Source: Symbiodinium natans (Eukaryota > Sar > Dinophyceae > Suessiales > Symbiodiniaceae). Taken from it: a DNA stretch of 64,000 bases. The translations under genes were made by a program, and so were the position numbers. The DNA lies in NCBI GenBank assembly GCA_905221605.1, contig CAJNDS010002113.1:895001-959000 (forward strand), written 5' to 3'. Position 1 is the stretch's first letter. The number at the start of each line of letters is the position of its first letter. The notes beneath the pieces were generated by a model that had not been told where the DNA came from, did no database searches, and saw nothing but the letters and a program-made list of their open reading frames with translations. Shown piece after piece: positions 1-64,000 of this stretch.

Positions 1-774
1 GTTTAGGGTTTAGGGTTTAGGGTCATCTGCCAGCCCCGCAACGAAATGCTGAAGCACCAAACCCTAAACCCTAAACCCTGATCCCTGAACCCTAAACCCT
101 GATCCCTGAACCCTAAACCCTAAACGCTAAACCCTAAACACTAGGCTCCCACTTCCTCCACGGCCATTCTCTCTTCTGTGAGGGAGGGCTCTCGGGGGTG
201 TAGCGTTTAGGGCTTATAGGGTTGTGCTTTGGGACCATTGTTAATTTTCAGTTGTTTCCTTATGAGGGAACCTATTCATAAACAATTTTCAAAAGTTTTA
301 AAGCACGACTCACTTATAGGTTTCAGGGTTTCGGGCTTATAAGTACTTGTAAGAGATTATGGGGTCTAGGGTTTCGGGCTTAGGGTTGGGGGTTGAGGGG
401 TTTAGAGCTGGGGTTCAAGGGTTGTTAGAACTCAGGGTTTAGGGTTTAGGATCAAGCAAAACTGCTCCGGTGTGCATTCGGGAGAAAATCGTTTTACTGG
501 TGAAAGTCCTGCAGATCATGCGTAGGTTTGTTGTGATAGCCTCCCCCTAACCCTAAACCCTAAACCCTAAAACCTAAACCCTAAACCCTAAACCCTAAAC
601 CCCCCTGTTTCCAAGCATTTGAGTTCACACTTTACGGTGGAATCAAGTTCACTTCCCAGCCCCTCAATGCTAAAACTTTCGGTACCCAAAACCCTAAAGG
701 CCTAATCTCAAAACCCTAAATCGCCTGAAATCCCCAACCCTAAATCCTAAACCTATCGGCCTTCATTGTGCCAG

Positions 775-845
775 GAAAATCAGCCGAGACGCAATTCTGG
801 AACGAAGCTGTGACGTGCCCGGTGGTGGAGGGAAGCAGGGCTGCT
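775..845 (+). CDS. Possible exon of an upstream gene
   Basis: After a CCAG acceptor, one frame reads KISRDAILERSCDV and stays open to a GTTTAGGG donor. Composition is exon-like but the tail is Gly-rich and no neighbour phase can be checked. Weak candidate. Confidence 0.3.
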
Positions 846-1182
846 GTTTAGGGTTTAGGTGAGGGTTGAGGGTTTAGGGTTTGGTGTTTAGGGTTTAGGG
901 TTTAGGGCTGAGGGTTTAGGGTTTAGGGTTTAAGGGCTTTGCAGCCTACACCTTTGCAGGGTTCGGGATTGCACCTTCACACAGGACGGACTTCGAACTT
1001 TTTCCTTTCTCTGTTCACGGTTCCGTATGTTTAGGGTTTAGGGTTTAGGGTGGAGTATTAGAGCACCCTAAACCCTAAGCCCTAAGGCCTAGACGCTGTC
1101 TCTAGAGTGTCCTGGGGTTCTGCGAAGGTGTACACAGCGCCCTTGTAACAACCTCCAAACCCTAGGATTGTTTAGGGTCTAG

Positions 1183-1228
1183 GGCACCTGGCAGATGAGT
1201 TCGCAGAGCGATCTGGATTGCAGCAAGG
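1183..1228 (+). CDS. Possible exon of an upstream gene
   Basis: A short GC-rich island follows a TAG acceptor. One frame reads HLADEFAERSGLQQG, which is coiled-coil-like, with a possible GC donor (GCACTT). It is flanked by telomere-like repeat in the usual exon setting. Too short to be sure. Confidence 0.3.
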
Positions 1229-1956
1229 GCACTTGCACCCTAGACCTCCATCACCAAACCCTAAACCCTAAACCCTAAACCCTAAACCCTAAACCCTAAA
1301 CCCTAAACCCTAAACCCTAAACCCTAAACCCTAAACCCTAAACCCTAAACCCTAAACCCTAAACCCTAAACCCTAAACCCTAAACCCTGAACCCTGAACC
1401 CTGAACCCTGAACCCTGAACCCTGAACCCTAAACCCTAAACCCTAAACCCTAAACCTACCTGGGGGTTGTCCCGAATTATGATACTCCTAGTAGGTTAGG
1501 GTACCAGAATTTGCTCATAAATTGGACCCTCCAGGATTCAGGGTCTAGGGTTTAGGGTTGCCCCGGTTGAGTGCCGAATTGTCGAGGGTCATCCCCGTGC
1601 AGGCGGGAGCATCAGCTGCTGTTGTAGGGTTTGGGGTTGTAGGTGCCCAGTAATCGTCTACCGTGATGTCAGTACGAGCAAGTCTGGAGAGAGAGAGAGA
1701 GAGAGAGAGAGTTGCTTGCCCTTCATTCCGTTATGCTTAGACCTACTCCCTAAAATGCCCCAAAGCCCTAAAGCCTGAGGAAAGCAACCTACGCGTCTGT
1801 GATGCCCTCAAACTAAGAAGAGGGCTGAGCTTTTAGGGGCTTAGGCTTAGGGTTGAGGGGTGGAAGGTTTTTGGGGTTAAATTCAGGGCGTCTAGAAACA
1901 GTTCTCTCATTGTTTCTGCGTGGCTTGTGCCTGGAGGCAGCACGCTGACACGTCAG

Positions 1957-2052
1957 GCTCGGGACGCCTGTGCCGCAATTATTCCGAAGTTGAGCTCCAA
2001 AAAGCGCAGTCAGAGCAGACAGGTCTTTGTTGCAGAGGCAGCTCGGGGCTAA
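1957..2052 (+). CDS. Possible last exon of an upstream gene
   Basis: After a TCAG acceptor the frame runs 31 codons to a TAA at 2050-2052. It is rich in basic residues and ends RQVFVAEAARG. Only about 78 bases separate it from the ATG at 2130, which fits tandem same-strand dinoflagellate genes. The product is not recognised. It could also be a chance open frame. Confidence 0.4.
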   Translation, partial: ARDACAAIIPKLSSKKRSQSRQVFVAEAARG

Positions 2053-2129
2053 GAGCGCAGCAGCAGGTCAATATGAGCCATGCTTTCACCACGACTTTCT
2101 GACCTCATGTGGGCATGTGGTGAGACGCC

Positions 2130-2308
2130 ATGATTGGCGCGCCGCCCGCACTCCCGCCGCGGCCTCCTGGCGGAGCCCCTCCTGCAGGCGTTCCCTTCCG
2201 AGCGGGGTCCGACCTCCCGCCCGCTGGGCAGCGCCGCAAGACTCCGGCGGGCGCGCCGGCGGACATCAACCATGGGCCCATGGGCAAAGATCGCCCGGAC
2301 CACCTGTG
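2130..2308 (+). CDS. Exon E1, Pro-rich N-terminus (start codon)
   Basis: GC-rich open frame starting at ATG 2130 and beginning MIGAPPALPPRPPGG. It is proline/glycine-rich at first, then charged (DRPDHLW). It is taken as the first coding exon because the frame joins E2 exactly if an inverted-repeat element with a GGTCG target duplication is removed (donor GTCGCT). Spliced, it continues DHLW-SVLHQRED. An overlapping ATG frame at 2134 is judged a shadow. The family is not recognised. Confidence 0.6.
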
Positions 2309-2411
2309 GTCGCTTAGGGGTACTTGAAAATCATTTTCAATTTTCGGGTACTCTCTTTCCGAAGAAACAGCAAAAGCTCTAATTTTTGCTGGGTGTCCAA
2401 GTTCAGTATAG
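2309..2411 (+). mobile_element. Introner-like element, family D
   Basis: A sequence of about 98 bp is flanked by the 5-bp duplication GGTCG (2308-2312 and 2411-2415). Its right part (TAATTTTTGCTGGG, then CCAAGTTCAGTAT) recurs at about 36745-36773. Removing it from the second base of each GGTCG gives a GT...AG intron and a continuous frame between E1 and E2. Confidence 0.6.
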
Positions 2412-2433
2412 GTCGGTGCTGCACCAGCGCGAG
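2412..2433 (+). CDS. Exon E2, first part
   Basis: Reads VLHQRE after completing the Trp codon split with E1. It is interrupted by a CCCTAAA array flanked by a 13-bp exon duplication. A GA donor (GACTCT) in the first copy and GAG|G in the second copy rejoin the exon exactly. Confidence 0.55.
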
Positions 2434-2532
2434 GACTCTAAACCCTAAACCCTAAACCCTAAACCCTAAACCCTAAGCCCTAAACCCTAAACCCTAAACC
2501 CTAAACCCTAAACCCCTAAAGCGCGAGGACTC
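2426..2532. repeat. CCCTAAA array inserted in exon E2, 13-bp duplication
   Basis: AGCGCGAGGACTC occurs at 2426-2438 and 2520-2532, with about 81 bp of CCCTAAA repeat (2439-2519) between. The duplicated bases belong to one open frame (QREDSLPP), so the array lies inside a former continuous exon. Confidence 0.85.
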
Positions 2533-2626
2533 GCTGCCTCCGAACCGGCCCGGTCGGCCCAGGTCGAGGGATGACCATGTGACGGGCCGCGAGAGCCGGA
2601 GCTTACCCAGCCGGCCGGATGAACTG
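2528..2626 (+). CDS. Exon E2, second part
   Basis: 33 codons, beginning DSLPPNRPGRPRSRDD and ending SRPDEL; Arg/Pro-rich. It ends in phase 0 at a GA donor (GAGCCT) inside the first copy of a GGAGC duplication. Splicing to E3 gives PDEL-EQLPPLQ. Confidence 0.6.
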
Positions 2627-2630
2627 GAGC

Positions 2631-2869
2631 CTTGGTGGAGGGTTTAGGGTTTAGGGTTTAGGGTTTAGGGTTTAGGGTTTAGGGTTTAGGGTTTAGGGTT
2701 TAGGGTTTAGGGTTTAGGGTTTAGGGTTTAGGGTTTAGGGTTTAGGCCCAGGGGTACCCTTTGCCTCGTACTTTTTTTTTTTTTGGTTCTGGGCTTCCTT
2801 TGTAACATCTTATACAGCATCTGAACAAGAAAGGGTACCCTGATTATAAGATGGTTACTAAGCTACCAA
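2631..2869 (+). mobile_element. Introner C copy 1 with nested TTTAGGG array
   Basis: It is flanked by GGAGC duplications (2626-2630, 2870-2874). The left terminus CTTGGT is split from its continuation GCCCAGGGGTACCC by a TTTAGGG array of about 105 bp (2640-2745). The right terminus is ACTAAGCTACCAA. A poly-T tract lies inside. It forms the whole E2-E3 intron. Confidence 0.7.
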
Positions 2870-2870
2870 G

Positions 2871-2928
2871 GAGCAGCTGCCGCCTCTGCAGGCACCCTTC
2901 CCCTACCAAAACCCCCTGCCACCCATTG
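2871..2928 (+). CDS. Exon E3, Pro/Gln-rich
   Basis: It begins EQLPPLQAPFPYQ and ends LPPI plus one base. It is bounded on both sides by introner C copies. The donor is GC (GCTGCT) inside a GGCTG duplication, and one leftover base joins GC at the start of E4 to make a Gly codon. Confidence 0.6.
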
Positions 2929-2932
2929 GCTG

Positions 2933-3038
2933 CTTGGTAGCCCAGTGGTACCCTTTTCCTTTTTTTTTTTTTTTTCTCTGGGTTCCCTTAAACCAAAAAA
3001 AGAGGGTGCCCCTATGATAATATGGTTTCTGGTACCAA
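2933..3038 (+). mobile_element. Introner C copy 2
   Basis: It is flanked by GGCTG at 2928-2932 and 3039-3043. Termini are CTTGGTAGCCCAGTGGTACC and GTTTCTGGTACCAA, with poly-T inside. It has no telomere array. It constitutes the E3-E4 intron with a GC...AG boundary. Confidence 0.75.
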
Positions 3039-3039
3039 G

Positions 3040-3308
3040 GCTGGGGTGGGGGTGCCCTGGGTGCCGGAGTCGGAGCTCCCATCGAAGCAGACTGGCGTGC
3101 GGATCTCAAGGCTGCGAACCTGCGGCCTCGGATGAGCCTGGAGCCCGCTGGAGAGTCCCGGGAGTGGATGGAGAAACGGCTCGAAGTCGCGATCACGGAG
3201 CAGCGCTCGGAGATTTCCCGTCGCTTCGCTGGCTTTGAGCAAGCCGACAAGCATTTCAAGGACTGGGTGCAGCGGGAGCATGAGCAGCTGCACGCTCAGC
3301 TCCAGCAG
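3040..3308 (+). CDS. Exon E4, start of coiled coil
   Basis: This is the largest clear exon, with 89 codons after the split Gly. A Gly/Ala-rich lead (GALGAGVGAPIEADW) is followed by charged helix such as EWMEKRLEVAITEQRSEI and HFKDWVQREHEQLHAQLQQ. GT donor at 3309. The frame stays open to 3380 (to a TAG), so a later donor near 3353 is possible, but 3308 ends in phase 0 as E5 requires. No family is recognised. The helix loosely recalls SF-assemblin-type coiled coils, which is only an impression. Confidence 0.7.
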
Positions 3309-3515
3309 GTCCGCTCTGCCGGGCACGAGAGCGGTCAGCAGCAGCAACGACTTGTTGGGGCCCTCACAGCACCTTCGTAGCTGAATGAGTACACTTTACA
3401 CGGTTTGGGATACGATAAGCCCCTATAGAACTGAAAGTGTACACTTTTTTCGGGGCTTATGAACTCTAAACCCTAAACCCTAAACCCGAAACCCCTAAAC
3501 CCTAAAGCAACTAAG
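3309..3515. other. Intron E4-E5
   Basis: Contains a short palindrome-bearing stretch (AGTGTACACTTT near 3437-3448, with a related AGTACACTTTACAC at 3388-3401), then a short CCCTAAA array at 3465-3507. Confidence 0.6.
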
Positions 3516-3584
3516 GCACAGAACCAGAAGCAGGACATGCGCTTGCAGGAGCTCGAAGCGGGCTTGGCGCAAGCAGCAGCACAG
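3516..3584 (+). CDS. Exon E5, coiled coil
   Basis: 23 codons in phase 0 including QKQDMRLQELEAGLAQAAAQ, after a TAAG|G acceptor. GT donor at 3585. Follows a CCCTAAA array. Confidence 0.65.
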
Positions 3585-4513
3585 GTGCAGGGCGTCATGA
3601 ATGCACCTTGGGGACAAGATGAGCCCTAGAAAGACGTATGGCCCATATACCTCAATAGGCACTGCAGTAGGTATAGGGTATCTGCGATCCCAATCTCAGG
3701 GGCTAGTTTAGTATATCCTCAACCCTACAAAAACACTCATCCCTGAACCCCTATTCTAGGGGATCCTTTTCCCTTAGGCTCAAAATAGCCCCAAAACCCT
3801 TTAGAATAAGGCCTTTGGGACCAACAATCTCAAAGTAGGAGTCCTTAGGGTTAGACCTCCGGGTTAAACAGTGGGCCATCTATAGTATACCCCAAACCCT
3901 AACAACAAAACCCTGAACCCCAGACCCTAAACCCTCTGAATCCTGAACCCGCCGAATCCTAAACCCTTATAAACCCTAAACCCTAAAGGGCTTAGAGTTT
4001 AGGGTGTAGGTAGGGTTTAGGGTCTAAGGGGGTTCAGGTTACTTAGTAACATATCCTTAGTGTAGATGTAGGGTTTAGGGTTTATTTAGGGTTTAGGATT
4101 TAGGGTAACCCAGTATAAGTGTAGTTGTGTCGACACTGCCTTATTGGAGACACAAGGATCCCCCAAAATGGTTTGGGGTTTGGGGTTTGGGGTAATGGGT
4201 TACTAAGGACCCTGAAGCCCTAAGCCCTAAGCCCTAAGCCCTAAGCCCTAAGCCCTAAGCCCTACACCCTAAGCCCTACACCCTAAACCCTAAACCCTAA
4301 ACCCTAAACCCTAAACCCTAAGCCCTAAACCCTAAACCCTAAACCCTAAACCCAATAAGGCACGAAATTTTAAACCCTAAAGTTTAAATCCTAGACCCTA
4401 GACCCTAGACCCTAGACCCTAGACCCTAGACCCTAGACCCTAGACCCTAGACCCTAGACCCTAAACCCTAAACCCTAAACCCTAAACCCTAAACCCTGAG
4501 TCTCCATTATAAG
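3585..4513. repeat. Intron E5-E6, telomere-like arrays
   Basis: Diverged CCCTAAA and TTTAGGG. A direct C-to-G junction lies at about 3980-4005. There are local variant arrays AGCCCTA at 4205-4260 and CCCTAGA at 4385-4460. Non-repeat text at 3640-3860 shows no coding signal. Confidence 0.8.
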
Positions 4514-4621
4514 GCAGTGTCGACGGGCGTCCTCAGCGCCGCGGGCGGCAACGGGGGAGGCACCGGCGAAGCCGCCATGGGCGCCGCCGCAGTGGCGGCG
4601 TCGGCCTCCGCCAACCTGGAG
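4514..4621 (+). CDS. Exon E6, Ala/Gly-rich
   Basis: 36 codons in phase 0 with no ATG needed: AVSTGVLSAAGGNGGGTGEA, then an Ala/Ser run ending SANLE. GT donor at 4622 and AAG acceptor. Low complexity, so function cannot be inferred. It may be a linker between coiled coils. Confidence 0.55.
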
Positions 4622-5375
4622 GTCCCTTCATCGGGGTTTAGGCTTTACAGGGTTTTTAGGGTTTATAGGGTTTATAGGGTTTATAGGGTTTATAGGGTTT
4701 ATAGGGTTTATAGGGTTTATAGGGTTTATAGGGTTTTTAGGGGTTTTTAGGGTTTGGGGTTTAGGGTTTAGGGTTTATAGGGTTTATAGGGTTTAGGGTT
4801 TATAGGGTTTATGGGGTTTATAGGGTTTATAGGGTTTATAGGGTTTATAGGGTTTATAGGGTTTATAGGGTTTATAGGGTTTATAGGGTTTATAGGGTTT
4901 AGGGTCTATAGGGTTTCGGGTTTAGGGTAAATTGGGTTTAGGGTCTGGGGTTTGGGGTTGGGGGTTTGGGTTTGGGGGTTTATGGACGAAATTAACCCTA
5001 AAAGGGTTTATGGGTCCAGATACTGTTTCCTAAACCTATACACAACTTAAAAGCACCTTACTCTGCTACGTGGGGCTTGGTAACCCTAAACCCTAAACCC
5101 TAAACCCTAAACCCTAAACCCTAAACCCTAGACCCTAGACCCTAAACCCTAAACCCTAAACCCTAAACCCTAAACCCTAAACCCTAAACCCTAAACCCTA
5201 AACCCTAACCCTAAACCCTAAACCCTAAATCCTAAACCCTAAACCCTAAACCCTAAACCTCAAACCCTAAACCCCAAACCCCAAACCCTAAACCCTAAGC
5301 CCTACACCCTAAACCCCAAACCCCAAACCCCCTAAACCCTAAACCTCGGGTTACACAACCCCCCTCCCTTAAGAG
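4622..5375. repeat. Intron E6-E7, GTTTATAGG and CCCTAAA arrays
   Basis: About 4640-4910 is a 9-bp variant (GGGTTTATA) repeated many times; about 5082-5345 is CCCTAAA. The sequence GGACGAAATTAACCCTAAAA at 4984 resembles the terminus of element family B. The Tyr/Arg/Val repeat peptide encoded at 4650-4750 is a repeat artefact. Confidence 0.85.
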
Positions 5376-5480
5376 CCCCCGGAGGTCCTGCGCGCGGGCC
5401 TGGAGCGCGAGGCCAACGCCCGGGTGGCCCTCGGGGTGGAGACGGCGGAGCAGCTGAAGCAGCTGAACGACATGGTGCAG
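5376..5480 (+). CDS. Exon E7, coiled coil
   Basis: 35 codons in phase 0. It includes EVLRAGLEREANARVALGVE and ends KQLNDMVQ. Acceptor AGAG|C; GA donor (GAGCCC). The last 24 bases at the donor recur at 5602-5625. Confidence 0.7.
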
Positions 5481-5625
5481 GAGCCCGGAGGGTTTAGGGT
5501 TTTTAGGGGTTTTGGGGGTTTTTAGGGGTGAAAGGGGTTGTAGGGGTTTTAGGGGGTTTAGGGTTTAGGGTTTAGGGCTTAGGGTTTTTTAGGGTTTAGG
5601 GGCTGAACGACATGGTGTAGGAGCC
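5462..5625. repeat. Array flanked by duplicated end of exon E7
   Basis: The exon end 5462-5485 is repeated at 5602-5625 with one C-to-T change that makes TAG. Between them is a G-rich degenerate TTTAGGG array. The second copy is therefore a dead exon fragment inside the intron. Confidence 0.8.
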
Positions 5626-5626
5626 G

Positions 5627-5716
5627 CGGGGGGGGGGGGGGGGGGGGGGGTTCGTGATGTCTCCCTTTTGTGGGCGCAGGAGCCCGTGATGTCTCCCTTT
5701 TGTGGGCGCAGGAGCC
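5627..5716. repeat. Poly-G tract and 32-bp tandem duplication
   Basis: A run of about 20 G (to 5650) is followed by two perfect copies of a 32-bp unit at 5653-5684 and 5685-5716. Each ends GCGCAGGAGCC, echoing the GCAGGAGCC of the E7 donor. Confidence 0.85.
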
Positions 5717-5796
5717 CTAAACCCTGAACCCTGAACCCTAAACCCTAAACACTAAACCCTAAACCCTAAATCCTAAACCCCAAACCCTAAACCCAG

Positions 5797-5823
5797 GAAC
5801 TGAGCAGCCGCCAGCAGCACCAG
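5797..5823 (+). CDS. Micro-exon E8
   Basis: Nine codons, ELSSRQQHQ, between CCCAG|G and a CAG|GTGGGG donor; phase 0 both ends. It is small but boundaries and composition match its neighbours. Confidence 0.55.
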
Positions 5824-5960
5824 GTGGGGGGTTAAGGAGATGATGTCTTTGGGATGGGGGTTAGGGTGGGGGTTTGGTGCTTAGGGCTTAGGGTCCTTCT
5901 TTGGGAATTGGGGGTCCTTGTCAGAAGGAGTTTCGAGTGTAAAAGTTGGCCAACAGTTAG

Positions 5961-6045
5961 AACAGCAACCAGGTGGCCGCGGCACACCAGAAGCTGCAGC
6001 AGAACGTGGCCCAAGACGAGCAAGAAGCCATGCGCCACTTGCTAG
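5961..6045 (+). CDS. Exon E9, coiled coil
   Basis: Starts after TTAG and reads NSNQVAAAHQKLQQ, then QDEQEAMRHLL. The 3' end is ambiguous because it runs into GGGTTCAGGG repeat. The frame is open throughout. Confidence 0.6.
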
Positions 6046-6187
6046 GGTTCAGGGTTTGGGGTTTGGAGTTTGGAGTTTGGGGTTTAGGGTTTAGGGTTTA
6101 GGGTACCTCTCATCCCCCTATACAACCCTCCCAGGCATGGTAGTATAGGGAGCTAGCTCCCGAGCTTTTTGCTTGAGAGACGGTAAG

Positions 6188-6240
6188 GCTACGAAGCCCG
6201 CTTCTCGTCCCTGGAGCCCTCCGTGCAGCAGCTGAGGGAG
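6188..6240 (+). CDS. Exon E10, coiled coil
   Basis: Reads YEARFSSLEPSVQQLRE after TAAG|G, with GT donor GTGCTG. It starts with two bases of a split codon and ends in phase 0. Repeat text resumes at 6253. Confidence 0.6.
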
Positions 6241-6555
6241 GTGCTGAGACGAAACCCTAAACCCTAAGGCCCTATGGCCTAAACCCTATCGAGCTGTTCG
6301 GTATTTCTGTTACGAGAAACCTCGCAGCTTCATCACCACACAACCTGAATGAACTTAAGCCCTGAACAGCCCCAACCCTAAACCCTAAACGCAAAAAACC
6401 CTAAACCCAAAACCCCTAAAAATCCTAAAATCCCCCAAAACCCAAAAAACCCTAAAACACCCTAAACACCCTAAAACACCCTAAACACCCCAAACCCTAA
6501 ACCCTAAACCCTAAACCCTAAACCCTAAACCCTAAACCCTGTGTGGGGACGCCAG
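6241..6555. repeat. Intron E10-E11
   Basis: Degenerate CCCTAAA and CCCTAAAA variants at 6360-6540. No coding signal in 6290-6360. Confidence 0.75.
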
Positions 6556-6642
6556 GAGCTCGAGCAGATGCGCGAGCTGATGAGCCGCAACGGGACCGAC
6601 TGCAATCGCCGCTGTGAGGAGGCGGAGGAGATGTGCCGCTGG
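6556..6642 (+). CDS. Exon E11, Cys-containing coiled coil
   Basis: 29 codons: ELEQMRELMSRNGTDCNRRC, then EEAEEMCRW. CCAG|G acceptor. Read through, a TGA follows at once, so a GC donor is needed: GCCTGA, or GCCGCT eight bases earlier, which suits the E12 phase. Confidence 0.7.
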
Positions 6643-7010
6643 GCCTGATCTTTTTTGGGTGCTGGGGTTTAGGGTTTAGGGTTTAGGGTTTAGGGTTTAG
6701 GGTTTAGGGTTTAGGGTTTAGGGTTTAGGGTTTAGGGTTTAGGGTTTAGGGTTTAGGGTTCCCTAAACTCTTAAACCCTCAACCCTACAGCCCTGAAACC
6801 CTCAACCCTACAGCCCCGAAACCCTAAACCTCGAAACCCCAAACCCTAAACCCTAAACCCCTAAACCCCAAACCCCCAAACCCCACAACCTCACCAGGCA
6901 GCAAGCGCCTCCGGGGCGTAAACCCTAAACCCTAAACCCTAAACACGAAACCCGAAACTCGAAACCCTAAACCCTAAACCTAAACCCTAGCCCTAAACCC
7001 TGAACCCCAG
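6643..7010. repeat. Intron with head-to-head telomere-repeat junction
   Basis: A TTTAGGG array at 6666-6758 meets CCCTAAA-type repeat directly at about 6759. A duplicate of the start of E12, including its acceptor, lies at 6894-6920 and is followed by a CCCTAAA array up to the real exon. Confidence 0.85.
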
Positions 7011-7081
7011 GCAACAAGCGCCTCCAGGGGGTGCAGGAGGCCGCGCTGAGCGCAGCGCGGGAGCTCTGGGAAGAGCACCAG
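7011..7081 (+). CDS. Exon E12, coiled coil
   Basis: Reads NKRLQGVQEAALSAARELWE, then EHQ. CCCCAG acceptor. A GC donor at 7082 gives phase 0; the frame stays open to about 7105 with a second possible GC donor. The first 27 bases around its acceptor are a near copy (23/27) of 6894-6920. Confidence 0.65.
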
Positions 7082-7105
7082 GCCGCCTCCTGCGGGGGCT
7101 CGAAG

Positions 7106-7917
7106 GGCTTAGGGTTTAGGGTTTCGGGTTTAGGGTTTAGGGTTCAGGGTTCAGGGTTTTAGGGGGGGTTTAGGGTTTAGGGTCTTGCGGTTTAGGGTTG
7201 AGGGTTTAGGGTTGAGGGTTCAGGGTTGAAGGCTTGAAGGCTTGAAGGCTTGAAGGCTTGAAGGCTTGAAGGCTTGAAGGCTTGAAGGCTTGAAGGCTTG
7301 AAGGCTTGAAGGCTTGAAGGCTTGAAGGCTTGAAGGCTTGAAGGCTTGAAGGCTTGAAGGCTTGAAGGCTTGAAGGCTTGTGGGTGTAGGGTTTGTAGGG
7401 TTCTAGGGTCTACAGGGTTTAGTCGAGGGCAAGGAGCGAGGAAGGGAGGGAAAGAGGACGACGAAAAACCATTCTACGTCGCGCATGCCCGACGGGCAGT
7501 CGGACCAACTCTGATCCCCAACTCCTCTAGGGTTTAGGGTTTAGGCTTTGGGGTTTGGGGGTCTAGGGTCTGGGGTCTAGGGTTTGGGGTTTCAGTTCTT
7601 TGTGGGTTTTCATCTGGCCAACCTTTTAGGCCTAGACCCCCCCAAAACCCCCAAACATCGGCTCCCCAAGCCCGCGTCAACCCTAAGCCCCAAAGCCTAA
7701 ATCCTAAACCCTAAACCCTAAACCCTAAACCCTAAACCGTAAACCCTAAACCCTAAACCCTAAACCCTAAACCCTAAACCCTAGAGCCCTAGAGCCCTAG
7801 AGCCCTAGAGCCCTAGAGCCCTAGAGCCCTAGAGCCCTAGAGCCCTAGAGCCCTAGAGCCCTAGAGCCCTAGAGCCCTAGAGCCCTAAACCCCAAACCAT
7901 AAACCCTAAACAGCCAG
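7106..7917. repeat. Intron E12-E13 with two 8-bp variant arrays
   Basis: Contains a TTTAGGG array at 7108-7215, about 20 tandem AAGGCTTG units at 7217-7380, a unique stretch at 7430-7530, CCCTAAA at 7690-7780, and about 13 tandem CCCTAGAG units at 7783-7888. Confidence 0.9.
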
Positions 7918-7977
7918 GGTGTAGTGGCGGAGTGCAAAGCATCCCTTGCTGCACTGCAGCAGATCCTGGACTCCAAG
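7918..7977 (+). CDS. Exon E13, coiled coil
   Basis: 20 codons in phase 0: GVVAECKASLAALQQILDSK. CCAG|G acceptor, GA donor (GACACC). Flanked by C-rich array upstream and G-rich array downstream. Confidence 0.65.
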
Positions 7978-9263
7978 GACACCGGGTGGGATTTTGGGCG
8001 TTCACTGCAGGGTTTAGGGTTTAGGGTTTAGGGTTTAGGGTTCAGGGTTTAGGGTTTAGGGTGTAGGGTTTAGGGTTTAGGGTTTAGGGTGTAGGGTTTA
8101 GGGTTTAGAGTTTAAGGTTCTCATGTTCTAGCTTCCACCAGTCGAGCTGCTTTTCAAGCGACAGGAAAACTCCCACCAGCCCAAAGAATCCTATAATTCA
8201 GGAAATATAAAGCTCGCTCAATCTATAAACCTTAAACTCCCTACCCTAGCACCCTTCCCCACGCGCCCTTCAACCTTAGCTGACAATACATAAACCTGAT
8301 AATCCTGACCAGGCCTTGAGCACCAAGCCCTAGGCCCTGAACCCTACACCCCGAGACCCGAGGTCCTAAACCCTAAACCCTAAACCCTAAACCCTAAACC
8401 CTAAACCCTAAACCCTAAACCCTAAACCCTAAACCCTAAACACTAAACCCTAAACCCTAATCGCCAAACCCTAGGTCCTGACAGCTTTCCCCCCCCCCCC
8501 TTCTGGGGACCCCAGGAGCCCCCTTTCCCTCCCGTGTAAATGTGTAAGAGGGCTTAAGGTTTGGGGTGTTAGGGTTTTACTGGGTAGGCGCTTGGGATAT
8601 TCGAAGTTTTCCCTCGAGGGGTAAGATCTTCATGTTTTGGGGATTCTCTCAATGTGCTTAAAGGGACCTCCTAGTTTAGGGTTCTGGCTGGAGGTCGAGC
8701 TTGAGACCTGTTGTTCATGGGGTTATGCACCTTAAACGGTAAGGTGATGTGGGGCACCTAAACCCTAAACCCTAAACCCTAAACCCTAAACCCTAAACCC
8801 TAAACCCTAAACCCTAAACCCTAAACCCTAAACCCTAAACCCTAAACCCTAAACCCTAAACCCTAAACCCTAAACCCTAAACCTCAAGCCCACCAAGTGC
8901 TGACAAGACTTCCATGAGCAGCGCAGGTCAACTTGGCCAATAAACGGGGTGGGGTTTAGGGTTTAAGGTTTCGGCCTAAGCCTTGATTGTTTCGGGTTTA
9001 GGGCTGGCCCCCTACCCCAAGACAGGAGCACGAAAACCCCCGAGCCCCAAATCCCAAACCCAAACCCTAAACCCTAAACCAAAACCCCAAGCCCTAAGCC
9101 CTAAGCCCTAAGCCCTAAGCCCTAAGCCCTAAGCCCTAAGCCCTAAGCCCTAAGCCCTAAACCCTAAACCCTAAACCCTAAACCCTAAACCCTAAACCCT
9201 AAACCCTAAACCCTAAACCCTAAACCCTAAACCCTAAACCCTAAACCCACCCAAAGTGTCCAG
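7978..9263. repeat. Intron E13-E14
   Basis: Arrays: TTTAGGG at 8010-8110, CCCTAAA at 8361-8450, a long clean CCCTAAA at 8758-8882, AGCCCTA at 9083-9158, then CCCTAAA to 9245. Non-repeat stretches at 8115-8340 and 8500-8750 show no clear coding. Confidence 0.85.
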
Positions 9264-9323
9264 GACAAGATCGCCACCCAGCTTCGGTCCCTGCAGCAGC
9301 AACAGCGCGAGGAGGACAAGCAG
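9264..9323 (+). CDS. Exon E14, coiled coil
   Basis: 20 codons in phase 0: DKIATQLRSLQQQQREEDKQ. CCAG|G acceptor, GA donor (GAGTTC). A GT donor at 9347 is an alternative but breaks phase with E15. Confidence 0.7.
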
Positions 9324-9775
9324 GAGTTCTGGACGCAGCCCCTTGGGTCGGTGTCTCTGTGTGTGTACAGAAGCACGCAGACAGATATTAGTAGTTATTA
9401 ATATAAATATAAATAAATAAATAAATAAATATATATATATATATTTGTATATATATATATATATTCATGATGATATGTATACGGCTAGTCAAGGTCCAAG
9501 TTCTAGACGCTTTGGGCTTTGGCATTTGTGCTAGAGTTTTGGGGGTCCTGCGTCAAAAGCCCCCCAATCCGCCGCAAACTCTGACCAGCTCTCTGGGGTC
9601 CGATTCTACATCCCTTAATAAAGTGATTCTATGGGGAGCCGAATTCCATCTAATGTGGTTTAGGGTTTAGGGTTTAGGGTTTAGGGTTTAGGGTTTAGGG
9701 TTTAGGGTTTAGCCCAGATTCCTTACTGAGAGCCACTAGGATATCTATGGCATCCTCCAGTCCTCCACATCAACA
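9324..9775. repeat. AT microsatellites and TTTAGGG array
   Basis: (AAAT)n and (AT)n at about 9395-9465, then non-coding-looking sequence, and a TTTAGGG array at 9660-9712. Confidence 0.8.
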
Positions 9776-10047
9776 CTTGGAGGTTCGTTGGGTACTTAGA
9801 ACCTTAGGGTTTAGGGTCTAGGGTTTAGGGTTTAAATTTAGGGTTTAGGGTTTAGGGCTTCAGGACTGGGTAACCTTCAACTTTTTTGTGATGTAGAGTC
9901 CTACTATAGCTAAAAAGGTTAACCTGGTCATTGGGCTCTAAGTAACCTTAAGTAGAAGTGTGCCTATAAGCCCTCTAAGGTCCCCTAAGTAGGGTTGCAA
10001 GTAGACTTCCAATTGGGGTTAGATATAAGTACCCATGAACCTCCAAG
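9776..10047. mobile_element. Family A inverted-repeat element, diverged copy
   Basis: Left end CTTGGAGGTTCGTTGGGTAC; right end AAGTACCCATGAACCTCCAA. A TTTAGGG array (9806-9860) sits next to GGTACTTA in the left terminus, as in the 34.7-kb copy. Confidence 0.6.
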
Positions 10048-10083
10048 CACCCCGCGGTTTTGTGGCCCTAAACACTAAACCCT

Positions 10084-10097
10084 AAAATGGCTACGGT
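10084..10097 (-). other. Possible spliced-leader relic
   Basis: The minus strand reads ACCGTAGCCATTTT, identical to the first 14 nt of the 22-nt dinoflagellate spliced leader (DCCGTAGCCATTTTGGCTCAAG, split here as DCCGTAGCCATTTT plus GGCTCAAG). Up to three or four of the bases could come from adjacent CCCTAAA. It lies at the left edge of the viral insertion, in the opposite orientation to it. Confidence 0.35.
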
Positions 10098-10107
10098 CAA
10101 GTGATTC

Positions 10108-11305
10108 ATGTTTCATCAGTTTTCAGTTGATCGTGTTTTGTTGAACAGACAGCTTCGTTTTGTTGCCGAAAGGGCATCAGTTTTGTGCTCTTATATGACT
10201 GGCATTGATGTGAGATCAATATACAGCGGGGTTGCTCATAAGACGGCCCCTTGCATTAACCCACCTCACGTGTGGGATCGGCATTTTGGGAGCAGAGATG
10301 AGGTCGGCGCCAAAACAGATTCTCGACACAAAGGCCAGAGTTTACGGTGAATACCGTAAGAATTGTGCTGCTTTTAGTCAGTACATCTTCACCGACGAGC
10401 GGATTGATAGAGCCGTCAATGCACTTCCGCCTTTGCATGAGCTTATGCGCAAGCATGTCACAGAGGACAAGCTTGATGAGATCATTTTCAATCTTCACGC
10501 CACTGATGCTGATAGCAATCAGGCGGTTGAAAGATGCAGAGAATATCGCGTCAAGTTGGAAGGCATCCTCAAACGACACAAAGCTCCTCGCGGAGTGATT
10601 GACGAGGGGTTCGCTCGCGGTAAATTGCATTTTTGGATTCATCATTGACCATGTTTTGCTTGGTGAGCAACCAGATTTCCCGGAACCTTCAGTTGAACAA
10701 CCCAATTCACAGAAGGTTGAAATTAGCTGTGCTGACCATGGAGCTGTATCACAGTTTTCGATCAAACACAAGTTGCGCCATGAGATCATTGATGACTTGG
10801 CTGCCATTAAAGTCGACGATCCCGTTTGCATGGAAGTCGACCAAACGGGCATGGAACTCCATGAAAGATCAAGCAGAAAGATAGCCAGCGAAGGACTTTT
10901 GAGTCCTTGGGTTGCGGTTTGACTGCAAAGGGATTTCTATGAAGGTGAAAGTGATGCTCAATGGTCGGCCGACCTACATCGAGTTGAAGTTCAAAGACTT
11001 TTACATGACGAGCGGTTGGAGGTTCACGAGCACCATTAACTTTCTTGTTGAGACGATCGTCACTCACACCTGCCTGGCTAGAAATGTGTCCACTTTCTAC
11101 AAGGTTTTGGGAGAACAGCCCAAATGGTGCATGCGTTATGGAAGACTTCACGTTCATTTCATGGGACAAAAATGTCTTCCGCATGTCAACGAGGACTGAA
11201 GGTGATGACATGTCACGTTTGATTATGACAGAACAAGATGCCGTCAAGCAACGTTACCAACAACTTGGGATGGAGACTAAGTTGAAATTTGTGAGCGATG
11301 GCTGA
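10108..11305 (+). pseudogene. Endogenous RNA-virus RdRp fragment
   Basis: An island of about 1.3 kb free of telomere repeat, with composition unlike the exons. Open frames in three registers (10232-10648, 10599-10922, 10912-11199, 11045-11305) read in order as a broken viral RNA-dependent RNA polymerase. Motif A-like DQTGMELHE is at about 10839, motif B-like SGWRFTSTIN at 11011 and motif C GDD at 11201. Spacings (about 57 and 63 residues) suit an RdRp palm. At least three frame changes show it is dead. The virus group is uncertain. It lies in the E14-E15 intron, in the gene's orientation, and is probably a protist virus copied into DNA. The part before 10800 is unidentified. Confidence 0.7.
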
Positions 11306-11490
11306 GTTTGTGGGTCTTCATTGTTTGATGACTAGCAGCGGTGTGTCCCGCAGTTGGTGCCCAGACTTGTTGCGTACCCTTACAAAGTTGCGCGTCACGT
11401 AAGGACGTGAGAATTACCTCCCTTAAACCCTAAACCCTAAACCCTAAACCCTACAAACTACAAACCCTAAACCCTAAAGCAAGGTTCCAG
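11306..11490. other. Right flank of the viral insertion
   Basis: Non-repeat tail to about 11420 of unknown origin, then a CCCTAAA array to 11480 leading into the E15 acceptor. Confidence 0.6.
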
Positions 11491-11568
11491 ATGCGCCACG
11501 AGCACCTTCAGGCCAAGCTGGCAGACGCCGAGCGGGCGCTGTCGGCCGAGCAGAACGCGCGCATCGAG
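11491..11568 (+). CDS. Exon E15, coiled coil
   Basis: 26 codons in phase 0, including LQAKLADAERALSAEQNARI and ending E. TCCAG acceptor; GA donor (GACCTG). Strong heptad-like Leu/Ala pattern. Confidence 0.7.
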
Positions 11569-11656
11569 GACCTGATGACCCTAAACCCTAAGCCCTAAAC
11601 CTTAAACCCTAAACCCTAAACCCTAAACCCTAAACCCTAGACCCAGAATGAGCCAG
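11569..11656. repeat. Minimal intron, 88 bp, nearly pure CCCTAAA
   Basis: Between E15 and E16 there is only GACCTGATG, about nine CCCTAAA-type units, and CAGAATGAGCCAG. This is the shortest array-only intron in the window. Confidence 0.7.
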
Positions 11657-11748
11657 GAGCAGCAGCGTGCGGAGGGCGTGGTGTCCCGCCTGGGCCTGGC
11701 GCTGGAGAAAGCCCAGGCGTCGTGGATCAAGGAGTCTGCGAAGCTTGG
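11657..11748 (+). CDS. Exon E16, coiled coil
   Basis: Reads EQQRAEGVVSRLGLALEKAQ, then ASWIKESAKL. CCAG|G acceptor. A GC donor (GCCATC) leaves two bases, which E17's first base completes to Gly. Confidence 0.7.
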
Positions 11749-12335
11749 GCCATCCTTTTAGGGGTTGGGGTTTAGGGTTTAGGGTTTAGGGGTTAGGGGT
11801 TCAGGGCTTCAGGGGTTAAGGTTTAGGGTTTAGGGTTCAGGGGTTAGGGGTTTAGGGGTTTGGGGGTTGGGGGTTTAGGGGTTTAGGGGTTTGGGGCTTG
11901 GGTTTTAGGGTTTAGGGTTTAGGGTTTAGGGTTTGGGGTTCAGTGTTTTGGGTGCAGCCTTTTGGGGGGTTTAGGCTTGAGGGGTCGGGTTCAGGCATTT
12001 GTGAGGGGGTTTTAGATTTTGTGCTGAGGCTGTTCAGGGTTTAGGAAGGGCTTGCTTAAGACCTTAATTTCTTGTGCTTTCTGGGGTTTTGAATCTGAAG
12101 CAAAAGTAAGTTTAATCCCGAAACCCTAACCCTAAGCCCTACACCCTAAACCCCAAACCCCAAACTTCAAACCCTAAACCCTAAACCCTAACCTAAACCC
12201 TAAACCCTAAACCCTAAACCCTAAACCCTAAACCCTAAACCCTAAACCCTAAACCCTAAACCCTAAACCCTAAACCCTACACCCTACACCCTACACCCTA
12301 AACCCTAAACCCTAAACCCTAAACCCTAAACTAAG
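11749..12335. repeat. Intron E16-E17, first part: arrays
   Basis: TTTAGGG and variants at 11760-11950, then CCCTAAA at 12120-12335. The join is 11950-12120, diverged G-rich text with no coding. Confidence 0.85.
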
Positions 12336-12730
12336 TGAGGGGTCGCTTCCGTCGAGCGACAGACCCCGAACGCTCGGCCGAGGGCCTTACAGCCCGAGCG
12401 CCCATACGAAGAGAGAGACGGAAAGGTGAGGGTTAAGCCTCACCGTCTGTCCTGGACAGGCCAACGGATATTGGCCCTTCTTACGACAACGTCAGCACTC
12501 GAACAAGGGATGGCCGTATCCACACCACCTTTAGCGTAGCTAAAGAGTAACCCCAAATCGTGCGGCTTCTGCTCTGGAGGGGGTTCAGGGTTTTGGGTTC
12601 AGGGTTTGCCGGGCCCCCCCCCCGCTCAATTTCGTGATGTTGGGCGGGCCGGTCTGGGAGACCGCCCCTTTGCGCCGGGGCTGAGGCCAAGGCCGTCGAC
12701 GCCCAGAACCGGCCCTCAAAGGCACCCAAA
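12336..12730. other. GC-rich non-telomeric island
   Basis: Unique-looking sequence with an imperfect GC palindrome region (12345-12420). ORFs on both strands are open by composition and none looks like a real product. Confidence 0.4.
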
Positions 12731-13335
12731 AAGGCTCGAAAGGCTTCAAGAGCCACCAAAAACGTGGCCCAGGGGGCATGCCAGCATTTACCCGTACTTG
12801 CCATAAAATAAGGAAGTTTCAAGAGCCACCAAAAGGCTTCGACAGGGCCCCTAAAAGAGGGGGGGGACCCCAGGTTTTTTCACGTACCCGCAAGGAAAAA
12901 AGCTATTTTTTAGTACTGAAAACGGTTTTGGGCACCCCTCCATTTACCCCACAAGGCCCCCGAGAGGCACCAAGAGTCAAAATGCCCTCTAAAGGAGGGC
13001 CCCCAGGATCTGACCGTGCCCGCAATGAAAAATGCGATTTTTTTAGTACTGAGAAAGATGGTTTTGGCACCCCTGCATTTTGCTCCAGAAGGGCCAGGAA
13101 AGCCCCAGCAATCCCCGAGAGACCCCAAAAAACCACCAAAAGGCTTCAAAAGGCTTCAAAAGGCCCCCGAAAAGAAGGGGGACGCCAGGATGCCCATACC
13201 CGCAATGAAAATGCGAGTTTTTTGGTACTGAAATCGATGGTTTTGGGCACCCCTTCATTTTACCCCGGAAGGGCCAGGAAAGCCCCCAGGACGCCCCCAA
13301 AAGGCCCCAAGAGCCACCAAAAGGCTTGAGGCCCT
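12730..13335. repeat. Degenerate minisatellite, units about 100-180 bp
   Basis: Recurring blocks: CCCGCAAGGAAAAAAGC at 12889, CCCGCAATGAAAAATGCG at 13019, CCCGCAATGAAAATGCG at 13199. Each is followed by TTTTTTAGTACTGA-like text and GGCACCCCTNCATTTT. Spacer text repeats CCAAAAGGCTTC. The 183-aa frame across it (12778-13329) is a product of the repeat. Confidence 0.8.
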
Positions 13336-13912
13336 TAAAGAAGGGGAATCCAGGAGCAGGCACAAAGGGTTTCCCTGACCTTCACATAAATAAGGGCCTC
13401 TACGGGCCCTGACATGCCGAAGGCCCGAAAAGGGCCGAGGCTACCCCCAACCCCAGCTTAAACCCTAACACCGCAACTTTAAAAACATCAAAGCAAGCAT
13501 CAGGGCACAAGAAAGTAAATTCCATAAACCTTAAACCCTAATAAAGTATAGTTTGGGTGGCCGGGGTGGGTTGACGGGCAACGCGAGCGCGCGGCCCGGG
13601 GTGTTTCACACCCGAGCGCGCGCCCTCCCCTGACACACCCTAAACCCTAAACCCTAAACCCTAAACCCTAAACCCCTAAAACCCTAAACCCTAAACCCTA
13701 AACCCTAAACCCTAAACCCTAAACCCTAAACCCTAAACCCTAAACCCTAAACCCTAAACCCTAAACCCTAAACCCCAAACCCCAAACCCCAAACCCCAAA
13801 CCCGAAACCCTAAACCCTAAACCCTAAACCCTTAACCCTAAGCCCTAAGCCCTAAACCCTAAACCCTAAACCCTAAACCCTAAACCCTAAACCCTAAACC
13901 GCAATCCTTCAG
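13336..13912. repeat. Intron E16-E17, last part
   Basis: Unique stretch to 13635, including a GC-rich inverted repeat (GCGAGCGCGC at 13583 with GAGCGCGCGC at 13613). Then a long CCCTAAA array at 13636-13900 with CCCCAAA variants. Confidence 0.8.
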
Positions 13913-13980
13913 GAAGCTGGCCGATCAGATCCACGAAGCGAAGCGGGACTTCAGCATTGACCTGGATGGAGACTTCACCG
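13913..13980 (+). CDS. Exon E17
   Basis: Reads KLADQIHEAKRDFSIDLDGD, then FT. TTCAG|G acceptor. A GA donor (GAGGGT) leaves one base that E18 completes. The DLDGD turn breaks the helix. A GT donor at 13985 would break phase. Confidence 0.65.
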
Positions 13981-14487
13981 GAGGGTTTAGGGTTTAGGGT
14001 TTGGGGTTTAGGGTTTAGGGTTTGGGGTTAGGCTTGAGGGTTTAGGGTTTGGGGTTTCATCTTAAGCTTGTGCGCCCGGCCACGTGGGTAAAGTACCCTT
14101 ACTGGAAGGCTCCACATTCTCACAGGGGACGTCTTTTTCCATTCGCAAGAACCATGTTCAGTTCCATGTAGAGCTTGGGATATTTTTTTGATAAGCAAAT
14201 GTTTACAGACCCTTCTTGGTTTTACGAGGCTCTTGTTCAAGAACCGTTTTCAGAGGGTTTGCCAACCGAGAGTTGGGCTTTACAAGCGTAGTGGGCTGAG
14301 CGATGTTGTGCAGGGGGAGCGGTTTAGGGTTTAGGGTTTCGGGTTTAGGAATTTTGGGTTTTGGGTGGTTGTAGAAATACCCTGCAAAATGCTAGACTCC
14401 CTTTTTGGGAACCCCAGAAAGAGGCACCCTCATCTTGGGAACCCCATATGAGGTGGAGTCTGCCATGCTGTTCTTGGTGAGTGGCCC
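13981..14487. repeat. Intron E17-E18, first part
   Basis: TTTAGGG at 13983-14055, then unassigned sequence to 14487 with a small G-rich array at 14320-14350. No convincing coding. Confidence 0.6.
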
Positions 14488-14632
14488 TTGCAGGTTCATG
14501 GTACTTAGTAACCAATTATATCTGTACTTAGAACTGTACCTATTTCCATATTAGGGCACTTGAGGGGCTTATAAGTGAGCCCTAAGTACAGTTCCAGTTA
14601 AAATTGGTTCATAAGTACCCTGAACCTCCAAG
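14488..14632. mobile_element. Family A inverted-repeat element
   Basis: Left CTTGCAGGTTCATGGTACTT; right ATAAGTACCCTGAACCTCCA plus AG. Internal GTACTTAGAACTGTACC and GGGCACTTGAGGGGCTTATA match other copies. No protein coded, so MITE-like. A poly-G tract follows at 14680-14694. Confidence 0.8.
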
Positions 14633-14836
14633 TGTCAACCGCGTTGGCATCTACATTGGCGTGTCCAGTTTTTTTTGGGGGGGGGGGGGGGGGGTACTGG
14701 CAATTAATAGACACACTAGGCGTGGGGTTCCAAAACCCAAAACCCAAAACCCAAAAGCCCAAACCCTACATATACCCAAAGCCGGACAACTCTCGGAATT
14801 CGTTCTCTTGAAGCCCCAAGCCTCTTTTCGGCCCAG

Positions 14837-14880
14837 GAGAGACCAAGGGCGTCGCAAGGCGACTAGCAGACGGCCTGGAG
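14837..14880 (+). CDS. Exon E18
   Basis: Reads ETKGVARRLADGLE after CCCAG, with a GT donor (GTGCAG) giving phase 0. The frame is also open to 14897, where GTTTAGGG could serve as donor. Confidence 0.55.
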
Positions 14881-14897
14881 GTGCAGACCGGAATCTG

Positions 14898-15338
14898 GTT
14901 TAGGGTCTAGGGTTTAGGGTTTAGGGTTTAGGGTTTAGGGTTTAGGGTTTAGGGTATAGGGTGGGGATTGTGGGTTTAGGGATATAGGGATTTAGGGATT
15001 TAGGGGTGAGGGATTTGGTGATTTTGTGTTGAGAGATTTAGGGTATCGGGATTAGGGTTCTTAGGGATTTAGGGATTTAGGGTTTAGGGATTTAGGGATC
15101 TAGGGATTTAGGGATCGGGGATTTTAGGGATTTCGGGTTTAGGGATTTAGGGTTTAGGGGGGGTCCCTGCAAACCCCCAAAACTGCTCCCTAAACCCTGC
15201 TACCCTAAACCCTAAACCCTAAACCCTAAACCCTAAACCCTAAACCCTAAACCCTAAACCCTAAACCCTAAACCCTAAACCCTAAACCCTAAACCCCTAA
15301 ACCCCTAAACCCTAAACCCTAAACCGCAAACCCCAAAG
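14898..15338. repeat. Intron E18-E19, opposed arrays
   Basis: TTTAGGG and GGGATTTA variants at 14898-15155, then CCCTAAA at 15190-15330. The two are separated by about 30 bp, giving a large potential hairpin. Confidence 0.9.
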
Positions 15339-15389
15339 CGGGAGGTAGCGCAGAGACAGATTGACGACCTGGACCGTGGCTCGGACAAC
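15339..15389 (+). CDS. Exon E19
   Basis: 17 codons in phase 0: REVAQRQIDDLDRGSDN. AAAG acceptor; GT donor (GTTGTA). Acidic and Arg-rich, compatible with the coiled coil. Confidence 0.55.
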
Positions 15390-16040
15390 GTTGTAGTGTT
15401 GAGGGTTAAGGTCAGTTCGGGCATTTAGGGTTAGGGTTAGGGTGTAGGGCTTAGAGTTCAGGGTGTAGGGTGTCTACTATTTTGTTGTTGATGCATCCAC
15501 CTGGCGACATGCACGGAGAGCACCGCTCAACAACAGCTCTGTGACATGCACATCTTCTAGGACGCAGAGTAGGCCCTTTTTCCCTAAACCCTAAACCCTA
15601 AACCCTAAACCCTAAACCCTAAATCCTAAACCCTAAACCCTAAACCCTAAACCCTTTTTCCCCTTTATGGTAGAGTTCAGGCTCCCCTACAAGCCCCCTT
15701 TCATCCAAACAAGGGCATCCTTCTTTCCCGTGTGCTGCTGCTCTTGGGTCTAGTCTGTCGTTGCAAGCTCACTGGGAACTGGTGCATATATCCATATAGG
15801 ATAAGGGGGACCCTTAAAAGGGAACCTTAAACAGGGACCTTATTCAGAGGGTCTATATCCCCAAGGGTCCCCCTCATCCTATCCCCTAATATATAGGAGG
15901 ATCCTATCAATTTGGGTGTATATCAAGTGCCACCTGCAGGTTTAGGATTTTAAGGTTTAGGGTTTAGGGTTTAGGGTTTAGGGTTTAGGGTTTAGGGTTT
16001 AGGTTTTAGGATAATCCTAAACCCCCGTGTGCATGCCCTA
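15390..16040. repeat. Intron E19-E20 with hairpin element
   Basis: Arrays at 15585-15650 (CCCTAAA) and 15950-16010 (TTTAGGG). At 15799-15879 there is a short hairpin element with ends GGATAAGGGGGACCCTT and AAGGGTCCCCCTCATCC. An exon may be missed in this interval because E20 needs one leftover base. Confidence 0.65.
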
Positions 16041-16181
16041 CTTGGAGGTTCATGGTACTCATTAACCAATTATAATTGTACTTATCACTGTGCTTATAAC
16101 CATACTAGGGCACTTAAGGGGCTTGTAAGTACAGTTATAAGTATAGCCATGATTGGCTAATAGGTGCCATGAACCTCTAAG
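16041..16181. mobile_element. Family A inverted-repeat element, uninterrupted
   Basis: Ends CTTGGAGGTTCATGGTACTC and GGTGCCATGAACCTCTAAG, flanked by TA on both sides (16039-16040, 16182-16183). About 141 bp, no array inside. A good reference copy of the family. Confidence 0.85.
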
Positions 16182-16547
16182 TAGAATCCCCAACCCCTAA
16201 ACCCGCAAAGCCCTAGATGCCAGGCACAGCTAAGCCCTATTTCGAGCCCGGGCGTACCATCTTCGGTAGGAATCTAAAGGAGTGCATTTAAAAGACACAA
16301 GCCGCAACCCCAAACACTTAAGATGGAGCCCAGGCAAGAAACCCCCAAACCCCCCAAATTCCCCGCACCCCCCCAAACCCCCAAACCGCCCCAAACCCTA
16401 AACCCTAAACCCTAAACCCTAAACCCTAAACCCTAAACCCTAAACCCTAAACCCTAAACCCTAAACCCTAAACCCTAAACCCTACACCCTAAGCCCAATT
16501 ATCCCTTTAAAGCCCTCATCCCTAAACCCACTACGTGTCGAACCCAG
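16182..16547. repeat. Intron E19-E20, last part
   Basis: C-rich text at 16330-16400 followed by a CCCTAAA array at 16395-16490. Confidence 0.8.
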
Positions 16548-16597
16548 GCAAGATCCTGGCGGCCCAGGGAAACCTCAGCGCCGTGTCGGAGCGCCTG
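16548..16597 (+). CDS. Exon E20, coiled coil
   Basis: Reads KILAAQGNLSAVSERL after two bases of a split codon. It is joined to E21 by removing an introner with GGAGTC duplications. The GA donor (GAGTCT) restores ERL-ESAARAQ exactly. The obvious GT a few bases on (16606) would shift the frame. Confidence 0.75.
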
Positions 16598-16602
16598 GAG
16601 TC

Positions 16603-16872
16603 TTGGTAGGTCAGTGGTGCCCTTTACCCCTTCTTTTTTTGGTGGGGGGGGGGGGGGAGGGGGGTGTTATGGGTTCCCTTATAAAGTAACCCTAAACCCT
16701 AAACCCTAAACCCTAAACTCTAAACCCTAAACCCTAAACCCTAAACCCTAAACCCTAAACCCTAAACCCTAAACCCTAAACCCCAAACCCCAAACCCCCT
16801 AAACCCTAAACCCTAAACCCTAAGCCTCCCAAGAAGGGTGCCCTTATGGTAAGACGGCTACTGGGCTTCCAA
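16603..16872 (+). mobile_element. Introner C copy 3 with nested CCCTAAA array
   Basis: Flanked by GGAGTC at 16597-16602 and 16873-16878. Ends TTGGTAGGTCAGTGGTGCCC and ACGGCTACTGGGCTTCCAA. A poly-G run lies inside and a CCCTAAA array (16688-16826) interrupts it. It is exactly the E20-E21 intron. Confidence 0.85.
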
Positions 16873-16873
16873 G

Positions 16874-16936
16874 GAGTCCGCGGCCCGGGCGCAGAACTCG
16901 GAGCTCAGGGACTCAGAGGGCCGCGTGATGCGGCAG
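16874..16936 (+). CDS. Exon E21, coiled coil
   Basis: 21 codons in phase 0: ESAARAQNSELRDSEGRVMR plus Q. CCAAG|G acceptor, GT donor (GTGGGG). Confidence 0.75.
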
Positions 16937-17789
16937 GTGGGGGGAGGGGGTTAGGGTTTAGGGTTTAGGGTTTAGGGCTTGGGGTTTAGGGCTTGGGGTT
17001 TGGGGTTTGGGGTTTAGGGCTTGGGGTTTAGGGTTTGGGGTTTGGGGTTTGGGGTTTAGGGCTTGTGGTTTGTGGTTTGGGGTTTGGGGTTTGGGGTTTA
17101 GGGCTTGGGGTTTGGGGTTTGGGGTTTGGGGTTTGGGGTTTAGGGCTTGTGGTTTGGGGTTTGGGGTTTGGGGTTTAGGGCTTAGGGCTTGGGGTTTAGT
17201 GTTTCGGGTTTAGGGTTTGGGGTTGGCTCGGACAAGTGTTGGGCTATAGCCACAGGGCTTGGGGCTTGGGGTTGTAAGGTTTCAGCGCTTTGGGGGCTGA
17301 GGAGTCGATCTTCACAGTTTGTTTAGGGTTTAGGGTTTAGGGTTTAGGGTTTAGGGTTTAGGGTTTAGGGTTTAGGGTTTAGGGTTTAGGGTTTAGGGTT
17401 TAGGGTTTAGGGTTTAGGGTTTAGGGTTTAGGGTTTAGGGTTTAGGGTTTAGGGTTTAGGGTTTAGGGCTCGGAACTGCAAGTTGAGGGTTGCAGTGCCA
17501 GTTCTAGGGATCCAGAATTTAGGGTTGTAGGGGTTCGGGTGTAGGGGCTTGCCCAAACCGCGCAGATTAGAGGTCATAACCTTCCAAATACCATCATAAC
17601 ACACGCCCGCACCCCAAAAAATAGTAATCAAGAAATAAACATAAACATAAATATAGATATAAACATAAATATACATATAAATATGAATCTAGACATACAT
17701 AGAGATATAGATATGGACCTAAACCCTAAACCCTAAACCCTAAACTCTCTAAACCCTAAACCCGAGACTGCAACACTGTTCCAGCGTAG
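16937..17789. repeat. Intron E21-E22
   Basis: Long TTTAGGG/TTTGGGG array at 16950-17215 and a clean TTTAGGG at 17320-17468. AT-rich (ATAAAT)n-like text at 17630-17712. Short CCCTAAA before the acceptor. Gly/Trp/Leu repeat ORFs here are artefacts. Confidence 0.9.
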
Positions 17790-17831
17790 GTGAGCGATGT
17801 GCAAACCATCCAGACGGGCAAGACGCAGCAG
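17790..17831 (+). CDS. Exon E22
   Basis: 14 codons in phase 0: VSDVQTIQTGKTQQ. GTAG|G acceptor; GC donor (GCTCCT). Confidence 0.6.
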
Positions 17832-18300
17832 GCTCCTGGCTCGGCTTTCTTCTGGCTGGCTCTTAGGACTTTAAAACTTTGAGGGTTTAGGGTTTAGGGT
17901 TTCGGGTTTAGGGTTTAGGGTTTAGGGTTTAGGGTTTAGGTAGAAACTACACTAAGGGGCTATAAAAGCTAAACTTTTCGGAGGGGTTCAGAAATCAGCC
18001 AAGCTGGCTCAGCAACACTGCCGGGGGCTTCGCCCCCAACGCCCAAAAGATTTGGTTTAGGTTGTAGGGTGTAGGGTGTAGGGTTTAGGGTTTAGGGTTC
18101 AGGGTGCAGGGTTTAGGGTTCAGGGTTTAGTGTGCAGGGTGTAGGGGGCACCTCCGCAGGCTGCATTGCTGTGCTGGGAATCCGCTCCACACTTCCAGCC
18201 GATGTCGGCGGGCCATCGACCCTAAACCCTAAACCCTAAACCCTAAACCCTAAACCCTAAGCCCTAAGCCCTAAGCCCTAAACCCCTAAACCCTAAACCC
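17832..18300. repeat. Intron E22-E23, first part
   Basis: TTTAGGG at 17880-17940, G-rich variants at 18060-18150 and CCCTAAA at 18220-18300. GC-rich text at 18150-18215 has no clear frame. Confidence 0.75.
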
Positions 18301-18337
18301 TGGTGTCCTCTGCGATTGCTTCCTGGTACGGACCTGC

Positions 18338-18562
18338 GTGTGCTTTGCATTCGACCTTCAGCAGCCACCACCAATCCTTCACTCCACAGCTGCCATCGGC
18401 ATCCTTCGCCACTTATCGGCGAGAATCCCATGGATTCAGCAGGCAGTCAAAGAGGGCATCGTACTCCCTGCAAAGATTGGCACAGACTGGAACGTTGCCA
18501 ACCTCGGAACAAAGAAAGCCAACCGCCCGAAGCCCAAACTATTCAAACAATGTTTTCTATAT
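18338..18562 (+). pseudogene. Ty1/copia-type RNase H fragment
   Basis: The frame contains HSTAAIGILRHLSARIPWIQ, then QAVKEGIVLPAKIGTDWNVA and NLGTKKANRP. This matches the conserved C-terminal end of copia RNase H: D-S-x-A-A, then R-H-hydrophobic-x-x-hydrophobic-W-hydrophobic-Q, then V-G-T-x-x-N-hydrophobic-A-D-hydrophobic-G-T-K. The catalytic Asp is His here and ADLGTK is ANLGTK. Only the tail of the polyprotein remains, in the E22-E23 intron, followed by a (TA)n tract. It is a dead retrotransposon piece in the gene's orientation. Confidence 0.75.
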
Positions 18563-19426
18563 GCGTATATGTGTATATGTATATATAATGTATATATATA
18601 TATATATAATGTATATATATATATAATTTAGACCCTACACCCTAAGCCCTAGATGCCCAAGTGCCGGGTTTTGGCCTCAGTTGCGCGACATACGTATGAC
18701 CCCTGAGCACTCGGTTTAGGGTCTAGGGTTAAGGGCACGTAAAACCCAAAGCCCGAAACCACCAGCAAGCAGCAAGGAATTCTCAACGGTGCCCCCCAAA
18801 CCCCAAACCCTAAAACCTTAAGACACTCTACCCTAGTAGACTGTGAGACCCTCCCCCAGACCGCCTGACCCCTACCCTACCCCCTAAACCCTAAAAACTA
18901 AAACCCTAAACCCTAAACCCCCTAAACCCCCTAAACCCCCTAAACCCCCTAAACCCCCTAAACCCCCTAAACCCCCTAAACCCCCTAAACCCCCCCCTAA
19001 ACCCCTAAACCCCTAAACCCCTAAACCCCACTAAACCCCTAAACCCCCTAAACCCTAAAACCCCCTAAACCCCCTAAACCCCCTAAACCCCCTAACCCCC
19101 CTAAACCCCCTAAACCCCCTAAACCCCCTAAACCCCCTAAACCCCCTAAACCCCCTAAACCCCCTAAACCCCCTAAACCCTAAACCCTAAACCCTAAACC
19201 CTAAACCCTAAACCCTACCCCCCAAGCCTGAAACTCCCAGCTCCCGACCTCGGGGGCCGCTTTTGCTACGCACCATAGGGATCGGAACAATTACTAATAG
19301 TATTCCCCTCTGGCCCATTTTTTGTTCAGAAGGTTGTATGTTGATGGACGTAACTGCGTGAATAGCCCTAAACCCTAAACCCTAAACCAACCTTGTTCAA
19401 ATGTATCCGGCCCCTTTCGTACCCAG
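18563..19426. repeat. Intron E22-E23, last part
   Basis: (TATA/GTATATA)n at 18560-18628, then a long 9-bp variant array CCCCCTAAA at 18905-19180, then CCCTAAA to 19218 and 19368-19388. Confidence 0.9.
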
Positions 19427-19477
19427 GCCGTCTTCGACATGAGGGCCGAGCTGGCCAAGTTGGACCAGGCAGGGCTG
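19427..19477 (+). CDS. Exon E23, coiled coil
   Basis: 17 codons in phase 0: AVFDMRAELAKLDQAGL. CCCAG|G acceptor; GTTTAGGG donor, or a GC donor nine bases earlier (GCAGGG). Confidence 0.7.
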
Positions 19478-20568
19478 GTTTAGGGTTTAGGGCTAAGGGT
19501 TTTTGGTTAAGGGTTTTTGGTTTTTGGTTTAGGGTTTAGGGTTTAGGGACCCAGAATAGAGAAAGAAAGCCCCCGAAAAGGTACCGGGAAGCCCCAAAAG
19601 GCACGGCAGACCCGAAAGCCACCGGGAGCCCAAAAGGCACCAAAAGGCCCCCACTGACAACCCGACACCAAAAAGGCCCCTCAGGCCTTCTTACAGGGTG
19701 CAAAAGCTCCAATGGATTTAACCAGGTGGGGCGAGCGGATGTGGCGAGCAAAAGCAAAAGTTCAGAAAGGCCTTTAACCAGGTGGTGCAGGTGGGGCGAG
19801 CAAAAGCAAAAACTCAAAAAGGCCTTTAACCAGGTGGGGCGAGCAGGTGGGGCGAGCAAAAGCAAAAACGCAAAGAGGCCTTGAACCAGGTGGGGCGAGC
19901 AGGTGGGGCGAACAAAAGCAAATGGCAAAAACTCAAAGGTGTCAAAGCAGGTGGGGCGAGCAGGTGGGGCGAGCAGGTGGGGCGAGCAGGTGGGTCAGGC
20001 AGAGGCGAGCAGGTGGGGCGGTTGGGCGAGCAAAAGTTAAAAGCTAAAGGGGCCAAAAACCGAACCCCACACCCTGTACAATTTGCCCGGTCCGAAAATT
20101 AGCGGGCAAGGTGAGAAAATTAGTGGGCAAGGTCCGAAAAATGTCCGAAAATTAGTGACCAAGCTCTTAAAATTTGTGGACAAAATTCGCAAAGGCCTTC
20201 CCCCCGCCCCCCGCCCCCCCCCCCCCCCCCCCCCCCCGCCCCCAGTGGGTCATTTTCAAAGCCACTGGCTGGCATGGGTTGAAGAGCTCAGGGCTGAAGG
20301 GCTCTAAGGTGAAGGTTCAGGGACGAGAGCGTAGGGTTTAGTTGGGGCTAAGAGTTTGGGTTGCGTGTGAATCTTTTTATTATCTTAATGGTATGGGATT
20401 CTCTTGGGTGGGTACTTTTCGGGCGCTTGAAAGGCTGCTAATAAACCCTAAACCCTAAACCCCAAACCCCAAACCCCAAACCCTAAACCCTAAACCCTAA
20501 ACCCCAAACCCCCAACCCTATGCAGTTTCTATAAACCCTAAACCCGAACCCGCGCGCAATGCTCTCAG
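19478..20568. repeat. Intron E23-E24 with minisatellites
   Basis: TTTAGGG at 19480-19548. A minisatellite of CAGGTGGGGCGAG units mixed with CAAAAGCAAAA lies at about 19720-20040. A degenerate repeat GAAAATTAGTGGGCAAGGTCC lies at 20094-20180. Poly-C at 20201-20240; CCCTAAA/CCCCAAA at 20440-20520. Open frames on both strands follow the repeats. Confidence 0.85.
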
Positions 20569-20610
20569 GCCATGGCGTCCCAGGTCAGCTCCCTGCGGCA
20601 GGCCCAGGAG
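20569..20610 (+). CDS. Exon E24
   Basis: 14 codons in phase 0: AMASQVSSLRQAQE. CTCAG|G acceptor, GA donor (GAGAGG). Confidence 0.6.
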
Positions 20611-21222
20611 GAGAGGGTTTAGGGTTTAGGGGTTCAGGGGTGTAGGGGTTTAGGGGTTTAGGGTTTAGGGTTGAGGGTTTTTTAGGGGTTTAGGGGTTAG
20701 GGTTTAGGATTTAAGGTTTTGGGGGCTAGGGAGGAGGACTGGGGCGTGTTGATGGGCTTTAGGATCACGGTTGGTGTGCTCTAGACCTCGACCCCTGCAC
20801 CCCTGTTTACGTGCCATGCTAAGGAATCCAGAGCCCATCGAAGAGCCCCAAAATGACCTTCAGTGTCAGGGCCCTTTCGTACCATTTGGGGGTTTCCGAA
20901 ATTTGGGGTACCTTATTGGCCCCCGGGAATCCTGCTACTTGGGGGTCTATATTTGCGATCCCTTCTCTTCGTAAACCCCCATGTCCCTTTCAAAAGGCCC
21001 TCAAGCTAAAGGTGTTGGGTGGTCTAGGCAAGCCCCTAAGCCCTAAACGCTACACCCTGCATCCTAAACCTGAAGCCCCCGCACCCTAACCCTAAACCCG
21101 AACCCGCAAAACCCTAAACCCCAAAGCCGAAACCCCAAACCCTAAACCCTAAACCCCAAACCCTAAACCCTAAACCCTAAACCCTAAACCCTAAACCCTA
21201 AACCCCAAAAAGGAGGTTCAAG
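20611..21222. repeat. Intron E24-E25
   Basis: G-rich degenerate array at 20612-20740. An unassigned island lies at 20750-21060, in which 20875-20960 resembles other GGTACCTTATTGG-bearing fragments (25890, 36490). CCCTAAA at 21080-21208. Confidence 0.7.
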
Positions 21223-21306
21223 GATGTGGCCTCTGCGCAGGAGACCGAGGCCCGGGCGATGGCGGCGGTCACCGCCTTGGATGCCCGAGCGGCCCAGCGG
21301 CTACAG
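21223..21306 (+). CDS. Exon E25, coiled coil
   Basis: 28 codons in phase 0: DVASAQETEARAMAAVTALD, then ARAAQRLQ. CAAG|G acceptor, GA donor (GACCGC). The frame is also open upstream to 21213. Confidence 0.7.
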
Positions 21307-22219
21307 GACCGCCCTGCTTCGTGTTTTTGGGGGTTTAGGGTTTAGGGTTTAGGGTTTAGGGTTTAGTTTTTTCGGGTTTAGGGTTTAGGGTTCTAGGATT
21401 TCTCAGGGTGATACAGTGTGTAAGGTTTATGGAGTTCATAGGGTTTATATGCGTCCGTGCTCCGCTCCCCCCTCCCCCCCCACCGCCCCAACGCAGGGAG
21501 GGGGCAAACCCTGAATCCTAAACCCGCCGCGACCGGTTCGAGGGGCGGAGGTGTGCAGATGCTGGTGCACACACAGGGTGGGTTCATAGGATGCAGGGCT
21601 TGGGGAGCTTGCAGTTCTTATCGGGCTTGTGGGAAGTCTAGGAATTCTGGAATAAGAGTTGTGTTCCGAAGCCCCGAAACCCTTAGCCCTACCGGCCTCT
21701 ACCTCAGCCCAAGCCTTGGGGTGAGTTCCCTTTTTATCTTCAGTTGTCCTGATTGCACTGTGGCTTTGTCCTATTAAGTTGTCCTTTGCCCCGTATGCTA
21801 GCAGCTAGCAGTCCTCATGCGGGATACTAGTAACCCCCTTACTAGAATCCTGATTAGGGGCTGCTAGGATAAAGGGTGAGCATCCCAAGTTGTCCTGATG
21901 TTGCTATTTTTCACGTGATGGCAGCTCCCTCTAATTTGCGAAACCTGCTTGAGGCATGCCTCTACCTTTCTTTTCGAGCTACTGCCCATGTTAAGGTCCT
22001 AACCCTAGACCCTAGACCCTAAACCTTAAACCCTAAACCCTTCATCCCGAAATCCGCGGTAAACCTCCACCCCCTAAGCATTTCGGGTTTAGGGTTTGGG
22101 GGTTAGGGTTTCGGGTTTGGGGTTTGGGGTTTGGGGTTTGGGGTTTAAAGCCAAGCTCTAAACCCCAAACCCTGAAGCCGTTAATTCCATGATCCTCAAA
22201 CAAGACCTGCAGTTCAGAG
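21307..22219. repeat. Intron E25-E26
   Basis: TTTAGGG at 21328-21395. An island at 21400-21990 has no recognised gene. CCCTAAA at 22005-22045, TTTGGGG at 22085-22145 and a short CCCTAAA. Confidence 0.7.
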
Positions 22220-22261
22220 GACTCTCTGGACTACGAGCGCGAGCGCGGCCGGCAGGAGCAG
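22220..22261 (+). CDS. Exon E26
   Basis: 14 codons in phase 0: DSLDYERERGRQEQ. AGAG|G acceptor; GC donor GCGAAG gives phase 0. A GT donor (GTAATG) ten bases on is an alternative. Confidence 0.6.
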
Positions 22262-22301
22262 GCGAAGACAGGTAATGGGGTTTCGGGTTTAGGTTTCGGG
22301 T

Positions 22302-22598
22302 GTGCTCAGATTGTTGCCCAGGGTTCTCTGCAGTCCTGTCGCTGAGGGGTGGGGCTCCAGCTGGAAGGATCGTGGCCACGACAAGAAGGGTGAAGGCTCC
22401 CAGTGGTGGAAGAAGGACGACGACCCGTGGGACGAGGACCCCAATGACATGTCCGGCATCGATGTGAGAAAGTGCAAGAAATGCAAGCACAACTGGTCCT
22501 ATGTGCGGGAGGGTGGCTGCCTAAACACAAAGTGCAACATGTCAGCATCCAGATTTCAGGAGGCTCTCCTTCACTCTAGGAGGGGCTTAGGGGTTTAG
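22302..22598 (+). CDS. Unidentified Cys-rich open frame
   Basis: 98-codon frame in the E26-E27 intron. The middle looks like protein: WKKDDDPWDEDPNDM, then a possible zinc-binding motif CKKC-x11-C-x4-C (residues about 58-78), with Trp and basic residues. The ends run into repeat-like text (RRGLGV) and the start is arbitrary, so it is probably a gene or retrogene fragment. Codon use is GC-rich but the composition is not coiled coil. No family is named. Confidence 0.4.
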   Translation: MLRLLPRVLCSPVAEGWGSSWKDRGHDKKGEGSQWWKKDDDPWDEDPNDMSGIDVRKCKKCKHNWSYVREGGCLNTKCNMSASRFQEALLHSRRGLGV

Positions 22599-23041
22599 GG
22601 ATTTGGGGTTTATGGTCCAGGGTCTCGCTAGGGCTTAGGTGGCTTAGTGCTTAGGGCGTCGTAGGCTTGAGGTCTAGAATGGTCGATCAGCAGGCGCGCA
22701 ATGCACGTACCACGTGAACCCACAAACCCTAAACCCCAAACCCTAAACCCTAAACCCTAAACCCTAAACCCTAAACCCTAAACCCTAAACCCTAACTCCG
22801 CCCTCCAGTGTGTGGGGCTTCGTGTCTAGGCTTTTCGCTCAAGCCCAGGACCAAAAGCAGGGTTTAGGGTTTAGGGTTTAGGGTTTAGGCTTTAGGGTTT
22901 AGGGTTTAGTGTGCTTGGGTCGGTATTTCCTTACCGAGCCCGGCGGCACTAGATGCATACTCTGGACCCTGTTTGCCCTAACCCTCAATTTGGGTCGCCC
23001 AGTGGTATCGTATACCTTTTTTGGTTCAGGATTCCTTGTAA
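22599..23041. repeat. Intron E26-E27, middle
   Basis: CCCTAAA at 22728-22795; TTTAGGG at 22860-22912. 22990-23041 is a diverged fragment of introner C (GCCCAGTGGTATCG). Confidence 0.7.
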
Positions 23042-23150
23042 CTAGGATGCCCAGTAGTGCCCTTATTCCCTTTTTGGGGGTTTAGGTTCCCTTATAAACC
23101 CCTTTAAGCAAAAAGGGCACCCTTTTTAACTAGGTTACTGGGCAGCCTAG
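23042..23150. mobile_element. Introner C copy 4, non-exonic flanks
   Basis: Ends CTAGGATGCCCAGTAGTGCC and GGTTACTGGGCAGCCTAG, with the internal pair CCCTTATTCCCTTTTT / AAAAAGGGCACCC. About 109 bp. It lies within an existing intron, not between exons. Confidence 0.7.
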
Positions 23151-23963
23151 GTAAAGTAACCAAACCCAGAAGGTACCCTTATTATGAAATCGTTGCTGGG
23201 GGACCAAGTCAAAAATTGTGCCTGAAATCACAGGACCTAGTCCCAAACGCTGGACACCGAAACCCTTAGCCCCAAACGCTTGCATCCCTTGGGGGTGCCT
23301 ATTCTGTTTAGAATGCCTCTCCTTCCCCACTCCACTTCTCGGCCCACCCTAGTCCCCCAAACCCCTAAGCCCTAAGCCCGGAACCTTTAAACCCGACTGC
23401 AGCCCTTTGGGGGGTCAAACGCCTGAAGAAATCACAGCCCAAACCTGGTTCTAAACCCTGAGTTAAACCTTACAAAGCCCACCCTAAATCCTGAACCCTA
23501 AAACCTAAATCCCAAAACTTTGAACCCTAAACCCTAAATCCTGAATCCCCAAACCCTAAACCCTAAATCCCTAACCCAAATCCGATGTGAATCCCTAGAA
23601 GTCACTATAAGCCTCTATGCATCCCTAAACCCGTTCCCTACATAAATCCCCTAAACCCTATCTCCCCAATCCCTAAACCCTAGCACTAAACCCCAAACCC
23701 TAAACCCTATTTCCCTAAAGCACTAAACCCCAAAACCCCCTAAACCCTAAACCCCAAACCCCTAAACCCTAAACCCTAGCCCTAAACCCTAAACCCTATC
23801 TCCCGAAAGCCCTAAACCCCCAAAACCCTAAACCCTAAACCCCAAACCCTAAACCCTACACCCTAAACCCTAAACCCTAAACCCCAAACCCTAAACCCTA
23901 AACCCTAAACCCTAAACCCTAGCCCTAAACCCTAAGCCCTAAACCCCCCAAAGCCCCTGCGAG
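23151..23963. repeat. Intron E26-E27, last part
   Basis: Unassigned to 23350, then highly diverged CCCTAAA repeat with CCCTAAATCC and CCCTATCTCC variants from about 23450 to 23945. Confidence 0.8.
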
Positions 23964-24053
23964 GTGCGCCTCGTGGAGGAGGAGCGCGGCCTGCGCCTTC
24001 GCGCGGAGGCGGAGCGCGTGGCCTCCCTGCAGAAGCGGCTCAAGGCGCACGAG
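23964..24053 (+). CDS. Exon E27, coiled-coil unit paralogous to E31+E32
   Basis: 30 codons in phase 0: VRLVEEERGLRLRAEAERVA, then SLQKRLKAHE. GA donor (GACCCC). The second half aligns with E32 (AESERLGSLQKRLQAHE), and both exons stop at the same codon with a GA donor. Confidence 0.75.
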
Positions 24054-25091
24054 GACCCCGGGAGGGGGTTTAGGGTCTAGGGTTTGGGGTTTAGGGTTTA
24101 GGGTTTAGGGTTTGGGGTTTGGGGTTTGGGGTTTGGGGTTTGGGGTTTGGGTTTGGGGATTGGGCCCTGAGGCGTTTCCGGGTTCTTGGGCCGTGGCCCT
24201 TGGGGTGTTTTTTGAACCCTAAACCCTAAGCCCTAAGCCCTAAGCCCTCAACCCTAAACCCGTCCTCAACCCTAAGCCCGAAGCCAGGTGCGAGATGAGG
24301 TTAAGATATTGGGACCTTCGGGCACGCTACCATGACCTTCAAATCCTGAGACTTCCGGAAAGAGGGCTTTCCCCCAAATATGGCCCAGGTCCCCCCAAAA
24401 GAAAAACAACGAAGTACCCCTCGCTTGCGAGGACCCGCACGTATCAACACTGAACATTACACAAATCCCGAGCCATGAACTAGTCCCTAAACCCTAAACC
24501 CTACACCCTACACCCTAAAGCCCAAACCACAAACCCGAAGCCCCAAACCCGAAACCCTAAACCCCAAACCATAAACCCGAAGCCCTAAACCGGAAACCCT
24601 AAACCCGAAACCCCAAACCCTAAACCCTAAACCCGAAACCCTACACCCTTAACCCTGTGCCTTTGGAGGGTTTAGTGTTTGCAGGCCATGCTCCGGCCCA
24701 AAGACTTTATGTAAAGTACACTGTGCCCAGTCGGGCCTCCAGCTTCTCACCATGGAAGTGGGACGGGTTGGGGTTTAGGGTTTAGGATTTAGGGTTTAGG
24801 GTTTCCCTTTCTTACCCTAAGCCCTAACCCCTAAACCAAACCCCAAGCCCCAAACCCTAAACCCTAAACCGTCATCCAACAGTTGAACCCTAAACCCTAA
24901 ACCCCGTTGAGTGTTTTCGAGGGCCCAAGGTTCCTGAAATCCAGGGGGGTCTGCGGAACAAACGTGAAATCAGAAGTGCTGCGTGTGGTCTTTGGGCACC
25001 TGAGACAACCAAACCCTAAACCCTAAACCCTAAACCCTAAACCCTGAAGCTTCTGCTAGCCCCGAAGGATTCAGTTTCGCAACACTTCCAG
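24054..25091. repeat. Intron E27-E28
   Basis: TTTAGGG/TTTGGGG at 24062-24160, AAGCCCT at 24220-24260, an island at 24270-24480, diverged CCCGAAA/CCCTAAA at 24485-24650, further short arrays, CCCTAAA at 25010-25045. Confidence 0.8.
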
Positions 25092-25123
25092 GGACTCAAG
25101 CAGGACCAGATCGTCACCATGAC
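25092..25123 (+). CDS. Exon E28
   Basis: Reads GLKQDQIVTM and two bases of the next codon. TCCAG|G acceptor; a GC donor (GCAGCC) suits the phase of E29. The frame remains open to about 25155. Confidence 0.45.
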
Positions 25124-25689
25124 GCAGCCGCCCTCCTTTGAACTCGCCCTTCGGGGTTTAGGGTTTTTAGGGTTTTTAGGGTTTAGGGTTTAGGGTTTAG
25201 GGTTTGGGGTTTAGGGTTTAGGGTTTAGGGTTTCGGGTTTAGGGACTGAACCCTTGAAGCTACTCCGTAAACCCAAACTCCTAAACCCCCAAAAGCAAGA
25301 CTCCTGAACGCCAAAATGAAGGTTTAGGGTTTAAATAGGGTTTAGGGTTCAGGGTTTGCATGGGGCTTAGGCGATGGCTCGTAGGGGCATCTACAGCAGA
25401 GGCTTTGGAAGCTTTAGGCTCTTGAAAGGTGTGACTAAGGTCTTCTTCGCATCTCAACGCCTAGCCTCAGCCCAACAGTAAACCCTTTCGTGCTTTTAGG
25501 GTTTAAGGTTTGGGGTTTGGGGTGTGGAGTTTGGGGTTTTGAGCCCTAAACCCTAAATGTGAGGTTAGGGGTCCCCTCTAGGAAAACCAAACCCCATGAC
25601 CCCAGATTGGTTATGGTGTAGGGTTTAGGATTTAGGGTTTAGGGTTTTGCAAACCGTAAACCCGAAACCCAAACCCCGAGCCCAAAAAG
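25124..25689. repeat. Intron E28-E29
   Basis: TTTAGGG arrays at 25154-25245 and 25320-25360. An unassigned stretch at 25360-25600 and a short G-rich array at 25618-25655. Confidence 0.75.
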
Positions 25690-25750
25690 GCTGCGGGAGC
25701 GAGTGGACGAGGCTAAGCGGGAGCTCCTTGAGGACGTGCAGACGGCCGAG
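25690..25750 (+). CDS. Exon E29, coiled coil
   Basis: Reads LRERVDEAKRELLEDVQTAE after one base of a split codon. AAAG|G acceptor; GA donor (GACCGG), phase 0. Confidence 0.7.
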
Positions 25751-26401
25751 GACCGGCAGAGAGTTCAAACCCAAGCAAAGGCCCCAATCGGGTCAGGGTT
25801 TAGGGTTAGGGTGTAGGGTTTCGGGTGATACGGGGCCCGAAAATAGACACCCAAAAATAGTAGGATTCCCGTAATAAGGACCCCAATAAGGTACCCCTAA
25901 TTTCGGAAGCCACCAAATCGGTTCAGGGTTTAGGGTTTCGGGTTACGGGTTTTGTAGTTTAGCTTTTATGATGTCATTATGGGTACTGCCCGACTTCCCT
26001 TTTCACGCTAGTACAAGCCTAAACCCGGCGCGATTAGGCCTTTGCTTGGCTTTATGGACACCATCGGGGCTTAAACCCTAAACCTGAAACCCTGAACCCT
26101 GAACCCTGAACCCTCAACCCTCAACCCTAAACCCTAACTAAACCCTCAAAGGCACTAAACTCCCAAAAAGCCTCACATGGTGTATCCGAAAGCCTTCAAA
26201 CGCCCAAAGGCCTTGGCCCGAAGATTCCCTTAAACCCTAAACCCTAAACCCCAAAAACCCTAAACCCTAAACCCTAAACCCTAAACCCTAAACCCCAAAC
26301 CCTAAACCCTAAACCCTAAACCCGAAACCCTAAACCCTAAACCCTAAACCCTAAACCCATCAGGGATTCCTAGGTCCCTCGAGGCTTGGGGGCTAACCCA
26401 G
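25751..26401. repeat. Intron E29-E30
   Basis: Short TTTAGGG at 25797-25825. 25828-25910 is a diverged repeat shared with 58085-58165 (AATAGTAGGATTCCC versus AATAGTTGGATTCCC). CCCTAAA at 26065-26130 and 26228-26360. Confidence 0.75.
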
Positions 26402-26445
26402 GACCGGCTGGTGCGAAGGTTGGAGGAGCAGCTCGAGCTCGAAAG
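26402..26445 (+). CDS. Exon E30, coiled coil
   Basis: Reads DRLVRRLEEQLELE and two bases. CCCAG|G acceptor; GT donor (GTGCCC). The two leftover bases join G of E31 to give Arg. Confidence 0.7.
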
Positions 26446-27529
26446 GTGCCCCCTGTGGGCCTTTGCTGTGGGGTTTTAGGGTTTAGGGTTTAGGGTTTAG
26501 GGTTTGGGGTTTGGGGTTTGGGGTTCAGGGTTTAGGGTTTAGGGTTTGGGGTTTAATTAGGGTTTAATTAGGGTTTAAGGTTTGGGGTTTAGGCTTTGGG
26601 GTTTAGGGTGAAGGGTTTTTTTAGGGTTTGTTTAGGGCTTAAGTGGTCAGAGCTCAAAAGGTTCGGGGCTTGGGGCTTCAGGGATCTTTCCGGAAACCCT
26701 AAACCCTATACCCTAAACTCTAAAGCCCAAAAAGCCCTAAGCATCCAACCCTGTTATGTGCCGGGGGCTTGAGGTTTTCATGGGCGTTTCGGGGTTTAGG
26801 GGTTTGGAGGTTTGGGGCTTTCGGGGTTGAGAGGTTTAGGGGTCTAGAGGTTTGGTTCGGGTTTAGGGTTTGTACGTAGGGTTGACGGCCTCCGGGGGTT
26901 TAGAGGTTTGGGGTTCGGGGGTTTGGGGGGGTTTACGGTTTAGGGTTTGTATGTAGGCCCTAATCTCACAGGAAAAAGAAGTGGAGCGACCTGACAAGCT
27001 GCTGCATGACATGTACAGGAAGGCGCTTCAACACTCCGCCTTCGTGCTTTCGCGGGGAGCACGACAAACAAAACTGTACTCCCACCCGGGAGGAGTTCCA
27101 AACTCCTACCTGCAGGAAAGTTGCAGTGGCTGTACGCTGGCCATGACAATGAGACCGCCTTGCCATCGGCAGTTTGTTTTTTGGAACCCCAATCCCTCGA
27201 TGTGGCTAATGGCTTTAAAGGGCTTTGGGGCTTTTGGGGGGCGGTTGGGACTTTTAGGGTTTAGGGTTTAGGGTGTAGGGCTTCCTATGACTGGCTATCA
27301 TTGCTGTTCCTTCGTTGCCTCCTAGCCAGCCGGCAGTTTGTGAAGGTTGAGCGTTCGGCCGTGTAATGCAATCCTAAACCCTAAACCCTAAACCCTCAAC
27401 CCTCAACCCTCAACCCTCATCCCTAAACCCTAAACCCCAACCCTAAACCCTAACCCTAAACCCTAATTCGTTTGGGCCTTCGCTTGGCTTCGGGAGGCCT
27501 AAATTCCCAAACATCCCTGAGTCCTCATC
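26446..27529. repeat. Intron E30-E31, first part
   Basis: TTTAGGG/TTTGGGG at 26472-26620, G-rich degenerate at 26770-26960, CCCTAAA at 27370-27470. 26965-27190 is a unique island with open frames on both strands (for example MERPDKLLHDMYRKAL on +). No product is recognised. Confidence 0.7.
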
Positions 27530-27848
27530 CTTGGAGGTTCATGGTACTTATTAACCAGTTACAACTGTACTTATAGTCCACTTATAAGCCCCTTAAGTGC
27601 CCTAATATGGTTACCAGTATAGCTATAAGTACAATTATCACTGTATATTAGGGCACTTAAGGGGCTGATAGGTACAGTTATAGTTGGCTAATAAGTACCC
27701 CTAAACCCTAAACCCTAAACCCTAAACCCTAAACCCTAAACCCTAAACCCTAAACCCTAAACCCTAAACCCTAAACCCTAAACCCTAAACCCTAAACCCC
27801 AAACCCTAAACCCTAAACCCTAAACCCTCAGTACCATGAACCTCCAAG
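27530..27848. mobile_element. Family A element with nested CCCTAAA array
   Basis: Left end CTTGGAGGTTCATGGTACTT; right end GTACCATGAACCTCCAAG. A CCCTAAA array (about 27700-27830) is inserted in the right terminus at AAGTACC, with GTACC duplicated (27695-27699, 27831-27835). E31 begins seven bases after the element. Confidence 0.85.
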
Positions 27849-27854
27849 CAGCAG

Positions 27855-27915
27855 GAACAAGACGCGGGAGCAGATCGAGGCGTTCATTGAGGAGGAGCGC
27901 TCTGAGCGGATCAAG
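27855..27915 (+). CDS. Exon E31, coiled coil
   Basis: Reads NKTREQIEAFIEEERSERIK after one base. GC donor (GCAGGG), phase 0. With E32 it forms a unit like E27. Confidence 0.75.
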
Positions 27916-29090
27916 GCAGGGGCGGAATTCGCGCGACCCCCCACCCCGCCGGGTTTGGGGTTTAGGGTTTAGGGTCTAGGGGTTTAGGGTTTAGGGTTTA
28001 GGGTTTAGGGTTTAGGGTCGGTTTAGGGTTTGGGGTTTCGGGTTTAGGGTTTGGGGTGTGGGGTATTACAGGGCTTGATTGAGCGTTTTTGGGCATTTTT
28101 GTTCTTGCGAGATGTCTGCAGACTCTTCGATTGCGGATCAAGACCCCCTAAACCCTATAAACACCTAGAATCAAGTGATGGACAGATCAGAATGCGCCAG
28201 AGACGGGTGCTGGCAGCCCGAACTCGACAGTAGCATGCACTCCACACTTGTTGAGGCGGTGCAGCATGGAGGGTTTACTTAGCGTTTAGGGTTTGGAGTT
28301 TAGGGTTTAGGGTTTCGGGCTAGGGTGTAGGCACTATAGGGAGTGGACATTCAACAGGTGTTTCGAGGTTTTGGGGGGGGGGAGGGTAATGCTTCGGCGG
28401 TGGGGTTTAGTGGCATGGAGATGCCCTACGGGCCATTTTGGGATTCTAAAGGTAGTTACATGGTCCCTGAACATGGGCCCTTAAAAGGGGACCCCTTACA
28501 TACCCCTTACATACCCCTAAACCCTAAACCGTAAACCCTAAACCCTAAACCCTAAGCCCTTAAAAGAAAGGGGACCCCTTACATACTCAGTATATACCCT
28601 ATTCAACCCAAGAGCCCATGCTTCACAATCCCCTTTAAAGGAGGTAAGGGACCATATTAAGGGCCCATGGAACTCACCCTAAACCCTAACCCTAAACCCT
28701 AAACCCTAAACCCCAAACCTTAAACCTTCAACCCTACAGTAAACCCCTAAACCCTAAACCCCCTCAGAGGGAGGAGGGGGGTTTGGGTTTCGAAACCTCA
28801 AGCCCTAAATCCTATAGCCCCAAACCCTAAGCCCCAAACACTGGGTTTGTTCATAAAGCCAGCCAATGCCGATTACGCACCTCCAAGTATACCTTAAGTA
28901 GGTTGCAAGTATAGTTACCACACCTATAAGCCTACTTGTAACTACCCATGAACCTCCAAGTGCTTCTGGCCCCCCAAAGCGGGAAAACCTTCAAACACCA
29001 ACAAAGTCTTAGGCCTTTCAAATAAACACCTCTTTGCATGTTGTGCTATCAGCTCCCATAGTTCTAAGGGGAGTATAGGATGGTATGGTA
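27916..29090. repeat. Intron E31-E32, first part
   Basis: TTTAGGG at 27956-28060 and 28265-28330. A CCCTAAA array at 28504-28555 lies between two copies of a 27-31 bp sequence. Diverged CCCTAAA at 28678-28780; a family A remnant at 28866-28962 (CCTCCAAGTATACC to CATGAACCTCCAAG). The open frame at 28051-28233 is unrecognised. Confidence 0.75.
28477..28586. repeat. CCCTAAA array flanked by 27/31-bp duplication
   Basis: GCCCTTAAAAGGGGACCCC plus TTACATAC at 28477-28503 recurs at 28556-28586 with four extra bases. The array lies between. Same architecture as the exon duplications, but in non-coding sequence. Confidence 0.75.
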
Positions 29091-29093
29091 TGG

Positions 29094-29505
29094 TATAGTA
29101 ATCCGTTCCCCCTAATATAAAAGGCCCCCCCCCTTGTATAAAAACCCCCCAAGGGTTTTTAGTATTAGGGGGGGTTCTTATCGTTTGTCCGAGAAACCAG
29201 CCCGTCCGTATTGTAGCATGCTGGCTCAGCAGCCAAGCCTGGGCTTAAGCCTGACCCAGACAAGCACGGAACAGACAGTCCGGCAAAAACAGTCAGAGCC
29301 TTGCAGCCTTGTGTTAGGTTTAGGGTCGAGGGTTTTAGGGTTTAGGGTTAGGGTTTAGGGTTTAGGGTTTAGGGCCTCCCCCCCCCCCCCCTAATCCCCC
29401 CCCTAACTCTTTAGAGGTCTTAATAGGGACAGACCCGGGATCGGTATTTGGGGCCGGGGGGATTTTATATAAGGGGGGTATTCATATTAGGGGGAATGGA
29501 TTATA
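29094..29505. mobile_element. Inverted-repeat element, about 410 bp
   Basis: Left end TATAGTAATCCGTTCCCCCT; right end, inverted, TATAATCCATTCCCCCTAAT. It contains subterminal CCCCCC and GGGGGG tracts, a second AGTATTAGGGGGGG motif, and an internal TTTAGGG array (29322-29372). No transposase seen. Confidence 0.65.
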
Positions 29506-29726
29506 GAATAGCCTAGCAGTGAAGCAAATTATACACTCCTAAACCCTAAGCCCTAAGCCCTAAACCCTAAACCCTAAACCAAAAACCCTAAACCCTACAC
29601 CCTAAACCCTAAACCCTAAACCCTAAACCCTAAACCCTAAACCCTAAACCCTAAACCCTAAACCCCAAACCCTAAACCCTAAACCCTAAACCCTAAACCC
29701 TAAACCCCAAACTGAACTCTTGACAG
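29506..29726. repeat. Intron E31-E32, last part
   Basis: CCCTAAA array at about 29535-29710, nearly pure. Confidence 0.9.
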
Positions 29727-29777
29727 GCTGAATCAGAGCGGCTGGGCTCGCTGCAGAAACGGCTCCAGGCCCATGAG
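29727..29777 (+). CDS. Exon E32, coiled coil
   Basis: 17 codons in phase 0: AESERLGSLQKRLQAHE. ACAG|G acceptor; GA donor (GACACA), homologous in position to the E27 donor. Confidence 0.75.
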
Positions 29778-30100
29778 GACACAGGGGCGGGCCTGCGAAG
29801 TGTCGATGGATGCACGGTTTAGGGTTTAGGGTTTAGGGTTTAGGGTTCAGGGTTTGTGGGGAGGGGGGCCGGGGCGAACGGTGGAGCTCTTGGCACACAA
29901 GCCCTGTTTGCCAGCCCTAAACCCTGAAACCGTGAAACCCTGAAACCTGAAGCCTTAAACCCTGAAACGCTGAAGCCCCATGGCCCTATCAGTCCTGGAA
30001 ACCCTAAACTTTATCCCTGAACCCTAAACCCTAATCCCTAAACCCTAAACCCTAAACCCTAAACCCTGAACCCTATGAACCCCTCATCACCCTCCAGCAG
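29778..30100. repeat. Intron E32-E33
   Basis: TTTAGGG at 29817-29852; diverged CCCTGAA/CCCTAAA at 29920-30075. Confidence 0.8.
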
Positions 30101-30175
30101 GACCTCACCACTCAGCGGTTGGCAGAGCATCGCCAGCGCGCCGAGGCCGCCAAGCGAGCCAGTCTTCAGAAAGGA
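30101..30175 (+). CDS. Exon E33, coiled coil
   Basis: 25 codons in phase 0: DLTTQRLAEHRQRAEAAKRA, then SLQKG. AGCAG|G acceptor, GTTTAGGG donor. Confidence 0.75.
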
Positions 30176-30999
30176 GTTTAGGGTTTAAGGGTTTAGGGTT
30201 TGGGGTTTGGGGTTGGGGGTTTACAGTTCAGCGTTGAAAGTTGAGGGTACGAAGGGTTAGGGTCTAAATTTTCGAATTCGGGGTTTAGGGTGTAGGGTTT
30301 TGGCTTGAAAGTTTACGGTCGAGAGGGTTTGCAGGGTTTATGGGGTGCTTAGGGTTAGTAGGATTTTGTCAGGGCTTAGGTTGTTGCTTCGGCTATTTAG
30401 GCTTTAGGGTTTAGGGGCCTTTTGTTGTTGAATGTGATCTTTTTTGTTTCTTGTTTTTGCATTTTGTGCTTTTGGGCTCTGCTTGACGTCAAGACAGACT
30501 GCATGTTTTGAGCTTGATTTCACTTTCCGCTTGGTGGTGTTCAGGGCTTCCTGACGCTCTCCACAGTTCTCTTGTGGTTTGTGGCTTTTGGACCCTGAAC
30601 TGTAAACCGTCAACCGTAAGCCCTAAACCCTAAAACCTAAACCCTAAACCCTAAACCCTAAACCCTAAACCCTAAACCCTAAACCCTAAACCCTAGACCC
30701 TTCGCAACGCCATGCAGTGCCCGAAACTCCGAAATGCCGCCTCAACCCTAAGCCCCCGTTGAGGGGTGCTGAGGGCCTTCAGCCTTGAACCGCGTATTGG
30801 GGGGTACAGTAGGGGTTTCGGGCTTAGGGTTCAGGGAGGGTTGAGGGTTTAGGGTTTATTGCTTAGGGTTTAGGCTTTAGAGTTTAGGGTTTATTGCTTA
30901 GGGTTTAGGGTTTATTGCTTAGGGTTTAGGCTTTATTGCTTAGGGTTTGGGGCTTAGGGCCGAGGACTCAACTGTCCCCATGCCCACAACACTGCACAG
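30176..30999. repeat. Intron E33-E34
   Basis: TTTAGGG variants at 30176-30420. An AT-richer island at 30420-30600 has no assigned function. CCCTAAA at 30620-30700. A tandem TTTAGGGTTTATTGCTTAGG unit at 30840-30955. Here a G-rich array, unusually, precedes the exon. Confidence 0.8.
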
Positions 31000-31071
31000 G
31001 CTGAGACGGGGACCCTGCGACGGGCGCTCGAAGCACAAGCACTCCAGGACAAGCAGGCGCCTGACCGGGCG
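31000..31071 (+). CDS. Exon E34, coiled coil
   Basis: 24 codons in phase 0: AETGTLRRALEAQALQDKQA, then PDRA. GCACAG|G acceptor; GTTTAGGG donor or a GC donor (GCGCCT) after DKQ. Confidence 0.7.
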
Positions 31072-31250
31072 GTTTAGGGTTTAGGGTTTAGGGTTTAGGG
31101 TTGAGGGTTTAGGGTTTAGGGTTTAGGCGTTGGGGGTTTCACATGGTTTCGCTCGCCCCGCCTGGCACGAAGCAAAAGAATCGAGCTCTAAACCCTAGGC
31201 CCTAAACCCTAAGCTCTAAGCCCTAAACCCTAAACCCTGAGCACCACCAG

Positions 31251-31295
31251 GACCTGCAGAAGGAGTTCCAGGACTTCGCGCTGGAGCAGCGGCAG
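31251..31295 (+). CDS. Exon E35, coiled coil
   Basis: 15 codons in phase 0: DLQKEFQDFALEQRQ. CCAG|G acceptor; GT donor (GTGGAT). The short intron before it (31072-31250) is TTTAGGG then CCCTAAA. Confidence 0.7.
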
Positions 31296-31569
31296 GTGGA
31301 TCGTAGAGGGTTGAGATAGGGTTTAGGGCTTAGGGTTTAGGGTTTAGGGTTTAGAATTTAGGATTTAGGATTTAGGATCGTGGTTAGTGAGGGGCCCTAA
31401 GCCATAAACACCTTCACCCCTGAGCCCCAGCTCGGTCCACTTCCTGCCGCCAGTCTCCACCCGACCCCTGGCCCTCCCAACCCCTAATTAAACCCTAAAC
31501 CCTAAACCCCAAACCCTAAACCCTAAACCCTAAGCCCCAAGCCCAAAACCCTGAACCGCAGCCTCTCAG
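31296..31569. repeat. Intron E35-E36
   Basis: TTTAGGG at 31315-31375 and CCCTAAA/CCCTAAG at 31493-31555. Nothing coding between. Confidence 0.8.
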
Positions 31570-31609
31570 GCGACGAGCTCCTTGTCCGAGGATGTGGGAA
31601 ATCTGGCAG
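31570..31609 (+). CDS. Exon E36
   Basis: Reads ATSSLSEDVGNLA plus one base. CTCAG|G acceptor; GC donor (GCCCTG). The leftover G joins GC of E37. Confidence 0.6.
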
Positions 31610-32776
31610 GCCCTGAACCCTAAGCCCTAAACCCTAAACCCTAAGCCCAAAGCCCTAAGCCCCAAGCCCTAAGCCCTTGACCGTAAACTAAGCCCTTAGT
31701 CCGAGACCCTCAAAAAACAACCCCCAAAGCCCTGGAAGCCGCAAACTTCCCCAAAAGCTTGGAACCCAGACCCCGCAAGCCCATGTGTTTTCAGCCCTAA
31801 ACCCTAAACCCTAAACCCTAAACCCTAAACCCTAAACCCTAAACCCTAAACCCTAAACCCTAAACCCTGAACCCTGAACCCTAAACCCTAAACCCTAAAC
31901 CCTAAACAAACCCTAAACGTTGGGGCTTCAGGGTTTATAGGGAGGTCTGGGAGAGGGAGCCCGTTTCCCTGTTTTGAGATCCGTGTAAGGAAGTCAGGAA
32001 CGGAGGGGGTTTAGGGTTCAGGGTTTAGGGTTTAGGGTTTAGGTTTAGGTATGAAGTGATCAAGAAGGCCCACAGGCCCCCAGCCTTAAACCTCTTGACC
32101 CTAAATCTCTGAACCTCTGAACCCTGAGTTTTGATTTCGGAGGGTTTAGGGTTGTTGGTGATTCAGGGCTTTAGGGTTTGGGATTTAGGGTTTAGGGTTT
32201 AGGGTTTAGGGTTTAGGGTTTAGGGTTAGACCTCAGGGTTTGGGGCTTTTGGAGTCTGAGACTTCCTTCCAGGCATAAGGTTTGGGGTTCAGGGCGGAGT
32301 GTCCATTTTGGAGCTGTTAAGGGTTTAGGGTTTAGGGTTTAGGGTTTAGGGTTTAGGGTTTAGGGTTTAGGGTTTAGGGTTTAGGGTTTAGGGTTTAGGG
32401 CGTAGGGTTTGGGGCCGAGAGGGGTGAGGGCCATTCCCGACACTAGGCCTCCCACTACGACAGCCGTGGGTGTGGGGTTCCTCCCTCCACCTTCTGTGGC
32501 CGAAAAACCACCCACAAGCAATGAACCACCTTAAACCCTAAACCCTAAACCCTAAACCCTAAACCCTAAACCCTAAACCCTAAGCCCTAAACCCTAAACC
32601 CTAAACCCTAAACCCTAAACCTAAACCTAACCCCTAACCCTAAACCCTAAACCCCCTAAACCCTAAACCCTAAACCCTAAACCCTAAACCCTAAACCCTA
32701 AACCCTAAACCCTAAACCCTAAACCCTAAACCCTAAACCCTAACCCTAAACCCTAAACTCTGGACATCGACGGAAG
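31610..32776. repeat. Intron E36-E37
   Basis: CCCTAAG at 31612-31690, CCCTAAA at 31796-31915, TTTAGGG at 32010-32050, 32178-32230 and a clean array at 32322-32400, then CCCTAAA at 32530-32755. Islands at 31920-32010, 32230-32320 and 32420-32525 are uncoded. Confidence 0.85.
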
Positions 32777-32834
32777 GCGACTGCATGAAGCTCAATGAGA
32801 ACCTGGACGCTCTTCAGCGCGCCACCGACCAAAG
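32777..32834 (+). CDS. Exon E37
   Basis: Reads DCMKLNENLDALQRATDQ flanked by split codons (two bases at each end). GAAG|G acceptor; GC donor GCGAGG. Phase fits E36 and E38. Confidence 0.7.
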
Positions 32835-34359
32835 GCGAGGGGGTTTGGGGTTCAGGGTTTACGGTTTAGGGTTTAGGGTTTAGGGTGCATCTAGGGCTGC
32901 TTTTTCCAGATTCCAGACCACTACCCCGTACTTAAGGCTGTTCCTCCCTAAGTTCGAAAAAGGAACCCTACCCCCTACTTGCGGACATTCCTCCTGCAAC
33001 TCAAAAGAAGGAGCCCTGCCCTATACTCCAGGATGTTCCTGCTTAAATTCGAAAATGGAGCCATACCCCCTACTTTCGAAAGAAGCCCTACGCCATTCTT
33101 CAGGAAGTCCCGCCTTCTAAACCCGAAACCCTAAACCCTAAACCCAAACCCTAAACCCTAAACCCTAATCCCTAAACCCTAAACCCTAAACTCGAAGAAG
33201 GGTCCTTGTCATGTGATTTATGGGCGAGGGAGCCTTAGGGCTCAGAGTTGAGGTCCAGGCCAATTTTTGGGAGAGGTTTCGATTAGGCATGACGCTCTTT
33301 TATTATTTATTTATTTATTTATTATTTATTTATTTATTTATTTATTTATTATTATTATTATCATGATTATTACATACACATACATACATATATATATGTA
33401 CACATATGTACAGACAGACGGATATTGATATATGTATATATAATCATATGGTATCATATCATATCCACATATATATATATATATTTGTATACATATATAT
33501 GTCTATATATATATATATATGTACACATTATATGCGTGCGTGTATATTCACACGCACTTGCACCACATGAGCAAATAACCCTGCACCCCAAGGGCAACAA
33601 TACAAGGACCTGACTTTAGAGGCCTTCAACCCAAGAAGCCCCATGCATGATTTGTGTATGCACACACACACACATGCGGACTTAAACAACCTTAATTTTA
33701 CAATCACGCCCCCAATTTCCGCCTCGAATTTCTCCAAGGATTAGTTCAAGCACCCAAAGCTCTTTCCAATGTGCCCTAAGCCCTTAGAAAGTTGAAATTC
33801 CCTCACCCCATGAAGATTGAAACCCCAAAGCCCCAAGCCTAAAACCATAAAGCACTCATACAGCCTAAAGCCCAACCTCCCCCCCCCCCCCCCCCCCCCC
33901 CTCCCCCCACTGGCCAACACCACCAGCAAAAAAATGAACTAACACCCTTAAGCCCTCAAGCCTCAGAAGTCCCCCAAACCCAAGAACCCTAAAGCCATGA
34001 AACCCTAAAGCTCCAAAAGCCCCTTAAAAGCTCATAAAACCTAAAACCCTAAAAACCCTAAAAACCCTAAAAACCCTAAGACCCTAAAACCCTAAAAAAA
34101 CCCTAAAAACCCTAAAACCCTAAAACCCTAAAACCCCAAAACCCTAAAACCCTAAAACCCTAAAACCCTAAAACCCTAAAACCCTAAAAACCCTAAAAAC
34201 CCTAAAACCCTAAAAACCCTAAACCCTAAACCCGAAACCCTAAACAACTCTCGAACCCCGGACCTGCTCCTCCAGGTTGGCGGCCGAAGGACCCTAAACA
34301 AACCCTAAACCCTAAACCCTAAACCCTAAACCCTAAACCCTAAACCCTAATTCCTCCAG
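32835..34359. repeat. Intron E37-E38
   Basis: TTTAGGG at 32838-32888. A repeated CCCTACTT..GGA(T/C)ATTCCT unit, about 55 bp and three or four copies, at 32925-33110. CCCTAAA at 33115-33195. (TTTA)n and (TA)n at 33300-33530. Non-coding to 33870; poly-C at 33882-33901. CCCTAAAA variant at 34030-34220. Confidence 0.85.
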
Positions 34360-34374
34360 GTTGGCGGCCGAAGG
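34268..34374. repeat. CCCTAAA array flanked by duplicated E38 start
   Basis: A 23-bp sequence containing the acceptor and first codons of E38 (TCCTCCAG|GTTGGCGGC...) occurs at 34268-34290 and, identical, at 34352-34374. Between lies a CCCTAAA array. The first copy is now stranded in the intron. Confidence 0.9.
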
Positions 34375-34451
34375 TGCTGCCTTGGCCGCGCAGCTCAGCG
34401 TGGCGGCGGCCGGGCTTACGGCGTCGCAGCAGCGTGCCACGGAGGCCAGGG
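34360..34451 (+). CDS. Exon E38, Ala-rich coil
   Basis: Reads LAAEGAALAAQLSVAAAGLT, then ASQQRATEAR, after one base. Donor uncertain (GTAGGG at 34452 does not fit E39, so an exon may be missed downstream). Confidence 0.65.
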
Positions 34452-34663
34452 GTAGGGTTTAGGGTTTAGGGTTTAGGGTTTCGGGTTTAGGGTTTCGGGT
34501 TTAGGGTTTAGGGTTTCGGGTTTAGGGTTTAGGGTATAGGGTTTATTATAGGGTTTGTAGGGTTTGGGCTTTTGGGGTTGCGGGGGTTTGGGGTAGTGTA
34601 GGGCTTATAGGGATTGTAGGTTTCCCTGGTTCCCTTGCACCCTTCGGTTGGAAGCTTGCTTTA
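34452..34663. repeat. TTTAGGG arrays after E38
   Basis: TTTAGGG with TTTCGGG variants at 34452-34560, then G-rich text with no coding to 34660. Confidence 0.85.
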
Positions 34664-34864
34664 CTTGGACGTTCATGGTACTTAGGGGTTTAGGGGTTTG
34701 GGGTTTAGGGTTTAGGGTTAGGGTTTAGGGTTTAGGGGTACTTATTAACCAATTATAACTGTACTTATAACTTTACTTATAAGCCCCTTGAGTGCCCTAA
34801 TATGGTTATAAGTTCAGTTATAAGTACAGTTATAATTGGTTAGTAAGTACCATGAACCTCCAAG
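34664..34864. mobile_element. Family A element with nested TTTAGGG array
   Basis: Left CTTGGACGTTCATGGTACTT; right AAGTACCATGAACCTCCAAG; TA on both flanks. A TTTAGGG array at 34685-34736 sits in the left terminus, between two GGTACTTA copies (34677-34684, 34737-34744). Confidence 0.9.
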
Positions 34865-36009
34865 TAGGGTTGAGGGCCTTTGGGGTATTGGGATTTGGGG
34901 TTTAGGGCTTTTGGGTTTTAGGGGCTTGGGGTTTAGGGGGTTTAGGGATTTTAGGGTTTAGGGTTTGGGGTGGGGGGCAGGGGGGGTGATTGCAGGGTTT
35001 ACAGGGCTTGTAGGGTTTACGGTGTTTAGAGGGTATATAGGGTTTGGGGATTTTGGGTTGAGGGCTTTGGGGTTTGGGGGGCTTGGAGCTTTAGTGATTT
35101 GATGTTTGGGGCTACCCATCGGCCCCAAGCTTGGTTTAGCATTTAGCATGGTTCAGGGCTTAGCGTTGACAGGGCTTAGGGGTTTCGGGTTTAGGGTTTA
35201 GGGTTGAGGGTTTTAGTTTTTTTTTTGGGGAGGGGTGGGTGGGTTGTATAGCGCTCAGGAGGGCAGACTTGATTGGGGCTTTCTGTCATTTCAGGTTTGG
35301 GCGGCCGTCCCTTCAGTGAGGGCTGTGGGTTGAGCTCTGAGCACTAAACCCTTCAGGGGTTGGGGTGCTGGGGTTTACCCTAAACTGCAAACCCTAAACC
35401 CTAAACCAGAATTAAACCCTAGAAGCTTCAGGGCTTGCGGCCGTTGGTGCTGCAATATTTGGGCGGTTGGGTTGTGATGATTGCTCAACCTGATGGCCGA
35501 TACCCTCAACGCGAAACCTGGAGGCCCTAAAGCCCCACACCAAGTCCCCTCGCCGAACGCCTCAATCCCTAAATCCCTGAACCCTCAGACCCCTATTAAA
35601 TGTCCCGAAACCCGCAACAAACCCAACCCTAAGCCTAAACCCGAAACCCTAAACCCTAAACCCTGTACCAAAATCCCCCGCCAAACCCCTAAATCCCTAA
35701 GCCCGAAACCTTGAAAAATTGCTTCGGCTGAGGCGCTCAATGATGCCCTCAAGCAACACAAGACGCAGCCACGATGGCCGAGTTTGGGGGGAATTGTTGG
35801 CAAACCCTAAACGCAAACCCTGAACCCTAAACCCTACACCCTAAACCCTAAACCCTAAACCCTGGCTCTTCCGGGGCGTAGCTTCAGGCCCTAACCCCCC
35901 GCCCCCCCTCCCCCCCCTCCCCCCCCTCCCCCCCCCCCCCCCCGCCCCCCCCCCCCTCCCCCCCCTCCCTCCCCCCCCCCCCCTCCCCCCCCCCTCCCCC
36001 TCCCCCCCC

Positions 36010-36080
<71 letters not shown>

Positions 36081-36785
36081 CCCGCAGTTGTAAATCCCTA
36101 GTCAATGGTCTATTCCTTCATTCGTTGCGTTTACCCACCATGCAACAAGAACCCTAAACCCTAAACCTCTAGCCCTAAACCCTAAACCCTAAACCCCAAA
36201 CCCTATGTACCCCAAACCCTGAAACCAATCCTGTGGAGTGAGTCTATTTCGGCTCAGCTTGCACATCACAGCTTGATGCCTCCGGCCTTGAACCCTCCAT
36301 CCCCTAATTAAACCTCACTACTCCCTAAGAATCCCTGGGTACCTTGAAGCCCCTTTCTTACCTTCTTAGGAACCCCACAATACAAGGTTGACAGCAAGTC
36401 AAACCTGAAGCCCTTTTAGGGTATAGGGCTTGGGCTTGAGATAGTTTTAGTTTGAGGGACAACAAGCACATGAGGGACGAAAGTACGGGTACCTTATTGG
36501 GGTCACCCTAAACCTTACACCTTAAACCCTAAACCCTAAACCCTATACCCTTATTTTTAGGAACCCCTACTCTTTGCAGTCTATCCTAGGGGTCCCTGGT
36601 TTTCGCACCCCCACGTGTCTAGAGGTTCAGAGATCAGTGGTCAATGACTAGTCCTAGGGATATTTGGAAATACTTCCTGTTTTTTGTGTAAAATCTTAAT
36701 GTCGGGGGTACTTTAGCTCCCAAGAAATAGCTAAAATTATAATTTTTGCTAGGGTTTCCAAGTTCAGTATCGTAATGCCAGGCTG
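34865..36785. repeat. Intron E38-E39 middle, including C-tract
   Basis: Diverged G-rich array at 34870-35210. Unassigned to 35480, then Pro/Asn/Lys-type repeat translation over CCCTAAA variants at 35500-35715. A poly-C tract with scattered T lies at 35895-36083 (about 190 bp). CCCTAAA at 36150-36220; unassigned at 36220-36785 apart from a family D tail at 36745-36773. Confidence 0.75.
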
Positions 36786-36924
36786 CTTCTAACTGTAATT
36801 ATAGCCATATTAGGGCACCTAACGGGCTTACAAGTGGGTTATAAGCACTGTTCTAATTGGTTAATAAGTACCCCTAAGCCCCAAACCCTAAACCTTAAAC
36901 CCATAAGTACCATGAACCTCCAAG
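36786..36924. mobile_element. Family A element, left-truncated, with nested array
   Basis: The right end AAGTACCATGAACCTCCAAG is intact. A short CCCTAAA array (36873-36902) lies between two ATAAGTACC copies (36864-36872, 36903-36911). E39 starts ten bases after it. Confidence 0.8.
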
Positions 36925-36933
36925 TAATCCCAG

Positions 36934-37021
36934 GCTGACGGACGACGTCGCGAAAGTCAGTGACGAGCTCGACAAGATGAATGGCGAGATTCTCAAGCTC
37001 ATCGACGACGAGTCCAACAAG
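36934..37021 (+). CDS. Exon E39, coiled coil
   Basis: Reads LTDDVAKVSDELDKMNGEIL, then KLIDDESNK, after one base; phase 0 end, GT donor (GTCCCA). Good heptad spacing of Leu/Val/Ile. Confidence 0.75.
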
Positions 37022-37373
37022 GTCCCAAACCCTAAACCATATACCCTAAGCCCTAAACCCTAAACCCAGAATAAGGCCTGGGCATGCCTCCCTTGAATGT
37101 CATTTTGGGTCGTTAGGGTTTAGGGTTTAGGCTTTAGGCTTTAGGGTTTAGGGTTTAGGGTTTAGGGTTTAGGGTTTAGGGTTTAGGGATAAGGCTGGGG
37201 GGGGGGGGGGTGGGGCGGCAACCCTACGGCACCCTTAGGGTTTTGGGGTAGTCCGGGATCTGGGCTTTAGGGTTTGAGGGTTAGCCCTGAACCCTAAACC
37301 CTCAACCCTAAACCCCAAGTCCTAAAACCTAAACCCTAACCCCCAAACCCTTTTGGGGTTTTCTGGTTCGCAG
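37022..37373. repeat. Intron E39-E40
   Basis: CCCTAAA at 37028-37070, TTTAGGG at 37115-37188, poly-G at 37197-37212, CCCTAAA at 37288-37350. Confidence 0.85.
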
Positions 37374-37466
37374 GTGAAGGAAGGCCACGCGGCCATCGAG
37401 AGCCGCATCGCCACGTTGGAGATGGCCTTCACGGCTCGCACCCAGAGCTTCGGCTGCGCCCAAAGG
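37374..37466 (+). CDS. Exon E40, coiled coil
   Basis: 31 codons in phase 0: VKEGHAAIESRIATLEMAFT, then ARTQSFGCAQR. CGCAG|G acceptor; GTTTAGGG donor. The end does not phase with E41, so an earlier donor is possible. Confidence 0.75.
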
Positions 37467-38223
37467 GTTTAGGGTTTGGGGTTTGGGGTTTAGGGTTTAG
37501 GGTTTAGGGCTCATATACCCTAATAGGAATGATAGTAGTATAGGGTGTATGACCCCCAATTTTGGGGTTTTCTGTCTCCAGGGTTCTCTGCGGGCGTGGG
37601 ATTGATAGTATGGGGGGGCTTCAAGGTTCAGGGATTTTCAGGTTTAGGGTTTAGGGTTTAGGGTTTCGGGTTTAGGGTTTAGGGTTTAGGGTTTAGGGTA
37701 TGGAACTAGGGAATTCGAGTTTCGGGTTTGGGCTTCCGCTTGTTACAGGTCCCCTAAGCCAATGCGGAGCTCTCCTAAACTGACCAAGTCCTGAGCCCTT
37801 GTCTCCCTGAACCCTAAACCCTAAACCCTAAACCCGAAACCCTAAACCCTTAACCCTAAACCCTTAACCCTAAACCCTTGTCTCCCTGGACCCGGATCCT
37901 GGACCCAAAGCCTAAACCCCCAAACATACACCGGGGGTGGGAGGGGGGGAGGACTGGGGGGTCCTAAGCCTTCAACCCCGAAAACCCCATAGAGGCTTTG
38001 GGCTTTGGGCTTTGGGCTTTGGGCTTTGGGCTTTGGGCTTTGGGCTTTAGGCTTCAGGGTTTAGGGTTTAGGGTTCAGGGTTTAGGCGTTAACCCCATAG
38101 ACGGGTTAAGGCTTCGGGGCAGTAGGAAGCCCTACACCTAAACCCTAAACCCTAAACCCTAAACCCTAAACCCCAAGCCCTAAACCCTAAACCCTGAAAA
38201 CCTTGAGAGCCCGACAGCCCGAG
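37467..38223. repeat. Intron E40-E41
   Basis: TTTAGGG at 37467-37510 and 37640-37700, CCCTAAA at 37808-37880, tandem GGGCTTT at 37998-38050, CCCTAAA at 38138-38195. Short unassigned text between. Confidence 0.85.
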
Positions 38224-38287
38224 GGCCCTCGGGGATGTGGATGCGCAGCTGTCAGCGAAGCTGGACGACGTGGTCGCAGCGAGCCAG
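38224..38287 (+). CDS. Exon E41, coiled coil
   Basis: Reads ALGDVDAQLSAKLDDVVAAS plus Q. CGAG|G acceptor; GA donor (GAAATC) gives phase 0. The GT at 38297 is an alternative. Confidence 0.65.
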
Positions 38288-39163
38288 GAAATCTTGGTTG
38301 GAAGTGCTTTGTTGGGTTCAGGGGGTTTTGGGGTTTAGGGTTTAGGGTTTAGGGATAGGGCTTCGAGAAAAGTGTAGCCCCTGAACCCCAAGCTGTAAAC
38401 CGAAACCCTAAACGGGAGTGGGGGTGGGGGTGGGGCGTGGTCGGAAGTTTTGGGGGGGCGTGTGGGGGGGGGGGGGGGGGGGGTGGGGGTGGGGGTTGGG
38501 TGGGGTGGGGTTGGGGGGGTGGGGGTGGGGGGGGGGGGGGTTGGCCCGGGCGGGGGGGGGGGGGTGGGGGTTTAGGGGTTTTGTGAAAATTGTGCACACC
38601 CCTCACCCCCCTCCTCCCTTTGCTTTGTGTTGAAGGGAGGGGGGGGGAGGGTTCCCTCCCCCAAAACCATCCAACATGCCGCCGGCGCACCCACCCTGAA
38701 CCCCAAAGCCCTAAACCCCAAATCCTAAACTCCAAAAACCCTCAACTCCAAATCCCTAAGCCCCAAGCCCTCAATCCCAAGCCCTAAACCCTAAGCCCTA
38801 ACCACCAAATCCTGAACCCTAAACCCCAAACTCTCAAGCCAAAACCCTAAACCCCAAGCCCCAAGCCCCAAGCCCCAAACCCCAAACCCCAAATCCCAAA
38901 CCCCAAACCCCAAGCCCCAAGCCCCAAGCCCCAAGCCCCAAGCCCCAATCCCCCCCCAGCCCCAAGCCCCAAGCCCCAAGCCCAAGCCCCAAGCCCCAGC
39001 CCCAAGCCCCAAGCCCCAAGCCCAGCCCCAATCCCCAAGCCCCAGCCCCAGCCCCAAGCCCCAAGCCCCAATCCCCACGCCCCAAGCCCCAAGCCCCCCC
39101 AAGCCCCAAGCCCCAAGCCCCAAGCCCCAAGCCCCAAGCCCCAAGCCCCAAACCAAATTCCAG
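38288..39163. repeat. Intron E41-E42, poly-G and CCCCAAG array
   Basis: G-rich tract (GGGGGT)n at 38412-38575. A local variant array of CCCCAAG/CCCCAAA at 38835-39150 is the most homogeneous non-standard array here. The Gly/Leu/Trp ORFs on the minus strand are repeat artefacts. Confidence 0.9.
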
Positions 39164-39207
39164 GAGGCGATGGAGAACCTCCGAGACGCGTTGTCGGCGG
39201 AGACTGG
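39164..39207 (+). CDS. Exon E42
   Basis: Reads EAMENLRDALSAET and two bases. TCCAG|G acceptor; GA donor (GAAGCC) suits E43. The frame is open to about 39227. Confidence 0.6.
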
Positions 39208-39832
39208 GAAGCCAGTCGGTCGCATGGGTTCAGGGTTCAGGGTTTAGGGTTTAGGGTTTAGGGTTTAGGGTTTAGGGTTTAGGTTTCAGGGTTTAGGGTT
39301 TAGGGTTTAGGGTTCAGGGTTAGTGTTTAGGGTTTAGGGTTGCGGGTTCAGGGTTCAGGGTTCAGGGATTAGGGTTTGGTGTTAAGGGTTTGACGTTCAG
39401 GGTTTTCGGGTTTAGGGTGTTCAGGTGTAGGCTTCAGGGTTTGCATGTAAGGTTTAGAGCGGCAGTGCTGAAGTTTAGGGTTTGATGTTCATGGTTTCGT
39501 GTGAGGTTGCGCAGTTTCCTTATACCACACACCTAGCAAGCCACTTCGACGGTTGGGCTTAACTTAAGCCCTAAACCCTAAACCCTAAACCCTAAACCCT
39601 TCTTGAGAACAGTCAGGTTGAGACGAGTAGTAGTCACAGGCCCACATGATGGGGACTGGGGGGTAACCAAAACAGCCTACAAAGGCCGGCTTCGAAATCC
39701 CCACCCAAATCCCTGGACCCTGCACACCGAACCCTAAACCCTAAACCCTAAACCCTAAACCCTAAACCCTAAACCCTAAACCCTAAACCCCAAAGCCTAA
39801 ACCCTAAACCCTTCTTGAGAGCGCCCTGGCAG
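39208..39832. repeat. Intron E42-E43
   Basis: TTTAGGG with TTCAGGG variants at 39228-39430, a unique stretch at 39450-39560, CCCTAAA at 39567-39600 and 39728-39810. Confidence 0.85.
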
Positions 39833-39875
39833 GCTGGTGGAGCGCTTCGGACAGGTGCAGGACCGGGGTTCGAAC
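39833..39875 (+). CDS. Exon E43
   Basis: Reads LVERFGQVQDRGSN after one base; GT donor (GTGTGA), phase 0. The GGTTCGAAC inside resembles a tRNA B-box but no cloverleaf can be drawn. Confidence 0.6.
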
Positions 39876-40902
39876 GTGTGAGTTCTGCGGACTACGGCTT
39901 GAAGGCTTCAAGGTCTGGGTGTCTCTGGGTTTAGGGTTCAGGGTTTTAGGGTTTAGGGTTTAGGGTTTAGGGTTTAGGGTTTAGGGTTTAGGGTAGGGTT
40001 TTAGGGATAAAGGTTTAGGGTTTCAGGTTTAGGGTGGTTTGGGTGAGTTTCCCGAAAACCAAACCCTTCTTCGCCCTTAACTTAAGCCCCAAAACCTCGA
40101 ACCCTGACAGCTCAAACCAAGGCTGCAGATCTGAACCCAAACTCTGCAATCTTTCTAGAGCTATAGGGTTCCTAAGGGAGGGGGGTTCATGGGGGGGGGC
40201 AGGTACCAAGGCAACCTTCGGGAAGCTTCGGGAGCCTTAGGGAGTAGTGGGGAGTATTCGGCAACCTTGGGTTGCATACCCCTAAACCCTAAACCCTAAA
40301 CCCTAAAACCCTTACTTTAAAACTTAAGATCTGAATGGCAAGACCTGATAACATCGGACAAGACCTGCGCTGGGCATGCACCTATTATTTTGTTTATGAC
40401 TCGTGGCCATGGCGTCCGTGCTAAGCGACTGGCAACTCGCCGGCGTCAAATCTGAACTGCAGAAGGCGCTGCCTGGACAAACACGGAGTGCTGAGAGGAC
40501 AAGGTCTAGTCTTCGCGATCAAGCTTTTTGCCTGCCGCGGCGAGTGCCAGCGCCGTCGTGATGAAACAGCACCAAACCCTAAACCCTTGACCCCCTTCCC
40601 TTAAGAACCCTATAATGAAGTGCTTGCAAGAATCAGCATCGTCTTCGTAAGGTCCGAAGTTCATTTCTTGGAGTTCACAGGCTTTGCTTAGGGTTCAGGG
40701 TTTAATAGGGTTCAGGGTTTAGGGTTTAGGTTTTAGGGTTGGGTTGGTTTAGGGTTGAGGGTTTAGGGTCTAGGGTTTCCGTTCAGGGTTTAGGGTTTAG
40801 GGTTTAGGGTTTAGGGTTTAGGGTTTAGTTGGGTTGGTTTAGGGTTGGGCTGTAAAACCTACGTCTTGGTCACAGTTCACAAAAAAGCGCTCCAGTCACC
40901 AG
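39876..40902. repeat. Intron E43-E44
   Basis: TTTAGGG at 39930-40035, islands at 40040-40260 and 40320-40600, TTTAGGG at 40688-40850. A 50-aa open frame at 40409-40561 (MASVLSDWQLAGVKSELQKA...) is unrecognised and may be chance. A G-rich array precedes E44. Confidence 0.65.
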
Positions 40903-40959
40903 GACGACGTGCAGTCAATTGAGGCGGAGGTCCTGCGCCGGTGCGAAGACATGGGCGAG
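40903..40959 (+). CDS. Exon E44, coiled coil
   Basis: 19 codons in phase 0: DDVQSIEAEVLRRCEDMGE. ACCAG|G acceptor; GC donor (GCCCCA). Read through, it stops within five codons, so splicing is required. Confidence 0.7.
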
Positions 40960-41940
40960 GCCCCATGCCATGCGTAAATGATCCGAAAACGCTAGACCCG
41001 TGACCGTAAACCGTGAACTCTAAGCCCTAAACCCTAGTCCTAAACCCTGAACCCTGAACCCTGAACCCTGAACCCTATACCCTAAACCCTAAACCCTAAA
41101 CCCTGAACCCAAACCCTTTAGTCTCACGAGCCAGTCGGATGAGTTCAGGGCCCATTGGCATTGGCCCACCTATGTTTTGCCTTCTCAAGCTCGCCAGAGC
41201 CTACTGCCTAAACTGTAGGCCTACAAAAAACTGGGCAGAGGGTGGCTTTGCCAGACTTAGACTTAGGGCGTACTTAGGATTTAGGGTTTAGGGTTTGGGG
41301 TTTGGGGTTTAGGGTTTAGGGTTTAGAGGGAAGTTGGGAATCTATGGTGCTGATGCTGCAGCTGAAGGATTTCGGATTTGGGGTCTAGGGTTCGGGCTTC
41401 CGGTAGGCCGTAATACCCACCCGAAACCCTACACCCCTAAACCCTAAACCCCTAAACCCTAATTACACCTTAAACCCCTACGTGAGAGCGAAGAGCGAAG
41501 AGCGCACTCGCCGAAACTTTTCACCCTGAACCCTACCTGGGACGAAATGAACCCTTAAAAGGGATTAGGTTTCGGGGGCTTAGGGTTTAGGCTTTAATTG
41601 GGGTTCATGGTCCATGTACCTTGAGAGGGGTTCCAATTTTAGGGATCCCGAAGGTGACCCCTTAAACCCACCCCTAACTGCTTCCTAAGGGCCCCAAAAG
41701 CTTCCTCAAGCCACACGTACACCCTTAGGCCCGAAGCGTGTTTTGGGATTTAGGGGTTTGCTGCGCCGGCTTCTCATGGGATTTCTCCTTGAACCCCTAA
41801 GGTTGTACCCAAAAGTTTGGGGACCCCTTTTCAAGTTCCTCTGCGGGCATGTAAAGGGCCATATTAGGAGCATATCAAGGGAACCGCTTAGGTGCCCATC
41901 CCTAGGGGTCCGAGTGTGACTCCCCCGAGCTTCAGTCCAC
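40960..41940. repeat. Intron E44-E45, before the viral fragment
   Basis: CCCTAAA/CCCTGAA at 41020-41115, TTTAGGG at 41278-41330. A GACGAAATGAACCC terminus of element family B at 41542. An element-like stretch at 41600-41900 contains GGTCCATGTACCTTGAG. Confidence 0.65.
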
Positions 41941-42315
41941 TTGACCAAGCGTGGTGCAGTGGAAGAACTGCTCTGGCAGGCCATAGAATACACTCTTGCA
42001 GCCGCTCTGCTCTCAGCAGCAAGCGAGAAACACGAAGATGGCACAGCACGACTCCTGCTTGCGAGTGACGTTCTGCACTGTGTGATTCATAGCATGGTGC
42101 TGGACATTGCAGAGATCAATTTGGAGAGGGATGGTGGAAGTGACTACCCCACAGACTTGGCAGGGGAGTGGGCGAGACATTCTCTACGAGCTCGCCCAGT
42201 GAATGGAGGTTATGCCTCGAGGCTGTTTGACTACTCTGACTTCAACACTCAGCATGGTAACCTGAACATGGTGATCAGAAATATGATCTGCTTGCGTCAG
42301 AGGCGCCATATTTAG
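41941..42315 (+). pseudogene. Endogenous totivirus-like RdRp fragment
   Basis: Open frame of 124 codons with no relation to the coiled-coil exons. Near its end it has LFDYSDFNTQHGNLNM, which matches the motif A block (D-Y-x-D-F-N-x-Q-H) characteristic of totivirus-type RdRps. Motifs B and C are absent, because the frame ends at a stop a few codons later where repeat-rich sequence resumes. So it is an isolated piece of the polymerase from upstream through motif A. It sits in the E44-E45 intron in the sense orientation. Related viruses infect protists and fungi. Probably non-functional. Confidence 0.7.
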
Positions 42316-43213
42316 GCTGTGTGGGGTTTAGGGGTTGGTAGAGGTTAGGGTTTCAGGTTTGGATTGTGGTGAGAACTGCCCCTGTGTCTTGCTAGTTCTA
42401 GTAGGGAATCAAGAAATTAGGTAAACCTTAAAGCCTAAACGCTAGACCCTAAACCCTATGGACCCCCCTCCCCCCCTCTAAGGTAACTCGAAGCCACCTT
42501 GAAACCCTGAAGATCCAGACCCTGAAGCTCCTTTCAGATCTGTGACGCCCGGAGGGGAGATCCCAAGGCAGCCCCTAAAACCCTGTTTAGGGTTTAGGGT
42601 TTAGGGTTTGGGGTTTAGGGTTTAGGGTTTGGGGTTTGGGGTTTAGGGTTTGGGGTTTGGGGTTTGGGGTTTAGGGTCCCTAAATGGGGTCCCTGAAGCC
42701 TGGGTGTTAAGGTACCTTCTTTAAAGGGTTCTCGTGAAGGAACTAGGGAATAGGGATCTGTTTATTTGTCGACAAAAAGGACCACCCTCCCTGAAGCCCG
42801 CAAGCCTGAACCTGGACACGCTGAACTAATGCCAGGGATGCCATGGTGGGGGCAAGCCCTATAGCCCTAAACCCGAGACCCTAAACCCTCAACCCTCAAC
42901 CCTAACACCTAAACCCTAAACCCTAAACCCTAAATCTTAAACCCTAAACCCTAAACCCTAAACCCTAAACCCTGAACCCTGAACCCTAAACCCTAAACCC
43001 TAAACCCTAAACCCTAAACCCTAAACCCTAAACCCTAAACCCTAAACCCTAAACCCTAGACCTAAACCCTAAACCCTAAACCCTAAACCCTAAACCCTAC
43101 CTAAGCCCTAAGCCCTAAGCCCTAAGCCCTCAGCCCTAAGCCCTAAGCCCTAAGCCCTAAACCCTCCACCCTCAACCCCAGGCTTCCACCACCCACGCTT
43201 TTTACTCCCGCAG
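42316..43213. repeat. Intron E44-E45, last part
   Basis: TTTAGGG/TTTGGGG at 42587-42678; an extensive CCCTAAA array at 42855-43100 with AGCCCTA variant to 43165. Confidence 0.9.
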
Positions 43214-43269
43214 GCTCAGGCCGAGTCGAAGCTTGCCCAGGATGAGATGTTCGGCCACTGGGGTGCAGA
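43214..43269 (+). CDS. Exon E45, interrupted at its 3' end
   Basis: Reads AQAESKLAQDEMFGHWGA plus two bases. The last 20 bases recur at 43416-43435, where the copy runs on to GAA|GTGGGG, probably the original GT donor. The present donor may be the array itself (GGTTTAGG). Confidence 0.7.
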
Positions 43270-43435
43270 GGGTTTAGGGTTTAGGGTTTAGGGTCTAGGG
43301 TTTAGGGTTTAGGGTTTAGGGTTTAGGGTTAGGGTTTAGGGTTTAGGGTTTAGGGTTTAGGGTTTAGGGTTTAGGGTTTAGGGTTTAGGGTTTAGGGTTT
43401 GTGGGTTTTCGGGATTTCGGCCACTGGGGTGCAGA
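43250..43435. repeat. TTTAGGG array flanked by 20-bp E45 duplication
   Basis: TTCGGCCACTGGGGTGCAGA occurs at 43250-43269 and 43416-43435 with no mismatch. Between is a TTTAGGG array of about 146 bp ending in a short non-repeat piece. Confidence 0.92.
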
Positions 43436-44516
43436 AGTGGGGGGTTCCTTGTTCCAGAAGGGAAGAGGAAGGCACCCCCCTTGATCCTAGCCGTAGCGCC
43501 AAACCCTAAACCCTCAAACCTACACCCTGAACTAGGGTTTAGGGTTTAGGGTTTAGGTTTAGGGTTTAGGGTTTAGGGTTCAGGGTTTCGGGTTTATAAG
43601 GTTTAGGGTTTAGGGAGACATCATGCAGGCGAGCTCCGTAACTGCTTGCGCATAGTTTCCTTGGTGAAATCCACAAGGCCGTGATCCTTGCTTTGGGGTC
43701 TATTTGGGTTTGGGGGTTTTCGGGCTCACGCGTACATTCCCCGATGAAGCCCGTGACCAAACCCTCGTACTGCAACTAGAACCCCAAACCCTAAACCCTA
43801 CACCCCAAGCCCCAAACCTCAAACCCCAAGTCCCAAATCCCAAATCCCAAACCCCAAATCCCAAACCCCAAGCCCCAAACCCTGAACCCTAAACCCTAAA
43901 CCAGACCTGAAACATCACACCCACCCATTTCCTGAACCGTCCGAAAGTTCGGGTTTAGGGTTTAGGGTTTAAGCCCGAATCTTTCAGCCGCAACCCTAAA
44001 CCCTCGCGCCACCCTCTGAAGCAGGGAAGGCCTTGCCCTGTCCTATGTCACAGACGATCCTTAGGGTTTAGGGTTTAGGGTTCAGGGTTTAGGGTTTAGG
44101 GTTTAGGGCCATGACTCCTCTGTCAACCCTATGGTCGCACCTTGGCAGCCAATCCTCGGCAGCCTCAAGCGTCTTTTGGCCGCACTTTCGTGGAGCGCCG
44201 TCTTTTGCCACAGCTGTTGTGGAAGAGCTGGCGGAATGATTCCACCAATCAACTACGGAACCCCCACGTCCGAGGCACTTGGCAACATCAGTAGTCAGCA
44301 AGGATCACAGGACCCTAAACCCTAAACGCTAAACGTTAAACCCTAAACCCTAAACCCTAAGCCCTAAGCCCTAAGCCCTAAACCCTAAACCCTAAACCCT
44401 AACCCTTAACCCTAAACCCTAAACCCGAAACCCTAAACCCTAAACCCTAAACCCGAAACCCAACCCGAAACCTTGAACCCCCGGCCGTTAGAATCGGGAC
44501 TTGAGGCAACCTTCAG
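43436..44516. repeat. Intron E45-E46
   Basis: TTTAGGG at 43533-43615, diverged CCCCAAA/CCCTAAA at 43780-43905, TTTAGGG at 44060-44110, CCCTAAA at 44310-44460. An island at 44110-44310 has unrecognised frames on both strands. Confidence 0.8.
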
Positions 44517-44549
44517 GCGAACATCGGCGAGCTTGGAGCGAAGATCGAC
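44517..44549 (+). CDS. Micro-exon E46
   Basis: 11 codons in phase 0: ANIGELGAKID. TTCAG|G acceptor; GA donor (GACCCT), without which a TAG follows in one codon. Confidence 0.55.
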
Positions 44550-46026
44550 GACCCTTAGCCCGAATCCCAAACCCCAGAGAAGACCCTTATCCCCTTTGTT
44601 TAGGGTTTGGGGTTTAGGGTTCAGGGTTTAGGTTTTAGGGTTTAGGGTTTAGGGTTTAGGGTTTAGGGCTACTAGGACCATTCTTTACCTTTTTCATTCC
44701 TGGGTTACTCCTGCATCTAGACCCTAAACCCTTGGATGATCATGAAGTGGCTTAGAAAGAATATTTTTGGGGGCCGGGCATCTGAACCCTTGAGCAACAA
44801 ACCTTAACAGAGGATGGCTTTTTGGACCTGACCTGAACTCTCGGCCTTCCCCTTCCCTCCCTTCCCCCCCAAAAAAAAAATACAGAAAAAAAGTAAACTA
44901 AACCCTAAACCCAAAAAAAACTAAACCCTAAACCCAAAAAAAAACTAAACCCTAAACCCAAAAAATCGCGTCACGCACAGCACACCCAAAAGGCGAAGTG
45001 GTGCCCCTGCTATACTGTGAGGGGTGGCGCTCTTGAGAAATCGGGTGAGCCCTCCAGGGCCTAGGGCTTGTAAGGTTTAGGGTTTAGGGCTTCGGGTTTG
45101 GGGTTTAGGGTTTAGGGCTTATAAGGTTTAGGGTTTAGGGTTTAGGGCTTAGGGTTTGGGGTTTAGGGTTTAGGGTTTGGGGTATAGGGTTTAGGGTTTC
45201 GGGTTTAGGGTCTAGGGTTTGTTCACACTGTCCCAGATTTTGTATGCCAATTGCATAGGTCCCTGAATATTGCTACGTAAGCCAATGGCCCTTCTGTGGC
45301 TCCCAAGATTTGGGCACCCCTCAACTAGGGGGGGTAGTAGCCCTAAACCCTAAACCCTAGACCCCTAAACCCTAAATCCCAAAGTAGTATAGACGGGGGG
45401 TAGTCGGGGAACCCATGAGACAGTCCAAACCCTTCTCCCGAACTGGACTTGGCACTTTGCTGACTTCAAAACCCTTCCTAAGAGTTTAACGTTTAGGCTC
45501 CTTAAACCCTAAACCCTAAACCCTAAACCCTAAACCCTAAACCCTAAACCCTAAACCCTAAACCCTAAACCCTAAACCCTAAACCCTAAACCCTTAAACC
45601 TAAACCCTAAACCCTAAACCCTAAACCCTAAACCCTAAACCCTAAACCCTAAACCCTAAACCCTAAACCCTAAACCCTAAACCCTAAACCCTAACCCTAA
45701 ACCCTATAAACCCTAAACCCCCCCCCCCATATATACCCCAACATACTCCGATCCTTGTTCTACAGGGCATCCCCCATGTATGGAAACTCCCATCCCAAAA
45801 CCTTGCGAAGCTTGTAAACACTATCAACTCCATGAAGCCTATAAACCCAAAAAACACCCATGAGACCTGCAACAGAATCCCTATGAAAACCCTATAAGCC
45901 ATACCGACCCTGAACCCTAGAAATCCTAAAGCCCCATACGCCCTGAACAAAAAGCAAACCCTAAACCCTAGACCCTAGACCCTAAACCCTAAACCCTAAA
46001 CCCTCAACCCCCACATTGCACACGAG
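44550..46026. repeat. Intron E46-E47
   Basis: TTTAGGG at 44600-44670. CTAAACCCTAAACCCAAAAAA tandem units at 44890-44965. TTTAGGG at 45070-45220. A short CCCTAAA array at 45340-45375 between AGTAG copies. Long CCCTAAA at 45503-45720. An island at 45725-45955. Confidence 0.85.
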
Positions 46027-46077
46027 GAGAGTAAGGTCGCAGAGAGTGACCTGCAGAAGGCCGTGGCGGCAGCACAG
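46027..46077 (+). CDS. Exon E47, coiled coil
   Basis: 17 codons in phase 0: ESKVAESDLQKAVAAAQ. CGAG|G acceptor; GC donor (GCGGGC). Confidence 0.7.
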
Positions 46078-46761
46078 GCGGGCGCCCGGCTTTTAGTGCT
46101 CCGGGCTTTTAGGGTCTTTTGGGCGTTTTAGGGTTTAGGGTTTAGGGTTTAGGGCTTCGGGGGTTTCGTGTTTTTAGGGTATTTAGGTATTTCGGGCTTA
46201 GGGTGTTTCGGGTTTGGTTTTTTTGCTGGAAGTTCAAGATCTTCAGGGGTTTTTAGGGTATTGCGGATATTTAGGGTATTTAGGGTAATTCTGGGTTTGG
46301 GGTTTAGGTTTTATGCCTTAACTATGCAGGCAAATTTTGTCTTATGAAAAGAGCCCAGACCATAGAGATAGGGTACAACAAAAAGCTCTGAGGCATGGCA
46401 GTTTGAGAAGCCTGGGCCCCAGGGTTGAGGGTTTAGAGTTTAGGGTTTAGGGTGTGAAGTGACACATAAACCCTAAGCCCTAAGCCCTAAGCCCTAAACC
46501 CTAAACCCTAAACCCTAAACCCGCAAACCTAATCCCTAAACCCTAAACCGGTCGAGGGCTCAGGGGTTTCGAGGTGCAGGGGTTTCAGGTTGGGTGGACT
46601 CAGGGATCACTTTCTACCAGGCTATCGCCCCATCACACCGGCTACGAAACCCTGAGCCCGAAGCCCCAACCCTAAACCCTAAACCCTAAACCTTAAACCC
46701 TAAACCCTAAACATTAAACCCTAAACACTAAACCCTAAACCCTAAACCCTAAACTGCGAAG
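46078..46761. repeat. Intron E47-E48
   Basis: TTTAGGG at 46128-46160 and weakly to 46310, CCCTAAA at 46465-46550 and 46668-46752. Unassigned islands between. Confidence 0.8.
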
Positions 46762-46818
46762 GCCGGTGTGGAGGCTGCCGACACCCGTGCGTCGGCGCTA
46801 GAGGAGCTCCTGGCGCAG
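46762..46818 (+). CDS. Exon E48, coiled coil
   Basis: 19 codons in phase 0: AGVEAADTRASALEELLAQ. GAAG|G acceptor; GC donor (GCGGGA). The frame is open a further nine codons. Confidence 0.7.
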
Positions 46819-48015
46819 GCGGGAAAACACTTCGAGCACGCAGGGTTTGGGGTTTGGGGTTCATGGGTTTAGGGTTTAGGGTTTGGGGTTTAAGGTTTAG
46901 GGTTTGAGGTTTAGGGTTTGGGGTTTGGGGGTTAAGGTTTAGGGTTTGGGGTTTAAGGTTTAGGGTTTAGGGTTTGGGGTGTAGGGTTTAGGGTTTGGCG
47001 TGTCGGGTTTAGGGTTTGGGGTTTAGGGTTTGGGGGTTTAAGTAGGGTATAAGGTTTTGAGTTTAAGGATTCAGGGGTTTGGGGTGTAGGTTTCAGGGGG
47101 CAGGGATTTAAGGGTTTAGGGTGCAAGGTTTAAGGGTTTAGGCTGTAGGGTTTCATGGTGTAGGGTGTAGGGATTAGGATTCAGTTGCCTAGGGTGTGGG
47201 GCTTCAGGTTTGCGGATTTGGGATCTAGTGCGGTAGTGCTTAGGGTTCAGGAGCTAGGGTTGTGAGTTTAGGGTTTAGGGGCGCAGGCTGCAGGGAAAGC
47301 TAGAGGTCGAAGAGTTTCGGGTGTAGGGTTTTAGGGTTCTAGGGTTTAGGGTTTCGGGTCTAACCCTAAACCCTAAACCCTAAACCCTAAACCCTAAACC
47401 CTAAACCCTAAACCCTAAACCCTAAACCCTAAACCCTAAACCCTAAACCCTAAACCCTAAACCCTAAACCCTAAACCCTAAACCCTAAACCCTAAACCCT
47501 AGCTTGGTTCTTTTGGGGATGAAGGCCTTAGCCCTGAACTCTAAACCCAAGACCCTTAACCCTCAGGGCGAAAAGAAACTTATTTCCTATTCTGCTGCCA
47601 CTTGTCCGGGACGAGGAATGTTAAGCCTTCCAAGCCTACTTTTTCTCGTTTTCCTGAAGACTTAAATATTACCCTCAGGGTCCATGTACCTCAAGATTCT
47701 GTACTTGGGACCGAAAGTCCCAAAATAGGAGGTACTTTATGGCCCAAGTATTCCCTATTTCGGTACATGGACCCTTGGGGTTAGGGTGTAGGGTTTGCAT
47801 GTGCCCCGTGTGGTCCGTATACTATGTGGTATAGACCCCACCCGACCCTAAGGTTCCTCATGTTCTCCCCCAAACGGCTCCGGGCGGGTGTAGCTTAGGC
47901 ACCCTAGACCCCAAACCCCAAACCCCAAACCCTAAACCCCAAACCCGAGACCCTAAACCCCAAACCCCAAACCCCAAACCCTAGCATCGGCGTTCACAGC
48001 CCCTCTGAATTTCAG
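46819..48015. repeat. Intron E48-E49 with opposed arrays
   Basis: G-rich TTTAGGG/TTTGGGG with much drift at 46842-47360 meets a clean CCCTAAA array (47361-47500) head to head. Also a 109-bp hairpin element at 47672-47780 and CCCCAAA at 47910-47985. Confidence 0.9.
47672..47780. mobile_element. Short inverted-repeat element, 109 bp
   Basis: Ends CCCTCAGGGTCCATGTACC and GGTACATGGACCCTTGGGG are near-perfect inverted repeats. The interior has GGGACCGAAAGTCCC. Related ends are seen near 41607. Confidence 0.7.
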
Positions 48016-48093
48016 GAGAGCACGCGCGCCAGCACCGCGGAGGAGTCGCTGACTCGCACCGCCGAGGGGCTTGCCGCGCAGCAGGCGAAACAG
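48016..48093 (+). CDS. Exon E49, coiled coil
   Basis: 26 codons in phase 0: ESTRASTAEESLTRTAEGLA, then AQQAKQ. TTCAG|G acceptor. The donor CAG|GCGAGT is a one-base change from consensus GTGAGT, the clearest GC donor here. Confidence 0.8.
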
Positions 48094-48468
48094 GCGAGTG
48101 CTGGCTGCTTTTTGGGTTTAGGGTTTAGGGTTTTGGGTTTTGGGTTTAGGGTTGAGGGTTTATATAGGGTGTAAACTTCAACCATCCCCCCTTCCCCCCC
48201 ACATACTGCGCCAAGGATTCCCCCTCCCTGAATTCCCAAATGCCAAGCAAGGGTACTTGAGCTTTTCTCGGTTTCTGTCATGGAGCTTGGATCAAGTTAT
48301 CATAGAATAAGTACCCAGTAAATCATAAACCCTAAACCCTAAACCCTAAACCCTAAACCCTAAACCCTAAACCCTAAAACCCTAAAGCCATTCGGTTTCC
48401 TTGTTATTGTTGTGGTAGCTTCGTTCAAGAGCTAACAGCATTCCGGCCTCAAACTTGCAGACCGCATA
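48094..48468. repeat. Intron E49-E50, first part
   Basis: TTTAGGG at 48113-48160, unassigned to 48325, CCCTAAA at 48327-48388, unassigned to 48468. Confidence 0.8.
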
Positions 48469-48589
48469 TTTGGAGGTTCATGGTACTTCTTACCCAATTA
48501 TATCTGTACTTATAGCCATATCAGGGCACTTAAGGGGCTTATAAGTGGGTTATAAGTACAGTTATAACTGGTTAGTGAGTACCATGAAC
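48469..48589. mobile_element. Family A element, right end truncated
   Basis: Left end TTTGGAGGTTCATGGTACTT; right AGTGAGTACCATGAAC then unrelated text. Internal GGGCACTTAAGGGGCTTATA is typical of the family. Confidence 0.75.
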
Positions 48590-48767
48590 AGTAGCTTCAC
48601 CAGGAAACTCTAAACCCTAAGCCTTAAACCTTACAGTAAACCCCAAGCCCCAAACCGGAAGCCCTAAACCCTAAACCCTAAACCCTAAACCCTAAACCCT
48701 AAACCCTAAACCCTAAACCCTAAACCCTAAACCCTAAACCCTAAACCCTAAACCCTAAACCCTACAG
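48590..48767. repeat. CCCTAAA array before E50
   Basis: Nearly pure CCCTAAA at 48660-48762. Confidence 0.9.
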
Positions 48768-48833
48768 AGCAAACAGAAGCTGTGGTCATGCTGCCAGGGT
48801 GGGGAGCAACTGGCCATGGCCGAGAAGCTCAAG
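48768..48833 (+). CDS. Exon E50
   Basis: 22 codons in phase 0: SKQKLWSCCQGGEQLAMAEK plus LK. ACAG acceptor; GA donor (GAATGA), otherwise a TGA follows at once. Confidence 0.65.
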
Positions 48834-49333
48834 GAATGAAAGCTGCAGCTCTTTAGGGTTTAGGGTTTAGGGTTTAGGGTTTAGGGTTTTTGAAAGCTTG
48901 GGGTCCTGGGTTCATATCTTAGGGTTTAGGAGTACAGGTTCCAAGGTTTTGCGTAGGGTTCAGGGTGTAGGGTTTAGGGTTTAGGGTTTAGGGTTGAGGG
49001 TTGAGGGTCGATGGGTTAAAGAAAACCTCAAGCCTAGAGCCCCTGAGTTTGCTTTTCTAACCCCAACCCTAAACCCTAAACCCTTGGTACCCCACCTTTG
49101 CCTTTATTCCCCCTTTCTGTCAGGGTTCGGGTTCCCTTCCAAGCCCTCTAAACTAAAAAGGGGCACCCTGTTTATTCCTAGGTTGCTCTTGGCTACCCCC
49201 ACCTTTTAACCCCCTAAACCCCACACCCCAAACCCTAAACCCTAAACCCGAAACCCTAAGCCCTAAACCCTAAACCCTAAACCCTAAACCCTAAACCCTA
49301 AACCCTAAGCCCCCCAAACCCTGAACCCTTCAG
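48834..49333. repeat. Intron E50-E51 with introner C copy 5
   Basis: TTTAGGG at 48855-48890 and 48965-49000. 49081-49200 resembles introner C (TTGGTACCCCACCTTTGCC, then AAAAAGGGGCACCCTG...TTGGCTACCCC). CCCTAAA at 49215-49310. Confidence 0.75.
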
Positions 49334-49387
49334 GAGCTCACCCAAGAGATGGCCGGCAAGTTCCAGTCGCAGCAAGAGGCAGCAGAG
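49334..49387 (+). CDS. Exon E51, coiled coil
   Basis: 18 codons in phase 0: ELTQEMAGKFQSQQEAAE. TTCAG|G acceptor; GC donor (GCCAGG). Read through, the frame stops at 49411. Confidence 0.7.
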
Positions 49388-49621
49388 GCCAGGAGAGCCC
49401 TGAACCCCTAGAGTAGGGTTTAGGGTTTAGGGTTTAGGGTTTAGGGTCTAGGGTCTAGGGTTTAGGGTTTAGGGTTTAGGGTTTAGGGTTTAGGGTTTAG
49501 GGTTTAGGGTTTAGGGTCTCGGGTCTAGGGTCTAGGGTCTAGGGTTTAGGGTTTATTTCGGGTTTAGGGTTGAGGGTTTAGGGTTAGGGTTTTAGGGTTT
49601 ACGGCCCGAAGCCCTAAGCAG
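49388..49621. repeat. Intron E51-E52, TTTAGGG only
   Basis: TTTAGGG/TCTAGGG array at 49413-49600 directly before the E52 acceptor region, one of few introns with no CCCTAAA arm. Confidence 0.9.
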
Positions 49622-49675
49622 GCCCACCAGGCCAAGCTCGAAGCTCGCCTGGACAGTGAGCAGAAGGCCGCGCAG
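49622..49675 (+). CDS. Exon E52, coiled coil
   Basis: 18 codons in phase 0: AHQAKLEARLDSEQKAAQ. AGCAG|G acceptor; GC donor (GCGCCC), the same hexamer as E58. Confidence 0.7.
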
Positions 49676-50658
49676 GCGCCCTGGGTGGGTTCTCCGAGAC
49701 CGCATAGGGTTTAGGGTTTAGGGTTTAGGGTTTAGGGTTTAGGGTTTAGGGTTTAGGGTTTAGGGTTTAGGGTTTAGGGTTTAGGGTTTAGGGTTTAGGG
49801 TTTAGGTTTAGGGTTTAGGGTTTGGGGTTTAGGGTTTAGGGTACACAAGGGCTTGCTTCGGATTTTGGGAACGTGGGCCTAATGCTTTTAGCGTGGGATC
49901 CTGTACAAACCCCGGCCTTAACCACACCCACCTGCCCTCAGCATGAAAATGACTGCTGTATCCCTAAACCCTACACCCTAAACCCTAAACCCTAAACCCG
50001 GCCCCTGCCCTAAACCCTAAACCCTAAACCCTAGACCCTGCCATCCGGTGGCCATAGATGTCACAATGTCACAGCGGAAGTCAGGGGCATGGCAGCCGCA
50101 GCAGAGATCCAGACTATTAGGGTTTAGGGTTTAGGGTTTAGGGTTTCGGGTTTAGGCTTTTGGGTTTAGGGTTTAGGGTTTTGGTTCAGGGTTTAGGCTT
50201 TCGGGTGTAGTGTTTAGGGTTTGGGTATTGGGGTTTGGGGTTGCATGAGAGAACGTCGCCATTACAAACTTCCAAAACCAATCCACGCCGTGCAGATCTT
50301 AGACCGCATCCACATTGAGACTCGGAAGATGCAACGGCTGTCAAACAGGGATGATGTACCTTTTGCGCTGCTCTGCGGGCTATGCAGGACCCTAAACCCT
50401 AAACCCTTGTAGCGCAGCCCGGAACCCCAAATCCTAAGCTCCAAATATGTAGGGGTTTGGAGGTTTATTCAGGGTGTATAGGGTTTAGCATCCTAAGCCC
50501 CCTTAGCCCTAAACCCTAAACCCTAAACTCTAAACCCTAAACCCTAAACCCTAAAACCTGAACCCTACACCCTAAACCCTAAACCCTAAACCCTAAACCT
50601 AAACCCTAAACCCTAAACCCTAAACCCTAAAACCCAAAACCCCAAGCCCCCACGCCAG
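49676..50658. repeat. Intron(s) E52-E54 with possible exon E53
   Basis: A clean TTTAGGG array at 49706-49845, CCCTAAA at 49965-50035, a possible exon at 50075-50119 (EVRGMAAAAEIQ), TTTAGGG at 50117-50225. A 63-codon frame at 50221-50412 (HYKLPKPIHAVQILDRIHIE) is unrecognised. CCCTAAA at 50505-50640. Confidence 0.75.
50075..50119 (+). CDS. Possible exon E53
   Basis: Reads EVRGMAAAAEIQTI after CACAG. It precedes a TTTAGGG array, as other exons do, but phase with E52 and E54 is not resolved. Confidence 0.4.
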
Positions 50659-50712
50659 GATGCGCAAGACAAGCTGAAGGAGGCGATCGAGGAAGCGCGC
50701 AAAGCTGGCGAG
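50659..50712 (+). CDS. Exon E54, coiled coil
   Basis: 18 codons in phase 0: DAQDKLKEAIEEARKAGE. GCCAG|G acceptor; GT donor (GTACCC). Confidence 0.8.
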
Positions 50713-52311
50713 GTACCCGCCTCTGATCCCTAAACCCTAAACCCTAAACCCTAAACCCTAAACCCTAAACCCTAAACCCTAAACCCTAAACCCTAAACCC
50801 TAAAACGCTCTGATCCCTGAAGCCTTACTCCTGCATGAAACCCTTAACTCACGGCCGTCAAACCCTGAACCCTAAGCATCCTAGTCCCCAAGAACCCTAA
50901 GACCTAAACCTTAAGCCCTTGAACAAACATGGTAAATCAAAGGAGTATCCTCATGTGAATACAGGACACTGTGTTTTCAGTTGTTTCAAACCCCTCTACA
51001 AACCCAAAAGCCTCAACCCTAAACCCCAAACACCGTAAATACCCTAAACCCTAATTGTCGTCCACTTCTGTGGTTAGAGTGAGACCCTGTCTTTCTGAAA
51101 ACCTTCAACCCCCCAAACCTAAAACCCTAAACACCATAAGCACCCTAAACACCTAAACCCTACAAACCCTAACCCCTAAAGCCGAAACCTAATCCACCTA
51201 AACACCCTAAAACACCCGAAACACCTCAAAATCCCTAAAACCCTGACGACCTTAAAAAAACCCTAAATACCCCAAGCTCCCTAAACACCCTACCTACACC
51301 TTCAACCCTTGAAAAAACATTATTGTCTTATGTGGTGGAAAAAACATGATTTTGTCTGGAATTCTAGTTGGGTCGGATGGTTTTCCTAAGGAATAGCCTT
51401 ATTCCCAACGGCACATTTCGTTAGGTTTCAGTCTTAAAGAAAGGGGCCTGGCTCAAGCTGCTTGCGGCAAAACGGGACGCGAAGACGGGACATCCGAAAA
51501 TGTCCGCAAGACGAAGCCGGAAATGATGGGATAGGAAACGAATTGAGAAGAGACGGGGAAATCCGGAAATATCCGAATCATCTGAACATGCTAGAATATG
51601 AAGTGAATCGGGGGCAAATCCGCCTGCGTAAGCAGGTGTGGAAAGAAAAAACGAACCAATCCTTTATGGTTTTGGTGGGTCCAAATAGGGTGTCGGGTTT
51701 AGGGGTACTCGGACACAGTTAGAGTTGCTACGCGATCCGAATGTTGACGATGAGAATCGCCCTTCGGCATCGACACTGCAACGCATGCCTTAAGCTTGAT
51801 ATCCGGTAAATTGTAACTCGGATACACTTACATGCCTTCGGCCTACATACCCCCCCCCCCCCCCAAACGGAAACCTTAGATGTTTTCCAGATTTCCATAG
51901 ACACTACTCGGACACGATTCTAGACCCGATAATCTTCCATCAGGCAACAATTCGGGTTTGAAATTCCCCAACGGAAACCTTAAATTTACCTTCACGCAAA
52001 AATTGTTCTGTACTTGGATGCAATCCTGCCCTGAAGATAGTCGATGTGGGAATTTTGCTTGGCTGGCTTGGCTTTGGCTGTCTCCGGTTTAGATTCGTTT
52101 TGGGTCGTGTTTGGGTGGTCTTGGGGTGGTCCTATCTTCGCTCAACTGCGCGCTTATCAGTGACCTCGTCGAGCACACCCCTAAACCCTAAACCACCCCC
52201 AAACCCTTAAACCCCTAAACCCCTAAGCCCTTGAACCCGAGGCCCGAAACCCTCAAACCCCTATACGAATCCCTCGACCTAAACCCTGAACTGTGAACCC
52301 CAAAAGCCCAG
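50713..52311. repeat. Intron E54-E55
   Basis: CCCTAAA at 50727-50805 and drifted CCCTAAA to 51310. 51310-52180 is a unique island free of repeat. It includes a partial internal repeat (GACGGGACATCCGAAAATGT / GACGGGGAAATCCGGAAATA, 51485-51570) and a poly-C tract at 51850-51864. The open frame at 51462-51722 is unrecognised. Confidence 0.7.
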
Positions 52312-52369
52312 GTGCAGGTCAAGGAGGAGCACGAGCGTGCGCTGGAGGCTGAAGGTGCGCTTCGTGAAG
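52312..52369 (+). CDS. Exon E55, coiled coil
   Basis: Reads VQVKEEHERALEAEGALRE. CCCAG|G acceptor; donor uncertain: GC at 52348 gives phase 0, GC at 52370 and GT at 52355 are alternatives. Confidence 0.65.
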
Positions 52370-52519
52370 GCGATGGCGAGGGGCGGGCGGGGGGGGTGGG
52401 GTGGGGGGGGGTGGACTTTTTTTGAAGGGTTTAGGGTTTAGGGTTTAGGGTTTAGGGTTTAGGGTTTAGGGTTTAGGGTCTGTAGACTTTTGCAGGGGGC
52501 ACGCGAAGAAATAATGGAG
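52370..52519. repeat. Poly-G and TTTAGGG after E55
   Basis: G-rich tract at 52380-52412; TTTAGGG array at 52427-52480. Confidence 0.9.
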
Positions 52520-52923
52520 ACCCCCTGGCATTATTTCAAATAATAATAATGGAAAGGGAAAGGATTTCATTATTATTATTATTTCCCCCCCCCCCCCCCC
52601 CAAATAATAATAATGGAATGGGAAGCCATTTGATCATTATTTTTTCCCACCCTCCCCCCCGCCCTCCCCGAATAATAATAATGGAATGGGAAGCCATTTG
52701 ATTATTATTATTCCCCCCCAAATAATAATAATGGAATCAAAAGCCATTTCATTATTATTATTTCCCCCATTTGATTATTATTATTTCCCCCCCCTTTAAA
52801 ATAATAATTATTATTTCCCCCCCCCTAAATTAACAACAATGGGCCGCCCCCCCCAAATAATAATGATGGAATGAAAAACCATTTCATTATTATTATTTCC
52901 CCCCCCCAAATAATAATAATGGA
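52520..52923. repeat. Tandem hairpin repeat AATAATAATAATGG...CCATT
   Basis: At least six units of AATAATAATAATGGAAT, then AAGCCATTTGATTATTATTATT, separated by poly-C. Each unit can fold on itself (AATAATAAT with ATTATTATT). The tract runs into the assembly gap. Confidence 0.85.
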
Positions 52924-53023
52924 NNNNNNNNNNNNNNNNNNNNNNNNNNNNNNNNNNNNNNNNNNNNNNNNNNNNNNNNNNNNNNNNNNNNNNNNNNNNN
53001 NNNNNNNNNNNNNNNNNNNNNNN
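52924..53023. other. Assembly gap, 100 N
   Basis: Exactly 100 N, a conventional scaffold gap of unknown true size, placed in the hairpin-repeat tract. Confidence 0.98.
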
Positions 53024-53290
53024 CCTTAAAAATTTTCTTCGCCGTAGTCGTAGTAGTGGTAGTGTAGTGGTAGTAGTGGTAGTAGTAGTAGTATCAGTCT
53101 AGTAGAGATAGTAGTAGTAGTAGTAGTATCTAGTAGTAGCTGTCGTAGTTAGTAGTATAGTAGTAGTAATGGGTACTTTATAATAAGAATACATCGCGCC
53201 CACCCCCCCACCCGCCCCCCCCCCCCCCCCGGGGTAGGCATGAAGTTTACAAATTACAAATAAAAACCCCCCCCCCCCCCCGGCCTTAAA
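53024..53290. repeat. (GTA)n and poly-C tracts
   Basis: (GTA)n trinucleotide repeat at 53045-53165; poly-C at 53203-53230 and 53267-53280. The phrase CCTTAAAAATTTTCTTCGC occurs at 53024 and again, near-identical, at 53283, so the interval may be a tandem duplication. Confidence 0.8.
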
Positions 53291-53764
53291 AAATTTCTTC
53301 GCGTGTGCCCTCGACTTTTGCGGCATCCGGCATCCGGGCTTTCGGGCTTTTGTTGCTGTTCAGGGTTTGAGGTTTAGAGTTTGAGAGGCTTGATCTCATG
53401 TAGAGTGCAGAAGGTTCTCAGGATTCAGGGCTTTTCGGGTTCGAGGGTCCAGGGGGTGGGGGTTTAGGCGCGTACTGTAGGAGTTTACTGTAGGGGTTTT
53501 GGGGGTTGGAGGTTAGGGGCTTGAGGTGTCTTATGTTGAGGGCTTTAGCGGTACGGAACTAACCCTAAACCCTAAACCCTAAACCCCAAACCCTAAACCC
53601 TAAACCCTAAACCCTAAGCGTCTTCTGGGCTACAAGCCCTAGAAGCCCAAACAACTTAAATCCTAAGCGGCGCGTGCCATCCTCCAGAGGCATGGCGTTG
53701 GTCGTGTGCGTGATTTTTTAGGGTTTGGGGTTTGGGGTTTAGGGTTTAGGGTTTAGGGATCCAG
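53291..53764. repeat. Intron E55-E56 preceding part
   Basis: Drifted G-rich repeat at 53350-53560, CCCTAAA at 53565-53620, TTTAGGG at 53718-53760. Confidence 0.75.
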
Positions 53765-53815
53765 GCATGTGTCCAAGCAGCTGTGCATCAAGGCAGTCCC
53801 CACGGGACCCGCGTG
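53765..53815 (+). CDS. Exon E56
   Basis: 17 codons in phase 0: ACVQAAVHQGSPHGTRV. CCAG|G acceptor. GA donor (GATCGT) inside the first copy of a GGATC duplication. Removing the element gives GTRV-DLEAESN. Confidence 0.6.
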
Positions 53816-53819
53816 GATC

Positions 53820-53979
53820 GTCCTTGGGGACGAAATGAACCCTGAAATTGGGGTCATATACCCTATACTGCCTATACTACTATAACCCCAACTCAGGTAC
53901 ATGGATCATAAACCCCCTAAACCCTTAACCCTTAAACCCTAAACCCTAAACCCTGTTTAGGGTTCATTTCGTCCCCAAA
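53820..53979 (+). mobile_element. Introner family B with nested CCCTAAA array
   Basis: GGATC duplicated at 53815-53819 and 53980-53984. Inverted ends TTGGGGACGAAATGAACCCT and AGGGTTCATTTCGTCCCCAA. A CCCTAAA array lies at 53915-53953. It forms the E56-E57 intron. Single termini of this family occur at 4984, 41542 and 54288. Confidence 0.8.
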
Positions 53980-53980
53980 G

Positions 53981-54050
53981 GATCTTGAGGCAGAGTCGAA
54001 CGCAGTTCGCGAGGTGCGCAAGGACCTAACCAAGATGACCAAAGGCCAAT
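53981..54050 (+). CDS. Exon E57, coiled coil
   Basis: Reads DLEAESNAVREVRKDLTKMT, then KGQ plus one base. Acceptor AAAG|G. The donor GTGAGT is full consensus. A GA donor after RK would restore phase 0. Confidence 0.75.
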
Positions 54051-55414
54051 GTGAGTGGCCAAAGGTATTTGGAATCTAACCCTAAACCCTAAACCCTAAA
54101 TCCTAGCCCTAAACCCTAGCCCTAAACCCTAAACCCTAAACTCCACATACCTCTGGGATTTGGCTGAGGAGGTCTCTCGTCAAGTGGCCCCCCAAACCTA
54201 AGGAGCTCATGCTGTGGGTTCCAAGCTAGACACCCCTGACACCCTAATCCCTAAACCCTAAACTCCGAGACCCCTTGAGTGCCGAGGGTTCATTTCGGGC
54301 TTAGGGTTCAGGGCTTCGGGGAATTCCTTGAAGCCTAGACTCCTCATGGTCGTCAGTTGGTTTAGGGTTTAGGGTTTAGGGTTTAGGGTTCAGGGTTTAA
54401 GGTTTAGGGTTCAGGGTTTAAGGTTTAGAGTTTAGGGTTCAGGGTTTAAGTTTAGGGTTTTGGGTTTTGGGTTTTGGGTTTAGGGCCAAGCCTTGTTCCG
54501 CGGAGGTCTCGCCGCCCAGGCTCCTTGGCAAAGGCATGCAGGGTTGCCGGGGTGCCATTCTTTTAGGCAACTAGTTGGTTTAGGGTTTAGGGTTTAGGGT
54601 TTAGGGTTTCAGGGTTTAGGGTCAAGGAAACTCTGTTCAAGCAGCCCCCGAAGGCTTTCCAGGCTCAAGGCGGCGGTTTCGGGTCGATGTGTTCGGCTCC
54701 GCAGGTCACCCTTTGTTTGAAGGTTTGCATCTTGTTTAGGGTAGCCCTAAGCCCTAAACCCTAAAACCTAAAACCCTAAACCCCAAACTCTAAACCCTGG
54801 TTTCCTCTAGGTTTCTTGGGAACATCACCCTGTTCCTGGGCGAAGATTCTGCTTGTCCCTACCAGCCGGGACTGTGTTTGACAAGTAGGGCTAGGGTTTT
54901 GGGGTCCCTTGTTGGGCGTTCCTAAAACAACAATGTTTGCTTGTTGTGGCTGTATAAGGGGTGCCCCTATTGTGGGGGCATAGCCGTGTCGGGGCAGTCC
55001 TCTAGGTTGCGGTCCTTATTTGGGGCAGAACTTCCCACATGGGGCTTGAGGTTTTAGGGTTTTTGTGGTTTAGGGGGCTTAGGATTTAATTCGTGTTTAG
55101 GGTTTTAGGGTCCTGTAGGGAAGTGCGGAGTGCGACAGAGCGCAAAGCCTGTTGTCTCCTGTATCCCCCTGCATACCCCTTCAAGTATTCGTTGCTCGGA
55201 GAACTGGGAAGGCAGAAACCCTATAGCCCTATGAAGACCTGAAACCTACAACCCCCGCAGCCCTAAACCACCTGAAGCCCCTGAACCCTAAACCCTAAAC
55301 CCTAAACCCCAAACCCTAAACCCTAAACCCTAAACCCTAAACCCTAAACCCTAAACCCTAAACCCTAAACCCTTTAGGCCAGATAAGGCGAAGCCCACAT
55401 AATCTGCAGCCCAG
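54051..55414. repeat. Intron E57-E58
   Basis: CCCTAAA at 54078-54145, TTTAGGG variants at 54360-54485 and 54578-54630, an island at 54790-55250 with no recognised gene, CCCTAAA at 55278-55375. GC-rich text at 54640-54705 may hold a missed exon. Confidence 0.7.
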
Positions 55415-55453
55415 GCCTCCCAGGCGGGCTCGGATCTGAGAGCTGAGGGAAGG
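55415..55453 (+). CDS. Exon E58
   Basis: Reads ASQAGSDLRAEGR. CCCAG|G acceptor; GT donor (GTGGGA). Phase relation to E57 is unresolved. Confidence 0.5.
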
Positions 55454-56056
55454 GTGGGAGGGCCTCAGCCCTAAACCCTAAACCCTAAACCCTAAACCCT
55501 AAACCCTAAACCCTAAACCCTAAACCCTAAACCCTAAACCCTAAACCCCAAACCCCAAACCCCAAACCCCAAACCACCCTGTAGTCGGGTTTAGGGTTTC
55601 TTGGACGAATCTCCGTAGCCGAGGCCCAGTTCCATACATCCTACACCTCCGAAACCGGCATCCCCAAACCTTAAAACTACCAGTGTTTGGGGGTTGGGGT
55701 TGAGGGTTTAGGGTTTAGGGTTGAGGGTTTAGGGTTTAGGGTTTAGGGCTACTAGGACCCGGAGTAGGCCCTTATTTCCTTTTTTGAGGGTTGGGGTTCC
55801 CCTGTAACCCCCTTAAACCCAAAAAGGGCACCCTTTATATTCCTAGGTGTCTCCTGGGTCTAGATATAACTACCCGGACACCTTAATTTCCCATGGTTGA
55901 GGTTTTGGGGTTTAGGGTTTGGGGGTTGGGGTTTACGGTAAAATGTTTACTCTTTAGGGTGTTGCTAAGCCCTAAACCCAAAACCCTCATAAACCTTAAG
56001 CCCTTTAAACCCTAACCTTAAACCCTATAAACAAAACCCGTGGCGTCCTTGGGCAG
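55454..56056. repeat. Intron E58-E59 with introner C copy 6
   Basis: CCCTAAA at 55468-55575, TTTAGGG at 55685-55750. 55752-55863 is introner C-like (CTAGGACCCGGAGTAGGCCC to CTCCTGGGTCTAG, AAAAAGGGCACCC inside). Short diverged repeat to 56035. Confidence 0.75.
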
Positions 56057-56086
56057 GCGGCCGCGCAAGCAGCGGCTCAGGCGCAG
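56057..56086 (+). CDS. Micro-exon E59, Ala/Gln
   Basis: Ten codons in phase 0: AAAQAAAQAQ. GCAG|G acceptor; GC donor (GCGCCC). Confidence 0.55.
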
Positions 56087-56621
56087 GCGCCCACGTCCTT
56101 GTGACCGGGGTTTAGGGTGCATGGCGCCTAGTGCTACCCTTGTTCGCCGCAAGGCCTGCATCCCTACATGCTTTCTAATCCCTTGAACAATCCCGAAATC
56201 AAAATGCCCAAACCCTAAATCAGTTATACCCATACTGTTCTCCCAGGTTAGGGGGGCACCAAGGGGTTTTGAGGTCGCGGCTTTTAATTAGGAGATTGTA
56301 GGGGTTTAGGATTTAAAGTTTAGGGAATTCCCTGAACCCCAAACCCTAAACCCTAAACCCTAAGGGCGTACCCTCAGCGGACCCAACTTTGGAGCCCCTT
56401 CACCCCTCACATCCCAACAACCCGAAAGGACTCCCATGACAATTCTCGAAGCCACTTATACCAGTACACTCAGGACAAAGCAGGTTTAGGGGCTAGGGTT
56501 TGCGTTTGGGGTTTGGAGGGTTTAGGGATTAAGGTTTAGCCCTAAACCCTCAACCCTAAACTCTAAGCCTGAACCCTAAAGACTTGGAGTTTGAAGCTTC
56601 TGCTTGCAACTTCTTGGCCAG
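56087..56621. repeat. Intron E59-E60
   Basis: Little repeat: short CCCTAAA at 56338-56362 and 56540-56580. 56110-56240 is unassigned. Confidence 0.65.
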
Positions 56622-56703
56622 GCGCAGGCAGCGAACGCCGAGGATGCAGTGCGCCAGACCCGCGCCATGGATGAGCTCCGCAAGCAGCGACTTGCTCTTT
56701 ATT
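56622..56703 (+). CDS. Exon E60, coiled coil
   Basis: Reads AQAANAEDAVRQTRAMDELR, then KQRLALY plus one base. GCCAG|G acceptor; GT donor GTGAGA. The leftover T joins GC of E61 to give Cys. Confidence 0.8.
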
Positions 56704-56849
56704 GTGAGAACCCCCGAACCCTAAACCCTACCCGAAACCCTAAATCCTAAAGTTTCGGGAGCTCGGAAGCGAAGTTCAAGCAGGGCCGAGGGCCCCTGAA
56801 CCCTCTAAGCCCTCAGCCCCTGAAGCCCGAGAACGACAGACCTCCCCAG

Positions 56850-56932
56850 GCCCTACCTGGAATGTTGTGCCTGCTGTTCAGACGCAACGCTCCCTTCTGA
56901 GGCTGCAGACTTCGGATGAGGAGTGCAAGAAG
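56850..56932 (+). CDS. Exon E61
   Basis: Reads PTWNVVPAVQTQRSLLRLQT, then SDEECKK, after two bases of a split Cys. CCCAG|G acceptor; GT donor (GTGGGG) into a poly-G tract (56935-56970). E60 and E61 together total 165 nt, an exact 55 codons. Confidence 0.75.
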
Positions 56933-57135
56933 GTGGGGGGGGGGGGTGGGGGGGGGGAGGGGGGGGGGGGGAAAGGGGTTGAATTTCCTAAAGCCGAAGG
57001 CCTAAACCCTATGACCTATGAACCCGAAGTCCCTAAGCCCTACACAAGCCTCGGAACCCCGCGTTTCAGTCGGAGTTTCCTGAACCCGAACACAAACAAA
57101 CGCCAGACGACCGCAAAGCGACCGCTCCGCCGCAG
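56933..57135. other. Intron E61-E62, poly-G start, few repeats
   Basis: Poly-G with T/A interruptions, then unique text, making this one of the few introns without a telomere array. Confidence 0.7.
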
Positions 57136-57186
57136 GCCCTCGCGACGCAGGAGGAGCGCGCGCAGGCCAAGGAGAGGGAGCTGCAG
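57136..57186 (+). CDS. Exon E62, coiled coil
   Basis: 17 codons in phase 0: ALATQEERAQAKERELQ. CGCAG|G acceptor; GA donor (GACCGG, identical hexamer to E29). Confidence 0.75.
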
Positions 57187-57760
57187 GACCGGCCTGATCC
57201 AGTGTTGTGGTTTTTTTGGCGTTTAGCGCTTTTGGGTTTGTAGGGCTTATAGGATTACAGGGCTTCGGGTTAGGGTTTAGGGTTTTGAGCGTTCAGTGTT
57301 TTTGGGTTTAGGGTTTAGGGTTTTTGGGTTATAGGGATATTCGGTCAGGGTTTGGAGTTCTGAAGGGCTTTTGCTGTTCATATCTTCCGCCAGGTAGCTA
57401 TAGGGCGGGGGGGAGGGGGGGACCAGTAAATCTCGAACACCGTCCTCGCCCTAAACCCTAAACCCTAAGCCCTAAACCCTAAACCCTAAACCGTAAACCC
57501 TATATCATGGCAGGGCAGCAGGTGTCATGCCGCGCAGCCTGTACCCTGAGCCGCGTGCACCCCAGGCAATGGGCCAAACCCCTCAAAAGACCCTAAACCC
57601 TACGGCGTACATCGAACCGAAAATCCAGAGTACAGTAGAGGGAAGCTAGGACAAATCAGACATTCTGCCCTGCCACAAGCCCAAAGCCCTGAATCCTAAA
57701 CCCGAAGCCCCAAACCCTAAACCCCAAACCCCAAACCCCCTAAACCTGAAACTGCCATAG
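57187..57760. repeat. Intron E62-E63
   Basis: TTTAGGG at 57273-57335, poly-G at 57405-57420, CCCTAAA at 57450-57505 and 57700-57745. Confidence 0.8.
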
Positions 57761-57808
57761 GACAGCCTTGCAGATGCCCAGAAGTCGAGCGCTGCCTTGG
57801 CGGAGAAG
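57761..57808 (+). CDS. Exon E63, coiled coil
   Basis: 16 codons in phase 0: DSLADAQKSSAALAEK. CATAG|G acceptor; GT donor (GTGGCC). Confidence 0.75.
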
Positions 57809-58462
57809 GTGGCCCTCGCCAGGTTGATCGTTTAATTTAGGGTTTAGGGTTTAGGTTTTAGAGTTCAGGGTTTAGGGTTTAGGGTTTAGGGTTTAGGGCG
57901 TTTTTTTGTTGGCGCGACCCATCCTCGACCGAGACCCTGTAGTATAGGGAGACTGTTTGCGGTTTAGGGTTCAGGGTTTAGGCTTTAGGCTTTGGGCTTT
58001 GGGCTTCAGGCTTTAGTAGCAAGTTTAGGGGTTTTAGGGTTTACATATAGCTGTGGTTTACATAATCCCCCAATCCGTACATGGGAGCTTACGAAAACAA
58101 GGGACCCCTAATACAGACCCCCAAATAGTTGGATTCCCTTAAAAAATAGAGACCCCAAGAAGGTACCCCAAACCCTAACCCTAAACCCTAAACCCTAAGC
58201 CCTAAACCCTAAACCCTAAACCCTAAACCTGAACCCTGAACAGGGTTTAGTGTTTAGGGTTTAGTGTTTAGGGTTGCGGGTTTAGGGTTTAGGTCTAGGG
58301 TTTAGGTTTAGGGGTTTAGGGTTTATACAGCCCAAGGCAATATTTAAAATAGTATCCGGACTCAAGTCTTCGGGTGTTAGGTTTTGGGTCTCGAGGGTCT
58401 GGAGTCTAGGGTGTCGGGTTTAGGGGTTGATGCAAATCCTATTAGCTCGCGGCTCGGATCAG
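57809..58462. repeat. Intron E63-E64
   Basis: TTTAGGG at 57836-57900 and 57960-58015. A fragment at 58070-58165 is shared with 25828-25910. CCCTAAA at 58165-58240 turns directly into TTTAGGG (58243-58330). Confidence 0.85.
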
Positions 58463-58513
58463 GTGGAAGCTGTGCAGAAGATGTCGGAGCAAGCCCAGTC
58501 TGAGGCCGCAAGG
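58463..58513 (+). CDS. Exon E64, coiled coil
   Basis: 17 codons in phase 0: VEAVQKMSEQAQSEAAR. ATCAG|G acceptor; GT donor (GTTGGG) into a G-rich tract (58515-58585). Confidence 0.75.
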
Positions 58514-59182
58514 GTTGGGAGGGGAGGGGGGGAGGGGGGAGGCGGGAGGGGGGGGGGGGGGGGGGGGGGGAGGGGGGGGGGGGCGAGGCGGGCAGATCAG
58601 GGTTAACGGTGCTCGGGTAAGTGCCCCTAAACCCGAAATTTCGGGTTTGGAGTTTAGGGCTCAAGGCTAAGGGCTTAGGGTTTATAGGGGTTAAGGTAGT
58701 ATCTTTGATTCCTGAATTTGGCCAGGGAGGGGATGTCCGTGGGCGTTCCAGCTCAGTGCAAGCGCCCAGCTTTGGATTTGAGCTTCTGGGGGTTTGGTGG
58801 GCTTGCGGCTGATCCTTCCCCCTTTGAGAGTGGCGGCCGTTTATTCCGTTTGGTGGGGCCGGGGGGGGGGGGGGGGGGGGGGGGGTTTAGGGGCAAAAGG
58901 CTGAACAGAATGATGACGCTCTACGCCCCGAGCCACAATCTATAATCTGAACCTCAACCACCAAAAGCCCTAAACCCATGATCATCAGGCCCCTACCCAA
59001 GGCGCTCAAAACCCAGTACATACCCCAAGCCCGAACCTAGCAAGCCATGATCCCTGAACTGCGGAACGCTGAGTTTTGGGTTTCGGGTTGATTCCCTAAA
59101 CCCTACACCCTACACCCTAAACCCTAAACCCTAAACCCTAAACCCTAAACCCCTCGGGCCCTGAGTCCAGCGCCTTCTTCAG
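58514..59182. repeat. Intron E64-E65
   Basis: Poly-G at 58515-58585 and 58860-58886. Unique text with no recognised product between. CCCTAAA at 59096-59152. Confidence 0.8.
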
Positions 59183-59242
59183 GCAGCCGTCGCTCGGGAG
59201 TCCATCGCACAAGCTGCCGCCACGGCTGAGGCCGAGAAGAAG
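59183..59242 (+). CDS. Exon E65, coiled coil (last seen)
   Basis: 20 codons in phase 0: AAVARESIAQAAATAEAEKK. TTCAG|G acceptor; GC donor (GCAGGG, same hexamer as E31). No stop codon is reached, so the gene should continue, but no similar exon is seen to the right. Confidence 0.75.
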
Positions 59243-59360
59243 GCAGGGGCTTGGGTTTAGGGTTTAGGGTTTAGGGTTTAGGGTTTAGGGTTTAGGGTTT
59301 CGGGTTTAGGGTTTAGGGTTTAGGGTTCAGGGTTTAGGGTACAGGGTTCAGGGTTTAGGG
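59243..59360. repeat. Last TTTAGGG array
   Basis: TTTAGGG with TTCAGGG at 59252-59362, after which the telomere-like repeat practically ends. Confidence 0.95.
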
Positions 59361-60170
59361 TTACTTAGTAGGGAATGAGGGAATTATAGGCACCCCATGC
59401 TCCGTGTTGTCTTGAGACAAGACACCACATTCTTTAAACAAGAATAAAATCTTAAACAAGGTTAACTCTTGGGCTGGTGTTTTCATGCATTGAAAAATAG
59501 GTTTTAAGAGGACTAACACGTTACTAAAGGTTTCAACATATCTGGGAGTCCCAGAAGCTGTCATTGCTTATATAAACGGTTTAAAGGTTTAAAGGTTTAA
59601 CAGTTTAACACCATTCCACACTCTAAAGCTTTTAAAGCTTAACATTCTGATAAAGAATAATGGTTCTGGGACTACAAGATAAAGACTTTCAACACTTTCT
59701 AAAACTCAAAACATTGGACTTGAACGTTTTTAGGTTGTCAAGGTTTCCAAAAACCTGGGAGTCCCAGAACAACACGAGATTCCTGCCGATCACTGGGACA
59801 GCCTTCATCGTGGCCATGCCAGCCAGTCCTCCAGTCAAAAAAGAAAGAGCTCGACGAGCATGCGTTGAGACTTCTGCAACGAAGAGCAGCAAAGCATAAT
59901 GTGAACAGCCGAGTTTCTACAAAGCCTTTCATTTCATGCTTCGAGTTCGTGGAAGCACGGTCGGCTGCTATCTTCCGGAAGAATTATAGGGGATACCCCT
60001 ACTGAAAATGGCTACCCGAAATTAGGCGAAGTTCGCGGCCCGGGGATGAGGGGGTGGGCCAGGCAGCCAAAAACTAAGATGGTTTTGAATGTGAAAGCCT
60101 AGACCCTGTAGCTTCCAGACTTGGCATAATTGTAAACGCTTGCGCGCGCCGCCTCGCCCGCCTCTCACTC
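59361..60170. other. AT-richer unique sequence
   Basis: Composition changes abruptly. Contains a TTTAAAGGTTTAAAGG tandem at 59575-59610. Short open frames on both strands, none recognised. A 11-nt partial spliced-leader match (minus, 60005-60015) is too short to call. Confidence 0.6.
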
Positions 60171-60175
60171 CCCTC

Positions 60176-60254
<79 letters not shown>

Positions 60255-60312
60255 ATCACTCACTCTCTATCTGAGTCACTCACTCACTCACTCACTCTCT
60301 CTCTCTCTCTCA
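60170..60312. repeat. (CT)n and (CACT)n microsatellite
   Basis: About 130 bp of CT dinucleotide with an ACTC tetranucleotide segment at 60272-60295. Confidence 0.95.
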
Positions 60313-61700
60313 TTCGTTTTATCCATCATGTTCATAATGTTTGTTAGCTTCGATGTATTCATTGAATTTATGGCAGCAAAACTATGTGTGCTCAGTTGAT
60401 TCACGACATTTATTTAGGCTTTACATGCCCTAGACAACGTGTCAGGCTCTGCGCTTGAATATGTTCGATACAGCATACCTGAAGAGTCCGGGGCATTACT
60501 AGACCATTTTGTTCTGCCCATTTTGTTCAGTGCAGTATAGCCCCTTATCATCAGCATTCAGTTTTATTCTTGTCAATTTTGGGGGTGGGTGGGGGGGGGT
60601 TGGGGGGGGGGAGTGCGGTTGGGGGGTGGGAGGGGTGGGGGTGGATGCACAGCAAACCGCAAGCCCGATAATCCAAAAGTCCAAAAGTCCTCAGGCCCGC
60701 GAACCCAAAAGCTTGATGTTGGACTTTAGGATTTAAAGCTGCACTCGCTACAGTATCTAGGCCCCCCCAAGCAATTTCGGTGTTTTTTCCTAGCGGGAAC
60801 GGGGGCTGGGGGTGGGGTGGTCAAGCGTTGAGGGGAAGCCTTGAAGCTCTTCCCGACAATATACGACAGCCCATGAGAGCAGCTGGGCTACTCCCTTCAA
60901 GAACTGCTTGGGGGCTTGTTTCATCGTGAAACTTTACAACGACTTTACATAAAGCAGGACTCCAGAAAATTCAGGAGTTAACAAGGAGACCCGGATCGGG
61001 CCTCCTTCCCCCTAACCCAACCCTTCCCCCCATATGCAAAATTTTGTGACGCCCCCCCCCCCCCCCCCCCGCCCTGTGGCACCCCCCCCCAATTGCTTGG
61101 AGGAGCTGCAAACCGGTATTGGTGGCTCCCACAGAAAACCCCCTCCCCCATCTCCCCCCTCCCTCCCCCCTCCCCCACCCCCCCTACCCCCCCGCCCCTT
61201 TATCCCCTTTTTTGCGAAAACCTCTTTCCTCCTTTCCTGAGAGGGAGGGAGGGAGGGAGGGAGGGAGCACCCTCGTCCAGCGTGCGTGTGGTGGGCTCCC
61301 GGTCCACCCTGTCAGGCAGTGGACAGCAGCCCTGACCGCGCACGTGCAGGACAAGTGGTCAGCGTCTGGCTGCCTCCGTGCCGCGTGGTGATCGAGGAAG
61401 ACAACGCTGCTGCTGTGGCCAGCCTCCGCTGGAGCCTGCTACAACCCTTTGCAATGTGCAGCCTCCGCGGTACGGTCTGCTAGGGTGTTTGTGCGTCGTG
61501 GGCGGTGCTGCGTGTTGGGGTGTGGTTACGGAATTTGGCTTGCGCAAGGCTCAGCGCCGGCTTCTGCACCTCGGTGCCAAGCAGCTTCTGGCGTTCAGGC
61601 TAGAGAGCAAACTGCGTTTGGACCCCACAAGATAGGAGGATGGGCTGGCTGGAGTACTAGAAGCATCCACGCATCTTGTGTGTTAAATCGTGAAACGTAG
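60313..61700. other. Unassigned sequence with homopolymer tracts
   Basis: G-rich tract at 60580-60645, poly-C at 61051-61071 and C-rich to 61200, GGGA tandem at 61241-61266. Open frames at 61286-61700 look GC-driven. Nothing identified. Confidence 0.5.
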
Positions 61701-61761
61701 CTTTTGGCTGTGCCTCTCTGAGTATTTGGCTGCCAAAGATTAATCCACTGCCCGAGTATGA

Positions 61762-62052
61762 TTGTCAAGCTTCAGGACTTGGAATCCCATGTCCCGCGTG
61801 CCTTTACGCGCGGAGGTCATGTTGCTGACGGTTCCAGAGATGGAGGAAGTGAATGCTCCCTTCGGTCTCAATCCGAAGGGGGGTGCAATCAACAAAGCAG
61901 GAAAGGTGCAATGCATCGTGTTGAACGTGAACGTGCGCCAAGTGGAGAAGGTAAACGCAGAGTTTGAGAGCGAGGAAGTCAACGCCGACGAGGATGCTGG
62001 CAGGGCGGTCTCCCTCGCAGGGTTGAAGCCCGCGTCAAGCAAAACGCCTTGA
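61762..62052 (+). CDS. Unidentified coding-like frame
   Basis: 96 codons, no telomere repeat, mixed codon use: VPLRAEVMLLTVPEMEEVNA, then GKVQCIVLNVNV. Not coiled coil and not recognised. It overlaps another plausible frame that starts at 62027, so this may be one gene with a frame break, or exons of it. Confidence 0.35.
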   Translation: MSSFRTWNPMSRVPLRAEVMLLTVPEMEEVNAPFGLNPKGGAINKAGKVQCIVLNVNVRQVEKVNAEFESEEVNADEDAGRAVSLAGLKPASSKTP

Positions 62053-62269
62053 TGTCGGACTTGCTGAAGCTTGCCGCGCAGAAGCTCGCAAAAACAAAGC
62101 GCTCGCCGTGCAGGAGGACAGCAGGTTCCTTCTTGTCCATCTGACGGGGAGAAAAGGACGGCGCCCCATATTAACAGTGCCAGAAAACTTTGCTGCCGGA
62201 GACAGTTTTCCAGTGGAAGTGGCGTTGCAAGACGGTCAGTGTGTGAGGACCGATGTGCCTCGGTCTTGA
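62027..62269 (+). CDS. Unidentified coding-like frame without ATG
   Basis: About 80 codons from just after a TGA at 62024 to TGA at 62267, with no internal ATG. Balanced composition: EDSRFLLVHLTGRKGRRPIL, then TVPENFAAGDSFPVEVALQD. It reads more like protein than any overlapping frame. It is probably the 3' part of a gene or pseudogene whose 5' part is in another frame (61762 on). Confidence 0.4.
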   Translation, partial: SPRQAKRLDVGLAEACRAEARKNKALAVQEDSRFLLVHLTGRKGRRPILTVPENFAAGDSFPVEVALQDGQCVRTDVPRS

Positions 62270-63463
62270 TTGGGGATGTGATGGATATTGATATGACAGT
62301 GCCTGCTAATATTGAAAGGTGTAAAATTTTATTGACATTGAATGGCTGCTAGTTCTGTTTTTTTTGCGTCGTTTTGGCCCGTGGTGTTGGGCTGTGCAGG
62401 GTTCTTGTCTTTGCGGGTGGTTGTTCCAGAAGCTGGTTCGGCGCTGTGTGTCAACTTGGTCCGTCGAGGCGCCTCCTGACCGTGGTCGTCAGGCAGGACT
62501 CATTCCCGTGAACCTTTCTGTGGGAGTCTACTTGGTTTTGACGCTGCTAGGCATGATTTCCGATTCCGACATGGCCTACCGGCCTACCTAGATGTTTAGC
62601 TGCTTTTTCGTGGCTGGTTATTTGAGTTGATGCATTTTGATTACCGAGATTGGCAGCGTCATGTTAGGCCGAATTTTGAGGTCTTGACCTCCGGAGTTGA
62701 CGCAGGGCTCAGCTTTGCAGGTACAAACATTCTGCACACATTTGTGACAGATGCGCAGGTTTTTCAGGTGTAAATGGAGCCCAAGATTTCAGAACTGTTT
62801 CTTAGGAGGAGATTGGCTTAATCTATGTGGATTTGTTGAGGTACCCCTGTTTGACCGACAGCCATGTGGGTCTAGAGTCAAGAGCAATTCGCACAGTTTG
62901 CATGCATCATTTTGCCAGAACCGCATTATGACCGGCTCACACCGTAGTTGCGTGGTTGATTTGCGCCGCCAGACTTGGCGATGTTTATGGATCGGTTGGT
63001 TGGTGGGGTTTTGTCTTGGATCCTCAAACTGGAGCATAGATGGTTGGTGGCTGGGTTGTCTTAGCCATGATCATGATGGGTCCGCGCATTGGCAGGGATA
63101 GTTGGCGGTATGGGCTGGAGAGGCAGGGGTGACCAGTGGGCATGGAGAGAAAACAAGATTTCTAAACATTCTCTTCTTTCATTCGACCCAAAGCAGTCTC
63201 GTGGAATCCAAAACTGCCGTTTCTTTTCGGAAAAAACGAACATGAAAACACACAATCAAGCAGAAATGACCGGACTGGGAGGGAAAAGCTGCCGAATGGA
63301 ACGAGGAAGCTTTTTTTCCGCAGTAGTAGCGCGTTAAGTAAACGCAAAAAAGGCCATACAAGTTTTATGAAAGTTCCAACACAACCCCAAAAACAATCAA
63401 GCTGAAAAGCCAAGAACCTTAAACCCTGTTCACCCAAACCCTAACATTCTACTCGAAAAGCCC
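62270..63463. other. Unassigned sequence
   Basis: T/G-rich without telomere repeat except a trace at 63420-63445. Frames at 62364-62591, 62751-63101 and 63089-63337 are open but Cys/Trp-rich and unrecognised. I see no supported gene. Confidence 0.5.
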
Positions 63464-63725
63464 TAATGTTGACTTCGCATTAATAAACCCCCCCCCCTCC
63501 CCCCCCCCCTTCATTGATCAATCTCTCCGGCCAGGGCCTCCTCAATAATGTTCGCCTAAATCCTGGTAGGACGTACTACTAGTTTTAGTATTAGGTAGTA
63601 GCACCACGCCCGTAAAAACCGGATTTCCCGGGTCGGATTTTACAATTGTGGCGGGCTACACTATTGTGTTCCGGCAGCGGGATTTTACAATTGCGGGTGG
63701 ATCCACTAATGTGAAGTCAACATTA
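63464..63725. mobile_element. Inverted-repeat element, 262 bp (MITE-like)
   Basis: Left end TAATGTTGACTTCGCATTA; right end, inverted, TAATGTTGACTTCACATTA, one mismatch in 19. The interior holds poly-C and two GGATTTTACAATTG copies. No coding capacity. Confidence 0.75.
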
Positions 63726-64000
63726 TCACGTGCTTCGCTGGTGCTTCGGGGTCCTCGGCTTTTAGAGTTTGTGGGGTTGAGGATTTTCAGCCTTATCAAG
63801 GGTTTAAGGGCTTTTTTGTTTTGGCCAAGTTTGTCAGGATTGTGGGTTGTCAGGCTTAAGGGCTTCGCGCCTTCGGGTTTTGGGGTTCATAGTTTTTTGT
63901 GTTTAGGGCTAGTGACACTGTGGCCCGACTCCCCAATGCGATTTTTCATTCAGATTTAATCTGTAAGAATTGGAGCTAGCCTAATGTAGTTGCTCATCAC
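63726..64000. other. Right edge, unassigned
   Basis: Open frame through 63648-63959 on + with no recognised product. GTTTAGGGC at 63900 is the only repeat trace. Confidence 0.5.

Follow-up and report, generated by a model that had tools for sequence, protein, structure and literature searches.

Introner elements of dinoflagellates are reportedly the subject of a 2023 study by Roy in Current Biology. Such introners, as characterised in excerpts of two other papers (PMC7789003, PMC10666404), have short direct duplications at both intron ends, GC/GA donors and AG|G acceptors, all of which recur at the locus described here, and in some introns inverted-repeat ends, which a few introns of the locus may share. 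According to excerpts of PMC2246262, duplication accompanies interstitial telomeric sequences inserted at double-strand breaks in 6/130 cases among rodent loci and 4/25 among primate loci; the telomere-bearing elements (TBE) of Oxytricha, as presented in a part of PMC4724952, have ends beginning with CAAAACCCCAAAACCCC, are capped like a chromosome and show an ANT target duplication. Interstitial telomere insertion and intron gain are two separate fields, which are joined by a locus in the window analysed in the present study, a stretch of 64,000 nt of the Symbiodinium natans genome. If general, the arrangement would represent a further route to new introns without a transposase, and it offers a natural experiment on how intron ends are located by a spliceosome accepting GC, GA and GT donors. 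Beyond the preliminary description of the window, the analysis reveals a fixed polarity of the telomere arrays, flanking duplications and an introner signature.

Gene Structure and Protein Relatives

The preliminary description took the span 2130–59242 for one coding sequence in many small exons within telomere-repeat introns. Homologous proteins support this and show that the islands are the exons of a single conserved gene, which encodes a dinoflagellate coiled-coil protein.

2130..59242, + strand: gene (part) of a coiled-coil protein, S. natans 'Ank2'; start codon at 2130; assigned by homologous proteins
2130..2308, + strand: exon 1, encoding MIGAPPALPPRPP; the MIGAPP start is common to protein P0004

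The sequence spliced from 5472 to 59242 encodes 997 residues, identical (997/997) to the S. natans protein P0007 'Ank2'; the introns were fitted to P0007, so this value counts through the unbroken identity across 54 junctions. Protein P0001 (1,656 residues, 76%) gives the same coordinates for 44 of the 53 P0007 junctions and covers 99% of P0007 residues 700–1282. Residues 1–700 of the spliced query are covered by transcript-type records of other dinoflagellates, namely P0004 (100%), P0010 (97%), P0001 (96%) and P0015 (87%). The source-given names of P0004, P0010 and P0015 point to transcript assemblies, and the P0001 contig (5,010 nt) is presumably a transcript, because the 1,656-residue frame fills it. 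A search of dinoflagellate transcriptomes had been proposed; the four relatives' proteins span the islands, S. natans' own transcript not being among them, and P0007 itself is a protein from a 1.54-Mb contig. Since transcript-type proteins of relatives cover the spliced query, the suggested counter-cases, that no transcript joins the islands or that they belong to unrelated genes, do not apply. Exon order agrees with the relatives. P0007 and P0001 extend about 280 aa past the last exon, and the gene therefore continues beyond the window. No Pfam family was above the cut-off in P0001 or P0007, and P0001 had no match in the PDB.

That the islands form one gene thus holds via the protein match, whereas the earlier argument from reading phase carried across neighbours is weak when taken alone. 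Chaining the ab initio exons by phase (after removal by hand of 18 of the 80 islands called) was rejected as a proof of one gene: 811 of 3000 permutations of island order did no worse than the actual order, and of 62 neighbours 26 were in phase versus 21.3 (sd 3.7) expected; as it was not significant, protein homology was used in its place. An early gene-finder, later dropped, drifted to junk exons, a number of which came from viral-like sequence residing in introns. The exon caller made 61 calls on the minus strand, mostly at the same islands and with lower scores, and composition predicts such calls.

Outside an uncertain block, 60 exons were placed (3835 bases, median 56.5 nt), and a few more lie within it; the earlier count of more than 60 is about right, and the coding share, estimated at roughly 6%, was measured as 6.7% of the span for the 60 exons. 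The 59 counted introns have a median length of 763 nt.

Counted introns, + strand (59, spanning 2309..59182):
2309-2411, 2434-2527, 2627-2870, 3369-3515, 3603-4513, 4622-5384, 5481-5796, 5824-5972, 6034-6187, 6241-6555
6635-7010, 7082-7917, 7978-9263, 9338-11483, 11569-11656, 11740-13912, 13969-14836, 14881-15344, 15376-16547, 16598-16873
16937-17789, 17832-19426, 19469-20568, 20611-21240, 21307-22219, 22262-23963, 24054-25067, 25127-25689, 25751-26401, 26446-27854
27916-29726, 29778-30100, 30146-30999, 31057-31250, 31296-31569, 31610-32776, 32835-34359, 34445-35732, 35768-36933, 37022-37373
37445-38223, 38288-39163, 39211-39832, 39861-40902, 40960-43213, 43254-44505, 44550-46026, 46078-46761, 46819-48015, 48094-48797
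48834-49333, 49388-49621, 49676-50658, 50713-52311, 56687-56901, 56933-57135, 57187-57760, 57809-58462, 58505-59182
52312..56686, + strand: uncertain block, where P0001-like exons (VQVKEEHERALEAEGALREG, AAQASQ, AAAQAAAQAQ) conflict with P0007 exons (53981-54054, 54811-54844)

Forty-nine of these introns were set by P0007, nine by P0001 only and one (2309-2411) by reading; four of 53 P0007 introns (50713-53980, 54055-54810, 54845-56621, 57187-58462) were dropped or swapped for the P0001 version. Intron 2929-3039, read directly, stands outside all counts except the tally of 60 exons. All the counted introns have the features of dinoflagellate spliceosomal introns, with an AG|G acceptor (59/59, where "nearly all" had been claimed) and a GT, GC or GA donor (59/59; GC 27, GA 19, GT 13), although the splice-site fitting favoured AG|G and GT/GC/GA, the protein match constraining position and phase.

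Telomere-Repeat Content and Array Polarity

Exact telomere heptamers make up 27.7% of 2130–59242, compared with 0.45% in five base shuffles and 0.9% of 59400–64000, and none was found in the 60 exons checked, which confirms the alternation of same-strand GC-rich islands with TTTAGGG/CCCTAAA arrays. Upstream of the start codon, they also amount to 28%. Exact heptamers account for 30% of the intron bases, arrays for 40% and heptamers with at most one mismatch for 52%; in view of these values, the earlier wording of introns built mainly of telomere repeat is too strong. The statement that telomere-repeat introns on such a scale are undescribed stands, none appearing among the literature matches listed; searching the S. 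natans genome paper (PMC8045281), in which long-read cDNA libraries are described, for "telomer", "TTTAGGG" and "introner" gave 0 matches. Five loci of viral contigs with telomere runs each showed a single orientation only, and phage records gave no match for a 176-nt query (5797-5972).

With TTTAGGG denoted as + and CCCTAAA as −, the first and last arrays of the 47 introns containing at least two are oriented (+,−) in 32 cases, (−,−) in nine, (+,+) in six and (−,+) in none; permutation gave a mean of 11.7 for (+,−) (sd 3.0, maximum 23 in 5000). Arrays within 60 nt of a splice site are + on the donor side in 39 of 48 cases (p 1.5e-5; nine exceptions) and − on the acceptor side in 43 of 47 (p 2.8e-9; four exceptions), and (−,+) gaps constitute 39/60 of the exon-containing gaps versus 19/124 of the exon-free ones (p 4e-11). 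The polarity is limited to arrays adjoining exons, and interior arrays have no fixed polarity; sorted-order selection on interior arrays (25 vs 15, 618 of 5000 shuffles being as extreme) was unsupported, and a general G-to-C skew of introns as the cause of polarity was weak, its interval including 0. The median distance from the exon edge to the nearest array is 21 nt on both sides, and array lengths at both intron ends are uncorrelated (rho 0.07, p 0.64).

Flanking Duplications and Introner Marks

Comparison of copies shows that telomere tracts were inserted into elements of which intact copies occur nearby. Flanking duplications, differing in length (5–23 nt), accompany several arrays; they are long (12–23 nt) at six, and in five of the six the used splice site is spanned.

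2434..2527, + strand: intron composed only of a CCCTAAA array and one copy of the 12-nt duplication GCGCGAGGACTC; the duplication extends across AG|G at each end
5488..5602, + strand: TTTAGGG array; 23-nt duplication (22/23) spans donor 5480|5481
6917..7009, − strand: CCCTAAA array; 20-nt duplication (18/20) spans acceptor 7010|7011
34290..34351, − strand: CCCTAAA array; identical 22-nt duplication spans acceptor 34359|34360
43268..43413, + strand: TTTAGGG array; identical 18-nt duplication spans donor 43253|43254
28513..28564, − strand: mid-intron CCCTAAA array; identical 20-nt duplication, copies separated from the array edges by about 11 nt
11569..11656, + strand: 88-nt intron, 68 nt of it a CCCTAAA array
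2639..2746, + strand: TTTAGGG array 8 nt inside the introner left end (intron 2627-2870); 100% matches; empty site in the sister element
2929..3039, + strand: sister introner without a telomere array, also an intron of the gene; GCTG duplication, ends CTTGGTAG...TACCAAG
27697..27830, − strand: CCCTAAA array that splits a palindromic element in its right arm; GTACC duplication
34681..34739, + strand: TTTAGGG array splitting the left arm of a palindromic element of the same kind; GTACTTA duplication
36873..36902, − strand: short CCCTAAA tract splitting a third palindromic-element arm; ATAAGTACC duplication; found by eye, missed by the script

The array of intron 2434-2527 apparently gave rise to a new intron on its own. 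A duplication score of at least 12 was reached by five of 209 arrays (mean 0.28, maximum 2, in 40 re-pairings), and a score of at least 9 by three of 103 clean arrays (0 in re-pairings); most arrays are without duplication, 196 of 209 scoring below 5. Array 2435-2522 scored 6, a value lowered by masking, and 11 and 13 in two other searches; the first duplication search, with loose masking, was noisy. Filled/empty pairs, drawn from within-genome sister copies only, comprise two of 209 arrays found by script plus intron 2627-2870. Direct repeats at ab initio junctions were discarded as weak (mean 4.68 vs 4.21, sd 0.16), and their phase agreement (23.5/29 vs 0.61 in permuted pairs) is weak as well.

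Two observations on array placement count against the reading favoured below. Half of the excess of duplications near splice sites may reflect this placement, 66 of 184 intron arrays having a splice site no more than 25 nt from one edge. The mid-intron array at 34681 has the inward polarity without a close splice site, and an element-end mechanism fits it better.

Introner marks at both ends (a GNNN duplication zone and CTT...AAG) are kept by six of the 59 introns and by 2929-3039. CTT occupies +5..+7 in 12/59 introns, compared with 0–3 at 19 other offsets; 10/59 end in AAG, and 6/59 combine both. The second intron base equals the second base of the next exon at a frequency of 0.76 versus 0.33 after re-pairing (z 7.4), and the short in-register duplication across the intron set (positions 0–5) was matched by none of 400 re-pairings. 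Inverted complementarity of the non-telomeric ends of 56 introns (7.8 vs 7.36, sd 0.26) was not clearly beyond chance, and exact 8-nt inverted repeats lying no farther than 30 nt from each intron end, a published introner criterion, occurred in 4/59 introns versus a permuted mean of 8.6, hence no more often than by chance.

Possible Origin of the Polarised Introns

It seems fairly probable that these are introner-derived introns, the ends of which were invaded by telomere tracts at staggered breaks, the polarity being kept by splicing; the cause of polarity is what we infer here. Tracts would enter the breaks via telomerase or as captured telomere DNA, and those spanning a splice site would persist, because the duplication leaves the splice site on the exon side. 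TTTAGGG before the true acceptor would be harmful because of its many AG|G acceptors, and CCCTAAAC would suit this place, being AG-free and C-rich (only loosely branch-point-like). With a CCCTAAA tract after the donor, the duplicated AG|G that follows the tract would become an acceptor; if tract and duplicated AG|G landed within an exon, a whole new intron could result (2434-2527). In the 46 introns of at least 300 nt, AGG occurs 6.9 times per 100 nt post-donor, 3.0 mid-intron and 0.74 pre-acceptor, and in 39 of 43 cases the first AGG to follow the final CCCTAAA array is the acceptor. Internal CCCTAAA arrays are not followed by a depletion of AGG (median 31.5 nt vs 34 in controls, p 0.42), and the cryptic-acceptor argument is therefore weaker away from the intron end. 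Strict yUnAy is present 10–60 nt upstream of the acceptor in only 13/59 introns, and CTAA[AC] in 43/59, which largely restates the array. Perhaps the telomere tracts themselves act in this dinoflagellate as a mobile sequence that makes introns, inserting at staggered AG|G breaks and enlarging and polarising introns genome-wide; in this broader and more doubtful proposal, exon insertions would become introns at once (2434-2527, probably 11569-11656), because the AG-free CCCTAAA run suits the pre-acceptor place and the proto-splice site is duplicated.

The inward polarity might instead come from insertion chemistry, with breaks or nicks near introner transposon ends. Telomerase would extend the chromosome (exon)-side 3' end, and TTTAGGG would therefore read inward from both flanks. 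The restriction of polarity to arrays adjoining exons, the 21-nt median distance of the nearest arrays on both sides, the array 8 nt inside the introner end in 2627-2870, the three split palindrome arms (one seen by eye) with the same inward polarity at nearly the same site, and the independent behaviour of both intron ends are consistent with such chemistry. We nevertheless regard it as rather unlikely: array starts show no clear telomerase-priming phase (hand chi-square about p 0.15 at the 5' and 0.05 at the 3' boundary), a point that also weighs on the favoured reading, and two-sided healing predicts close (+,−) pairs, whereas pairs at 30 nt or less are (+,−) in 6, (−,+) in 4, (+,+) in 7 and (−,−) in 4 cases.

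Selection of the arrays as terminal inverted repeats, forming an RNA hairpin that joins the splice sites, is improbable. Two introns, both picked for their +,− form, folded with long stems (z −10.6 and −8.3), and 5'–3' arm duplexes lie below −40 kcal/mol in 41/48 introns, but an intron's own arms pair no better (−98.2) than the arms of other introns (−98.1, sd 2.7), and cross-exon pairing is equally strong (−103); the uncorrelated arm lengths leave co-evolution unsupported, and pairing alone permits the (−,+) order, yet it occurs in 0/47 introns. That the tracts bear no relation to introns, being random interstitial ones in a subtelomeric region or noise of the assembly, is scarcely credible: the heptamers upstream of the start codon agree with it, but the 60 exons contain none, the polarity follows exons, heptamers are nearly absent past 59.4 kb while the protein relatives continue, and the exon order matches these relatives.

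Comparison with Known Systems

The locus shares with the Oxytricha TBE (PMC4724952, in part) the telomere repeats in element ends; here, however, the polarity is opposite, and it is the exons that look capped. A TBE-type transposon does not fit here, as its C-strand repeat at the outer left end was not observed ((−,+) in 0/47 introns) and the duplications measure 5–23 nt instead of a fixed 3-nt ANT. Common with interstitial telomeric sequences is a tract at a broken site, sometimes with a target-site duplication; a link to splice sites is not named in the excerpts of PMC2246262, and the locus differs in having many tracts in one gene, polarised with respect to exons, one of which apparently made an intron. 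The excerpts on dinoflagellate introners (PMC7789003, PMC10666404) do not mention telomere repeats in introns, whereas at this locus telomere tracts, tens to hundreds of nt long and in at least some cases later insertions, form most of the intron ends, with tract lengths that are independent at both ends.

Gene structure and protein relatives

Ab initio assembly of the coiled-coil protein gene (2130-59242, +) joined 63 islands into a stop-free chain of 1,522 residues, in which A, E, Q, L and R abound and hydrophobicity is positively autocorrelated at lags 3, 4, 7, 11, 14 and 18; judged by composition and autocorrelation, the predicted protein would be typical of a coiled coil. The preliminary description had taken the islands for one coding sequence on grounds that included reading phase; phase continuity of the ab initio chain alone is not significant, but the islands do form one gene, because the protein search settles the question. 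The search with residues 1-700, in which just the 8000 candidates with most words in common with the query were scored, revealed 17 proteins at E < 0.001, seven of them with coverage of at least 92%.

Splicing of the window from 5472 to 59242 guided by P0007, a Symbiodinium natans protein named 'Ank2' and encoded on a 1,539,731-nt contig, gave 997 residues, all 997 identical to the guide; since the guide placed the introns, the weight of this figure rests on the unbroken identity. The window accordingly comes from S. natans or from a strain nearly identical to it. A second relative, P0001 (1,656 aa, 5,010-nt contig, 76% identical over residues 1-700), fitted separately, recovered 44 of the 53 P0007 introns at identical coordinates, the other nine belonging to small exons that P0001 did not anchor or to the block 50713-58462, where the two proteins differ. 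P0007 lacks the N-terminus found in P0001 and in a third relative, P0004, and there is one block in which it departs from P0001; P0004 begins with MIGAPP, as does the window at ATG 2130. Both P0007 and P0001 extend about 280 residues past the last exon of the window, and a search of 59.4-64 kb for further exons found none convincing. A Pfam search for the ankyrin family, up to E 0.1, found none, and the name 'Ank2' looks wrong for this predicted protein.

Telomere repeats and splice sites

Exact TTTAGGG/CCCTAAA heptamers, counted in every rotation, constitute 27.7% of 2130-59242 (0.45% in base-shuffled sequence), which bears out the alternation of islands and telomere arrays noticed earlier; the 64 kb contain a single 100-N gap (52924-53023). 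Arrays, defined by a minimum of 21 exact telomere bases, number 209, and 99 run in the TTTAGGG sense; no exact heptamer lies inside the 60 exons checked. Past the last exon, exact heptamers make up only 0.9% of 59400-64000. The last array is 59251-59363, and arrays end at 59363 though the protein relatives continue; upstream of the start codon (1-2129) heptamers are equally dense (28%), with arrays in both orientations.

The 59 counted introns have a median length of 763 nt (88 to 2254) and a median heptamer coverage of 32%, which reaches at least 20% in 47 and is nil in one. The AG|G junction noted earlier at nearly all island starts is present at 59/59, and the donors are GC (27), GA (19) and GT (13). 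According to PMC10666404, genome-wide donors in S. natans are GC 58, GT 23.6 and GA 18.4%, with AGG at 97.1%; GC likewise comes first, and GA is commoner in this gene. The 53 P0007 introns comprise 37 of phase 0, six of phase 1 and ten of phase 2.

Probable introner origin

Intron 2929-3039, read separately from the counted set, is an intact introner (GCTG + CTTGGTAGCCCAG ... TACCAAG + GCTG). Bases 2 to 4 of the introns equal, in register, bases 2 to 4 of the next exon at 0.76, 0.41 and 0.51, compared with 0.33, 0.27 and 0.30 among re-paired introns. CTT at +5..+7 occurs in 12/59 introns, an AAG end in 10/59 and both together in 6/59. The published introner test (exact inverted repeats at most 30 nt from the ends) found 4/59, no more than among re-paired introns, and inverted complementarity of the remaining non-telomeric intron ends was not clear. 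As the inverted-repeat tests gave this outcome, an introner origin is demonstrated for a handful of introns, and for the rest the duplication suggests it.

Telomere tracts, at least in part insertions

The telomere tracts are, at least in part, later insertions. Intron 2627-2870, a sister of the intact introner 2929-3039 and next to it, carries, 8 nt in from its left end, a TTTAGGG array of 108 nt; once this array is taken out, the two introners align with a score of 97 (maximum of 44 in 300 random stretches). The same is indicated by a dispersed palindromic element, for which 11 arm matches with at most three mismatches were found (0.21 expected).

Palindromic dispersed element with GAGGTTCATGGTACTTA arms, within introns (some outer limits set by eye)
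14491-14628, palindromic element
16045-16177, palindromic element
27534-27844, palindromic element
34668-34860, palindromic element
36790-36920, palindromic element
48473-48590, palindromic element

Arrays lie inside two arms of which uninterrupted copies exist elsewhere, a third interrupted arm being recognised by eye; the duplications flanking the arm arrays are GTACC, GTACTTA and ATAAGTACC. Only those two arrays, of 209 tested, have a contiguous other copy within the window. The element is MITE-like and has several intronic copies.

Long duplications flank six arrays (22 nt identical, 18 nt identical, 22/23, 18/20, 12 nt and 20 nt identical), the 12-nt one at array 2435-2522 and the identical 20-nt one at array 28513, where the copies stand about 11 nt off the array edges. 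A duplication score of at least 12 was reached by 5/209 arrays (0.28 expected). For five of the six arrays the duplication extends across a splice site in use, and at the four duplicated arrays situated at one intron end the exon-side copy is the site in use. The unequal lengths fit staggered breaks and are evidence against a transposase that cuts with a constant stagger; the enzyme making the tracts is something we infer. Apart from its array, intron 2434-2527 contains just a single copy of GCGCGAGGACTC, a stretch that is single in the protein relatives (P0001 ...HHREDSQPP...). A telomere insertion seems to have split an exon here.

Polarity of the arrays

At 40-60 nt past donors TTTAGGG makes up 57% of bases and CCCTAAA 6%; at the same distance ahead of acceptors CCCTAAA makes up 59% and TTTAGGG 5%. 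Gaps flanked by CCCTAAA upstream and TTTAGGG downstream number 39/60 among those that contain an exon, compared with 19/124 among exon-free ones, and interior arrays have little orientation bias.

We favour the reading that splicing selection, acting on telomere insertions at splice junctions, would have produced this polarity. AGG is abundant after donors and scarce before acceptors; AGG depletion was also sought after internal CCCTAAA arrays, and none was found. The main rival places the cause in the chemistry of insertion at introner ends. A co-selected RNA hairpin between intron arms might be proposed from the two introns folded, both of which are very stable, but the two intron ends behave independently and arms pair with their own partner no better than with a stranger's, which makes such a hairpin unlikely.

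Other sequences

An open stretch at 41966-42302 (+), in intron 40960-43213, matches Pfam RdRP_4, a viral RNA-directed RNA polymerase family (E 7.2e-5, 22.3 bits, cut-off 22), and is likely a fragment of an endogenous RNA-virus-like element. Partly open sequence at 10293-11290 (+), in intron 9338-11483, has a texture unlike the rest; three pieces compared with Pfam gave nothing above cut-off, and it might be the remains of a virus or transposon. The open stretch 22347-22579 (+), in intron 22262-23963, has a CxxC...C...C pattern (KCKKCKHNWSYVREGGCLNTKC) and no Pfam match above cut-off. Five IMG/VR contigs (L001-L005) contain (TTTAGGG)n runs, and 4/5 have another short one at a distance of 108-109 nt; these runs are unrelated to the introns.

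Comparison with known systems

The present findings concern one gene. Among the literature matches listed, titles and abstracts contain no report of telomere-repeat introns; the main text of the S. natans genome paper contains none of 'telomer', 'TTTAGGG' and 'introner', and the accessible portions of papers on P. cordatum and Amoebophrya and of a dinoflagellate review mention no such introns. In a Karenia FISH study, interstitial telomere signals were rare. Yeast Y' introns, unlike those of this gene, are sited in subtelomeric elements and not in telomere repeats. The direct-repeat and inverted-repeat anatomy of 2929-3039 is that of the introners in PMC7789003 and PMC10666404. The CCCTAAA-exon-TTTAGGG layout has the orientation of a chromosome fragment with its telomeres, and the unequal lengths of the flanking duplications fit the staggered breaks described in PMC2246262 for mammalian interstitial telomeric sequences.
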